Origin: Allacma fusca
Lineage: Eukaryota; Arthropoda; Collembola; Symphypleona; Sminthuridae
Length of the DNA: 64,000 nucleotides
NCBI GenBank assembly: GCA_947179485.1
Contig: OX359250.1
Span: forward strand, 39,710,783-39,774,782
Direction of reading: 5' to 3'
Part shown: positions 1 through 64,000 of the stretch, piece after piece
Layout: every line of letters starts with the position of its first letter
Numbering within the stretch: position 1 is the stretch's first letter
The notes under the pieces: model-generated
Seen by the model: the letters and a program-made list of their open reading frames with translations, nothing else
The model's database searches: none
What the model was told of the DNA's origin: nothing
Position numbers and translations under genes: made by a program

Positions 1-39
1 ATTTCTTTAACTCATAAATTTTTATTTTGCGTACGTTTG

Positions 40-182
40 AGACCATGGTCCCGTGTTCAGGTCTGGTCTGGTCCTGAAGCTGGACCAATTATATCTGGTG
101 TGGTCCAAGTGTTAAATCAGACCGGACCAGACCAATAATGGACCATTATAAATGGTCCTGACCAAACCATTGACATCCCCAC
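40..182. repeat. GGTC/GGACC word island, probable end of a hAT-like element
   Basis: Imperfect repeats of TGGTC and its complement GGACC run through this stretch and stop abruptly at GACATCCCCACT near 180. The layout matches the ends of the hAT-like elements elsewhere in the window: a repeated word, then a unique tip. The partner end was not found and may lie outside the window. Confidence 0.45.
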
Positions 183-439
183 TAGAAACCATGCCTGCAG
201 AAAAATGCACAGAAGCTCGAGCTCACTTTTATTTGGAGTGACTGTTGTGTATTCTGTAAATCGTCGTGCTTAAAACTATTGTTGTAATTTTTCATCATTT
301 TTGATAAACTGTTGAAGTGAATTGCCCGGTGAGACTGTAACACAAGGAAAAAACCATGAGTGAACCCGAATCTGAATTTAATAAAGACGACGGCAATTGA
401 AAATCTTAGTTCCACACGTTGGAGTGTTTTTGCGAATTC

Positions 440-690
440 ATACTACAAAGTTGTAAGGTGCAAGTACTTGAAATCCAAGTTCGGGTTCAAGTTTCAAGTC
501 ATTTAGGAAATAAGTCATCGATTTAGGAAATATTACTTGCAACAGTTCACTTGGTATGACAGGTAATTCCTGGGACCCGAAACGCCAAGTTCGGGTACTG
601 ACAAATATTTACTTGAAAGTTCAAGTGCGGGTCAAGTTCAAGTTCGGATCCTCAAAATACTTGACCCGAACGCAGGTCTGGTCGTACCCG
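440..690. repeat. AAGTTC word island (solo end)
   Basis: Repeats of CAAGTTC/GGGTCAAGT form an AT-poor island. Its right part reads CTTGACCCGAACGCAG, almost the same as the right tip of the complete AAGTTC element at 37186-38421, but the last bases differ and no target duplication was found. It is probably a decayed or truncated member of that family. Confidence 0.5.
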
Positions 691-1660
691 GGTACTTTAT
701 TCAGATATGTTTAAATGCAACAGTACGTTATATGTAATAATGTATGGCACCTTAGTATGTAGTATGTAATTTTGACCCGCTAGAGCAATATTTCATATGG
801 TATATTTTCATTCAAGAGTAAAAAAATTAGAAGCGTTGTCGAGTAGAAATAAATTTAACTTGTATACTTGCAGATAAAGAGATTACACACAAAATTGTTT
901 AAAAATCATAAGTAGAATGGAAGAGGTGAAGATCTTTAAATTAAATTGAATTACAAAATAGTATCACGTATTATAGCACGCCCCACATGCAATAAGTATT
1001 TGCAAGTAGTAGAACATTTCCGCCATCAGCATAAGAGTAGAGGTAAAATAAATATCGTATTTCCCAATATTTTCCACTTGCTTCTAAAAAATATTTTTCA
1101 TAGTATTTTGATTAAAGGAATGCTTGTAATGGTTTTGCTCTTTATTGAATTTTCAAAAGTAAAATATCCTCTGCTGCAATTGCAAAATTTTAAGGCCGTT
1201 CAACTGCCAAACAGGTTCGTAGGCTAATTGACATTGAAATGTTAAGAATGATGAGGAAACCAGGCACTTCAAAAAGCTTTATAAATTATTTCAAAGCAAT
1301 TCTGTAAAGCAGAAGCAGTCAATCTGTAAGCAAAATAGTAAAACAAGGTTTATCGCTTTACTTTCTGGACCGCTCTATTTTGAGCTGTAAGTATGGAACT
1401 AATTCTGAAAAATCTGGAAGAAACTACTGATAAGTTTTCCCTCCAGACATATTTCGGATGTTGGAAGAAAACAATTTTTTCATATCGGCTAAAATCTCCC
1501 GACATGTCGGATGTCGAAGGATGAAATTCAAAATGCTTAATCATGTGTATGTATTAAATACAATGAACTATTATTTATCATGAATATACATACGTGAAAG
1601 CAATGATTGGACTCTGTGCAACGTCAAATATGCATGCCACCTATCTGTACTAAATTCTAT
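691..1660. other. Intergenic, no gene seen
   Basis: AT-rich sequence with only short open frames that show no protein-like composition, splice context or repeats. Nothing further is supported here. Confidence 0.5.
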
Positions 1661-1663
1661 TCT

Positions 1664-1891
1664 AGTAGGAGGACTGTCGGGTCATTTGTAATTTCTGGCC
1701 CGCCCGAAGCCCGAATTGAAAAACAAATTCCAGCACAAGCCCGATCTTAACCCGGTTTCATTGTTTAAGCGCAGCCCGAACCCGGTCGGAGCCCCACGTA
1801 AGTTCGTATTTCCAGCCCGAACCCGGATAAAAACCGGGTTCGGGTCGACCCGAATTCAAAAACACGCTTCCGGGCCCCACCTCTAGAATAC
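1664..1891. repeat. CCCGAACCCGG word island
   Basis: Repeats of CCCGAA and CCCGG on both strands, bounded on the right by GGGCCCCACCTCTAG and on the left by CTAGTAGGAGGAC. The outer bases resemble weak inverted tips (TAGAGG / TAGGAGG), but no clean 8-bp duplication could be assigned. Probably another decayed hAT-like element end or small element. Confidence 0.4.
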
Positions 1892-2594
1892 AGTACTAAC
1901 TTATATCATGGGTTTGCAAAGGGATCTCATATCAAAATGTTAACGGCCCAGTTCAAACAGATACAATATAACCTGCAACATTAACAATAAAGTTCAAGTA
2001 CCCCTGAATTAGTTTGCGTCTCTTTGCCCAGGTTTACAGTCAATTCTTCAGTAAGGAGGACAGTTGTAATATTTCCATGCTCATTTATATCTAGGTTAAA
2101 ATTGAAAGTGTTTATACGACTGTTTTAAAGATTTACATATATAACGATTGGAGTTAATAGATATGTGGTAAATCAATGAAATACTTTAGAAAATGGAATC
2201 ATGCGTTGGGAAAATCCAGTCGTAAAAATTTAAGGTATTAAAATTCAAGTGAAAGTGAAGGTAAATTAATTATTGATTTTATGTCTTGATTAAAATTACA
2301 CGAAAAAAGACAATTCTATTTTTGCCAGGTGTCTTAAATTTCATGAACATCGGTTTCATCTCATGATCCCGCAAGCTTTTAAATCAAAATAAAATTATTA
2401 TAAACCCTCTCTCTCTCACACCAGCCTCAAAATGATTAGTAAACGCTCACATCCCACTTCTGGGTTTTAGAGTCAAATGCTCCAGTATTTACTTACCAAT
2501 GATAATGACTTCACGAGAATTCAAATTAATAAGTCCCATTAAACTGCACTCGTAAAAAATAACTATAAACATGGAAAGGATTGACAGTCAAAGG

Positions 2595-2624
2595 TATTTA
2601 AGCCATTTGGGGCCTCTCGCAGTT
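2595..2624 (+). promoter_or_regulatory. Core promoter: TATA-like box plus initiator
   Basis: TATTTAAG at 2595-2602 lies about 26 bp upstream of CGCAGTT (A at 2621), which resembles the arthropod TCAGT initiator. The spacing is right for a transcript that starts about 100 bp before the ATG at 2725. No other good TATA/initiator pair was noticed nearby. Confidence 0.5.
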
Positions 2625-2724
2625 GTGAATGTGAAAGATCCAGTGCCAAATCTCACGTCAGGTGGAACATCAGTGTGAAACACAATTTCGTTTAAACTTT
2701 AATTCGTTATACATAGGTCCAACA

Positions 2725-3418
2725 ATGCACTTGAGATATCGATCCAAGAGTTACCTCCAAATATTTTTGCTAGGTTTGGTAACCATTCTTATTCCTGTGA
2801 CCAGAGCAAAAGCCCAAGAAAACTCAGGAGGATCTGGAACCACAGGGATGATGGAAACGACTGGTGCGACAACACCAGCGGGCTCATCGGATCCAACCCC
2901 CACAACAACTCAAGCGTCAAGTCCAAGTGAGGGAATGACAACGCCACCTGCAACAACTCGAGCACCCTCAGCAACAACTCAGGCATCAACCACTCGTCCG
3001 AACACTCCATCCATGGGCCCCTCTTCAACTACTACGAACACTTCTGGAGGAACGACTGACAGTTCTGACACGCAAACAACAAACGCACCTTTTATTCCTT
3101 GGGATCAGTTTTTCCGGCCAAATAATACTCGCCGTAAGAATTTTATGGTTACATTTTCCTATAATATCTCCAGAATTTATGAACTCTGAAATTTAGATGC
3201 GCTAAAGTAAGGACTGAGCTAATTTGTTTACAATTTTAGCAACTAAACCCAAGTTACAAGTGAAGTGGGTGCCACTCGGGCTCGTGGTCTTCAACAAACT
3301 CAACACCTTCAACAAACTCCTGAACAACAAGAACAGACCAAACCCCAGTCAGCAAACCGATCTGAATGGAATACCACCACCAGTCCAGAATTCTGACCCA
3401 AGTCGACGGTGGGGATAG
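2725..3418 (+). CDS. Short secreted Thr/Ser-rich (mucin-like) protein, 2 exons
   Basis: Exons 2725-3133 and 3240-3418 are joined by a 106-bp GT..AG intron (GTAAGA...TTTTAG) in phase 1, giving about 195 residues. The ATG at 2725 is preferred over an in-frame upstream ATG (2662) because it places a hydrophobic signal peptide (IFLLGLVTILIPV) at the N-terminus, with cleavage likely after AKA. Residues of about 30-120 are mostly Thr, Ser, Pro and Gly with TTT/ATT runs, typical of O-glycosylated mucin-like chains. The C-terminus is Asn/Lys/Pro-rich and ends SRRWG. A promoter-like motif lies about 100 bp upstream and an AATAAA at 3554-3559. I recognise no domain; a secreted coat, glue or cuticle-associated role is only a guess. 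Confidence 0.7.
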
Positions 3419-3599
3419 TGCCCGTTGACTATGAAGCCAATCCTTAGCTTTCATATGTGAGAATCTTTAGTGTTTTTGTTTGTTCTGGCCCAGAGCTTAC
3501 CAAGAGTGGGTCAGCTTAGACACGTGTTTGCTAATTGTAAAAAACCATTGATGAATAAATCCTCCAGCAACTTAACTGCCCTATTATTCTAACTGTTGT

Positions 3600-4535
3600 A
3601 TTTTATAAAGCGTTTATGGGTAATCACCCAGGACACCCCTTAACGTAAGGGTAAATGCAAAGTATGTAATAACTGAAAATTTTGTTCTAAATTCTGGGGA
3701 GAAATAGCAAATCAAGTGCAGTAACACATAAATAACTACAAAACCGGTTCAAAACACTTGACCTCATGTACTGGTGTGCTCAATTATTATTATGCGACAT
3801 TTTATAGTAAGAAAACAAAGTGATATTTACACAGACACTTTTCTAATTGATCTCATCGATAGGCATCAATGTTTAATTCCGTTTAATTAACAAAGATGAT
3901 TAAAAGGATGAAGTCGCTAATGGAAATATTGCAGAAGGAGCTTTAACAACCCCGTCATGTTCAATGTTGATTCATCAGGAGATATGTCGACACATTTTCA
4001 ATCAAAGCGTTGGATAAAGCCCGATAATACTCAAGCCTACAATATAAACCACCCCTTTCAGGTTCAGTTCATGAAAGATCTCGACTGCGTTGCTATTGAC
4101 TTGCTCCCTTTTGTTTTTATTGAACGGTCAACGTGTATTAAACTCCGAGGCAGATGGTGTCTGCCAGCGAATTTTAATTGTAATAATAATTTGAATGCAA
4201 TGTTTTAAATGTAAATACCCTAGAAGTACTATTTTTTGCAGTAATCACACAGAATTATTACATAAAATACCAACACATCTAAATGATGTAAATGGTTGGT
4301 TGGCTGTATCTGTTGTTACAATAACAAAAGTCGTATGGAGACTGAAATAGAGATTTATAATAGATCAGCAAAATGATACAAGGACAACACATAAACAGAA
4401 TTGTTTTTAAATTAATGTGATATTGCTAGGTACGAATGTTTGTTAAAATAAATGTGATAAATTAGGGCTATACGACATGGTGCGTTTAAATGTCAATTAA
4501 ACTATTTAAGCTGATGAAATATTTGTCAGCCTTGC
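3600..4535. other. Intergenic, no gene seen
   Basis: AT-rich DNA after the poly(A) signal of the mucin-like gene. A short open frame near 3957-4208 has no splice support or recognisable composition and is not annotated. Confidence 0.45.
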
Positions 4536-4618
4536 TTTGAAATTGTCCTTGTTAATATGCATTATGCTGGACATCTTCACTATCTCCGTATTATCCTCCG
4601 TAGCTATTTTTATATTTG

Positions 4619-4670
4619 ATTTTGGTAGGACTGCTGCGTCTTGGCTTTTAATTTCCGAATTACATCCAAA
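4619..4670 (-). pseudogene. Duplicated fragment of the membrane-protein gene (3' coding end)
   Basis: About 50 bp match 5524-5573, the 3' coding part of the gene at 5463-7339, with about two mismatches; the sequence on either side does not match. It is a short stray copy of the exon about 0.9 kb from its source, in the same orientation. It is far too short to code for anything. Confidence 0.75.
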
Positions 4671-4990
4671 GAATATCTTGCAATACCTACCACTCTTCGT
4701 TAATACGACTTCACTAACACAAGATTCCTGGACAAGGTAAGACCATCATATTGATGGTCTTAAACAAATTTTTACAACAAACAATTTAAGGTATTTTGAG
4801 TAAGATATTCGAACATAAATGAAATGGTTTAATAATTACACAATTTCATTTATTCTGTTTTTATTAGTAGGAGAAATATTTCTTAATACATGACAGTGCC
4901 TTATGAATTCAAGTATACGAGTGTCCCTAGTAACTCCCGAGTGAAAGTAAGAGTAGTTCGAATTTTGGCCCAATGCGTATGAGTAGAAGT

Positions 4991-5234
4991 GGCAATGCAA
5001 ATACACTGCGTGAGTACGAGTGCCTTTGAGTAGGGTTAGTAAGTAGTTCGTGAGTTAGATTAGGAGCCGTAAAATAATTCCCATGAAATGTTGAATTCCA
5101 TGAGGATTTTGAATGGCAATGCAAATACACTGCGTGAGTACGAGTGCCTTTGAGTAGGGTTAGTAGTTCGTGAGTTAGATTAGGAGCCGTAAAATAATTC
5201 CCATGAAATGTTGAATACCATGAGGATTTTGAAT
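4991..5234. repeat. Tandem duplication, about 124-bp unit x2
   Basis: Unit 1 (4991-5114) and unit 2 (5115-5234) start GGCAATGCAAATACACTGCG and are nearly identical, differing by a 4-bp AGTA deletion and a base or two. The unit contains GAGTACGAGTG words, and the stretch just upstream (4930-4990) is also GAGTA-rich, so this may derive from a decayed word-island element. Confidence 0.8.
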
Positions 5235-5462
5235 TTATCTTTTACCATTTGGGATTTTACATATTAATCCCAGTATTTCCTTTGCAACTCAATATCCGAC
5301 GAACAAATTTAAACAAATGATTGGGAAATAAGTTCCGCTAGTCGGGAAAATATGGCACTATAAGAACCTAACCAACATGGTGTAACAAAACTATGTTCTC
5401 CGTTTATAGCTTTTAGGAGGAAAATAATAATTATTTTTATGGAATTGTAAATGAAAGCAAGT

Positions 5463-7339
5463 TTACTTTTTGGCTGCTGTTTTTTTTACAGCAGCATGTT
5501 TCATAAGAGCGTTTCTTTTATTTTGGTAGGACTGCTGCTTCTTGGCTTTTAATTTCCTAATTACATCCGCCAAATGGCTGTTCTCATTAGCTTTGATCCC
5601 AACAGCTTGACCCTGTTGGTTGAGCACAACTAAATCTCTATCCTTCCTTTTATCTCCTGCATCCTTTTTCTTTTGTTGTTCAAGCAATTTATGAAATTTT
5701 TTCTTCATCTCTCGGATTCTTTGCCTTCGCAATTTTAACTTCTCCTTCATAATTTTTTCCTTGACTTCGAAAGAGTGGATGATCCGCAATGCAGGGAATT
5801 TCTTCCAGTCCTGTAAAGCATGAATGGCACTGTTCACCTCCTTTTGTATAGCGGATTCCGAAGGTCCATCCCCAGAGGACCTGTACTTCTCCTTTAGCTT
5901 CCTCACGACTGTCATCACTTGAAATGCAGTTGCTCGTTGAACCGCAGTCTTCTTTCGGATGAATGAGGACTGAACCATGAACTGGATGTACTCATTGACC
6001 AAGTAGTCCCCCAACATTGTATTGGAGTACCGATCTCTTTCTAGACAAGGATTAGCCCAGTAGTAATACCGGACCATGACAGTGGTGAAGCTTAGTACAT
6101 CCAAGATGCAATGACCGATGAACATAGCTATGGTGCTCAATGGTGACTCAAAGAACTCCCGAAAGAAGAAATATTGTTGAGAGATGAAGAATCTGTGGCC
6201 AGTGTACAGTATCTGAATCAGCATCCACACTATACATGCCTTGGTTAATTCTCTGCTCGTCAGTGTTGGGAGGATACAGCAAGCAGTGAAATACAAGAGT
6301 AATATTAATGGCCAAACATCCACAGTGATCCAGTCATAAACCTCGAGACAGTTGAGTTTCCGGAGTCTCAGGAGATATTCCAAGGTGATGCTAAACTCCT
6401 CATACTCGTAGATGATGGTTAAGGTGGTAATCAAACGAATTATTATAATTGCAACTAGCAAATCGTAAGTAATATGTTCCACACGTTTCCGACTCTTGCC
6501 TAACTTTGCCCGAATTTTCCTGGCATGCTCCGTTGAGACCCTTCTAGCATCAGAGTCCCGCTTATCATCCAGTGGATATACTTTTTGTTCTTTACCGGAA
6601 ATGGAATTGAACATAGCCTGGAGTCTAGCTGAAAATCTGTTCTTCTCAACCGGCTTACGTGACACTATTGTGACAGAACTTTGCTCCGAAGTACTGTTTG
6701 TCCCAACTTCCCGAAGGTCGTCAGCCACATCCGCCAACGCTGACGACGTCAAGGATGACCTTATTCCTACTTTGTTCTGATGACCACCAAATTTTTGACT
6801 TCCCTTTTGCCTGCTAAGCTTCAAACCTTTTGACTTGCTTTTGGACTTCTTCTTTCGCATCCTCTCTGAAACAGCACAACATTTTTACTATCGAGCTTGA
6901 GTAAAGCTAAAGTACCTAATTCTATTAATTAATATTGTGTCGGATTCTCATTTACCGTCATAATAATGTCAATGCTTGCCTTTTTAAATATCTGTCATTA
7001 TGAGAGTCACTTGGAGCTTGTAGAAACGTCATCTTATAACGAGAGTGCCTTATATGTAGATAAATTACTATAAACTCCGTTGAAGTACAAAACTCCCTAC
7101 AAATTTGCTTACAATTACGAAGACTTACTCTCCACCAAACCAATCCCAAATTCATCGATTCCCACGTCAATGTCATTTTCTTGTTCTGCTTGACGAAGGA
7201 AATTCAACTGGTCACTGGTGATCTTCAAAGTGTCCTTGTTACTTCTAATTTTCTTCCCTTTTTTTCGGTGATGGGAAGTATTTGACCGGGATTTTGAGCT
7301 CTCGTGATCCACTTTATGGGCGTCTTTGTGTGACGGCAT
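5463..7339 (-). CDS. Lysine-rich four-helix membrane protein of unknown function, 2 exons
   Basis: Exon 1 is 7339-7129 and exon 2 is 6865-5463. The intron reads GTAAGT...TGTTTCAG on the minus strand and joins GAG-A to AG-AGG in frame, giving about 537 residues. The first 190 or so residues are basic and low-complexity (KKKSKSKSK, a Ser/Thr stretch). Four hydrophobic segments follow at roughly residues 205-370, for example LLVAIIIIRLITTLTII, WPLILLLYFTACCI, CIVWMLIQILYTG and AMFIGHCILDVLSFTTVMV. The last 130 residues are a very Lys/Arg/Gln-rich helix (about 420-480, probably coiled coil) ending HAAVKKTAAKK. I do not recognise the family. The layout suggests a membrane protein with long basic cytoplasmic tails. 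The frame is intact and the splice sites are good, so it is probably a live gene. Confidence 0.7.
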
Positions 7340-7399
7340 TTTGTGAAGTGAGCCAACGTTTTCGTCACGATGTGCTTGTGCCTAGTCGGTAGTATGTCA

Positions 7400-8652
7400 T
7401 ATCTGGCTGTTTATAGTTTTGTTACTGGCTGGTTACTTGTTTGAGTATACAAAAGTCAGACTATTATTTTTAAATAATAATGAGCATTAGCAAGTTATGG
7501 TTTTAATAAATCAGTATTTTTAAATAGAAAAGATGAACAAAAATAAAAACAATAATAATAAAATAATGATACACAAATAGTGAAATGCATATAATATTTA
7601 GATCAGGGTGGAGATTCACTTTTTAACACGAGGATTATATTTTATTCGCAGCAACGTTTCGAGCTTGGACTCTTCGTCAGGCAAAAATAATATACTAGTA
7701 GTAACATTCAATGTATTGCATATAACAATAATAGTTCAAAAATTGTAAGTAATGATTTTTCAACTATCTATTATTACTCATTTTTTTTAAATATGAAAAT
7801 AATGAAGCCATTTAAAAAATTTAAATGGCGTGTGAATGTGAAATTAATTTATTGAAGAGCCCATTTTATAAATACACTATTTATGTATCATCACAATTTT
7901 TCCAAAACAACGCCATAATTTTATTACGAAGTTGCTTTTTTACTTATTCGCAAAGAATTTTCAACTTTTGAAAAACAAATCTGATGGGATCTGATGGAGA
8001 AATGAAAAACTAGTGATTAATAAAATTATTGTTCAGCAGGAGAGCGGCCCAAAGGAAACAACCAAACCTGCATGGATGGTTTCAGAAGTACCGCACGACT
8101 GTCCTCCTATCACCTGAATTTGATATGAATCACATCGGAAAATTTTGGGATAACCTTTATTTATCGTAAGCAGTAAGCACTGTGCTCGCCCCGATCCGGC
8201 CACGAATAATGTTGAGATTCTTCAGATTCTCATGGAAAATTAGTACAGTATTTCTCCCGGAAACTAGTACAGTCGGTCTCTAAATAAATTCAGGAGCTTA
8301 TTAGGACCCGTTATGGGACCACTCACTATTAAAACAAAAAAGTGGTAGTGATAATGCAAAATCTTGCCACATAAAATTCTCACTTTTTTGTTTTTCAATT
8401 TTTATGAACTGGTTTGACCAACACAATCCTTGCTTATACGGCATCCAGATTCCTCCGGCTACTAGGGCGAGGAGCATTCGTTTGTCGGCACCCTGTAAAA
8501 TGAAAAATATAATTACTCCTAATTGCTCCCAAGCTTGCTTTACTGATTTACTTAATGTAGCAGGAATCACACATCTGTTTTACATACATATGCAAGGGAG
8601 CTTACCCATTCAACCTCTCATACAATTAGATACCTCAAAAGAATAAACTAGA
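7400..8652. other. Intergenic, upstream of the membrane-protein gene
   Basis: AT-rich sequence with no supported gene. It contains, on the minus strand at 7656-7680, the conserved-looking pair CTGACGA...GAAACGTTGC, which resembles the end of a dispersed repeat and is treated as a finding. An open frame at 8404-8646 has no further support. Confidence 0.4.
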
Positions 8653-9835
8653 CTAGTAAAAGCCCCGTGCTTCGCACAGGGTCAATTGCTTGAGAATTTT
8701 GAGAGTATACACAAAATCGTAAATTGCTATATGTAGATCCCGTATTATGGCGTGTCGAGAAGGCTTAATATTAATAGCCCGCTTCGCTAGGCAAAGTAAT
8801 CTCATATAAGACATTATTAATTGTAAGGCTAACAATTCGTTTCAAATAGCTAGTTGGCCATTCATCATCAAAAAATTATGGTACAACGCTCCAGCCCACT
8901 AAAGTTCTCTCCCAAACTCAATATTTGGCTATACACTGGGAATTTAACTAATCGATTCATCAACTTAATACCAACCAACATTGTTATTAAATCTGGCTGT
9001 TGAATCACTGTATGGTGCTTCACCCCTTAGTGGGTCAGCACAACGTGCTGATCAAATATGATTTTTTATGTTGTTATAATTTGTATACATCTCAGTTGTA
9101 TCGTAATAATGTAACTGAAGCCTCAGACACTGGACGCACTGATCATTTAAAATAGGGAAAGTGACAGGAATTCATATTAGCGCAACACTTTTCAATTGCT
9201 ATTGTTACTAAAGTCCGTGGTTCCTACAAATCAATCCTTAATTCGTAATGATATTTTTAGGGAATATAAAGATCAAATTTATGGATGTAAAGGCTTGTAA
9301 TTACAAAATAGTGAGCAAATAACTTCAGCAATACAAATTCTGAGAATTTATCTGCCGTTATACATAAAAATTGTTGCAATAAGTACTTTCAATTCCATTT
9401 GCTTTTTCCTAATAACAATCTCACACTTATGTGTACAAAGTTCAGTCATTAAAATTCTCCTCTCCTCAAATTCGTCAGTGCTGTAACCGAACGTAGTTTT
9501 TCTAACTACCAGACTTAATTTAATCCAAATTTGATGATTTATGTCTAATGTTTATAATAATTATGATTAGCGCTTTTAAGTGACAATCTAAAATTGCGTA
9601 ATATTGCGAGCTTCCAGTATGCTGCAAGCAGTTGGTATATGCTGAGAACCACAGCGAGCTAAGCGAGCTGAAAAAGCTCTCCTCTGCGACAACGTTTCAG
9701 CCCGATGTGCTACTCGGCTTGCTGTATAAACCACCGACTTGCTTGGCTATATATTGAAATGAGCCGCGAAGGTTTGAATTGTAAAGCCAAAGCCGCGAAA
9801 GTTTAAATCAATGGACAGGTCCAGAGCAATAATAA
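8653..9835 (-). mobile_element. Non-autonomous Helitron-like element, copy A
   Basis: On the minus strand the element ends in a hairpin (CCTGTGCGAAGCACGGGG) followed by CTTTTACTAG and a flanking T. This is the Helitron 3' signature: a subterminal hairpin plus CTRR, inserted before T. The body aligns along its length with copy B, which abuts it head to tail. It encodes nothing. The 5' end adjoining copy B reads TTATTATTGCTC and lacks the usual TC, so the left terminus is uncertain. Helitrons replicate by rolling circle, and tandem copies are a known product. Confidence 0.6.
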
Positions 9836-10958
9836 CTAGTACATAAAAGCCCCGTGCTTCGCACAGGAGCAATTACTTGTGTAAATAAATAGTGTAAATA
9901 ATAAAAGTGTAAATGGCAATAAATCTCGTATCAAGGTCTGTCGAGAAGGATTAATATTGATATCCCGCTTCGCCAGGCAAAGTAATCTCATATAAGAAGT
10001 GAAGTATTAACTGCAAGACTAACAATTCGTTTCATATAGGTAGTTGGCAATTCATCATCAAAATATTATGGAACAGCTTCCGGCCCACTAAAGTTTTTTC
10101 CCAAACTCAATATTGACTATACACGTGGAATTTAACTAATCGCTTGATCAGTTTAATACCAACGTCGTTATTAAATCTTGCTGTTGCATCACTGTATGGT
10201 GCTTCACCCCTTATTGTTAGTGGATCAGCACACCGTGCTGATCAAATATGATTTTATATGTTATTATAATTTGTATATAGATCCGTTGTACCGCAATATT
10301 GTAACTCAGACAACTAAGCCTCAGACACTGGACGCACTGATTATTTAAAATGAAAGGATTTCATATTAGCGCAACACATTTAACTTGCTATAGTTACTAA
10401 AGTCCATGGTTCCTACAAATCCATTTTACATCCGAATGATATTTTTATGGATATAAAGATCAAAACTCTGGATGCTAAGGCTTGTAATTATTCTTCCTAA
10501 TAAGAATCCCACACTAATGTGAACTAAGTTCAGTCATTAAAATTCTCCTCTTATCAAATTATTCAGTACTGTAACCGAACGTAGTTTTTATCACTACCAG
10601 TCTTAATTTAATCCAAATTTGATGATTTATGTCTGATGTTTATAATAATTATGGTTAGCGCTGTTAAGTGATAATCTAAAATGGCGTAATATTGCGAGCT
10701 TCCAGTATGCTGCAAGCAGTTGGTATATGCCGAGAAGAACAGCGAGCTGAGCGAGCTGAAAAACCTCTCCACTGCGACAGAGTTTCAGCTTTCAGCCCGC
10801 TGTGCTTCTCGGCTTGTTGTATTTACCACCGACTTGCTTGGCTGTATAGTAAATCAGCCGGGAGGGTTTGAATTCGTGAAATAAGCCGCGAAGGTTTGAA
10901 TTGTACTACAAACGCGCGAAGGTTTAAATCAACAGAAGTGCTCAATAATAATAAAGGA
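9836..10958 (-). mobile_element. Non-autonomous Helitron-like element, copy B
   Basis: A second copy in tandem with copy A, with the same hairpin and CTAG end at 9836-9839. On the minus strand the 5' end can be read as TCCTTTATTATTATTG after a flanking A, so both Helitron insertion rules (5' TC after A, 3' CTAG before T) are met. Small indels separate it from copy A, so neither is fresh. Confidence 0.6.
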
Positions 10959-11400
10959 TAAAGGATGTCTTGCCCTTGTTTGTACATTGAAGTCATATCC
11001 ATTGATATTATATTAACAATAAAGAATTTATATGACAGTTTTACTAAAAGTGACGGTCCTTAGGCAGCTCTCAAACTGGAAACTGGGGCAACCGCACAGC
11101 TTACTACGTAAGTTCCTTTTAACCAAGGCAGTTTAAGGCATACTTTTTGTAATACGCATGTGTACCAGTTGTAATAAAATTAGCGATGCAGTCGTAGGGT
11201 TCCCAGACGTCCCGGAATGCCCGGGACAGTCCCGGAATGACAGTCGTTGTCCCGTGTCCCGGAAGGGTGTATTCCGGGACACGTAAATGTCCCGGAAACG
11301 TCGAGCTCAAAAAGTTATGAAAATTATTGAGTTTTTAAGATAAAAATAAAATATTTCGTTCTAGAGGAGCTCGATTCAAACGAGAACATCTACATAAAAC

Positions 11401-12335
11401 CACTGCTGCCCTATTCTATTCCGACTTGAATAGGAAAATAGGAATTTGAATAGAATTGCCGAAATTTATACAGAAATAAATCGAATAGAATTGAATAGCT
11501 CGATTTTTGAAACTCCCAGACTAGAATAGAATAGAATATGCACCTGATGCCAAGATTAGAATTGAATAGTAAAAACAGTGAAATTCTTATTCAAATCTGA
11601 GCATCTGAGAATGTCATAAACAAAAAAAATTAACTAAAGACCTTTGATTGCATCCGTAAAAATCATCGATACGCGATAATTTGAGGCTTCGAGTAGGGTG
11701 GCGTCATTACCGCGAAGTAGGACGAATTTTGATTTTTTTTTTAATTTCATAATTTCTTTCAAAAAATTATAATATAAATTTCATTGAAATCGGTGCAGCG
11801 GTTTTTGAGATATCGTGCGGAAGGACACACGCACGGACGTACAGACAAGGTTTTTTTTTACTAAGGGGCTTGCGCCACCCTGAAAGCTAGAAATATATTT
11901 TGAGGGTAGGCATCACTTTATTAATTCAGGCCTTTTAACTGCCAATTGTTAAGTACAAGTAATTATTTATACGCCCGTTTAATTCTCTTCTGCCTGGAAG
12001 TGACTCGTAAATTTGGTAAATATCAGTTATTTTATTATCATTGTCAATAACAAGTTATACTTTATTCAAGGACCTTTAAATTGGAATTGTGAAAGAAAAT
12101 GTAGTTATATTTATACAGCGCGCTTTATTCGCTAGATTTCAGCGCGCGGTTTTTAATTCCTGATGAATAGAATTTGAATAGGAATAGAATAGGAATTATC
12201 TAATTTTGTTGGAATAGGAATAGACTTGAATAGCCTCGCCAAACCTTTAGCAGAATATAATAGGACTTGAATATACAAGACTTAGTTGTAAACAGAATAG
12301 AATAGAATAGAATTAAAACTTGGCGGGCAGCAGTG
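11401..12335. mobile_element. Non-autonomous hAT-like element with GAATAG word ends, copy 1
   Basis: Tips CACTGCTGCCC / GGGCAGCAGTG with a perfect 8-bp target duplication CATAAAAC on both sides. The 100-200 bp inside each tip is degenerate GAATAG/TTGAAT repeats, in opposite orientation at the two ends. The interior holds a short copy of the hairpin-tipped repeat (11663-11881). It is inserted in the older hAT at 11195-13856. A second, inverted family member lies at 40359-42863. Confidence 0.85.
11663..11881 (+). repeat. Hairpin-tipped GGGTGGCG repeat, short copy
   Basis: Starts with a near-palindromic tip (TCATCGATACGCGATAAT), continues with AGGGTGGCG and ends GCGCCACCCT after ACGGACGTACAGACAAGG. 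The longer copies (39161-39748, 42038-42600, 44555-45108) have extra internal subunits of about 110 bp. The element class is unresolved. Confidence 0.6.
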
Positions 12336-12430
12336 CATAAAACTAATAAAATCATAAAAATGTGATTACAAGCGTAACAAAATCATCAGGTAATAATTAA
12401 AAAGGTCTATGTTTTACAATTCTACAGTAT

Positions 12431-13811
12431 ATGGGAAGAGGTTGTCAATTCAAAAATTGGTTACGTCGAAATGGCAAAGATAACCAGACCCCTGCTAGGA
12501 TTTTAGTGTGTAAAGCGACTTTCTCTGTTAAGTATGAAGAATTTGGGTTTGTTAAATCTCACATGTAAAGTTCCTAAGAACCTAGAGAAAGCAGAAGCTG
12601 AAACTAAAAAAGTTTCGATTTTTTTAACCAAAAAATCTGGAGACGATTAAAAATTTAGCATATTGGCTGTTACAATGCGACCGTAGATTACGGCCGCCAA
12701 AATTATATATTTTCGAAATTCCAGGAAGAAAATCCATCAATTGTTGCTGCTAATTGCAAATATCACATTATACACAGCGCTGTGAAATATGCAAGCAATA
12801 AATTATCAATGGATGTTGAAGGGTTAGTTGTAAAGGTTTTTAGCGAATCTAGCTCGTCTGCGCAGAGACTAGACTCTTTAAAACAGATATGTGAATTCGT
12901 GGATGCGGCTTTCCTTACTTGCGGATTCCTTTCTAATAGGTCAGCTTTGAAGTCATATTTTCTTTTGAAGGAACAAAGTGACCTGTTGTATGTCATAACA
13001 GCAATGAAGTTGCTGCGAAAGTAGAATGCCTAACCGAATGATACCCATACATATATTGTGCACATTATTTTACAATAAATGAATTCGCCCATTTTAACGT
13101 TGGAGTGTAATGATGTGACGGAAGTTTACGCTATAATGAAATCTTTTCTGGAAAGTTCTGTAAATTAGATACTATAAATTTTACGGAAGTAGCGCTAATG
13201 CAATTCTGACAAATTTACCCCGCTACAAAACAAAAGCGCTTTGAACGGGAAGCTTTGGATGTTTTTGAAATCACTGCAGACCCATTTAAGCAGACATTTG
13301 GATTTCGTGATACTAAAGTTTTTTGAAAATGAAACTACTAAATTTTAAATCAGGAATTATTAGTATCCATGACTCATTTACTAAATATTGCCGTTGCACT
13401 CGGTATTAAATTAAACGAGGACCAACTGTACAAGGAATTTTGCTTACTATATCAAACTTGAGTTTTTTATTGTGATCGGTGATCGTGAGAACTGTCGGTG
13501 CAAAGTGGGCTGAGTTTTTTAAGAAAGATCAATGTCCTGAACTATTCAAGCTTGTATCGTTCGTGCTTTTAATTCCTGTTAGCAACGATTTTGCAGAAAG
13601 TTATTTCAGCCTAATGAAGAAAGTTTGGACAGCCGAGAGAAACTTAATGTCAACAAAACTTGTGAAGGCAGAGCTTCAAGACAGGTTAAATGTGCCCTTT
13701 TCATGTTGTGAATTGGTTTTTTTGAACAAACCGGAAAACAAGAAAATGTTATTAGATGCAAAAAGGCTGAAAAATACAATTAGGAATCGTGTATACTTAA
13801 ACAAATTTTAA
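12431..13811 (+). pseudogene. hAT transposase remains
   Basis: A chain of fragments in hAT order. At 12431-12565 a BED-finger-like N-terminus runs from MGRGCQFKNWLRR to KATFSVKYEEF and SHM, then a stop. At about 12725-13024 there is a middle segment with SSSAQRLDSLKQICEFVD. At 13479-13811 is the diagnostic hAT C-terminal dimerisation region: LIPVSNDFAESYFSLMKK followed by VWTAERNLMSTKLVKAELQ. Stops, frameshifts and deletions lie between the pieces, including loss of most of the catalytic core, so it cannot make an active enzyme. It sits inside the element at 11195-13856, whose right tip follows about 45 bp after the stop. Confidence 0.8.
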
Positions 13812-13867
13812 AATTATTTTGTCCCGGAATGACGTTTCAGAAAAGTGGGAACCCTAATGCAGTGTCA

Positions 13868-14802
13868 CCGAATTAATATGTAATTTTAATATGATACAAA
13901 TGACGGTTCCAGGACTAGAAGATTATGATAACGGAAATGATACATTTATGGAACTAACACCCATTTTTCACAATGCGGGTACGCTTACATGACTCCCCAC
14001 CCCGACTCATTTGGTCCATCGATTGCTTGAAAAGACTGGAAAATACACTTTCTTTCAAGAAGTTGATGGGTTGGCAGAGACTTCAGGAATATCTCTAGCC
14101 GATCCGAAAAATGGCACGAAAAATACTAAAACGGCAGAGCCTGTGGAATCTATCAAAAACGGCGAACTTTGTTTTCGAGGGGAGCAGGTAATACTATTTA
14201 ATGACCTGCGTTGACTATTGTCATGAGTTTAATTTAAATTGAATGTCGAAACTTTGTCTGCGTAAAGGTATTACACGGTTACCTGGACAATGAAGAAGCA
14301 ACTCGAAATGCAGTAGATGAGAATGAATGGCTGCATACGGGGGATATTGGTTACTAGGATGACCAAGAACATTTCTATATCGTTGGACGAACTACGGAGC
14401 TCATAAAAGTGAAAGGGTTTCAGTTATGAACATCTGTATTCCAGCTCTCGATTCGATATACCAGCAATTCTAGTTATATAATGAATCAATACAAAGCGTA
14501 TACACGCCTGGGGATTTACCAATTTTCAGGTATCACCATCAGAGTTGGAAGAAGTTTTGGGGAAACATCCTCAAATAATGGATACTGCTGTCATGGGAAT
14601 TCCTGACGATCGGACAGGAGAGCTCCCTCGAGCTTATGTGGTTAGAAAAGACCCTGATGTTACTGCAGAAAAAATCAACAACTATCTTCAGGATAAAGTA
14701 TAATCCGAGTACAAGAAACTAAAAGATCAAATCGAATTTATTGACACAATTCCAAAATCAGCCGCAAGGAAAATTCTTCAGAAGGAATTACAACTATTAT
14801 AG
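13868..14802 (+). pseudogene. Broken acyl-CoA ligase (4-coumarate-CoA ligase/luciferase-like), AMP-binding superfamily
   Basis: The remains span the C-terminal half of an adenylate-forming enzyme. About 13938-13980 resembles the segment with PIFHNAG. A piece ending at the donor 14187 holds GLAETSG (the AMP-binding YGxTE motif) and NGELCFRGEQ. The piece at 14268-14428 reads [23 protein letters not shown] and ELIKVKGFQ. The piece at 14530-14802 reads VSPSELEEVLGKHPQIMD, GIPDDRTGELPRAYVV and IPKSAARKILQKEL, the C-terminal lid with its Lys. Lesions are a TAG right after GDIGY (14355), a TAA at 14701, a missing block of about 100 codons before GLAETSG, and TT in place of the donor GT after KGFQ. 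A hAT element is inserted immediately upstream. Such enzymes activate fatty or aromatic acids; this copy is dead. Confidence 0.8.
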
Positions 14803-14921
14803 AAAAATATTTCAAAATGATGTTATTGGTTGAAAAGAAAAATATAGCTATTAGTCGTTTAGGTTCAACCAAGTACAATGTAAGATGTTAGACAAAACAG
14901 GTCTAAATATAACGAAACCCC

Positions 14922-15481
14922 ACTAGGACGTAAAAACAGCATCTGGTTGCTCGAGTGGTAGCTCAAACTTAGAATATTTCTGCTCTGCATTTTACCAAGC
15001 AAGCAAGTTTACCATTACAATGTTGCTTACTGTACTCTATGGCAATCCATCCTCATCAACCCATCATCTCTCACAGTCGTTCATGTTTACTTGACTATTT
15101 CTAGCCTTAAATACTAATTAAAGGACTGAGCTAACCAGCAGACATATTTAATCAAAGTCCATCCATACATTTGTGCTTTGATTATTTTTTAATGCTTTCT
15201 GGTTATTTGTAATTTAAGTTTGCTGAATAATTTATAGCTTCTATTTAGGAATATTTAGATTGTACTATAAGGCAACTCTGAGGGTTAGCTCAGTCCTTGA
15301 ATTAGTACTCAAGGCTAGAAATAGTCAAGCACACATGCACGAGCTGTCAGAGATGATAGGTTGCCATAGAGTACAGTAAGCACCATTGTAATGATAAACT
15401 TATGCTATGGTAAAATGCAGAGCAGAGGAGAGCAGAAATAGTTCGAGCTACCACTCGAGCAACCAGGTGCTGTTTTTACGT
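14922..15481. mobile_element. Short foldback (MULE-type) element
   Basis: Two inverted arms of roughly 200 bp surround a spacer of about 150 bp. The left tip is ACTAGGACGTAAAAACAGC and the right tip is GCTGTTTTTACGT. The arms share GTTGCTCGAGTGGTAGCTC and GACTATTTCTAGCCTTAA. The outer 18 bp match the tip of the autonomous MULE at 52367 except for one base. No clear target duplication was found. It encodes nothing and was probably mobilised by the MULE transposase. Confidence 0.65.
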
Positions 15482-15989
15482 ACGAATTACGAGCAGCATT
15501 TATTTTGTAGATAGTCAGTTGATGAGTTGAGGACTCGATCCAACAACCAACCAATAGGATGTCCGTGCCTCAAAAGTTCGGGGAAATGTTCACAGTTATT
15601 TCAAGCAAAGCATTTTTAGTGGTAATATTCCTACTTTTGATTTTGTACATTATTCTAGGGTTAAACTTTCCGTTTCTCGAATTGATTACTGTTCTCAAAG
15701 CTCCTAAGAGCTGATTCCCATTGCCCATCCAAAAATACAAACAAGAACGATGCAACAACAGCTTCCGGCCCGCAACCGTTTCCAAGCAAGGTTTGGGAGC
15801 GTTCACAAATGACGTCATCAAATTAGTGGGTGGGTGCTAACGGGAGATGATGATGTTGATGACGCAGTGGTAGGGTGGATTTGACCAAATGATGATGTCA
15901 TCAACCGACGAATGTTACCAACGATTTTGTTGCTTAACCGTTAACAGTTTTGGTAGTTTGAATCAACCTGCTTCGGCTTGCTTACTTGC

Positions 15990-16096
15990 CGAAAATGCCC
16001 AAAATGCCAGGCATTTTCAAATTAAGACATTTTCAGGGCATTTTTAGGTAGGCAGGCATAAAACCCAGGGCATTTTCAATTGTGCAACCCTGGTGA
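15990..16096. repeat. AAAATGCCC word island (solo end)
   Basis: Repeats of AAAATGCCC/GGGCATTTT ending in TTGTGCAACCCTG, the same tip as the right end of the element at 30674-31799. No left tip was found, so this is a solo or truncated end. Confidence 0.55.
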
Positions 16097-16854
16097 TGAT
16101 GACGTCATTCCATGGGGTGGGTGCGTCGTTTCATCACATGATGATGTCTGATGACAAGTGGGTGACTGGGTGCCTAAAACAAGTATTTTGGATGACGTCA
16201 TTTGTGAACGCTCCCTTTCTAAAATTTAATAAACTCTTATGTGCCTTTATGGTGTGTGTGTGTGTATGCCAGTGAGCATAAATCTCATACTTTTGCAGAA
16301 ATTTTGGGGCGACTAAGCCGCAATCCAAGGGTTATCTGTAACTGCACAGGATTTCACCAGTTGGTTCTCAATATGTTTACTACTGTAATTTTCGTAGATT
16401 TTTTAACCCCATACTTCCTAAGGTGTGGACAGCGTGGCCAAAAATTGCAATTTTGGCAAACATTTTTTTATTTGAACAAAAGTATGAAACCTACAATTTC
16501 AGAAAATTAGCTAATCGTTCCCTATTATACTGGCAATTACCACACCAAATTTCAAGTGTCCAGGTCAATCCAATTAACCTACAAAAAATTAAAAGTCCAC
16601 CAACTTCGGAAATTTTCCGCCATTTACCATACAAACACATACGCCTATACTAATACATGGGGGCCCGACACATATTTTAGTGGAATTATAATATTCATTT
16701 CAACGTTCACCGAGGCCTATATCAGCTTGAAAACTACAAATATGATGCAGGGGTCATAACCTATTTCTGTACTTAACCTGGGCAGGTCACTTAGGTCAAG
16801 TTAATTTTTGTTGTTCCAATAAATGTTTTAGCGTTTATAGAAAATTGGGGGGCC
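16097..16854. other. Repeat-derived intergenic DNA
   Basis: Contains a short GT microsatellite (16251-16264). The stretch CCCATACTTCCTAAGGTGTGG near 16410 recurs in similar or inverted form near 19860 and 49835, so it belongs to a dispersed repeat. No gene is supported. Confidence 0.4.
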
Positions 16855-16861
16855 ATGGACA

Positions 16862-17172
16862 GGTCCAAATTAGATTCTAGGTTAGAATCAAGTTTAGACT
16901 CAAGTTTAGACTCAAGTTTAGATCCAAGTTTAGACTCAAGTTTAGATCCAAGTTTAGACTCAAGTTTAGATCCAAGTTTAGACTCATGTTTAGACTCAAG
17001 TTTAGATCCAAGTTTAGACTCAAGTTTAGACTCATGTTTAGACTCAAGTTTAGACTCAAGTTTAGACTCAAGTTTAGATTAAAGTTTAGATTAAAGTTTA
17101 GACTCAAGTTTAGACTCACGTTTAGACTCACGTTTAGACTCAAGTTTAGACTCAAGTTTAGACTCAAGTTTA
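16862..17172. repeat. 12-bp minisatellite (CAAGTTTAGACT)
   Basis: About 25 tandem copies of CAAGTTTAGACT, with variants GATCCAAG, GACTCATG and GATTAAAG. Because 12 is a multiple of three and the unit has no stop, long spurious open frames run through it on both strands; none is a gene. Unlike the word islands it is strictly periodic and has no inverted partner. Confidence 0.9.
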
Positions 17173-17339
17173 GTTTGCGTATTTGTGTAGTTGAAAAACT
17201 GCAGCATTGGCGTGGCAAGCCAGTGGCAAGAAATGGTAACAGCCGATTTTTATTGGTCAGTGGGTTTATTTGGATAGCACTAATTATGACCATTTTATAC
17301 CAACCTACCAGAGCTGTTATGTTATTTTAAATACATGTT

Positions 17340-17620
17340 TGTTCAAATACGCATTTAAAATACATTTTTGTATTTTTGTCGCTAAGTTTATTTCGTATTT
17401 TGGTCGCTAAGTATATTTTGTATTACGTAAAGGAAGCAATGTATTTAGTAGTTTTTATTTTCTACGTTTGAAGTATGTATTTAGTATTTTATAGTCAGTA
17501 TTTTCGGCGCCTAAAGGATGTATTTAGTATTTTATAGTTTGTATTTTCGGCGCCTAAAGGATGTATTTAGTATTTTGTAGTTTGTATTTTCGACGCCTGA
17601 AGAATGTATTTATGAAGGCA
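17340..17620. repeat. Tandem TATTTAGTATTTTATAG / GCGCCTAAAGGA repeat
   Basis: About four imperfect units of roughly 45-50 bp, each with GTATTTAGTATTTT, TTTGTATTTTCG and CGCCTAAAGGATG. The left part is built of AAATACA/TGTATTT words, so this could be the end of another word-island element, but no paired tip or duplication was seen. Confidence 0.55.
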
Positions 17621-17785
17621 AGAGGTACAGGCCGGTTAGAACCGGATTTGACCTAATAATGGCCAGACCATTTCTTGTTATTTGCCAACCTTGATTACCG
17701 TACGTGCAAGCAACGCCGGTCATTACCCAGGTATAATCCGAAAACCTCAATTTTTCGGATATAAAAAATCGACGATAGCTGGAAC

Positions 17786-18958
17786 TAGGTTATGTCGATT
17801 TGAAAATGCCCGGCATTTTGGACAAATTGTCCGCCCAAAATGCCGGGGCAATTTGGGCATTTTCATTTCAGGGCGAGGGCGGCATATTAGCTCATGTTGG
17901 GCAAAGGCATTTTGGGCATTTTCATCGAGGACAAATTGGGCATTTCGGGCAGAATCGGGTAATATAATAGCACAATCTATATAATTTGACAATGGATTTG
18001 AAAATTTCTTTGTAATTTTGGAGAAAAAGCGTTCAAAATTACCTTAAAAATTGTATTAGATTTATGTCATTATGTTGACGAAGTTAATTCAACCGGTGAC
18101 GAAATACGTTTTGATACCATAGGTCATATTGAACATTGCAATTTTTGAAACACCTGTACACGATACGGCTATAAATTAAATTATTCTAGGAACTATTTTT
18201 CCAAACTGCAGACGATGTAAAATGAACTCCCATCATCATGGAATATTCACATACCCCTATACATGTATGTCTACTGCGATCAGAAATGTCTTTTCGGCTA
18301 AAATTTGAACCCATACGGGAATTATTTTATACACCATAAAACTACAAACAACAATATTTGGGGGACCTGTACGGAGGATATTTATTTGTTTTTACTCGAG
18401 CCATTTTTGGCTGATCGTTGCAAACTGCAGACAATAGTGATGTAGAATAAACTGAGTATAAAATTCAGCTTCATCACCTATTAAAATTTTGACTGATCCC
18501 TTACCATCAGATTTTTACTTTAGTAGTACTTAATAGTATTTCTGCCCGCCAGTCAGTGACGCATGTGTAAATTTATTTCATATTATTGTTTACATAGAAA
18601 TTTATTTTCATAGGAGTGGTAAATGATATCACCTTACGTCAATGAAATTAAATTGATTTGGCTGTTTTTGCCATTATAATATATTACGAACAAGCGAATA
18701 TCCAGATATTGACATTTGTAACGCTTCCTTGGCTGCACTTTGATGCATTTGGATTTATATTCTGAATATATGCTAGTAATCCAATTTTGGTGCCGTGAAA
18801 ATGCCCAAAATGCCCAACTTGCCCTGCCCAAAATGCCCAAAATCAGGGCATTTTCAAAAGCTACCCACTTACCCGATTTTGAGCATGTGAGCAGGCATTA
18901 TAGGCATTTTCAGCTGGGCGGGCAAATACTGCAGGGCATTTTCAATCGACATACCCTA
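17786..18958. mobile_element. Non-autonomous hAT-like element with AAAATGCCC word ends
   Basis: Tips TAGGTTATGTCGATTTG and its near-complement ending CGACATACCCTA, flanked by GCTGGAAC and GCTGCAAC (8-bp duplication, one mismatch). Both ends hold AAAATGCCC/GGGCATTTT islands of about 150 bp. The interior of about 850 bp is AT-rich and non-coding. The word is the same as in 30674-31799, but the outer tip is different. Confidence 0.75.
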
Positions 18959-19044
18959 GCTGCAACTCATGATATACCATTCTAGATAGACAAGTAAAAT
19001 TTAACGAGGATTCGACCAGAGTTTTCGAGAAACAGGAGGTAATG

Positions 19045-19445
19045 CGATTCCCTGGTATGGGTTGGAGTTTGGTAAATCTCCCTGAAAGATGATTTTCGAA
19101 TTTCCCTGCTGAATATTATCTCCCTGCTGGAAGGTCCTCAACGATTTGAAAAATCCCTGCTGAAAACAAGGTCAACGATTTGAAAAATCCCTGCTGAAAA
19201 CAAGGTCAACGATTTGAAAATCCCTGTTGGCAAAGAAAAATCCCCTACAAGACGTGAAATCCCTTCCAAATTAGACCAATCAATCTAAAAATCCCTGTTT
19301 GAATAATAAATTCCCCTGAAACTCACTGCCAAAAAAGGTCAACGATTTTGAAAATCCCTGTTCGTAAAAATAAATCCCCTCCCTTTGAGATTTTCCCTGC
19401 CGGAAATATTTTTTCCCTGGGAAGAATCTTTCAAATCCGACCCCT
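19045..19445. repeat. TCCCTGCTG/AAAATCCC word island element
   Basis: About 400 bp of degenerate GATTTGAAAATCCCTGCTGAAAAC-type repeats. The right tip AAATCCGACCCCTG matches the tips of the paired element at 61358-61779. The left tip TGGGTTGGAGTTTGG is diverged and the duplication is unclear. Probably a complete but decayed member of that family. Confidence 0.55.
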
Positions 19446-19949
19446 GGTATAGGGGTGTCATAATTATGTCTGACGTTTACCCAAAATATTTTGGGTAACA
19501 AATTATTAGTAACAAAAATTATTTATCAATTATTTGTCAAATATTATATTATATTATTTGTAAGGCAATTTGTGACTTGAAGTCAACATACTGATGTTGA
19601 TTTCAAGTCACAAATAATTTTTGCGTTATTGCACAGATGTCCATTGTCGATGACATTGTTCAGGTGGTCTAATAGCTACATTCCAAAATTTATTCCTCCC
19701 CATTCTGTCCAATGCGGAGGTTTTTTGATCACATTCTTAGCTCTAATAAATTTAAGCTAAATCTATTCCTCTGTTTGCAGCGTCTAAGCTGCTGAAATTG
19801 TGCTCGCAGTAAAGCTGCGTAATATGTTATCGGCCCCTTCGTTTAACATGTGGCCAGGCTGTCCACAGCTTAGGAATAGTAGCATAGTAAAAACCTTCGG
19901 AATTATAGGGTTAATACAGTGTGGTTTCAAATATTCTGTCTTGTTGCAG

Positions 19950-21182
19950 GAAGACAATAGACAAAAATAGTTTTGTGGAATCGAAATGCAGTGACGAAGC
20001 AACTCTAGCGGGAGCTAACCAACATGTCCTAACGTTCTCGTTTTATTCTAAACCAGAATCAGTTAGGGCAACTAATAAAAGCTACTTTGACGGGATTTTG
20101 ACAAATCTGAAATTAATGAAAAAAATATACCCTGGTTGGATAATGCGGGTGTACACAAATGCATCATACACTCCCGAAGTTTGTGACGTGGTGTGTGCCG
20201 ATGAAAAACTCTTCTTTTGTGACATTCGTGGATTGCAGCGATTCGGTAATCACTCGAGACAATTGGCACGAATTTCACTTCAATAACATTAGTGACTTGG
20301 AAAAAGAATTTAGATTTTAAAGATTTCTGCTCTTTCTAAGCTGTATACAATACAACCCCTCAGTGGCTGCTGGAAAGATTTTCAGTAATCAATAATATTA
20401 AAATGTTCTCTAATAAGTAATAATGATGCTGTAGTTGTGATGTGAGCACGTAGTAATTTCAAATGAAACGAAGTATAGATTCTCACAATATTTGAAAAAC
20501 CAATGGCTACTGACTGAATTTCGATTTGTGTGTACATTAGCAGCCGAGGTAGAAAGTTTAGATCCAATGCTGTGGAGGTCAATGCCAATGGGAGATCCTA
20601 CAGTAAAAATGTTTGCTTCCCGTGACCTGGACAGTCGTTTGAGTCAGAGAGAAAAGGATGCTGTGGACCAATGGGAGGATTCTGGATACCCAATTCATGG
20701 AATGAGAGATCACCCATGGCATTTAACAACAATCATGGGGGGGATGTGGGGTGCTGATAATTACAAATTGTGTCTCGACGTCGCTCAGGAGATCAACTTC
20801 CACATGATGCAAGTAATGTTGTTTTATGCTTGAACAAAGTTACAATCGATCGTACTGCATTTGTTGTAACACATTGTTTAGCAGGTGGATTTACAAATTG
20901 CTTACCTTTTGCAAATTGTAGCGCGTATGGAAACAACCTAGTCTTACTGATCAAGAAATTCTTTCTTGCGTTGTATATGAACCGCACAAGAATACTATTT
21001 TAACCCATGACAGCTACAATTGTGAAGTTTACAACGATAGCATTCCGTTTCCCACGAAGCGTCCTCAAAGTAAGGACTATGTGCAACGCGTGGTAGTGAT
21101 TGGAAGTGACCCCGCAGACCTGGATAAAATGTGTCCAGTGGCATGTCGGCCAAGCTATGGTCAAAACTGGGACTACTGTTAA
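19950..21182 (+). CDS. Glycosyltransferase-like protein of an uncharacterised invertebrate family, 5' end missing
   Basis: Exons 19950-20245, 20544-20812 and 20922-21182 join in frame (phases 1 and 0) and end in DYC and TAA, giving about 274 residues. The first exon here follows an acceptor (TTGTTGCAG), so at least one upstream exon, probably with a signal anchor, is missing from the annotation. Visible motifs include PGWIMRVY, LFFCDIRGLQRFG, then DPMLWRSMPMGDPTV, SRDLDSRLSQRE with a DxD-like RDLDSR, MRDHPWH, MGGMWGA and finally LTHDSYNCEVYNDSIPFPTKR. These are the hallmarks of a widespread but uncharacterised invertebrate family with a presumed GT-A fold; the sugar and acceptor are unknown. 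A Golgi location is inferred from the DxD motif. All three exons are open, so the gene is probably functional. Confidence 0.72.
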
Positions 21183-22449
21183 AGCTAACAATAAGCCAGA
21201 TAACTTGTTGCAGCTGTTGCAGAACTAACTCCACACTTAAACTATTCCAAGTGGTTTCCATAAAAAAGTTGACCTTTTGTTTAAAATTCTTGATGTCATT
21301 TGCAATCTTAATACTATAATTTGACCGTGGCATAAGAGAGTTTTTTAAATCTTCGCTTTCTCGTAAACGCGCTTTTTAGGTTTGCGAGTACTTTTGCAAA
21401 AATAATAATAAAAAAATATATATAATCTCTATACAATAATTTGACGATGGCATAAGAGAGTTTTTTTAATTTTTGCGTCCATTGATCCAATGGGCCAATA
21501 TTTCTACGCCCATCAAGCACTGCGCTTGACCGGGTACATCGTGTTCATCATCATCGTCATGTGTACAGAACAGCACTGTACCTGTGCATATGAAAACCTC
21601 TAGTACTTAATAATAAACTGGATTTTAACTATAGAATTTAATGCAACAACGATACTATTAAACGTAATTATCATGTACAATGCATACGAAGGTTCCATGA
21701 AATTGTGAATGTCAACACACTGTGAACGCTATGTACAATAGTAAAGTTCCTCCGGACTGATGAGCCAGACTGAACCCAAAGAGAGGTTCCAGTGTTGTTC
21801 AACAATAAGTACGAAATTATAAATTCTTATTAAGAATAATAATCATTGTTAAACTCTCCTCCGACTTCCATATTTGAATTAAAATCAGTTAATGCATATA
21901 AATATACATAAATGACATTGCACTTGAAATATCAAAGGGATACTGTAGGTTTTCGGAAAACTAATTACGCACCAATTTAGGGAATTATTTTGGAAAGACT
22001 TCTGAATTTTTTAATACATGTGACAAAATTAATACTCTCTGACGTACTTAATCAGACAATAATAGCATTATTGTTTCCTTAAAAAATTAAATGCTTCTCC
22101 TTATGAAAGCACCCATGTACGCAATAGGACGTTTTATTTTCGTTTTAAACCCTTTCGACACAATTCATGTATTTCTCATTCCCAGCAATGCTACATGTAT
22201 GGTTTTGTTATTCCAACTAAACAATAGAAATTACGTTGGAGGAACCTGCTGTGTCAACTTGATAGCATGGTAATGGAATTCAAAGCAGAGTGTGAGCTCT
22301 TTCTCATTGCTAATAAAAAAGATAAGGTCACACTTAAAAATAAGTATTGTTCCCCAACATTCTTACCGGGCTGGGTTTCAACTGCTTTCAAATGCTGCAC
22401 CGTCCCTATTAAAAATCTGAGTGATACACTGACACAAGAGTTTGCCATG
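21183..22449. other. Intergenic between glycosyltransferase-like and mucin-like genes
   Basis: Two related segments, each with TTTGACSATGGCATAAGAGAGTT, lie at 21319-21345 and 21438-21465. Between them is TTCTCGTAAACGCGC followed by TTTTTAGGTTTGCGAGTA, a motif that recurs three times near 54100-54850. The rest is AT-rich with no supported gene. Confidence 0.45.
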
Positions 22450-25400
22450 ATGGTCCACAGGAATAAATTCTCTTATTTACTCTTGAGTTTGGTATTTATC
22501 AATGAACTCCATTTTATTTCTACTTTACCTGTCCTCCGACATTCAACAGGATTTTCAATTAATCCACGTAAGAATTTGTGCAATCTGAGTAGCTAATATT
22601 TCAAACCCAGAAATGTCATTCTTTGAGATTGTCAGCGTCGTTGGTGAAAAGGCCATCGGATCTGGACGCATTTTGAATTCAAAACAAAATGATCGGCAGT
22701 CACCCTATAGCGTATAATGTACATATTTTATGGTGCACTTTTTTTAAGTGGAAGCTGAAAATGCGTTCAGATATTTTGCGTCTTCACCGATGATATGCCC
22801 GTAAAATATTTTTTAAACGCCTGTGTTAAGTTATGTAGCTTACTGTGTAATGTGTGATCTCTTCTTATAAGAACCCTAAGAGTATTTTTTCAGTGTCAAA
22901 AGTCAATGGACAAAATACAAATTCCCAAATTATTAATTCCTCTCTTCATAAGTGTCATTTTAAGAGAGTAATTTGCATAATTTTAGAGATGGTCTTGTCA
23001 AGAGAACAGACGGCATAACTGTTGTCCCTGAAGTTTGTTTTATGAGGGATACGTTTTGATACGAGGCAGTCCAGGAGAGTGGCATATTTTTAGAAATTGT
23101 CCCAACGACCTGTGAAAAGGCTATATTATTTAAAATCCCATAGATAAAACAGCTAGGTCTTTGCACGGAGTCGGAGACACGGTCACCTCCAACGTAACCA
23201 ATACTCACAGGATTAGTAGCACCACTCCCGCCAGCATAAACGTTGTAGCAATATGTAAACCATTTTTTATAATTTGAGAAAAATATTTGACCTAGCCATG
23301 ACGAGAGCAGTCTACTGGCTGGAAACAATTTAAATTTAATTTTTTAATTTTGTAGTTGATGATGGAGGAAACTCTTCTGTAGGAAGACCAGCAGCGAGTG
23401 CAAATGACAGTCAAGGTTCAGTCAACCAGGATGAGGTTGTTGGTAATGATGGTCGCAATGTCAACGTTACCAGTTCTGCATCATCACGTAATACCATAAA
23501 ATCTTCAAGAAATAATTTTTAAACTTTTCGCAATTAATTTTTTACAGTGGATTTCTACGTTTTATTTGTGATTCCTGAACGTTACATAAAACGTTTCGGG
23601 TCATCTCATTATGTTGTATACACATAGATATTTGTTATTTTGTTGGCTAGATGCTTTGAAATGACTATACAAAGAGAATTACTGGAAGAATATATAAGAA
23701 GCTATTTAATAGTATTGGCAAAATACTGTTAACGTGTGACTGGAGGCGTAATTTATTATTCCAATCAATTATTTTTAATGCAAAATTTGTTACTACTTTG
23801 TACAGCTGTTGTCTCGAGCTCTTCTGGAAGTCCTGTAATTGTTCAGGGGGAAACTGTAACAACAACTGAAACAGCCAGAAGCACGAATAATTATGATACA
23901 TCGACCCGTACATCTGGTAGCTCATTTCGGAAATATGAGTAATTTAGGCGGATTATTTATCAAACAGTTGTAACGCTCTAAACCCTTTGATTCTTTGGAT
24001 AGCTGCTGAGACAAACCCGATTGCAAGAACATCAGAAGCCGTCGACGAACAGACTACACCATTACCCAGTGACAGTGTCAATCATGAAGCCATAAGTAGC
24101 ACTTTGACCCCTGGTAAACAAATTTTGAATGCATTGTTCTGAATGCAAATTCTTATGCCAACTTCGTATTTTTTGAATCTTCAAAAAGTCTGACTCAGTA
24201 TCTATAGTCCCATATTTTAATTTTGTAGTTGAAACTATTGTTGTCTCGAAGTCTAGTGAAAGAACAATAGAGGATGTGACTGAACAAACAACACTGTCGA
24301 GTACAACACAAATTGTTTATCCTGACATCACAGCTAGGACTTCGACATTTGGTAAAGTAATTTTGTAAAAGAGGAAGAATTGGAATTTTTGTACACAGCT
24401 TTTGAAATGTTGTTCTTGTTACAGCCCCTGACCCTAGCTCCATTGCAGAAGTAGTAAATGTTGGTGAGGTAATTTCTACAACAACCGAAAGGATTAACTT
24501 TGAAGGCAATGAAATCATAATTGTGCGTATTCCAGATGGTCAGTTAATTTTGGACTTTGAGTATTTGAATTTGTAAAACTGAACTGTGTAATGAATAAGT
24601 AAATATATATGATTTAATTTGTGTAGATATTTCTTCAGACAATTCAGACCCACCAGTAAAACTTGTGGAAGAGACAATTGTTGTAACTGGGGACAGTATT
24701 CATAACGGGACTGAAGCAGTAGCAACCACTCCAGGTATAGCTTGAGGAATCAATTCATTTACATATCATACAAAATCCGAAATTTGTTGCTATACCAAAT
24801 TATTTTTATTTATTTTTGTGCACAGTTACGGACTCCATCAATTCCGGAATATCACTGGGAGATAATTTCACGCTACCTGGAGAAAGTGTCACTAACTCAA
24901 CCGTGACGTTTGGGACTGCAGTAATTGATCCAGGTAAACCAACTATGATAATACAAAATTCATTATAACAACATTAAATATGTATTTGATTGCTTATGCA
25001 GCCGTTGTCTCAACATCTGTTTCAAGATCCCCAAACGGTACGGGAGAGGACCCTCCGTTAATACAACAGAGTATTACTCCCTCTGTGGGCATTATTGGTG
25101 ACGTTCCACCAGGTAACCTAGATTTTTAAGGGTTTTTAATTCCTTTTGTAGTTTTTTTTAATTTCTAGTGCTTTGTTTTTTGGTTTGGGTAAATAGTCGG
25201 TGACTGGAGCACATCTGCAGTACCACAAATTACGACTACAGAGGTATCAATTGGCAGCACAACCTTTGAACCCATCGTCGCTTATAGTACTGCGAAACCA
25301 GGTTGATTGCATTGAAGTTCCAATTTGAATTACAGATAGATAAAATAATTAATAAATTATTGTTTAAATCCTTCCCTAGATATTGTTGACACGAGGTCTT

Positions 25401-28400
25401 CGGAAGGGTCAAAAGATGGTGTGGAATACAACTTCAATTTAACTGATAGTGGAGCAGCAACTCTTTCTGCAAAAGTAGGTGTGGATGCTGCACCCAAACC
25501 AGGTATCTCCAGTAATATTTTAGATCAAACTCTATCTCCGCTTATATGTAGCTTTTATTGGGATAATTCTTCAGCTTCAGCAAATCTTGAGAAGCCCAAC
25601 AATACACCTTTAACAGTTCTAAACACAACTGATGCAACCGTTGCAGCTGGTAAGCGTAGTATGATGGGATAAATTTAATAACTTATTTGCTCTGAGTTTA
25701 ATAGATTTAATAGAGACGGCTGGCATGTCTTATGATCTTAAACCAAGTAAACGTCGTTATATAATTTATTTTTATTGGATATTATATTTTATATTATTAT
25801 TTTAATATTAATATTATAAAGATTCACCTGTTATATTATGTTACTAAAATTATTCCTGTCACACAATATATATTATATCTAAGGGATTTCTGTTGAAACT
25901 TCAGCACCCTCAGCAACAGAATTGGACGTTAACCTTACCAGCAGCACTTCTGTTACTCCCCAGAACGCTATTACAGGTCCTGCTACACCAGGTATAATAA
26001 ACTTGAAAGAACCTGGGACAGCGTTCACAAACTTGAGATTTAATTATTCTATATAGGCACTCTTTTGGAAACTTCTGAACGATCAACAAATGCAAACGTG
26101 GTTGTCGACTCCACCTTTGCTAACGTGACGTCACCTACCGTTGAAGACCTTAATCAAAGTCCTGTTAATCAAGGAGATGATAGTCCCACTGTTGCTAATC
26201 AGACGGGGGAACTCAATCAACTTTTGAAAATTAATAATAATACTGACACTCAAAATTCCAGTAAGGACAATTCAACAGGCATGAGTTTACCTGAGGTTGT
26301 CCCTGAACTCAGTGGTCTCAATCAAAATAGAAATGCTTCCCAAAATAGCACTTCTCGGAAATCGGATGCGGAAATTACAACCGTTGATGTCGTAAGAACG
26401 GACAATTCAATGACGATCAGTCCTCCAAAAGATGTTGACAAGGCAATATTCGATAGCTTTCACAATGAACGTACAGGTGTGGACACTCAGGGAGACATTA
26501 ACTCACCAGATCGGCTTTCTGCTCTGAGTAAGAGCAATCCCGAATCTCGAAGTATCGGATCTGCATCAGATGTCCGTATTGCCGGTTACCAAAGTAACAC
26601 GACAGTAATGAATTTTGGGGAATACGGATCCAGTGTACAAAGAGTTGGTGGAGTCCTGGGAGGAACCAGTGATCCGGATATTGACGAGAATATAGAACCG
26701 CGGAAGGCAGTATTTAACTTCTACGTAGACGATGATGATGCATCGAAGTTGGATCTACCAAGTGCTCTAGCAGTTGGGCCTTTCTTTCCTATGGGAACCC
26801 CCTCATCGACACGGGAAACGAATACCTCAGGGCTACTCAGTGAAAGATCTAACTTTCCACAAGGCTACCAGGCGGGAAATGAAAACGATCGAGGTCTCGC
26901 AGAATATATTGGAGGCATTTTGGGCCGCGCCAATGCTTCTGCAGATAGTGCTGGTAGCGTCTTTCAAGCAGCAGTTGCAAAAGGTGCTGCAGCTCCCTAT
27001 TTGGTTACAGCGGAAACAGGAAATGCTGTGGGTGCGTTACGAACACACTTTTATTAAATAGTTTCTGAATTCCAACGTTTGCTTTTATAGTTCCATAATA
27101 AGCATGCGAATTGACCTGATACCAGGCGTGACGTCCCTTGGACCCTGATATCAGGGTTATCAGGTTAATAAATATGTACGAAATCCTGTAAATATTCCGC
27201 CGATTTCGTCAGAATTTGATGCTTCCGCATATTTCTAGATTATCAGTTCATTAAAATATCTCTGTCACATGAACTAACATGCACTAGAACTATTTATTAT
27301 TTTTAATGTTTTTTTAGCTTCGGAATATCCAGTTATATACAACGTTACTCGTTCCAGTATTTGGAAAGAACTAGCAAATTATTTGAGAATGATACGCTCC
27401 TAAAATACATGTAGTATAATTATATATACATTGTACGTATTCCCAATCCCAAGTTCAAAGCATTTTTCTTGTGATATTCTTTTTAGGGGCGAAGCGAAGC
27501 GATACATTCCTATTGTGGATGTCGTGGTGTCTGGTTGTCTCTTTGTCTGCGTACATGATAACTACCGAATAAATGATATTAGATAGTTAAAACTCTTCAC
27601 AAGGATAGATTAGATATAAAGTAAAAATTCTATTGTTATTGGAGAAGACGGGGTTACCCTTCCTCATGGAATTAAAATTTTTTAGGACTTTTATAAACAC
27701 ATGCAAATACATACGAACAAAACACCTTTTTGGGCCAATTAACTCTAATTTGTTATCCACATTAAATGTCTTTCCACCAACCGTTAGATGTCATAGGAGT
27801 TTGAACAATTTAAATGAATATTTATGTAATTGTGTAAGTGCTTTCAGATGTTAATACTAATATGCACACTTAAATACAATTTTACGCCCTGAATTTAATT
27901 AATAGTTCGATTAAAAAATACCAACGGTGTATGAAAATAGATATATGAACGTATAGCTGGGGTTAATTCATAAACATGGTCATATTTCTATTTATTTTTC
28001 CCAAATTTTAGTCCTTCCATACATATTATGATTTTTCGTGCGCAGCATACGACAGGTATTAGTCTTTACTGACATTACAGTACGCGCTTCGCCCCTAAAT
28101 GTTGAGCACCTTGGAAAATTCCCGGATTTCGAATTCCCCAAAATATGGGAAGGTAGTCTCTATTGAAGGTACACATATGAAAAATCTAATGATCTTGTTT
28201 TTCTTGAAGCTAAAACATTTGGAAAGGGGAAAATTACCGAAAAGAAAGGACCTATTGATGAACTGTTCACAATCGTGCCGGACATCATTGGAACTGTTGG
28301 AGCTGCTGTTATAGATAAGGTTGGTGACTCTACAGGGACTCACGCGCTTCTCAAACCAGTTGTTAGCGCAGCAGGGAAGGGGGTTGGATTAGGAGTTGAA

Positions 28401-28787
28401 ACTTATTATCCACCGTTACTCTCCTATAAGATAGCAGCCAAGGTGAGTATTTTTCTAGAAGGTAAAATATATGAAGTTATGCATAAATACACTAATTACT
28501 ACGGTGTCCTTATCAAGGGGGGCTATGATGCAATAAAAACGGCAGTAGTATCAACAGGTAACGATGGCCTTCTGGGACTGCAACCGAAAGGGGGTAAGAG
28601 TATTTTTATTTGACGCATTTATGGTATTCAAAATTATTGTACTTAATATCATCGCTAAAATGTCCTCTTATAAAATTTGTTTTATTAGTACATTGTATTT
28701 TATATTAATTAAAATGTGTTTATCTTTAATTTCGATATTTAATACCAACTTGAACCAGGAGATCAAGTTGACCATCACGCTCCGTGA
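22450..28787 (+). CDS. Large secreted mucin-like protein with a unique C-terminal module, 17 exons
   Basis: Exons: 22450-22567, 23356-23487, 23806-23916, 24003-24113, 24229-24351, 24425-24538, 24627-24734, 24826-24933, 25002-25112, 25197-25301, 25380-25502, 25575-25649, 25905-25991, 26057-27031, 28210-28442, 28518-28593 and 28759-28787. All junctions are GT..AG and the frame stays open, giving about 912 residues. Start Met 22450 gives the signal peptide MVHRNKFSYLLLSLVF, which aligns with that of the paralogue at 34918. Exons 2-13 are all phase 1-1, 75-132 bp, and encode short Thr/Ser/Val-rich units (such as VETIVVSKSSERT and VTEQTTL) with N-x-S/T sites. Exon 14 is a 325-codon acidic, Asn/Ser-rich block. 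Exons 15-17 carry the module shared with the paralogue, with GPIDELFTIVPDIIGTVG and GGYDAIKT...DGLLGL. AATAAA lies at 28862. Likely an extracellular, glycosylated coat or secretion protein; no known domain recognised. Confidence 0.75.
22960..23328 (-). other. Open frame antisense in intron 1 of the mucin-like gene
   Basis: A 122-codon frame with balanced amino-acid composition, including the Gly/Asn-rich stretch YAGGSGATNPVSIGYVGGD. It has no recognisable start context, no neighbours on this strand and no family I can name. It may be a fragment of an inserted foreign gene or chance. Listed because its composition is more protein-like than other frames in these introns. Confidence 0.25.
27486..28095. 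mobile_element. 610-bp MITE flanked by TA, in an intron
   Basis: Inverted tips GGGGCGAAGCG (left) and CGCTTCGCCCC (right), flanked on both sides by TA, which fits the TA target duplication of Tc1/mariner-type elements. No coding capacity. It lies in intron 14 of the mucin-like gene and makes up about half of that intron. Confidence 0.65.
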
Positions 28788-28869
28788 CTCCCATTCCAGT
28801 GAAAACATCTACAAGAAGTATAAGCGAAATGGAGTGCGAAATGTAATGTATTAATTTATGAAATAAAAA

Positions 28870-29449
28870 TATCTTAAAGTGGTATCTGAGCCTTCGTCAA
28901 GCAGACGCCCATTCTTTACACGTTTTTACCATTTATATAAAAGTTGATTAAGTTAAGTTGGTTTTGTAACAGTTTTGATTATTCCAACAAACCACAGGTT
29001 GCGATTTTTTATTTTTGTACCATTTTGTCCCCGGCATCATACTTTGAAGGTAGGTATTTTAAGTTTTTGTGCTGACACTTTCTAACCAAGACACCATCTG
29101 TAAAATATGATTTTATAGATAGGGCATACATAGGTGACCATTTTATATTTTTTGTCACGATGGCATTCATTTCAATGTAATAGAGCAATAACCTTTAGAA
29201 CTTTCTCACAAGGATACCTCACCACATGCTCCCTCGAGATCAGAATGGAATTTTGTTTGAGTGTAAGTAATTATCTGGGTAAAAGTCCCGCCTTGGTTTA
29301 TTGAACGGGAAGCCGCAGCAAAGGTTAAATTTTAGTTTAACAGTATAAAATTTATTCAATTTCTTGTATGATTTAAAAGAAATTTCGAATGAGGTTTTTG
29401 CAGTCTACGAAGAGTCATATTATCAGGAATAATTTTGAGCACATCCATC
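28870..29449. other. Intergenic, no gene seen
   Basis: AT-rich DNA downstream of the mucin-like gene's AATAAA signal, with no supported feature. Confidence 0.45.
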
Positions 29450-30614
29450 TAGTGCCCCGCATGGGTACAGAAATGTCGTACCTGGACCTGGACCTGTACC
29501 TATACTTGAATCATGAGTACATGGATTTTTTGAACCCATACCCGCACCTGTACCTGAATACATGAGTTCAATTTTCCTGAACCTGTACCTGTACTCAAAC
29601 TAAATCAGGGGTACCTGTACCTGAAAAGTACCTGTACCCGGGTATATTTTAAAAGTACCTGAACCTACCCGGGTATTTTTGATTGTACTAATTTAAAGGA
29701 TTACCAAATATATTACACGAAATAAAAAATTAAAACATCTGCGACCAAGACATTTTGACTTAATAAATTTATTTATCATATTAGAATTATTTTTATTTTT
29801 TATTCTTCGAAAGCATGACCAAGTACTGGAATTATCAGAAGTCATAAATGATTACATAAAGGTTGAAAAGGTAACAGATAGCAAAATCTACTATATGAAT
29901 AAGTTCAATCCAACAATACAAATGCAGTGTAATATTTCCTAAGCGTTCAATAATACCGAGAAATTGAACGATTAAGAATTTGTTTTGCAACCTTTGCAAC
30001 CTTTGTTTTGCAACACTTCTTTTCCATTGCTTTCGCAATGGAAAACAATTATTAGATTCAAACTTCTCAGGTTTTAACTTCAGCCAAGCTTTGAGACAAA
30101 AACATTTCCTACCGTATCTCCACTCTAATATAAGCACGTTTATGCGTCAGAAGATCTGGGCCTTAGGAGAAGGCTCGCTCTATCTGTAAACCAGTTCCAG
30201 GAACTGCTAAAAATTCTCTGGTCATTCCAGCTAATGCTGGGTAACTAGCCACGTGTTCCTATATGGTGGAATTAGTTTTCATGACTGAGCTTTTACGTAT
30301 AAATTTTAATGTAACATGTTTCAAGGTAAAAAATTCGGGTGAGTTTTTAAAGCTCAAAAACACCTTTACAGGCGTTACTTGGAAATTATTATTGACAGAG
30401 AAGTACCTGAAAGTTCAGGTATTTATCCAGTGCGTACCCGTACCTGATGGGTTTATACCCAAAAGATAGGTTTTTGTACCTGTACCCATACCTGAACCTG
30501 AATTTTCAGGTATCAAACGACTGAACCTGAACCTGTACCCAAATTGGATGGGTACAAAAAGCATGTACCTGTACCCAAATACCCGGGTAAAACCTGTACC
30601 CATGAGGGGCACTA
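29450..30614. mobile_element. Non-autonomous hAT-like element with TACCTG word ends
   Basis: Tips TAGTGCCCCGCATGGGTACA and TGTACCCATGAGGGGCACTA, flanked by a perfect 8-bp duplication CATCCATC. Islands of TACCTG/TACCCG and their complements span about 240 bp at the left end and 200 bp at the right. The interior of about 700 bp is non-coding. Truncated relatives occur at 40950 (within another element) and 63745. Confidence 0.85.
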
Positions 30615-30673
30615 CATCCATCACATCACAACTCTTACGTGGAGATTTCAAACAACGTTCACTGTACTACAAA

Positions 30674-31799
30674 CAGGGTTGCACAAATGAAAATGCCCTA
30701 GATTTTATGCCTGCCCTCCTGAAAATGCCCTGAAAATGCCCAAAACGCCGAAAATGCCCTGAAAATGCCTTACTCTGAAAATGCCCGGCATTTTGGGCAT
30801 TTTCGGCAGGCATTTTGGGCATTTTTAAAGAAACTTATACACTATGACCATTATTGCTCCTTTAGCGAATATAAGGGACTTTTTCATAGCATAATCAAAC
30901 CCATCCAGTTTTAGAAAATGTTATAGTTGATTTAAAAAAAGAATTTAATTCGTCTAATTCGTTACTTCTGGCGAGTGGTTATTTCAATAATCCTTAAAAA
31001 AAATTTAAGCCCCAACGGAGTTGTAAACATTCAACGCTGTACATTATAAAAAACTTCGGGATTTGTTCTTACAGTGCCAGCATAAATTCCGTATTTTGAT
31101 AATGGCTTGTAAAGTATACAAAATTTTACATTTTCATTAGATGCATAAGATGCGAAAGTTATCATATATGTCAAAACTTGGAGCTTCCATAGCAAATTTT
31201 GTGTCGACTTTGAAAACTGCATTTAATCAGCCGTAGTAAACCAGTATAATAATTCCAGGAGTCCAAAATGTAACAATAAATACATTTATGTAGATGATGA
31301 CGAGTTTTGAAGCTCACAAAAAAGACATTTTTAATCTTTTAACAACTATTTTATCTTTTTGTGTTGCATCTTTGCCCGAATATGTTTGTTCTTGAAGTCT
31401 AAATAATTACAGACACGGTGTTCAAGCGAATTTTTACAACAAAATAAGCAAAATAGAATAATAATAATTATTTTTCCATAAATATGTCTACATCAACTTA
31501 CTCCAGGTTTCATCCGTTTATTTCTATAATTTTATCATGTAATCCAGTTGAATATTAAAATTATTTCCAACATACTGTTTTGTGACTTATTTTGCAAAAT
31601 TACCAGATAGCTAAAGCCATATATTTAAAAAATTGGATCGAAAATGCCGAAAATGCCTGCTCTAGGCTCAATATGCCCAAAATGCCCAAAGTGCCATAGA
31701 TGCCCAAAATGCCATGAAATGAAAATGCCCAAAATGCCAGGGCATTTTTGGCAGGCATAATGCCGAAAATGCCATGGCATTTTCAATTGTGCAACCCTG
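30674..31799. mobile_element. hAT-like element with AAAATGCCC word ends and CAGGGTTGCACAA tips
   Basis: Inverted tips CAGGGTTGCACAA and TTGTGCAACCCTG, of the CAGGG type usual for animal hAT elements. Inside each tip is an AAAATGCCC/GGGCATTTT island of about 150 bp. The flanking 8-mers (ACTACAAA and GTAACATA) do not match, so the two ends may come from different copies or the duplication has been lost. The interior is AT-rich and non-coding. Confidence 0.65.
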
Positions 31800-31855
31800 G
31801 TAACATATAATAGTAACTTCCTCGCATTCCAAAATCAAGGATCAGTCATTATTTC

Positions 31856-31989
31856 TGTTGGACTAAATTAACTCCTTAAAACCTAAACGAAAGTAAATGA
31901 TTGTCTTGGTCTTTTTAACAATGTTGGACTAAATTAACTCCTTAAAACCTAAACGAAAGTAAATGATTGTCTTGGTCTTTTTAACAATT
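31856..31989. repeat. 66-bp tandem duplication
   Basis: Two identical or nearly identical copies of a 66-bp unit starting TGTTGGACTAAATTAACTCC. Recent, as no mismatches were seen by eye. Confidence 0.85.
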
Positions 31990-32193
31990 TAAATTAAATG
32001 AAACTGGCTACGTGTTAAAGGTGGAAGGTGATAAGGTAGAAACAGTTGAAATGAAATCCGGTTATCAAAATCCCGAACAGATGTTAGAGTTAGAATCCAG
32101 AGAGATTTAAGTTACGACAAAATTGACGAAAGTTTTGGGCTGAATCTTTGGCAAAATTAATTTAGGCTTGAGCAAATTTGAGCATAGCGTCAC

Positions 32194-32257
32194 TGAAGAG
32201 GCAAAATGATGTAAATGCTATGTTTTTGTATAGCATGTAAATCATTTTGCCTCTTCA
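32194..32257. repeat. Perfect-looking hairpin, GAAGAGGCAAAAT arms
   Basis: The left arm starts TGAAGAGGCAAAATGAT and runs on to TAAATGCTA; the right arm is its complement, separated by about 10 bases, forming a stem of about 27 bp with one mismatch. The same arm start recurs at 60638 at the edge of another island, so it looks like a pair of element tips with almost no interior. Confidence 0.6.
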
Positions 32258-32291
32258 ACGACGATACACTGATGGACCGGACCGTTCCAGC

Positions 32292-33955
32292 TAGTGGTCG
32301 GACCAATTCAATTCAGAATTGGAAATTTTCGATTCGATTCGATTCAATTCGATTCAGTAGTATTTCGATTCGATTTGCAGCCTAACTACTAATTCAAAGA
32401 AGGCTGTCGTCAAAATCAAAATTCGCGCTGTCCCATTACATGAGACACTCGGGCGCCAATGAGCTGTGCTGAAGAGCGACAGTAGTACACACATTCCATT
32501 ACCATCCGCATTTACGCTTTTGCTTATATGCAGTGCAGTCAGTTCAGCCATAGAGCAACCTATATGTAATGCAATGGGAGTGAGAGAGAACGCTTCAGCT
32601 ACACACAGTTCCGCGTGCTCTCATCGCCTCATCTCATGATCTCACGCTCTCCCATTGCATTCTACAGCATGCTTTATATATGCAACGTGTGTATTTGAGA
32701 GGACGCGGAGCGTCGCATCGTCAACCGTCACACTGTCACAGCTCATTAGCTGTAGCGCGCTCTCCCATATTCACACGTTGCATATATAGCATGCTGTGTA
32801 ATGCAGGATCCACCAGTTCCTACTTTTTTCAGTCCAAGTCAAAATCAGTCTTAAATTTCTTATCAGTCAGTCAGCACATAAGTCTGTTTGCCGTTTCCCA
32901 TGAGTCCCAGTCAGTCACAGTCATTATCAGAGTCACTGGAATACTGGCAGAGGGCATCGTAAAAGTTTCAAAAGTGCCTATTTTTTGTGATTTTATTGTG
33001 CTGTGCAGAAGAGCGACAAGAGTACACATTCTGTTACCATCCGCCTTTGCAGATGGCTATTACATTTCTTTTGTTTACTTGGACAGGCTTAAGTTATAGT
33101 CACGCTAACGATATGGTAACCAAGTGTTACTACAACTTAATTCTGTCCTATGTCCAAGACAAAAGAAGGTAATTCCAATTTTTTCGAATTATTTTTAAAA
33201 AAATTTAGTATTAAAAAAAGATTTTATTTTTGGTCTTCCTCCTAAATGCACTATTGCTGGTTTGCCGTTGGGAATACCAAGTATCACAAGAGTTAACTAA
33301 CGGGCTTATTTGCGGTATGTATGTACCATTGCCGAAGCCGTTTTTTTCTCGGCACTCTTTTCTTCAGCACTCTTTTTTCCCCGAACACCTTGGAAGGGAA
33401 ATATTAAAGTTGTTATTAACGCCGAAGACAGCCAAGGGAAATTGCTAGGTGAAGGAAATTACACTAACATACGTAACTAAATGTCTACCCCCAAAAAATT
33501 TGTAATTTGTTAAAAGTTACCAACAACATGAATAACTTCATCAATCGTGTTACCATCCGCATTTGCGGATGGCTTTACTGCTAGTTGAACTGAATCGAAT
33601 CATATCTTGTGAATTGCAATTCAAACAATTCAGCAAAACCGCTTCGGCTGCGCACGGGTACTTTTTTTCCGTATAGTCCAAATATTACGTATAGCACAAC
33701 GTTTGCTATTTTAGCGTAGCTTTTACTATACCCTTTATAATATGTATACGACACTCCATAGTAACATAAGGAAAATTTTGTACTTTCCCACTTGAATCGT
33801 TCGATTTACGATTCAATTCGATTCACTGAGTGAATTGAATCGAATTGAATTGCTTTGGGGCAAATTGAATCGAAAATCGGTTTTTCGATTCAATTCAGGC
33901 TTCAAATTGAATCAAATTGAAAAATTCGAATCAAATTGAATCGATCCGACCACTA
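32292..33955. mobile_element. hAT-like element with GATTCGAATT/AATTGAATC word ends
   Basis: Tips TAGTGGTCGGACC (left) and GATCCGACCACTA (right). Flanks GTTCCAGC and TTCCAAGC look like an 8-bp duplication with an indel. The left island (GATTCGATTCAATTC) is short and the right is about 180 bp. The interior includes a long imperfect inverted repeat (32640-32800, GCATGCTTTATATATGCAACG) and several GTTACCATCCGCATTTGCGG copies. No coding capacity recognised. Confidence 0.7.
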
Positions 33956-33959
33956 TTCC

Positions 33960-34830
33960 AAGCCTCACAGATCTCTGTTCTGTCTAATTAAAAAAAGGTT
34001 CTTTAGTTAGGATAGGTGTTAATTTTATGAGAAAAAATTATTACTCTGACCAGTTGAAAAATTTGAGAACTCAACACTACTGTAGGAACTGTACTTAGCA
34101 GGTCCTTTTGAAGAAATGCTTTGTTTAAAGTGTCATCATGTATGATGTGTTGATTCTAGATGGAGTGAAACCGCCATTTTCTCGCCTGCTGGCATCCTCA
34201 AACGTCACTCTAGGGCTTCTCGTCAGTAATAATACATAATTTTAGTAACTACAGTAATGATTTGCTTGATGTCTAAAAATCCATCTGTTGAGTTCATGTT
34301 CATTATAAAAAAAGGAAAGCGCCCATGTCGTACTATAAAGTCGCAGTAATGTCATCATAATTGACACTCCGTTACGACATGTTAAAGTTTCACGGAATAC
34401 TGCCATTGACCTTGACTTATTCTCTGCAGTGATGCGAGTTGCTTCCATGAGTTAGAATTTTTATTATCATTACCTTTCCGTTGCATTTACTTGGTAGCTA
34501 ACCATCCATATGTTATTGCCGGAAAGCAAATAGTTACTCTCATTAATTGTTAATGTCCTCATTCAATTGGATAAAATACACAACGTGGGCCGGAAAGCTG
34601 TAGAGCGATCTTGTTCGTCATAGTAGGTGACAGCACGTAATTATTACGTCCATAGGACTTGTTGCTAGGAACAAAAAAAAAAGAAAATCAATTATGAAAC
34701 TTCCATATGTTTGAGGATTCTAAAGAAAAATTCCTGAGCATCATTAATAACTTGAGAACTCGGTGCGGCACCTTTCACAAAATAGTCATAAAACGATTCA
34801 CGCCAAATCTTCAAGGCATTTATTGTCCCG
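33960..34830. other. Intergenic upstream of the short mucin-like paralogue
   Basis: No gene supported. A frame at 34707-34931 overlaps the promoter and start of the next gene and is not convincing. Confidence 0.4.
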
Positions 34831-34836
34831 TCTTCC

Positions 34837-34846
34837 TATATATATA
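34837..34846 (+). promoter_or_regulatory. TATA box
   Basis: TATATATATA about 80 bp before the ATG of the gene at 34918; a start near 34866-34870 would give a 5' leader of about 50 bases. Assigned from position and sequence only. Confidence 0.45.
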
Positions 34847-34917
34847 CGAGCATTGTTTTTACTTTCACGTTTTCTCTCTGAAACATCAATCCCATTTACG
34901 AAACGCATCCGTAGACC

Positions 34918-36551
34918 ATGGTGGACCATAGGAAAAAATTAGCTTACCTACTACTGAGTTCCATATTCGTAAGCCAGCTCAATGTTGCCTTCCCAGCCCC
35001 ATTTCCCAAGGAAGAGACTGCGCTCAATCGTAAGTTTTTCAGTTCAAGGGCGTGTATATACATACATAGCTTATCGTTAGTCAATAAATTATAAAACGGG
35101 AAAATACATAATACACTAAAATCAACAGGATCACAAATTTCTAAATAGGGAATCAAAGAAACTAGTGCAAACTATAGGGATAAGGCGTCTATGTCGACGG
35201 AGACACATTTTTATTACAGGTGAGTAAGGCCCGGTTACCGAGCATATATTATGTTAGATGGGTTTCTTTAAAATGGTACAGGATACAATACAGAATTAGT
35301 AAGTCCTCTCAATAGGAGCAAAATGAGACACATTTACTTCTACCTTTACTTTAAATTTTTCTTCTAATAAAAACATAACACTACTGTAGTAAAATTTTGC
35401 GAAATCAGGATATTTTTCAAGTTCGGCCGAGACAGCAACGTGTAGAGTAGCTAAAATGAAGGTCTGCTCTTCCTGCATCTCCCCCGACGTACCTCTTATT
35501 TGTAGATCTGGAGCGTTGGAAGTTCTGTAATTTTTTGACTATCAGAAATACGATGGTCTAATTGTAAGTCTTGTGAGAGGAAATCCAAGACGGGATTCCA
35601 TGTGCTTTAGGATCCAGTATCAATCAATAATTTAGAATTTCCCTGTTTGATTTTGGAAAGGAATTGAACCCCACTCTTCGAATGCAGCCCCGCAACCTAA
35701 GTCAAATGAAAAGGATCGGAGTCTGGCGCCTTTGACAACAGCTTTAGAGTCTGGTGTCAATTCTACTGCTGGAGAAGCCTTTAAAAAGGCAATTTCAGGC
35801 GGAGCTGAAACACCCTTTACCATAGCCGCTGAATTTTTAGATCTTGTCAGTACGTTACCATCTCAGCTCCATTCTACACTTACTTGGTGAGATGATTTAA
35901 TTTTTTGAGTAATATGTCATTGTATTGGTCTCCATAACAGCTACAGCATTCGGAAGGGGGAAACTGGATGAGAGGAAAGGACCCCTTGACACTATATTTT
36001 ATATTGTGCCAGAGGTTATTGGTTCCGTAGGTGAAACTGTGATTGACACGGTCGGGAACTTAACCGGAACTCAAACTATTTTACGGCCATTTGTTGCTCT
36101 AGCTGGAGGAGGAATGGGTTGGGGCATTGAGACTGCCTCACCCCTCCTCCCAGCTAGATTGGCCATTAAGGTAAAGACTTCGACAGTATACCTCAAATAC
36201 CAAGTGGTTGTACAGATTTCAAACAAATGCAAGAAATAATTTATATCTTGATTTTGATTTAAGGGGGGCTATGACGCAGTAAAAACTCTAGCACTAATAA
36301 CAGGCCTGGACGGCCTTCTGGGTTTGAAGTTCAAGGAGAGTAAGGCAAAGCAGTTTTTGAATTTCTCGCACCCACCATTGGATTTTAATACCTTGTATAG
36401 ATTAGGCTAAATTGGGTCAGTCTCATTAGTGTGTAACGCTTTTTTATTATGTTTTACGTCATTAGAACCAAACGTTGTTGACCCCAAGTGGAGGAAAGAA
36501 ACCGACGAATTCCTCGAGTTCGTGAATCATCCTCCCCATACTCGAGTATAA
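34918..36551 (+). CDS. Short secreted paralogue of the mucin-like gene, 5 exons
   Basis: Exons 34918-35029, 35688-35849, 35941-36170, 36264-36339 and 36466-36551 give 221 residues. Junction phases (1,1,0,1) equal those of the last exons of the gene at 22450-28787. The signal peptide MVDHRKKLAYLLLSSIFVS aligns with that gene's. Exon 2 (ESGVNSTAGEAFKKAISGG, PFTIAAEFLDLV) aligns with the end of the big gene's exon 14. Exons 3-4 align with its exons 15-16: FGRGKLDERKGPLD, YIVPEVIGSVG, VIDTVGNLTGT, IKGGYDAVKT and GLDGLLGL; identity by eye is about 55%. The final exon is unrelated and longer (VVDPKWRKETDEFLEFVNHP). It lacks the Thr/Ser array entirely. A TATA box lies 70-80 bp upstream. Presumably secreted; function unknown. 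Confidence 0.75.
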
Positions 36552-36559
36552 AAAACTAC

Positions 36560-37185
36560 AATCTGGAAACACGAAAGGAGAAACTACGACCATGCAAGAT
36601 GTGCACAATTAATTAAAAATGTAAATGTTAAAGTAAGGAATTTCGGCTCTATCAATACGTCGTTTCCACGCAGGAGTGCCGTAAATTCGACCCTCGTAAT
36701 ATGAGATCCTTAAGGACCGGACGGATGCGCAAGTACAAATCAGTCTGTGCATTACATCTCTACAATGAGGATCTCAAAATATTAAGCAATAATAGCTGAT
36801 TCATTTATTACAATATTGCATAATGTACGATTCATTACCACTCTATTTTAAAATAAATGTTTCACAAATTCATTTGCAAGCATTGATTGTACATTTCCGA
36901 GATTATTACATACAGAGTCCGTATAAAAGAATGACGTAATGAAGTAAGCCGAGTAAATCATAAAATATTTGATTCCCACGCATAATGCAGGAAAATTTCC
37001 AGATTTCCGGTCAAATTGTTCGACAAAGGTAGTGGGAAACAATATTCCAAATTTAAAAAGGTCAAGGAATGATGGATATAAAAATATCCTCTAATTCCTT
37101 GATGAGACGCGTTGTGTTGAATTCCTAAGTTACTATTTAAATTATCACCCTGTCACATAATATCAACCTGAAAGTTTATTGCAAT
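36560..37185. other. Intergenic, no gene seen
   Basis: Non-repetitive AT-rich DNA between the paralogue and the AAGTTC element; only an ATTAAA near 36610 might serve as a poly(A) signal for the gene to the left. Confidence 0.4.
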
Positions 37186-38421
37186 CAGTGCTGCGGACAA
37201 GTTCAAGTAATACTTGAGTTTTCAAGTCAAGTTCAAGTTCGGGTCAAGTTCAAGTAGGCCAATTTGTTTACTTGAATCTTTCGGGTCAAGTTCAAGTACG
37301 TACTCGTCTTGACCATGACATTCTAAGACAAGTCAGGTTCAAGTACAAGTAAGAGAAATTTACTTGAGATTTCATGGTCAAGTTCAAGTAATTTTAGATT
37401 GTGTATGCTTTGTATGCGTAGATGCCATAAAGGACGGAAGCAATTTCAAAAGCACAATCCACTTTCATGTGGTGTCCAGGGTATATTGTTTTTCACATGC
37501 CATAAATCAAAGGACAAAAATCAAAATCAGAGTCCGTTTTATAAAGGTCTTGTTTACCAGACGTTGCTCATTGTTAGTTGTTGCAGCGGCCTCTCCATGA
37601 AATGAAAGAATTATCTTGATAATTCATATTGTTGCTTAGAATTATTATTTTCAACTTGTGTAAATAAATTCCAATGTAAATTGAGCTTGGATGCCTCTTT
37701 ACAAAAAGTGTTTAATAAATAAGTAAATACTAGTTTATTAAATTTTAAATTAAGAGTACTGGTAATGCTCAAATAGGTATATGTAATTATATATACATAT
37801 ATAAACATTAAATAAAACTTGGCACCATGTAAAACTCGTCAGATATACAGTGAAGTCCATTATAAGGGCTCAGCTTATAAGGAATGTATTGATATCAGGG
37901 ATGCATTTGTTTGACCCCAACTTTCATTTACACAATGCTTTAGACGTTTTGTATAAGGGAAATTCCTTTATAAATTATATATTCCCTTATATCGAACTTT
38001 TACTGTATTCAGTAGACGCACAAAGTTGTCCTCGAATGGTTTTAAATAAAAAGTAGCAGTAAAATTGTTTTCTGAATGCGTTTTGGTTTTCAGTCTGAAG
38101 GAAATTTAATAATTTGCTGCAGCAAGTTCGACAAGTTACTGTGGTCATGTTTAATTTTTTGTGTTACTTCACTTGAATTATCAAGTTCAAGTCGCGTTCA
38201 AGTCATGGTCAAGTCAAGTTCAAGTCAAGTTTGGAACTTTAATTACTTGATCAAGTTCGGGTCTTACAAAAGTTACTTGATTACTTGAACTTGACAAGTC
38301 AAGTAATTACACGAACGCGAGTTATCAAGTTCAGGTTGTGTCTTGAAAATTACTTGAAGTTTCGTGGTCAAGTCAAGTTCATGGTCAAGTTTTGAAATTA
38401 CTTGACCCGATCGCAGCACTG
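37186..38421. mobile_element. Non-autonomous hAT-like element with AAGTTC word ends
   Basis: Tips CAGTGCTGCGGACAAG and GATCGCAGCACTG with a perfect 8-bp duplication ATTGCAAT. The left island (about 210 bp) is CAAGTTCAAGT-type; the right island (about 250 bp) is a mixture of the word and its complement. The interior of about 750 bp is AT-rich and non-coding. Confidence 0.88.
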
Positions 38422-38759
38422 ATTGCAATACTGACATAAAATCATTTAAGTTCAAAATCATTATCAAGGATAAAATGGGTAGCTTTAAAATATCTATTTC
38501 TGACTACAAAGTCATGAACCACAACTTTTACTAATTAACTTTGGTAGTTACCTAGATGAACCGATCTCCACAAGTAAAGAATATACCAGGATTAAAAAAT
38601 ATTTGGCAACACAGTGTAAACACTTTGTTTAGAAGAAATCGATTCTTTCATGTTTCTTAAATACAACTAATAGAAATTTGTCATTATTTAAAAAAAATGA
38701 AGCATTGTTTCAGTCTTAACAGCAAAAACTCAGAAAAAGGCTTATTTGATTCTTGAAAA

Positions 38760-39010
38760 GTGGGGGGACAGCAGTATAGTCTGTCCCTCCCTGATGTTTT
38801 TTGGGAGGGACAATGTCACTCCTGTCCTCCCTTATTCCGGAGTGCCTGTGTATAAGCGTTGAACACTGAGCAACGTTTTGTGAGAAAGCCGGGCTCAGGA
38901 ACGAAAGTTACATAAAATGTCCCAAACGTGGTCGGATTCCCTCGGGAGATATTCCCTCCGGAGACAACCCCTCTGACATAATCCCTCCGTAGATAATCCA
39001 TCTGTTTGAA
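38760..39010. repeat. GGGAGGGACA and TCCCTCCG word islands
   Basis: Two short islands: GGGAGGGACA/TGTCCCTCCC at 38760-38840 and ATTCCCTCCGGAGA at 38935-39002. The second resembles the ends of the elements at 47330-48630. AACACTGAGCAACG at 38859 may be a tip. No paired boundaries were resolved. Confidence 0.4.
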
Positions 39011-39160
39011 ACAACAGAAGCATTTTTCCATGGCAACGCAATGTAGTCAATAAATAAAATAAACGCTGGATTAATATATTTAGTTCGATTATAAACTACA
39101 ATCGCAAATATCAGTAGCTTTTACTTATGTTCAGCGGTTAGGTTTACTAGGACGTAAAAA

Positions 39161-39748
39161 TCATCGCTACGCGATAATTTGAGGCTTCGCGTAGGGTGGC
39201 GTCAGCCGCGGCCGTCAAAGTAGGAAAATTTTTTGTTTTTTTCGAAATTTCAGAATTGTTTTCGAACAAACTATCGGGCCGATTTCAACCAAATAGACAG
39301 TAACTATTATGTTTTACATAAGCAATATTCGAAAAAAGTTTCATTGAAATCGATGCAGTAGTTTTAGAGATAGCAGTCATTTGACATAAAGTCCAAAATT
39401 TCAAGAATTTTTTTTCGAAAAAACTATCGGGCCGATTTCAACGTCATATACAGTAGTCATTACTATTTACATAAGCAATATTCAGAAAAAGTTTCATTGA
39501 AATCGATTCTGCAGTTTTAGAGATAAAAGTCATTTGACATAAAGTCCAAAATTTCAAGAAGTTTTTTCGAAAAAACTATCCGGCCGATTTCAACCAAATA
39601 CGAACTCAGCCTTACTTTTGATATAAGTAATGCTCATAAAAACTTTCATTGAAATCAGTTCAGTAGTTTTTGCGTAATCGTGCGGAGGGACACACGGACG
39701 TACGGACGTACAGACAAGGCTATTTTACTAGGGGGCTGACGCCACCCT
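39161..39748 (+). repeat. Hairpin-tipped GGGTGGCG repeat, left-arm copy
   Basis: Begins with the near-palindrome ATCGCTACGCGATAAT, then AGGGTGGCGTCAGCC, and ends GGGGCTGACGCCACCCT. Between are about three tandem subunits of roughly 115 bp with AAAACTATCGGGCCGATTTC and TTTCATTGAAATCGAT. Non-coding. Confidence 0.7.
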
Positions 39749-40534
39749 AAAAACAGCACCTGGTTGCTCGAGTGGTAGCTCGAACTTATAATATTTCTGC
39801 TCTCCTCTGCGCTGCACTTCATACATGGAGGCTACTCGTGAGTGACGAGTGCACTCAACACACTCCTACTCACACTCACAGGAGAGTAGCAAGGTAAAGA
39901 GTAGGAGGAGTGAAGGCGCCAAAAACGTCGTGAGTTGGAGTGGTATAAATCGAAGCATAGAAAAAGAGTAGGAGTAGGAGTAGCATGCTTTGCTACTCGA
40001 TATTTCTCGTACCAATGTATTAATCGCGTAAAGCTAGCACTGCCACGTTAAAAGATTGGCGGTTATTGCCAAATATTTCATAATTTCATACAAACAATCG
40101 TGTGGAATGCCGACTTATGTATGTACAAGTCATGCATTGGAAAACAAAATATGTCACAGATAAGAAAGAAATCTTGAGCATGCTTCCAGGAGCTGTTGCA
40201 ATTATTGTAAACTTCGTCGGTCTTTGCATTTGCCATTTATTTTGACTCCGAAATTAGATTGAACGAGTTTGTGCTTAATATTCGTTTTTTTAATGATAAG
40301 AAACTTTTTGGCTTAATATTTGCAAGAATTTCGATGAAAACTTTGAGTAACTCACGAGCACTGCTGCCCGCTAAGTTTTAATTCTATTCTATTCTATTCA
40401 GTTTACAACTAAGTCTTGTATATTCAAGTCCTATTATATTCTGCTAAAGGTTTGGCGAGGCTATTCAAGTCTATTCCTATTCCAACAAAATTAGAAAATT
40501 CGTATTCTATTCCTATTCAAATTCTATTCATCAG

Positions 40535-41747
40535 CATACATGGGCACCCTCACGAGGGATTGAGGGATGCCTCACCCTCTCCCTCGTCCTCGCCCTCACA
40601 AAATGCGAGGGTGAGGGTGAGTACACGTTGATTTCAGGAGCCCTCATGAACATGAGGGAGAGGGCCAATGGAGAGGAAGTGAACGAAAGAGAGGGAGGCA
40701 GAGTGCACATATAATCTCTCATGGTTTTTTCTTACCGGAACCTTTATCAAATTAGGAGAGAAAATCTTACATACATTTTTCTGTGTCAAGGCAATCCCAT
40801 AGCGCCAGCTTCATTCACAGTGATCCAACAAGTAACCTCGCAGATTTTCCAAAAACTTCATTGGACTGTGTAAGCTTTTAGGTTTCACTTTTGCACGTCA
40901 AGGGCGTGAACCAAAGCTGGATTTTTTGCTGATTTCGAATCAGTGCCCCACATGGGTACAAAAATGTTTTACCTGAGTTTGGGAACATAAATGTTTATCT
41001 GTACCTGAATACACAGTTTCACTTTTCCTGAACCTGTACCTGTTCCCAAACTAAATCGGGAGTACCTATACCTGAAAAGTACCTGCATCCAAAATGTACT
41101 CAAAAAGGTTTTTGTGCCCAGGTATATATTAAGAGTACCTGGGACTACCCGGGTGTATTCAAACGATTGGGCTAAATTAAAGAATGAAAAATGAAACTAT
41201 GACCTATCAGTACTTAAAGTAATTTTATCCAAGGTCACTGGGGTCAGAAACAAGACGCAAATTCAAAATTATCCACTATTTCTAAATTAACCATTATTTA
41301 CAACCTCGCCACTTAACAAAATACTTTGCTATCGTTTGTTGTGGCTTGGATGTGCTTTTCAGAGTTTCAGAGTGCTACTTAATACACTCCAGGATTGTGA
41401 ACAGGACCAAACAAAGTTGCAGCAACTCTGCTTCCAAAGCGAAATTTAACAATGAGAAGGGTACATTTTGAAGCTGTCATATTTTTACCAAGTATCCGTA
41501 AACATTTGTTTTGAAAGCACAGATGTTGTAGAAAATTGTATATGGGTTTATTTACGTGTAATATAAAATAACGAGGGCACTCACGACGGCGAGGGAGAGG
41601 GGTAAATTTTAAAATTAGCACCTCACGAGGGTGAGGGCGAGGACAATCCGAAACGTGTCGCTTGATTGATGACGAGGGAGAGTGCTTGCAGACTGTAATC
41701 TATCCCTCGCACAAAGAGGCAGAGGGAGACAAAAAGGCCCATCTATG
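40535..41747. mobile_element. hAT-like element with GAGGGT word ends
   Basis: Tips CATACATGGGCACCCTC and GGCCCATCTATG with a perfect 8-bp duplication TTCATCAG. Islands of CCCTCGC/GCGAGGGTGAG at both ends. The interior contains a truncated TACCTG-family end (about 40948-41155, starting CAGTGCCCCACATGGGTACA). It is the innermost level of a four-deep nest. Confidence 0.85.
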
Positions 41748-42037
41748 TTCATCAGTAAATAAAAACCGCGCGCTGTAAACTGGTGGAAAAAGCGCGCTGT
41801 GTAAATATAACTACGTTTTCTCTCATTATTCCAATTTCCAGTTCCTGGAATTATAACTTGCTATTGACAATGATAATCAAATAACTGATATTTACCAAAT
41901 TTACTCTTTAGCAAGTCACCTCCAGGCAGAAGAGAATTAAACGGGTGTATAAATAATTACTTGTACTCAATAATTGGCGTTAACAAGCCTGAATTTATAA
42001 AATAATTTTTACCCTCAAAATGTATTTGTTAGTTTTT

Positions 42038-42600
42038 ATGGTGGCACCAGCGCGTTAGTAAAATAGCCTTGTCCGTACGTCCGTGTGTCCTTCCGCACGA
42101 TATCTCAAAACCCGCTGTACCGATTTCAATGAAATTTGTTATGGGCATTATTTTTGCCAACCGTAAGGCTGAGTTCATATTTAGTTGAAATCTGATAGAT
42201 TGGTTTTCAGAAAATAATTGTCGAAATTTTGGGCTTTCAGTCAAATGACAGTTATCATCAAAACTACTGAATATATTTCAGTGTTTTTTTTAATATTGCT
42301 TATGTAAATCGTAATGGTTATTGTATTTGTGGTTGAAATCGACCCAGTAGTTTTTTTTTAATTTGAAATTTCGAACTTTAAATCAAATGACAGTTATCAC
42401 TAAGACTAACAAATCGATTTCAATCAATTTTTTTTGTGAATATTGCTTATGTAAATAGTAATGATTGCGGTTGAAATCAGCCTGATAGTTTTTTCAAAAA
42501 AAAATCGCAAATTTCGAAAAAAACTTAAAATTCACCTTGCTTTTACGGCGGTAGCTGACCCAACCCTACGCGAAGCCGCAAATTATCGCGTAGCGATAAT
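42038..42600 (-). repeat. Hairpin-tipped GGGTGGCG repeat inside the GAATAG element
   Basis: Inverted relative to 11663-11881 and about 345 bp longer because of additional internal subunits. It ends in the ATTATCGCGTAGCGATAAT near-palindrome. Its position inside the GAATAG element is the same as in copy 1, so it predates the spread of that family. Confidence 0.65.
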
Positions 42601-42871
42601 TTTTACACACGCCCGCCAAGGGCTTTAGTTAATATTATTTTTGTTTATCACATTCTCAGTGGCTCAGATCTGAATACGAATTTTGCTGTTCTTACTGTTC
42701 AATTCTAATCTTAGCATCAGGTGCATATTCTATTATATTCTAGTCTGGGGGTTTCAAAAATCAAGCTATTCAATTCTATTCTATTTATTTCTGTATAAAT
42801 ATCGGCAATTCTATTCAAATTCCTATTTTCCTATTCAAGTCGGAATAGAATAGGGCAGCAGTGCTCACGAG

Positions 42872-43802
42872 CATACCTGGGCGTTTGCAATGCACTCGCA
42901 CTCACCTCGCACTCAATTACAACGGTGAACCTTTGAACTCCCCTCGCGCTCGCACTCATGAATTCTGAACCACTGCACTCAAACTCCTACCTCAAAGCAC
43001 TGTTCCAAAATTATAGCACTCGCACTCAAACCTTGAGTGCACTCACAGCCCTCTTGCACCACTGAGTGAGTGATATAATTTTATGGCTGGATTGAATAAA
43101 CTCTGATTTCCTGATTAATTCGGAAGTTGCAGCACTGGAAATTAGGTGTTTTTCCGTATCTAATTTTCTATATTCCCGCCACAAGTCTCAATCCACCTGT
43201 TTTCACATTTTCACTGTGGTTTTGGAGATTTTACCCATTGGGGTACATCCCGTAGGTCAGCGCTGAAAATTTTTAAAAACCTTCAAAAAGTGATGTGATT
43301 AATGAAAAAAAGTTAATTTACATATTTTGCCACACTAACTAACTTGCGTACCTTAATTTTTGGATTAACAATTAGTGACTTCACAAGGTTCTTTCGCTTG
43401 TTTTTTTCTCCCGTTTTCACTCAATTTTGGATATTGTGGAAGCCCTTAATGTAGAAAGAAGTGTACACAACTCACTTGGTTAACTTACGTTAATGCATTG
43501 GCGGTTGTTAACTTATGCATGGTAGCAAAACAGAATGTACACAAAGTCATCACGCTTTGGCTGACATGCCTTTGTACCGAATTTTGAAAAAATTCCGCGT
43601 TAGCTTAGCGGAGTGCAGAGTGCAACATTCTGCACTCAGCCTCTGCCTCTTCAACATAAACTTTATTGAAAGAACCTCGGCCTCGTTAAGTTGAGTGCAT
43701 GACGGTTACATTGGCACTCGCACTCACGAGAAATTTTGAGTGCATTGAGTGCGAGGTGAGTGCGAGGCATGCCCTCATGCCTCCTGAGTGCGCCCAGGTA
43801 TG
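42872..43802. mobile_element. hAT-like element with GAGTGCGA word ends
   Basis: Tips CATACCTGGGCG and CGCCCAGGTATG with CTCACGAG on both sides. Islands CACTCGCACTC and GAGTGCGAGGTGAG of about 200 bp at each end. The left flanking CTCACGAG is also the right duplication of the GAATAG element, so two elements sit side by side at one target. The interior is non-coding. Confidence 0.87.
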
Positions 43803-44554
43803 CTCACGAGTGGTGAGTAGGATTGGTGAGATTTGAAGTTAGCGCTGAGAGTAGGAGTAGGAGTTTTACATTCTCAGACAGACTACGAGTGGGCAAGAGT
43901 AGGAGTGGTGGATTTTTTCTCTATGGAAGTGCGAGTGTGAGTGCGAGTGGGAAAAAAACCTACATCTATGCTGCACTTTACCAAGCAAGCAAGTTTATCA
44001 GTCCAGTGCGGCTTACTGTACTCTATGGCAACCCATCCCATCTGCTCTCACCTCTGACAGCTCATGCATGTGTACTTGACTATTTCTAGCCTTAAGTACT
44101 AATACAAGGTCAGTAATACAATACTCAGGTACCCCTCAGTGTTCCATTATGGTACAATCTAAATATTCCTAAATAGAAGCTATAAATTATTAAGCAAACG
44201 TAAATTACAAGTAAACAGAAAGCAATACAAAAATAATCAAAGCACTTTATGGATGGACTTTGATTAAATTTGTCTGCTAAGATGATTGTCATTCCTTGGG
44301 TCTATGCCACATTTCATGGAATATTTTGACTGTATTATAAGACAACTCTGCGGTTTAGCTGAGCCCTTGAATTAGTACTTTATTAATGCTAGAAATAGTC
44401 AAGGATACACATGCACGAGCTGTGAGAGATGGGATGGGTTGCCATAGAGTACAGTAAGCAGCACTGTAATGATAAACTTGCTTGCTTGGTAAAGTGCAGA
44501 GAGCAGAAATATTATAAGTTCGAGTTGCCACTCGAGCAACCAGTTGCTGTTTTT

Positions 44555-45108
44555 AGGGTGGCGTTAGCCCCCTAGTAAAATAGTACGTCCCTCCGCACGA
44601 TAACTCAAAAACCGCTGGTCCGATTTCAATGTTTGTTGTGAACATTACTTGTGTCAAAAGTAAATCTAAGTCAGTAGTTAGTTTAAATCGGTCGGATAGT
44701 TTTTGAGAAAAAAATTATTGAAATTTTGGACTTCAATTCAAATGACAGTTATCTCCAAAACTACTGAATGTATTTCAATGAATTTTTTTGTGAATATTGC
44801 TTGTGTAAATAGTGATAGTTGTTGGTTATGTTGTTGGAATCGGCCTTATAGTTTTTTCGAAAAAAATTCTTGAAATTTTGAAATTCAAGTCAAAGGACAG
44901 CTATTTCTAAAAATACTGAATCGGTTTCAATGAAATTTTTTGTGAACATTGATTATTTAAATCGTAATGGTTATTGTGGTTGAAATCGGCCCAATAGGTT
45001 TTCTGGAAAAAAAATTGAAATTTTGAAAAAAGCTCAAAATCCATCTTAATTTGACGGAGGTGGCTGACTCCACCCTACGCGAAGCCCAAAATTATCGCGT
45101 AGCGATGA
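44555..45108 (-). repeat. Hairpin-tipped GGGTGGCG repeat, right-arm copy
   Basis: Mirror copy of 39161-39748 in the right arm of the large foldback element, ending with ATTATCGCGTAGCGATGA. It is diverged from the left copy by scattered substitutions. Confidence 0.65.
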
Positions 45109-45304
45109 TTTTTACGTCCTAGTGTTAGTTGTAGGGCCAGGTTTGCATTTCTGGAGCAATCAATCGGGAAAGGAAACATTTACAATTTACAGGGATTTAT
45201 TTGTACATAATATGCTATCAAAATCACAAACAATTAATTTTAAAGTAGTCGTATAAAAACATTGAAACATGAGTCAGTCAATCGTAGAACTCTCACTCCT
45301 GAAT

Positions 45305-45515
45305 AAGGCTTCCATCCGACCGGATAAATCTAATATCCGATCCGAACCGAAATTTTCGGATAAATTTTCTATCCGATATCTAATACGATCAGACAGTAAT
45401 CGTTCGGATAAAAATTCTAATCATCCGTATCCAATCCGAAAATTTCGGATCGGATAATGCACTTATCCGATCCGACCCGCGGATATCCGAAATTATCCGA
45501 ATAATTGCCACCATT
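45305..45515. repeat. TCCGATCCGAAT word island (solo end)
   Basis: Degenerate ATCCGA/TCGGAT repeats ending in AATTGCCACCATTG, which looks like an element tip. A tiny fragment of the same word lies at 49737-49772. No partner tip found. Confidence 0.5.
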
Positions 45516-45696
45516 GGACGATGAAAAAAGTATTAGGAATTTTAATTGCATAAATGCATCAGCTTTTTACAACATCATAATATTAATTATTTTTACTTAC
45601 ATTACGTATAAACTGAAGGAAAACTTTACCAACACAGCTGTGAATTTGAAGCACAGAATTGCAAAGGTGTCCACCTTTCCTACATATAGTCCTATT

Positions 45697-46779
45697 CAGG
45701 CGCGTAGCCAAGGGGGGCAAAGGGGGCAATTGCCCCCCCCATTAGAAATAAAATACTCTAAAATCACTCAAAAAGTTAAAAATAAATCAGTCCATACCGA
45801 GACATGCAAACCTTTTTAGTGATTTGACAGTACAATTTTTTTTATTTGTAAAAAAAAATCACTTCGAAACTCAGCATATGCAGCATTCTATGTAAATATC
45901 TGTGTATAAACAGCTTAACTCTAGAACCACCCATGAAGTTTGCATGTTTCGTGTGAATGATTTATTACCCATGGCTCCTCCCGTCATTAATTGACACATC
46001 CATACGCGCGAAAATCGTATCGCAATGTTGTCCATTGCGAGAGCAAAGGATTTCTAGATCAATAAATTTCTATCGAAATGGAAAAGCATTTCGATACGAT
46101 TTTTGCGAGTATGGATGGGTCAACTTTTGACGGGAAGAAGCCGTGGGTAATAAACCATTCAATAAAGAGACGTTTTCGGTGATTCTAGAGTATATTTTTA
46201 TTGTGTTCATCCTTGCTTAGCTGGTGATTTGAATGCATTGCGAAATCCCGATTTCACTTTGACCTTTGCCTCGTCGATTTGACTTCAACCTTCAACGGCA
46301 ACAAAAGTATGGTAACAGCGGCTTTAAATATTTTCATATTAAAAGATTTTAGCTTCTGTAACTTACACGCATCGCTTCGAGGGAATTTTTAACCTGGATA
46401 GAATTATTAAATTAGTGAATTGTATTTAATTTTTCATTATGAAAAGGTCAAGCACGCCTGATATCCGCAGTTTCTTTTCGAAGCAAAGATGTGTGCCAGA
46501 GGAACAGTAGGTTAAGCACCAGCTGAAACGATAGAAGCGAACCCAGGTCTCGAAATTCTCCGAAATCGGATCAAGCCCAATTAAAAATCTGGTCCAAAAT
46601 TATTCAAATTTGATGGAATCGTAAAACGTGGAGAATTTTAAAATCTGAAATTCAGTTTGCAAAATTTGATGAGTTTTACATTCGTGAATTGGATTTCCCA
46701 TAGAATGTGTCAGTTTACATATGTACGTTCCAATTAATGTTGCCCCCCCCCCCTTGGCCAATTCCTGGCTACGCGCCTG
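45697..46779. mobile_element. hAT deletion derivative with CAGGCGCGTAGCC tips
   Basis: Tips CAGGCGCGTAGCCAAGG and GGCTACGCGCCTG with a perfect 8-bp duplication GTCCTATT. The subterminal sequence is G-runs (GGGGGGCAAAGGGGGCAA), not a six-base word. It keeps the start of a hAT transposase at 46439-46510; the rest of the gene is deleted. Confidence 0.88.
46439..46510 (+). pseudogene. N-terminal stub of a hAT transposase
   Basis: 23 codons from ATG to TAG: MKRSSTPDIRSFFSKQRCVP. The MKR...DIRSFF pattern is the usual start of the hAT transposases related to zinc-finger MYM-type proteins. It is truncated by internal deletion of the element and then a stop. Confidence 0.65.
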
Positions 46780-47327
46780 GTCCTATTTGTAGGCTATTTA
46801 TAGGGTACGAGAATTTTATTAAAAAGGCTTGAAGACAAAATAGGGCGCAAGATTAAAAACTTGAAACCTAGACTACAAAATAGGTAGGCTCATCCGTCGT
46901 AGAAATATAGGCATATAAGTAGGCAATTGATCATTTTCATTTAATGGCAATATGGAACTGGCAAAATAAAATTCAGAATAATCCGCACCTGGAACTTGCA
47001 GATTTTATGTTTCATAGTGCGGTTCAAACATGAAACGTTGGTAATTTCACGCCTTGATATGTACTAAAACCTCACCGAAATTAAACTTTGTAAATATTCG
47101 GTAAAGTGGAAACTGTACAAACTCGACCAATGAAATAAAAATTTGCGCTTGAACACAATTTAAATTTCAAACAGCATTTACTGACGTTGTTCGGAGAAAA
47201 CTCCGCTGGGGATTTTTACGCCGAGATTTGTACGCCGCGAAAACTCCGCGGGAGATTATTACGCGGAGAAAATTCCGCCGGAGATTATTATTCTGCATTT
47301 TAAACTACATCCGGAAACAACAATTTA

Positions 47328-47955
47328 ACGGGTGTTAGGATATACTCCCTCCGACACAATCCCTCCGGTAATATTCCCTCCGGATATATTCCCTCCGACC
47401 AAATCCCTCCCACGTTGGAAATAATCCCTCGAACAAATATTTGCCACTCATATATGCAGAAGTGTTCGTCACCATGCCAACAAAGCAAAAGCAATGCGGA
47501 TCGTATGGGGACTCGGCTCAACAAATAACTTATGCGCCAGAATTTTGTTACATTCTATTTCTTCTATAATCGAATTATTATTGCTTCTACTCTTGGGTAA
47601 TTAGAACTAATAAAATGATTAGCATAAATAACTCCGAAACAGCAAAAACAGTCATTTATCACTCTCAGCGTCTTTTTAACATGGTAATCGGGTAATTCCT
47701 ACCGTACTTAATTATTTGAGGGTCGATAAATTTTGTTGCCATAGCGAGCTTAATTTCACTTGCTGTAGCTTCTTTTTAGAAAGGAATTCGGACAATTCCA
47801 ACTGTACTTAATTATTTGAGGATTGTTAAATTTTGTTGCCATAGTGAGTGTAAGTTTATTGGTGACAAACAGTCCGAGGGAATATGTTCGGAGGGAATGT
47901 ATTCGAGGGATAATATCCGGAGGGATTGTGTCGGAGGGAATATATCCGAACACTG
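47328..47955. mobile_element. Small element with ATTCCCTCCGGATAT word ends, copy 1
   Basis: The left end reads GTGTTAGGATATACTCCC and the right end GAATATATCCGAACACTG, with CCCTCCG/CGGAGGG words at both ends. The interior includes CAACAAATAACTTATGCGCC and a duplicated ATTATTTGAGG...AAATTTTGTTGCCATAG segment. No clear flanking duplication. It abuts copy 2. Confidence 0.6.
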
Positions 47956-47956
47956 A

Positions 47957-48630
47957 GTTAGGATATATTCCCTCCGACACAATCCCTCCGGTTATATTCC
48001 CTCCGGTTATATTCCCTCCGGATATATTCCCTCCGACCATAACCCCTCCCTGCTTGGAAATAATCCCTCGCACAAATATTTGCCACTCATACAGATATTT
48101 GCAGAAGTGTTCATCACTATGCCAGCAAAGCAAACGCAATGGTGATCGTACGGTGATTCGGCTCAACAAATAACTTATGCGCCAGTTGGTATAGTAACAA
48201 TTCGTTGACGAAAACTCGCGTCTAGAACTCATCATCAAGGAAGATGATTTTTTACGGAAATGTTATTAACAAAAATGCAAAACCATGCATTACAGCAACT
48301 TGATTTGTCTGGTCATTAGTTTGGTCATTGGTTGGTGCAATCAGTTCAATCTTCATTATTTCATTCAAAAGTAATTATGTAGCTATACTTGTAGATATTA
48401 TGATGCCTGAGATTTCACTTCTTTTTAAAACGGAATTTGGACAATTCCAACTGTACTTAATTATTTGAGGATTGTTAAATTTTGTTGCCATAGTGACCGT
48501 AAATTTATTAGGTGTTTATACAAACAGTCCGAGGGAATATCTCCTCTCAAGGAGGGAATATGTTCGGAGGGAATGTGTTCGAGGGAATATAAAAGGAGGG
48601 ATTGTGTCGGAGGGAATATATCCGAACACG
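47957..48630. mobile_element. Small element with ATTCCCTCCGGATAT word ends, copy 2
   Basis: Begins GTTAGGATATATTCCCTCC and ends GGGAATATATCCGAACAC, in the same orientation as copy 1 and aligned over both ends. The interiors differ more than the ends. The tandem layout could come from insertion beside copy 1 or from unequal exchange. Confidence 0.6.
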
Positions 48631-48719
48631 TTTAAATCATTGGTTTTATTTAAAAAACCGTGTGGTTTAAATCATTTATCAATCATCAACCAAACCAACC
48701 CTGATACAAACTATTAATT

Positions 48720-49265
48720 ATTTTATGAACTATGTATTTCCTTGTGTGGGATAGAGAGGGACAATCGTTTGAGAACCCTGCACTGACTGATTGATACGCT
48801 CATAAATTTAGTTTCCCTTTTAAGCTTAACTTCGAAATTAAATGATTTTAGTCTATGGACACGGTCAAAATTTTGTGCGCACGACAGACGTAGGAGGTAA
48901 TTTTACATGGGATTATTGGTGCTGGAGTTTAGCTCATTTTGAAATAACATTAAATAACCTAAGAAATATAGGAAACTAAAAAATAAACCCAAAAATGATC
49001 ATTTTCTATACGTCTAAAATTGCTAAATTCTTCGAAAACAAATTAGAATTTTTGATAAGAGGGTAAGTCCACATAAATAATCATTATGTAATGTGAAATA
49101 TCCTTATAAATTATTGACTACTTCATGGAGTCCGTAGCTATTAAAATTGGGCGCGCTACTGATAAAATAAGCGCGCAAGATTTAGGCATAATACGTCTCC
49201 ACGACTTGGCTTGATTTGTAAGCCGTTCAGCCTCTATACTCACACTACCACCTCTCCAAGTAATT
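48720..49265. other. Body of a possible plus-strand Helitron, no gene
   Basis: AT-rich DNA ahead of the Helitron-type 3' end at 49268-49294. The left boundary of that element cannot be placed. Confidence 0.3.
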
Positions 49266-49267
49266 AT

Positions 49268-49294
49268 TCCTGTGAAGCACAGGGCTGTTACTAG
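49268..49294 (+). mobile_element. Helitron-type 3' end
   Basis: TCCTGTGAAGCACAGGG forms a hairpin, followed by CTGTTACTAG and a flanking T. The preceding CAAGTAATT and the hairpin match the ends of the two minus-strand copies at 8653 and 9836. This end is on the plus strand. Confidence 0.6.
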
Positions 49295-49299
49295 TACAA

Positions 49300-50590
49300 G
49301 TGATGGGATAAATATAATGGAGTTCAAATAGGCCCGGTGCTCATACTCAAGTGTTAAGATGGATCTGGATATTGGTTTTTGAATTTACATGGTATTAGGA
49401 ATTTATTAATTTAGGATAAATCAGAAAGGTTTGTTATAAGTAATTGGGATATAATAATGGTTTGTGAGACGTGGGTCGAATCCGAAACTTTTAACTTCAA
49501 ACCAATTTTTCAACATTTCAATGTATTTATTGGCAGGGTGCCTAGAATCTCTGATTTGATCTGAGGTCACCTGATCACCTGATGAGCTTGAATTTAGTCA
49601 TGATTTTAAAGTAGCTGACAAAAAATTCACTTTGTGACATCTCGGGGTAAAGTCACTAAGCACACTTCATAGAGTCAATTCTAATACTAATAGAATATAT
49701 ACACGTGAACCTAAATACTGCCAAAAAATTTTATTCGTCCGTATCCGATCCGAATTTTTCGGATCGGATAAATGCATTATCAAAGTAAGTGCATCCATCA
49801 CACTATCATATCATTAGGGCCATTCATTTAACCCTATACTTCCGAAGCTTTAGCAGGTACAACGCTTACCAACGTATTACCATCGTGTCCACGGCTAGTT
49901 TCTTGAGCAGGGGCCATCAACATAATAAATAAGTTCGGATATTTCAACTTTCTCGTTCAAAATGTAACAACACTAATCAAAATTTATCATATTTCCCACC
50001 CGCATATTGTAACACCCGGTGTGTGGGAGCATCTATTATATATTCGATTGCAGACGTAGTTTGATAAAATGGTCGTAATTAATTGTAAGTTGGAACCTGG
50101 GCTTTACTTGCACCAACGCCAATCTCCTGTAGTTATAGAACCGGGTACTACAATACCCGGGAAGGATTTTCTCCAGAAATTTTACATAAAGGGATAAAAA
50201 ACGTGATGACTACTATATATTGGGATATTCAATAAAAAATGTTTAAAATTAAAATTTTTGGAATTACATGGGTAACACAATACCCGTCTTGGAAGTTAAC
50301 CTGGAATACCATGTTAACTTGTCAGTCATGACAAAACGACTTAAATTCATCGGTACAAATTAAAGATTATTGAATGGAGTTTAGTTTTGCACTGACAAAC
50401 GAGGCGCATTATTAGGGCTCCGCGCTGCCCCCAGAATTATTGTTCGCACAGCACTGCACAAAAATGCAACAGACTGCTCAGCAACTAAGACATTGAAGTA
50501 TTTGGATGCTCCCCTATTTCATAATTATTTCGTCACAATCATTGTTTCCCTGAATTGGCTTCTTTCGGTTTATGTTCTCGAGGTGCCTGA
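49300..50590. other. Intergenic, no gene seen
   Basis: Contains a small TCCGATCCG fragment (49737-49772) and a CAATACCCGGG/GGGTAACACAATACCC pair near 50150-50290, but no coding region or paired element tips. Confidence 0.4.
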
Positions 50591-50602
50591 ACGTGTTTAG
50601 AA

Positions 50603-51425
50603 TATAGCTCCTTATTGAGTGATTACCTTGCGGAACCGTACTCGAACTCGTACTCGAAATCGAAGCATCGAGTATGGACTCCAATCCAAGGTACTCGTAC
50701 TCGCCACATATACGAGTACTCAGGAAAATACTTGAAATAAGCGACCGAGTTCCAGTTCAGAACCCGAACTTGTTTCATACTCGCGAGTACGGAACTGTAA
50801 ATACCGAAATCCCGTACTCGTACTCGTGCCGTGACTCGAGTCTTCATACTCGAGTATTTAATAATAACAAGACCACAATTGAACAGTGATTTTTTTTAGA
50901 TTCATTTAATTTCTCACAAATAATTCCCCCAAAATTTTAAATTGAACCCGCAGTTGGTAAAGTGTCTGTAAATTTTCAATCAATTCAACTACGCCTGTCG
51001 AAGAGTTTGTGTTAATATGTTCAGCCATTAGAATTAACTAATTGTTTTAACTTCAATAGTAATGTACTAAATGGAGAGAGATTATACTTTGAAACCTTAG
51101 AGAGTCGTGACTGGTGGATACAACGATTTTTTGTGACAATTTCATATTAGCGCCTTCGTCTCTTTACTGGAAATTCAAAAGTTTGCAACACTTGTGTGTA
51201 CGCGTACTCGTATATTGAGCATGTGGTACTCGAACTCGATAACCCTTATGAGTATTTTTATTGGACTCGTACTCGTTTGATACTCGTACTCGTAAGTATG
51301 TGAAAAATCGTTACCCGTACTCGAAACCCATTTCAAGTATCGAGTATTCACAAAAATTTGACCGTACTCGACTCGAACTCGTACTCGATACTCGCCGGTA
51401 TACTCGAACTCGATAAGGAGCTATA
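50603..51425. mobile_element. Non-autonomous hAT-like element with ACTCGT word ends
   Basis: Tips TATAGCTCCTTAT and ATAAGGAGCTATA, with a perfect 8-bp duplication GTTTAGAA. Left island of about 210 bp (GTACTCGAACTCGTACTCG) and right island of about 220 bp carry the word in both orientations. The interior of about 390 bp is AT-rich and non-coding. Confidence 0.88.
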
Positions 51426-51456
51426 GTTTAGAAGTGTTTCTGATTTCTGGATTTGC

Positions 51457-52035
51457 ATGCGATTTGTTTCATTTGATTTTCGTCGTCGCCATTACTTGTT
51501 TGATTTTTTTCCGCGTTTTCGAAACGAACCTGTCATGTCTTCTTTTTCCTCAACCAACCGTTCTTTTAAGAACGAATCTGTCCTGTCTTTTCCTTTAACC
51601 TCAACCAACCGTTCTTTTAAGAACGAATCTGTCCTGTCTTTTCCTTTAACCTCAACCAACCGTTCTTTTAAGAACGAATCTGTCCTGTCTTTTCCTTTAA
51701 CCTCAACCAACCGTTCTTTTAAGAACGAATCTGTCCTGTCTTTTCCTTTAACCTCAACCAACCGTTCTTTTAAGAACGAATCTGTCCTGTCTTTTCCTTT
51801 AACCTCAACCAACCGTTCTTTTAAGAACGAATCTGTCCTGTCTTTTTCTTTTACCTCAACCAACCGTTCTTTTAAGAACGAATCTGTCCTGTCTTTTTCC
51901 TCAACGAATTGTCCTTTTAAGAACGCTTTTTTATTTTTTCAATTTCTATTTCAACAACAATCTTACTTCTTGTTCTCCTCGAATAGACTTAAATTCGTCC
52001 GTTTGGATTTGCTGGTGTCTCCAGCGAAGACTCAG
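51457..52035 (+). other. Candidate 5' exon containing a 51-bp minisatellite
   Basis: Ends at a strong donor (CTCAG|GTAAGT) that pairs with the acceptor TTTTCAAACAG before 52161. A frame is open from 51457 to the donor, but if spliced to the next exon in that frame it stops after about 10 codons. It may therefore be 5' untranslated sequence of the gene starting at 52162, or a separate short coding exon. The minisatellite has no stops, so the open frame is weak evidence. Confidence 0.4.
51545..51925. repeat. 51-bp minisatellite, 7-8 units, each with a 14-bp palindrome
   Basis: Seven near-identical units with CAACCAACCGTTCTTTTAAG at 51-bp spacing and a degenerate eighth. Every unit includes the perfect palindrome GTTCTTTTAAGAAC. 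The period is divisible by three, so both strands appear open. Low divergence implies recent expansion or homogenisation. Confidence 0.9.
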
Positions 52036-52160
52036 GTAAGTTTACATAAACAAAAAACTACATGACTACAATTAAATTGAATTTTGTTTTGCGTACTCCC
52101 TGCGCTGCATATTTTTATTGCGTACGTAACAGGTAATCTCATATGTACCTTTTCAAACAG

Positions 52161-52288
52161 GATGGCCAGCGGAAGTTCTACCGGAACATCTAGTGGTCCG
52201 ACGTGGAACCAAGGAGATACGTCTTCGGAAAGCTCTGCTGAAGGACCGGCTGCTGGTTCTGATTTCGATGACACTTCGATGGATGGAT
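52161..52288 (+). CDS. First coding exon of an unidentified gene (partial)
   Basis: The ATG is one base after a good acceptor (TTTTCAAACAG|G), and the exon ends at T|GTAAGT after 42 codons plus one base. The product starts MASGSSTGTSSGPTWNQGD and is Ser/Gly/Asp-rich and disordered (SSESSAEGPAAGSDFDD). A start codon at the beginning of exon 2 with an untranslated exon 1 is common in animals. No further exon could be recognised; the MULE at 52367-60587 lies in the next intron, 78 bp after the donor. Confidence 0.45.
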
Positions 52289-52366
52289 GTAAGTGAAGAA
52301 GAGGATTCCCTTGAATAAATTGACGATGAGACTATAACATTCCATTGGATGGGGTTGGTGATTTAT

Positions 52367-53330
52367 ACTAGCACGTAAAAACAGGAATAAGTTGCTCGAA
52401 AGTAGCAGCAGACTTGCGCTTTTCTGCATCTCGGCTGTTCATAGAATTGCATTACACACACTGCACTGCTGAAGCCTGAAGCATATTCAGAGCAGGATAG
52501 ACCAGTCTTAGACTGATGTTCAAGTACTGACTGCAACATTGAGTGACTGACTGATGACTGACTGAGACTGCGACTGATAAATCTAACTACAGCTCAAGAC
52601 TTTGACTGACTTAGACTTATTTCTGGTTCAGCGGGACTGACTGAGACTGAGGCGAACGCTTAATCCAATGTAGGAATCAAGAAAATCATAAAGCATACGT
52701 ACCTAGCTGAGCAAAAATCTACATTTTATTTCTTAGATTAGATTATAAGCTTTGAAAATATTATTACTGCGCTAGATATTTCGAAAATATTGAAGATTTT
52801 CGTAGTATTTTACAAAAGCAGGTTCCAGGTCATCACTCGTATTAAAATTAAGCACACGAAAATCACAAAAAATATACATTGTTGAAACTTTCACACTGTC
52901 CTCAGAGACTGTGACTGATTCCAATGACTCAGATCATGACTGGGACTGACTGGGACTCATAGGAAACGGCAAAAAGACTTATGGACTGACTGACTGATCA
53001 GAAACTTACGACTGATTTTGACTTGGACTGAAAAAGGTAGGGACTGGTGGATCCTGATTCAGAGCGCGGAGTATATTATTAATGTACATATGTGCCGAAG
53101 CTACTTACGTATAGTAGTACGTCCCTCCAAAACTCTATGCTTACATACTATAGAGTACTCAACCACTCTGACTCTAGTTCGAGTAGAGTATCTATGTATA
53201 TCAATGCAATCTATGTATATCAATGCTTCCGATGTAGTAATTATTGCTCATGATGAGAAGAGAATGATGCACTTAAGGTAAAGGCTCCGCTCTTCGCCAA
53301 GGTACCAGCTCACCCTAAGAAATACCCTTT
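52367..53330 (+). repeat. Left terminal inverted repeat of the MULE (interrupted)
   Basis: Two blocks, 52367-52492 and 53065-53330, together about 392 bp, complement 60198-60587. The hAT-like insertion at 52493-53056 splits them. A small open frame within is mirrored in the right repeat and is not a gene. Confidence 0.88.
52493..53056. mobile_element. Non-autonomous hAT-like element with GACTGA word ends
   Basis: Tips CAGGATAGACCAGTC and GACTGGTGGATCCTG with a perfect 8-bp duplication ATTCAGAG. Islands of GACTGACTGA/GACTGGGACTG at both ends, about 170 bp each. The CAGG start is the classical animal hAT end. The interior of about 240 bp is non-coding. Confidence 0.88.
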
Positions 53331-54080
53331 GCAAATTGTTATTTTTTTGTAATGCATGATGTGAAAATGCAAATACAAATTGGCCAGCATATTATGATTG
53401 AGTCAAACAATAAATTATATTTATGTTAATCGGTATGGTTGATGTGGCGCGAGAATATGATAGGGCGCAATTTCAATCCTCTCTTGCGATTTACGTGGAC
53501 CAAAGCGGATGTGCAGAATTATTGCTTGCTTCAACTTCAAATTTAATTTTCTTTTCCAAAGTATTGTGTATAGAATTTATAATTTGCATCAAAAGGAACA
53601 TTACAGGATCATCAAGAAGCTGTTTAGACTGTTTAGACAAAGTAAGTAAAGTGATTTGTGAAGGCTCAGTAGGGATTGTAGTTCAAAAAAGTTATCAAAT
53701 TAATTAGTAATTTATTGTAGTTTTTTGAACGAAACAGTGTACTGGGTCTCACAATCGACATAGCCTTAATATAATATTACCTAAATACGAAAAAATGTGA
53801 CTGTGCGACATTAGTCGGAACAGCGGTATGTACATATATGGCAGTAGGAAAATTCAGGAGGCCCGCGCTCAATTTTTTTCACGAGGGGTCATTCAATTAT
53901 TACATCCTATGTTTCACTAAGGTTGCGAAAATTAGATCACCTACTGGACCCCCATTCGGCAGAATACAGTAGAAATTGATTAGGGCTCATTCAGACATTA
54001 TGTTGCGAGAGCATGAAATAAATACGTAAATGCTTATCTCTAAAATATAAAATGCGCGTGAGGATACGATTATTTTAAAA
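53331..54080. other. MULE interior, no gene recognised
   Basis: Between the left inverted repeat and the Helitron remnants. An open frame at 53423-53707 has no recognisable features. A transposase 5' untranslated exon might lie here, since the transposase ATG is preceded by an acceptor. Confidence 0.35.
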
Positions 54081-54146
54081 CTACCCTCTCTCTCGTACAC
54101 GAGCTTTGTAGGTTCGCGAGTAAAAATTACCATACAGGCTAAATGG

Positions 54147-54365
54147 CTTTGCTGGTATACCAAAGAATTATACAGTATCAAGTGGGGTGATATTGTCAAG
54201 GGCTACATTTGTAACAACAAAAGCAGTGATTACCCATTTATATTAAAGAGAAGACAGGTTCCTACTAAAATATGCTTTGCAAAGACAGTTAGTAAATGTC
54301 AGGGACAAAGTTTTGGCAACGTTGGTATTTATTGTCACATGGACAACTGTATGTTGTTCTTTTGA
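54147..54365 (+). pseudogene. Helitron/PIF1-type helicase C-terminal fragment
   Basis: 72 codons ending in a stop. The stretch FILKRRQVPTKICFAKTVSK followed by CQGQSFGNVGIY matches the PIF1-family helicase region R-RQ-P---AFA-T-NK-QGQ-F--VGIY. This domain occurs at the end of Helitron Rep/helicase proteins. The conserved ALSRV part that should follow is lost. It lies in the MULE interior beside segments resembling the Helitron-like body at 8653-9835. Confidence 0.6.
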
Positions 54366-54867
54366 GGGGTGAGTCTAAATAAAATATCAAGGTCGTTGTA
54401 ACTGATACTGTCGAACAAAGTAAACAATGGTCAAAGGTGGAGGTACGTACACAAGTAACTGTGTTTTAAAGAAGTTTTGTGATTCGTTGGATTTTTAGTT
54501 ATTATAATATATTGGAGTAATTAAAAAGGCTTTACTAAGGCTACTGGCTTTCTTAATACTAGAATTGAGCGATGAGAGGGTATTTGTAGATCTTCACTCT
54601 CTCTCGTAAACACACTTTCTAGGTTCGCGAGTACAAATAGCAAATTGTGTATTTAATGAAGTTCTGTATTATTACTATTATTATATTATAACATAAATTG
54701 CGGATCAAGACACTAGACTGCATCCGTGCTGTTATTGGGGAATTTGGGTCATCCACCCAAATTAATATTTAATATGAAGATGATGAAGGAAGAGGGGCAT
54801 TTATAAATCTTTGCTCTCTCCTAATCGGGCTTGTTAGGCATGCAAGCACACATTATGCAATACTAGA

Positions 54868-54908
54868 AAGATAGCCCACTTCGCAGGGCAATATAATCTA
54901 GTATAAGA
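54868..54908. repeat. Helitron-body-like segment
   Basis: GATAGCCCACTTCGCAGGGC and ATAATCTAGTATAAGA here resemble 8777-8812 and 9968-9996 of the two Helitron-like copies (AATAGCCCGCTTCGCTAGGC, GTAATCTCATATAAGA). The match supports a degraded Helitron in this part of the MULE. Confidence 0.5.
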
Positions 54909-55310
54909 GGACATTCCAGTAAAACCACTCAGTTAAAATAGTTAACATTTCATGACATCCAAAATTCATGGTTAAGCGCTCTTGAAAAACTTCCTACCAA
55001 GGCCCTACATATACCCAACGGTTGATCCGTAGATAGTGGCTAGCTCAACCATTAGAAACCTCCTTAAAAGTAACATTGTTAGTAATTTATTGAGTTATTC
55101 CCTTCAATTAATATATTTTGATGGTCGGTATAATCAAATTTTACTAACTTTGTTAACGCATCTCTAGAAAATGCCACATACAACTGGTGAAGGCAAATAA
55201 GTTAAAAGTTGATGAAATGTTTGTCCCTGACTCTTGTTAATTGTCATTACAAATGTGATTCGATTCGTATCAGTTTCACAGTTGGTTTTTTATATAACAT
55301 TTTTGAGCCA

Positions 55311-55470
55311 GTGATGGGTAACCGAAAATTTGGGTTTACGTTAACTAAATAAAGGTTAATGACAGTCTAAATTCGGTTTTAGTTTTTGTTATTCGTTTTT
55401 TAAGAATTCGGTTATGATTATTAACGGTTAGCAGTTGGATTCAATAGCGTTAATCGGTTAATACCGGTTA
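55311..55470. repeat. GGTTAAC/TTAACCG word island (solo end)
   Basis: The tip CAGTGATGGGTAACCG is followed by about 150 bp of GGTTA/TTAATCGG words. The tip has the CAGTG form of other hAT-like elements here. No second tip was found. Confidence 0.45.
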
Positions 55471-56047
55471 ATATTAGCAACAATGAATACAGTTGAAGAA
55501 AAGATTTTTCTGAATTTTTTAACTGTAATCTAAAGGTTCATTAAACATGGTTAATACTTAAAGTTATTAGCACTAGTATTTCGTTTATTAATGCCTGAAA
55601 ATTCGTCGTAACGTTTGTTTCAAGCAAACAATAATATGACTTCCAGGTAGTTACAGAATAAATAAATTGTAGGTAACCAGTAAATATGGTCTGCACTCAT
55701 TTTCGATCAAGCGTAAAATGGCAACTTGTTCCAAAATCAAATTGTAGTTATTGTTGTTAATAATTTTTAACTGAAAATTTCATGTCAAATTAATCACACG
55801 AAATTTTAAAAAAGGGAAATATAACATGAAAATATGGAACAGTTTCTATTTATTTTCGATTCGATGTTTGTGCATCATTATCAAAAATACATATACATGA
55901 TTTTATACCTATATAAACAGGAAGAAATAAGGAACTTAGCCTCGATGGAAAATTTTAGATTAAAATTGAAACCGAATTGTTTGAAATTTTAAGTTTGCGA
56001 TTGAATAGTTTTTAATATTTAAAAATTCACATTTTAGGTGGAACACG

Positions 56048-58444
56048 ATGGAAAATCAAGGCACGTCGGTAGTCCATGTCAGAACGAACAACAATTCGGA
56101 CACCTCAGACGATGATTTTCAGTTATCATTACATATCAAAATGATCCCTAAGACCGTACCTCCACCTAAGCCCTCAAAACAGAAAATTAAGCGGTTCTGC
56201 TGTGACAAGTGTCCATACCAATCCGTGAAAAGTTGCAATTTGCAGAAGCACCAGCTGATTCATGCGAGTGGTAGTATTCGAAAACGTAAAACGTATGCAT
56301 GTGATGCTTGTAAATATAATACCACTAAAGCTAGTTCTTGGAAGAAGCATGAAAATTCCGTTCGAAATCAACAACTACAAGGCTTAGTGGATGATAGTAA
56401 GCAACATTTTCAATGTCCTGAAGGGTTTTGTTCATTTGGCGCTAATCAAATGGATACTTTACGCCTTCATCTGGACAAAAATCAGGCCAGATGCTTTGAG
56501 AAAGAGGAGCTACACTTCGAAAATCACGAAGCTTTCAAGTTCTGGAAGAACGAATTGCATGCGACAGACTCCATCAAATTTGTCAAGAACACCGGCATAA
56601 AGGGAAACACCCAAATTTATGACTGTCACCGCAGTGGAATTTACACACCTAAAGGTAACAACATCAGAGAGCTGAAGAAACGAGGGAGCGTGAAATGTGG
56701 AACATCTTGTCCAGCAAAAATTATTGTTAAAACGACAAACACTGGTGTAAATGCACAGTATTGGAAAACTCACTTTGGACATTGTATTGATCCAGGAAAA
56801 GTTGGGATCCCATCACCTCAAAAGAAAGAGTTAGCTGCAGCATTGAAGGAAGGTATACCTAAGCACAAAATAATACAAAATGTTCTTTCATCAAACAACA
56901 AGGCGATCACACCGATGTCTTTACTCACAAACCAGGACCTTATTAACATTGCTAAGAAGTACGGTGTATCAAATTCAGTTGTTCTACATCAAAATGATGC
57001 TGAAAGCATTCACAGAAAGTATCTTCAAATGAAGCAGGCTGGTGATGAAAGCATTTTTCTTTATAAACCGTACGGTGAAGTTTCAGTAGAATTCCCAACG
57101 CTAAAACCTGAAGAATTCGTTTTAGCTTTCATGAACCATGGTCAGCAGCACATGTTTCAAACTCATGGGCGGGAAGCCATCTGCATAGATTCAACGCATG
57201 GAACCAATTCATACAATTTTGAAATGAAAACAGTTATGACCATCGACGATGAATTTCAAGGCTTTCCCGTTGCATTTTTCTTTCATTCGTCGAAAAGTCA
57301 AGAAACATACGTCAATTTTTTGACAGCATTGAAGAATCATGCAGGTCAAATGTCCACTGCCGTATTTATGAGTGATGATGAGCCGGCCTTTTATAATGCT
57401 TGGAAAGTTGTCATGGGCAACGCTAACAAAAAGCTTTTATGTTCATGGCATGTTCTTCGTAACTGGAACAAGAAACTTGTCACACTGGATAAAGAGAATA
57501 GAAGTGCTCTTTACAACAAATTACATGCAGTGTTGTACGAGCTGGATTCAAACGATTTTGAGATAGCCTTTGTAAATTTGTTACAGGAGATATGTGCTGA
57601 CCCTATCTGCAAGAAGTTCCTCCACTATTTTACAACCTACTGGACGAGGAAACTAGAATGGGCATATTGCTATCGAACTCATGCAGGCATAAACACCAAC
57701 ATGAGGCTTGAGAGAATGCACAGGGAAATCAAATGCAAATACTTAATGGGGAAGAAAGTGAAGAGACTTGACGTAGGATTTAATGCCGTGCTAGATTTTC
57801 TTAAACAGCGACAGCAAGACCGTGTTATTTCAGAGTACCGTGGCAAAGTGTCATCAAAAGATCACTTATTACGAAAGGCACACAAGCGAAGTTTTTAAGG
57901 AAATTTTGATTATATTGCAGCTATCGACAATTCGTGGACCATCCAGTCATTCAGTAATGCACACGTCTTTTACAGTCTTGAAAAAAGTCACACCAGTTGT
58001 AACTGCCATACAAGGAGTCCTAAATGTTGTGCTTGCATTCATGCGTACACGTGTTCATGCCTTGAAAATAGCATCCGCAGTAATATGTGTAAGCATATAC
58101 ATTTACTGTGTCGTTTCATCCAATTACAAGAGCAACAGCAGGCATTAGAAGAGTCGAGTGAGGAAGAATTAGACGCATTGGTAATCGATACAAATGATTT
58201 CAACGAGCGTAGAGATCAAGAAATTCGTTCTCACCTTATTGATGTACGGTGCAATAATGCGACAGACTCATTATACACAAGTTCAACAGCTAAGGAGGCA
58301 TTACAACTGTTACGGGATCTCGCCATCGATGGCGAAGATTTTAAAATTATCCAAGCATCTCTTTTGGAAGCAAAAGAAAAAATCCTAGCTAAGAATGCAA
58401 GCATTTCCAATGTCTGCAGAAGTGCGAAATCAGCCGGCAAATAA
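56048..58444 (+). CDS. MULE transposase, one in-frame stop
   Basis: A 799-codon frame open apart from one TAA at 57896-57898. An acceptor (CACATTTTAG) ends 10 bp before the ATG, so a 5' untranslated intron is likely. Residues 50-72 and 83-103 are C2H2 fingers (CCDKCPYQSVKSCNLQKHQ; CDACKYNTTKASSWKKH), with a third Cys/His unit near 122-142. Residues 192-246 form a FLYWCH/WRKY-like zinc unit. The RNase-H-like core has Asp381 (ICIDSTHGTN), Asp443/444 (MSDDEPAFYNAW), the MULE CSWH motif at 465-468 and Glu555 (RLERMHREIK). After the stop, in the same frame, comes a SWIM finger (YTCSC...MCKHIH) and an acidic helical tail. The protein binds the inverted repeats and cuts and joins DNA in the nucleus. 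A 30-bp intron could remove the stop but would be unusually short; a nonsense mutation is more likely. Confidence 0.85.
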
Positions 58445-58851
58445 GAATGCTGAAAAACAACAAAGATTCTTTGTAAAAAACAGAACAAGATTCCAACAAA
58501 GTCCATACCTGATCGTTCAACAATAATGAGATCATTACTACCTTTGCGCATACATACTGTATCTGATTAAGTTCCTGAAATTGTAAGGGAGGATCAGGAA
58601 TGCGAAATATTTTCAAGTAACGACATTCCTGTATCGGAAGAAGTAGAAGTAAGAACTTCTGTAGATTTTCTTCGTTACTTACGTGATATCACTGAAGATG
58701 TTGAATTGAAATTAATGTATCCTTGAAAGAAACACTTCAACCTCTAGAATCAGATCACCCCGTAGATTATCATGAATCAGTTTGGAAATTAGCATTTCAA
58801 ATAACTATGTTTTGTCTTTTAGATGCCTGTGTACTCATGGAAACCAACTGA

Positions 58852-59203
58852 ACCTCCAGTAATCCCCCACCATTTGTTCCAGCTACACAGCCGCCACTAC
58901 CTCAAAACCTTCGTTTCGTAAGTATATTTTGATTTAACATAACTGCCGAGTTGAAGCCAGTGAATGCTTCACTTGCCTGCCCTTGTTTTGAATGAATTTA
59001 TGTATTTGTAGACCCGTGCGGACGTGGTTTTTGAGCAAGCCATTGACTGGTGGTCATCAAACGCTCCTGCGACTTATGTGGATCCCAGGGAAAACTGCCG
59101 CACCAGAGTAAAGCGGGAGGTTGGTGAAACAAGTGCTAGTTCAGAGGAATCGACCTATGGTGATCTTGTCGATGTTAATTCACAATATGAAGAAATCATA
59201 TGA
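58852..59203 (+). CDS. Candidate second MULE gene or transposase tail, two exons
   Basis: A Pro-rich piece (NPPPFVPATQPPLPQNLRF) ends at donor TTC|GTAAGT (58917). Acceptor TATTTGTAG precedes 59012, and the frame continues TRADVVFEQAIDWWSSNAPA, then a Ser/Glu-rich tail ending QYEEII and TGA. The phase matches across the junction. The 5' boundary is unclear because TGA lies at 58849. Unknown family. It could be an accessory protein of the element, the original C-terminus of the transposase, or a captured host exon. Confidence 0.5.
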
Positions 59204-60197
59204 GCGCGCGAGTCATATGATACTTTGATAAAGATCCTCATAGGTATCTAAATCTGTATAGCTTGAAATTAGAATATGTGTATTTTGTTCATCTTTGTAT
59301 GTGCATTAAATTTTATTTAAACATTTTCAACAACAGGTATCTCTGCATGTTTGTGTATATGAATGAGTACATTCAGAAAAATGCTTGATTTCTTAAGGAA
59401 AAGCATAAAATTCTTAAAGGTGTAATTATTACAATTTAGGAAGTAATTATATATTTTCCACGGAAAACATTTTTTGGCACATTGCCGCTGCCACAATGTT
59501 AATTTTTCTCCTTTTCAGATCATAATAATCTACCACAATAGGAACTAAATTTTGCTCTGATTTTGAGAGGCAATCCCATATTAAAATGTACAATATTTTC
59601 ATGTTTGCTGTCAATACGGATATTCAGTAGATTTATTAGTACCTTTTTCAAAACATTATGGGTAGTATTTAGTTCTTTCCCAAAATGCATGTGCATGTTT
59701 ATTCAGTAAAGTCTCGAAATATATTTTTTCTATAATTTGATATTAAAATAAATCAGTAGAGTCTTGATTTTTGTGTTTCTCCTGCTTTGTTGTAGTAATG
59801 AATTATTTCAAAAATTTCTTATTAAACAGCAAAGTCATCAAAACGCTGAGTATGAGAAAACTTTATGTTGACCCCTGAACCTCGACCTTAACATTCAGCA
59901 CTCACGACAGCTATTTGCATGCTATAATAATGTGAAGTCCTACAAGCCAAACTTGAATGCATAATTAATGACGTGATTACTTCAATAGGGAATGTGCACT
60001 ATACACATTCTATTTTTGCGTATCCCATTACGGTGGAATATAGAAATCATACAGTGCAGTATTTTATAAGGGCACTCCTAACAGCGACAAAATTATACTT
60101 ATAGTGGCATGTTCTTATTTGTTCAAGGAAAAAATTAATATTTACATAAACGGGATATTCCAGTATTTTTGTTTGTATAGAAAAGTGCTCTTTCAAA

Positions 60198-60587
60198 AGG
60201 GTATTTCTTAGGGTGAGCTGGTACCTTGGCGAAGAGCGGAGCCTTTACCTTAAGTGCATCATTCTCTTCTCATCATGAGCAATAATTACTACATCGGAAG
60301 CATTGATATACATAGATTGCATTGATATACATAGATACTCTACTCGGACTAGAGTCAGAGTGGTTGAGTACTCTATAGTATGTAAGCATAGAGTTTTGGA
60401 GGGACGTACTACTATACGTAAGTAGCTTCGGCACATATGTACATTAATAATATACTCCGCGCTCTGAATATGCTTCAGGCTTCAGCAGTGCAGTGTGTGT
60501 AATGCAATTCTATGAACGGCCGAGATGCAGAAAAGCGCAAGTCTGCTGCTACTTTCGAGCAACTTATTCCTGTTTTTACGTGCTAGT
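60198..60587 (-). repeat. Right terminal inverted repeat of the MULE
   Basis: Complement of the left repeat over about 390 bp with about two substitutions seen by eye (near 60350 and 60520). Such near identity means recent transposition. Confidence 0.88.
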
Positions 60588-60635
60588 GTGATTTATTTAC
60601 ACATTATTTTGGGCCCATAAGGTATGCAGTCGGTG

Positions 60636-61212
60636 AAGAGGCAAAATAGACTAAGTGCCATTTCGACTAGATGCAAAATGATCTACATGCATTTTTCCGT
60701 AAAGGCGAAATGGAATAGTTGCAACCTTCTTATAAGCAAAATGAACTACATACAGGTTGCACTAAAAGTAAAATGGTATACATTGTGTGTATACTTTCAC
60801 AGTGAACAAGCTTACAAGTAACCATCGCCACATGCCCACTCGGCATCGTAGGGATATTTTGTGTGAGCTTAGGTACGTGGCGCAATGTCCCAGACAGAAC
60901 CAAAGTTCGGGTTTTTTACTTCATTTATAATTCATATAATATTATATTCATTCATTTAGGTGTTTTACACCTAAATATTCGCTTAAATGTTTTGTCTGCA
61001 AATTCATATTCCTATCATCGTTTAAGGATAAGCATTCCAAATTCGTATTCTGCTTACTTTTTCTCTCTTTTTGTATGTAGACCATTTTGCTTTTAGGAGA
61101 AATTGTATGTGTAGACCATTTTGATTTTAAAACTTGATGCATCTATTCAATTAGCAAAACTGTATATAAATCGTTTTGCTTCGAAATTGCACTTTGACCT
61201 CTTCAATATTTA
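60636..61212. repeat. GCAAAATGGTCTACATG word island element
   Basis: Degenerate repeats of CAAAATG--CTACAT at the left and ATGTAGACCATTTTG at the right, bounded by TGAAGAGGCAAAAT and TTTGACCTCTTCA. The two ends are inverted as in the other word elements, but no matching 8-mers flank them. Confidence 0.5.
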
Positions 61213-61357
61213 TCCACACGGAATTTTGCCTATTCACTTACGATATTTTGCATAATAAATCATCTCTACATATTTATGTTTATAAGGTGTAATTCTCGCC
61301 ATATCCCCACTCGGGATAGGAATGAATCTTTGTGGTACTACTTTAGGTACCTAGCCC

Positions 61358-61779
61358 CAGGGGTTGGATTTTTGTGGCACAACTTTTTCGAACCAAGGTT
61401 GGGATTTTCAAATGTTGCAATCATTGTTTTCATCAATAGGGATTTTTAAAATTGCTGACGACTTTTGAAATTAATTGCAGAAAAATATTCAACAGGGATT
61501 CTCACCGACAATTTTCAAACGCCATTGTTCAAGGATTTTGGGATTTGTTGTTTTTTTCAGCAGGGAATTTTAATGTGACGACTTAATAATTTTGTGTCGG
61601 CTATTATTATTTTGATTTGTTTACATTTCCTTCTTTAAGTATTTTATAAATTGTCGAGTCCCACCAAGCAAGTAATTTTTTGTTAACAGGGATTTTCAGT
61701 TTGTCAGCAGGGATTTATAGTTTGTCAGCAGAAAAATCAAAAATTATCTTCCAGGGAGATTTACATAATCCGACCCTTG
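61358..61779. mobile_element. Small hAT-like element with CCCTGCTG/CAGCAGGGATTTT words
   Basis: Tips CAGGGGTTGGATT and AATCCGACCCTTG, flanked by CCTAGCCC and CCTGGCCC (one mismatch). GGGATTTT, GTCAGCAGGGA and AACAGGGATTTTC words fill most of the element. Same family as 19045-19445. Confidence 0.7.
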
Positions 61780-61988
61780 CCTGGCCCAGTGTCCCAGCGC
61801 GGACAAAGGTTCCGTCCAGGTCACCATGGGAAATCGCGCCGAAATTTTAGAATAAACTTTCGGGAGTAAAGTCGCTCGAACTGACTTTTTCCAATGTTAA
61901 CTCACAAACAAGTTTTTGAGTCAGTAAATTTATTTATTATCAGCTTGACAACACATTTTGTCATTCATTCGTCAGAAGTGGATGCAAT

Positions 61989-63523
61989 TAGGCCTCCGCA
62001 CATGTACATTTTCCTTAAATATGAACATGAACATGAACATGAATTTTCATGTTTTACATGAGTTATTTTCAAAATCACCCGAATTAAACCATGTCACTCG
62101 AAACGAATACTTCACTTTAATTTCATGTGAAAAAAGTAAACTTGAACATGACATTTACATGAACATGAAAATTTCAAGTACATGAACTGGACATGAACAT
62201 GTACATGAACATGATGACATGAAATAAAATTCGCATTACTCGTCTATTGATACATACTGCTACTTATTGGAGCTGATTCTCTCATATTTGATCCTTCTTT
62301 TTCCGTAAAAGTAGTAGTAAAAGTGGTAAAAGTCTACAACTTAAAATGACTGGTATTTTTTACATTGTACGAGCCATACATGGAGGCTACTCGCGAGTGA
62401 CGAGTGCACTCAACACACTCCTACTCACACTCACAGGAGAGTAGCAAGGTAAAGAGTAGGAGTGAAGACGCCAAAAAAGTCGTGAGTTGGAGTGGTATAA
62501 ATCGTAGCATAGAAAAAGAGTAGGAGCAGGAGTAGCATGCTTTGCTACTCGCTATTTCTCGTACCATTGTATTAACCGCATAAAGCTAGCACTGCCACGG
62601 TTAAAAGATTGGCGGTTATTGCTAAATATTTCATAATTTCATACAAACAATCGTATGGAATACCGACTTATGTATGTACAAGCCATGTATTGGAAGACAA
62701 AATGTCACAGATTAGAAAGAAATCTTGAACATGCTTTCAGGTTCCAGGCGCTGTTGCATTTATTGCAAGCTTCGTCGGTCGTGATTTGAAATTGAGTTTG
62801 ACTCACTTTTTTAATGATAAGGAAAACTCGTCTTAATATTTGCAAATATTTCGATGAAAACATTGAGTAACTCACGAGTGGTGAGTAGGAGTGGTGAGAT
62901 TTGAAGTTAGTGCTGAGAGTAGGAGTAGGAGTTTTACATTCTCAGACAGACTATGAGTGGGCACGAGTAGGAGTGGTGGATTTTTTTTATGGAAGTGCGA
63001 GTGTGAGTGCGAATGGGGAAAAAACCTACATCTATGGTATGAGCACTGCACTATGGTTGTGGATACATCTAGAGCGCGCGAATATTTGAATCTTACCATC
63101 ACTTTCACTATCAACTCTCTCAAATTAGTAGAGAGGATAACACGTAGTCTTCTACCTCATATCAGCAATAATCGTCACCTGATTCCGGTTTCCCGCTCAA
63201 TACGCTCAAGGAATGCAGCGACATGACAGCGATTTAGCGATTACTTCCATACCTTATGGTGACATGAAAATATTCGTGTTTTTGAGCTTGAGTTCATGTC
63301 TTCTGATTTTGTTAACATGAAAGTGTACATGAAATCAACTTCATGTTTTTAAGGTAACCTGCACATGACATAAGACATGACTTGAAAAATCATGTTTGAT
63401 GTCAAGTATGTTTTAAATACATATGAATGGTCTGTGATTTGATAATCCGATACATGAACATGAGTTGAGACATGAGTCACACATGAAACATTCATGTCTG
63501 AGTTGTACATGAGCGGAGGCCTA
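61989..63523. mobile_element. hAT-like element with CATGAA word ends
   Basis: Tips TAGGCCTCCGCACATG and CATGAGCGGAGGCCTA with a perfect 8-bp duplication GATGCAAT. Islands of ACATGAACATGAA and complements span about 230 bp at the left and 260 bp at the right. The interior hosts the younger element at 62375-63036. Confidence 0.88.
62375..63036. mobile_element. hAT-like element with GAGTAG word ends, copy 2 (uninterrupted)
   Basis: Tips CATACATGGAGG and CCTACATCTATG, flanked by GTACGAGC and GTATGAGC (one mismatch). 662 bp, non-coding, with about 450 bp of unique interior between GAGTAG islands. This is the empty-site reference for the nest at 39820-43970. It is inserted in the CATGAA element. 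Confidence 0.85.
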
Positions 63524-63531
63524 GATGCAAT

Positions 63532-64000
63532 GCACAAATATTAACCACTTTTGGTCACGACTGGTTTCGACACCTTAAATTGGTCAAAGTTTGACAGCTG
63601 ATATGATTATGTAATTATTTGATTCTCACACTGTGTACCGAATTCTTTGTCGGATGTTCTACATTACGTTTCATTAGCATGGCTTAATTTTAGCAGTTAT
63701 GAGTGTCAAGTAATTGAAGCATAATCGGAATATTGGAAGTACTGCCCCACATGGGTACAAACATCCTGTACCGATGCCTGTTCCCTGCCCATTTCAACGG
63801 GTGCTTTGAACGTTTGTAGCTTTACCCAGAATAATCATCCCCCACTTCTTAATAACGGGTTAAAATTCTTTGTATCCGTAGGTGTTCTAAAATTAAATCC
63901 TTTTAACTATACTTGTATCCAAAAAGAACAAAATAACCAGACAGGGAAAATGTGTACAGTTACAGTACACAGTGAAACAAGCCATAACAACAAATGTTAA
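63532..64000. other. Intergenic with a solo TACCTG-family tip
   Basis: ACTGCCCCACATGGGTACA at 63743-63761, followed by CCTGTACCGATGCCTG, matches the left end of the TACCTG element at 29450; the rest of that element is absent. The remaining DNA shows no gene, and a frame at 63806-64000 runs off the window without support. Confidence 0.45.

Follow-up and report, generated by a model that had tools for sequence, protein, structure and literature searches.

The locus studied here, a 64-kb stretch (the window) of the genome of the springtail Allacma fusca, raises the question of why transposons with hAT-like tips should carry, just inside each tip, many copies of a short word that differs from family to family. 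An earlier note had read these words as arrays of transposase-binding sites and had proposed that the word and the domain that binds it are exchanged together as families diverge. We consider it likely that the elements are mostly nonautonomous hATs with arrays of predicted sites for their own transposase.

Elements of the window and their insertion footprints

Sixteen elements were delimited in the window, some nested in others. Element A and the domain remnant within it lie on the plus strand, and no strand is assigned to the rest.

11195 to 13856, plus strand: element A; word TCCCGG(AAT); tips TAGGGTTCCCA / TGGGAACCCTA; flanks TGCAGTCG / ATGCAGTG, apparently indel-shifted; B1 nested inside
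13476 to 13808, plus strand: remnant of a hAT C-terminal dimerization domain in A (PF05699, E = 2.1e-5, over the curated cutoff)
11401 to 12335: element B1; word GAATAG; tips CACTGCTGCCC; perfect duplication CATAAAAC
17786 to 18958: element D3; word AAAATGCC(C); flanks GCTGGAAC / GCTGCAAC, 7/8 match
29450 to 30614: element C1; word GTACCTG; 21-bp tips; perfect duplication CATCCATC
30674 to 31799: element D1; word AAAATGCC(C); tips CAGGGTTGCACAA; no matching flanks
32292 to 33955: element I; word GAATCGAATTGAATC; tips TAGTGGTCGGA; flanks GTTCCAGC / TTCCAAGC, apparently indel-shifted
37186 to 38421: element E; word CAAGT (CAAGTTCAAGTC); tips CAGTGCTGCG; perfect duplication ATTGCAAT
39820 to 43970: element H1; word GAGTAGGAGTAG; perfect duplication CTGCACTT; B2 and F inside
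40359 to 42863: element B2, of B1's family; perfect duplication CTCACGAG; G inside
40535 to 41747: element G; word CCCTCGC/GAGGG; tips CATACATGG / CCATCTATG; perfect duplication TTCATCAG
42872 to 43802: element F; word GCACTC; tips CATACCTGGGCG; perfect duplication CTCACGAG, common to B2
45697 to 46779: element J; C/G runs, without a word; tips CAGGCGCGTAGCCA; perfect duplication GTCCTATT
50603 to 51425: element M; word TACTCG; tips TATAGCTCCTTAT; perfect duplication GTTTAGAA
52493 to 53056: element P, in the left arm of a MULE; word GACTGA; tips CAGGAT / ATCCTG; perfect duplication ATTCAGAG
61989 to 63523: element N; word ACATGA; 20-bp tips; perfect duplication GATGCAAT; H2 nested inside
62375 to 63036: element H2, of H1's family; flanks GTACGAGC / GTATGAGC, 7/8 match; holds the empty site for B2 and F

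The short tips are themselves inverted, as had been described, and each of the ten 8-bp words listed earlier is present as exact flanks, one of them twice (B2 and F). Perfect duplications flank 11 of the 16 elements, in line with the ten or more that had been claimed; among the remaining five, D3 and H2 match at seven of eight positions, A and I look indel-shifted, and D1 has no match. A blind search of the window for 7-bp inverted tips within 8-bp flanks, with at most one flank mismatch, returned 40 pairs, 10 with perfect flanks (2 of these internal to D1), against 12 to 26 pairs and 0 to 2 perfect ones in ten Markov-2 shuffles; under its exact-tip rule, G, H1, and P were not recovered. Insertion is also evidenced by four cases in which the joined flanks match an uninterrupted relative with no gap: G in B2 (against B1, 91%), P within a MULE arm (against the opposite arm, 99%), B2 and F in H1 (against H2, 95%), and J (against locus L092, 90%). 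H1 and its outer repeat gave a weaker match (83%, 10 gaps).

Whether copies elsewhere might lack such duplications was answered for family E. Both tips were found at 26 of 30 fetched loci, the window copy included, and all 26 two-tipped loci have the duplication (21 perfect, 5 with one mismatch). Ac-type hATs prefer the target nTnnnnAn; in keeping with this, 14 of E's 21 perfect duplications have T at the second position and 17 have A at the seventh.

Assignment of the window elements and linked families to the hAT superfamily is supported by the 8-bp duplications, the dimerization domain in A, and three complete elements (L062, L064, and L105 with L033), each with a perfect duplication, tips, islands of words, and a hAT domain. 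Their words are GAGGG/GAGCG in L062, CGGAT in L064, and TAGAGG in L105 with L033. The dimerization domain was also found in L063 and L064 and, by genome search, in L033 and L044, and M's end recurs at L075 downstream of a hAT domain. The RNase-H-like hAT core (PF14372) scored below the cutoff in L063 (E = 0.026) and L064 (E = 0.0011). Terminal inverted repeats of hATs often begin with CA or TA, and the elements have the short inverted repeats expected of the superfamily. Most window families are nonautonomous and, having no linked transposase, are classed by tips and duplications only, which leaves room for another superfamily; duplications of 8 bp are not decisive in themselves, being found also in P and Zisupton elements. 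Such an origin is nevertheless very improbable, given the dimerization domain in A and in the complete elements and given that one of two core fragments has its best, though weak, PDB matches in Hermes transposases (E = 0.02 to 0.05).

Direction, spacing, and conservation of the words

In the window, 27 merged word stretches each exceed the maximum of 20 Markov-3 shuffles, a count that includes minisatellites (16870 to 17173 and 51523 to 51897) and islands outside the delimited elements. Clustered short repeats lie within about 200 to 250 bp of both tips of the window elements, except in J, which had rightly been singled out as having C/G runs instead of a word. The words had been described as inverted between ends, but they are mostly direct: an index of strand asymmetry computed without the outermost 20 bp classes 15 families as direct and 2 as inverted (F and an element in L097), with L062 weakly direct and D and I giving no clear direction. 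Because the sites tend to run in one direction, the two ends of an element differ when read inward from the tips.

Gaps between words follow a rhythm near 5.3 bp (period, 5.25 to 5.35 bp), or about half a helical turn. A period near 5.25 was first noticed in pooled islands and then retested on 44 less redundant ones. Islands outside the window alone carry a weak signal (p = 0.053 at the best period, 4.75, and p = 0.012 at 5.3), and one split half of the islands gave a period of 12.5 instead. At a full turn, the pooled set has no signal (p = 0.21 at 10.5). In family E, the words are less variable than the filler between them: across the 110 word columns of the right array, 1 variant is shared and 11 are single, compared with 22 and 46, respectively, across 168 filler columns. 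In eight other pairs, words were not significantly more conserved than filler (36/901 versus 50/925, p = 0.18).

Words and transposases across the genome

At 49 of 70 hAT transposase loci, the C-terminus is followed downstream by a word island that exceeds all 70 shuffles; a clear island is absent at the other 21, and some islands belong to neighboring insertions. In 10 of 13 copy groups, homology between copies stops at the tip or within a few bases of it. The other three (L041/L042, L085/L091, and L090/L104) showed no clear transposase-linked boundary, L090 and L104 having only their ends in common, and a search for the left end of L063 did not delimit it. The islands of L040 and L099 were rejected as their own ends, being ends of unrelated insertions beside a transposase. 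Also rejected was the view that L045/L061 supplies family I with its transposase: an element of the I type there hosts another hAT (word TAGGAAGG), since the copy L066 has the same transposase and ends at its own tip.

Words and C-terminal identity were compared at 45 of the 70 loci, after L040, L099, L050, L053, L057, L080, L095, and L096 had been dropped. Mean cosine similarity of the words falls from 0.77 at ≥90% C-terminal identity to 0.05 at 50 to 60%. Within the former class, the word is common to both members in 17 of 21 pairs; of the four unlike pairs, L083/L102, L045/L066, and L065/L066 trace to elements that are neighbors, hosts, or interrupted, which in turn accounts for L045/L065. 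The proposal that word and binding domain are swapped together is thus half supported, in that words diverge as C-terminal identity falls. The swapping itself fares less well: in one clade, sites stay equally far from the tip although their word is another, so words seem to have been changed in place. Such shared positions were found in 5 of 7 pairs tested among four related families and not in 2, with word lists picked after the alignments were inspected and a shift control run on identical lists. Filler in these families is near background identity. An automatic scan of 1,692 end pairs also ranked unrelated pairs high.

Three short N-terminal exons tentatively suggest that the binding domain changed between families. 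They are 35 to 38% identical to the first, have CxxC and NFK-H positions in common, and include one with a subthreshold zf-BED match. Across five N-terminal exons, zf-BED scored below the cutoff in L063 (E = 0.015) and L064 (E = 0.09) and had no match in L062, L105, and L061. Fold comparison with a BED structure model built on three sequences (mean pLDDT, 65) yielded no match that could be used.

Spacing, shared positions, and conservation in one family indirectly support, at the level of sequence, the earlier reading of the words as transposase-binding sites. The islands could instead be microsatellite-like arrays that grew by slippage in transposon ends and then decayed, with the transposase reading the tips only. 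Words are frequently in tandem at 5 to 6 bp, E's right island repeats a run of gaps (26, 43, 5) twice, in-phase filler is slightly more word-like (15.1% versus 12.1% with ≥3 of 5 letters), and local duplication would account for the coherent direction of the words in an island. However, simulations built on the short unit lengths of each family reached the observed phasing in 0 of 500 runs, E's arrays vary less in the words than in the filler, and four related families have site positions in common despite near-background filler, all of which make slippage an unlikely account. The words might also serve host proteins, such as silencers or transcription factors, or replication or repair. That reading is compatible with every measurement made, but one word across all families would then be more natural than a word for each family, common to its close copies, and we think it less probable still than slippage.

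A proposed readable address at hAT ends

In the reading that we favor, the transposase would cut at the short inverted tip of each end, and some 100 to 250 bp inside each tip would form an array of short sites for the family's own enzyme. An N-terminal BED-type zinc finger probably reads these sites, and many subunits may occupy the array together, making it an address that sets the family apart from its many relatives in the genome. Sites tend to run one way through the whole element, their spacing follows half turns of the helix, and the resulting difference between ends perhaps marks end identity. When the specificity of the transposase shifts, its sites would be rewritten in place. We offer only tentatively, and with more doubt than confidence, the fuller idea that hAT ends constitute a one-directional, half-turn-phased lattice with positions fixed from the tip and letters rewritten in concert with the transposase, such that direction distinguishes the ends and rewriting makes families mutually blind.

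Arrays of transposase sites as such are already known. In maize Ac/Ds, which resembles the springtail elements in its 8-bp duplications and subterminal repeats, AAACGG is repeated in the terminal 200 bp, binding is cooperative, and several copies are needed for movement (PMC3260210). That system has one word in one family, whereas the springtail genome has a few dozen words, mostly in one direction and at near-half-turn spacing. Hermes of the house fly has 17 and 14 subterminal AAG(T/C) sites, bound cooperatively, with a BED finger on AAGT; its left-end STR2-STR7 are antisense and its right-end STR1-STR5 are sense, which we read as direct on one strand (PMC10368747). Hermes is a single family, which the springtail proteins match weakly in one core fragment, and half-turn spacing, word change at fixed positions, and word radiation are not treated in the sections of that paper used here (PMC10368747). 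BED domains of the hAT-19/CGGBP type and Hermes DNA-binding domains have diverse 8-mer preferences, and for four hAT proteins the motif corresponds to sequence in the subterminal regions of the element that encodes it; the proteins come from many species, and the portions consulted do not analyze arrays, orientation, spacing, or in-place word change (PMC8097297). The open-access papers searched contained no half-turn-phased or rewritten hAT arrays and no hATs of Allacma. What looks new is the breadth of the phenomenon, the direct orientation of the words, their phasing, and the change of word while positions stay fixed.

The case bears on how a transposase can alter its specificity for DNA although dozens of sites would have to change with it. 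Many related families with different words, some with matching positions, coexist in this one genome, which makes both the route by which words change and the residues responsible directly testable. The natural transposase-word pairs would form a data set on DNA recognition by zinc fingers of this kind, and the direct orientation of the words suggests a general rule by which the two ends of a transposon may be told apart.

Insertion sites and their duplications

The assembly comprises 393 Mb in 91 contigs, and two Allacma fusca proteins match one of its transposase fragments at 99% over about 45% of the fragment's length, which points to that springtail or a very close one. The window, located on a 48-Mb contig, contains 16 hAT-like elements delimited by their tips. 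An earlier note had reported matching 8-bp flanks, which is borne out: 11 elements have perfect 8-bp duplications and two more match in 7 of 8 letters, while two others look indel-shifted and one has none. When the joined flanks of elements G, P, J, and the B2+F pair were compared with an uninterrupted relative, the alignments were gap free, and their duplications therefore arose by insertion. The joined flanks of H1 aligned with 10 gaps, a less clear case. The B2+F pair reads as two insertions into one target.

40351-43810: B2 and F, two different hAT families side by side, with identical CTCACGAG at all three borders

The left end of family E was used as a genome query (777 first-look candidates, 40 scored), and 30 loci were fetched, including the window's own copy. 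Both tips lay inside the fetched stretch at 26 of the 30 loci, and all 26 carried the 8-bp duplication (21 perfect, 5 with a one-letter mismatch), with positions 2-3 enriched in T and positions 6-7 in A. The earlier note's first ground for refutation, genome copies that lack duplications, thus fails for family E. Its second, word islands (short family-specific sequences repeated inside the tips) away from tips, applies in part: the window's 27 strong islands include minisatellites and islands beyond the bounds of the delimited elements.

Other repeats and partial ends in the window
16870-17173: 12-bp minisatellite TTAGACTCAAGT, about 25 regular copies, with no tie to any tip
45334-45475 and 49742: TATCCGATCC words like those at genomic locus L064, without the tip of the L064 element
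45640-46930: region split by J, similar to the AGCCTA-word island downstream of the hAT domain at locus L092
47332-48629: head-to-tail pair of copies in which the words are CCCTCCG and the ends are GTGTTAGGATATA / TATATCCGAACAC; by-eye inspection found no matching 8-bp flanks
51523-51897: 51-bp minisatellite, about 7 copies, 97% matches, with a single frame open on either strand
52367-60587: complete MULE-type element flanked by a perfect 9-bp duplication, GTGATTTAT; its arms are 99% alike, it carries C2H2-like fingers and a MULE transposase domain (E 6e-14), and P is located within its left arm
55309: possible left end CAGTGATGGGTAACCG, then GGTTAA words; similar to an AACCG island with tip CATCGCTG downstream of the hAT domain at locus L089

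Orientation, conservation, and spacing of the words

Word orientation was measured as a strand-asymmetry index between the two ends, excluding the outer 20 bp; J, which has no word, was set aside. The index was at least 0.59, indicating direct orientation, in 15 families (A, resting on five k-mers, B, C, E, G, H, M, N, P, and the elements in loci L002, L024, L025, L033, L049, and L064). Two families were inverted (-0.61 for the element in L097 and -0.82 for F), the L062 element gave 0.30, and the index settled neither arrangement for D and I. Given 15 direct families versus 2 inverted ones (P = 0.0023), the earlier note's description of words as inverted between ends is wrong for most families. 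Counts in the 26 copies of E agree with direct arrangement, as CAAGT occurs 13 to 15 times per end and ACTTG 3 to 4 times on the left and 6 to 7 on the right. A study of Hermes describes antisense copies at the left end and sense copies at the right end (PMC10368747), which we read as the same direct orientation.

Words are more conserved than the intervening filler in family E, to which this claim is limited. In the right array of the 26 copies, which was not in the search query, 110 word columns held 1 shared and 11 single variants, and 168 filler columns held 22 shared and 46 single variants. The shared-variant difference was not significant in the left array of E, nor was any word/filler difference in eight pairs from other families under a broader word definition.

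Distances between successive same-strand words cluster near 5-6, 10-12, 16, 26, 31, 36, 41, and 47 bp. The best period in a scan from 3.5 to 13 (207 gaps of 13 to 70 bp, 58 of 60 islands) was 5.25 bp, the length of half a helical turn, and none of 5,000 jittered sets reached it. Those gaps gave no signal at a full turn, 10.5 bp (P = 0.21). After removal of homologous islands (44 listed) the best period was 5.35, reached by 0 of 3,000 randomized sets; a family bootstrap gave 5.20 to 5.46, and the period persisted when each gap value was counted once per island. AT-only 5-mers in the same islands showed no periodicity (P = 0.144), and simulated arrays, built for each family from the unit lengths seen in it, did not reproduce the phasing (0/500). 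One split half of the islands had a best period of 12.5 instead (P = 0.017), and islands outside the window alone gave a weaker result (best period 4.75, P = 0.053; P = 0.012 at 5.3). Fillers contain a slight excess of in-phase near-words.

Transposases and turnover of words

A genome search for the hAT C-terminal domain (PF05699) gave 860 candidates, with 150 scored matches listed, and 70 of these loci were examined (30 returned by the search and 40 fetched later). Within 1.6 kb downstream of the hAT C terminus, 49 of the 70 had an island above all 70 shuffles. Because neighboring insertions contaminate this count, we place weight on comparisons of copies. Homology stops at, or a few bases from, a hAT-like tip in 10 of 13 copy groups. 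Three elements are complete, with perfect duplications, words at both ends, and a hAT domain inside.

L064: 3,339 bp, tips alike in 10 of 10 letters
L062: 3,766 bp, tips alike in 10 of 10 letters, islands weaker
L105+L033: 4,900 bp, tips alike in 9 of 10 letters

Of the 21 pairs with C-terminal identities of at least 90%, 17 had a word in common; the mean cosine was 0.77 at this level and 0.05 at 50 to 60% identity (35 pairs). Thus, words turn over faster than the C terminus.

Words also seem to change at fixed positions. The right ends of H (GAGTAG/GAGTGG) and G (GAGGG) in the window and of L048 (GAGTTC) and L062 (GAGGG/GAGCG) share, in various pairs, tip distances of 26, 32, 68, 74, 115, and 121 bp. 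Filler identity in those pairs is 0.29 to 0.40, versus 0.24 to 0.26 when shifted, and for five of seven pairs none of 200 shifts equals the observed coincidence of sites. The position test fails for G-H1 (13/200 shifts) and for F-H1 (zero coincidence). The L062 element has a second locus, L044, whose C-terminal region is about 60% identical to that of L048. Alignments similar in kind place CGGATAGGAT against CGGTTCGGTT (L064 and L088) and GAATAG against GACTAG with an identical tip, GGGCAGCAGTG (B1 and L104). An automatic scan of 1,692 end pairs ranked related pairs high but unrelated ones too; we therefore base the case on the targeted pairs.

Precedents and interpretation

Arrays of transposase sites in hAT ends are of a known kind. 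Our searches of open-access papers did not find a single-genome word radiation of such breadth, a general rule of direct orientation, half-turn phasing, or word change at fixed positions. According to one study, hAT BED-type domains vary in specificity, and four hAT proteins have motifs that fit the subterminal regions of their own elements (PMC8097297). In three related transposases, the N-terminal exons have a CxxC and NFK-H frame in common and differ around it; zf-BED matches occurred in two of five N-terminal exons, only below the cutoff. We infer that these N-terminal residues read the word. Most simply, the ends would be arrays of sites for each element's own transposase, for which Ac (PMC3260210) and Hermes (PMC10368747) are precedents.
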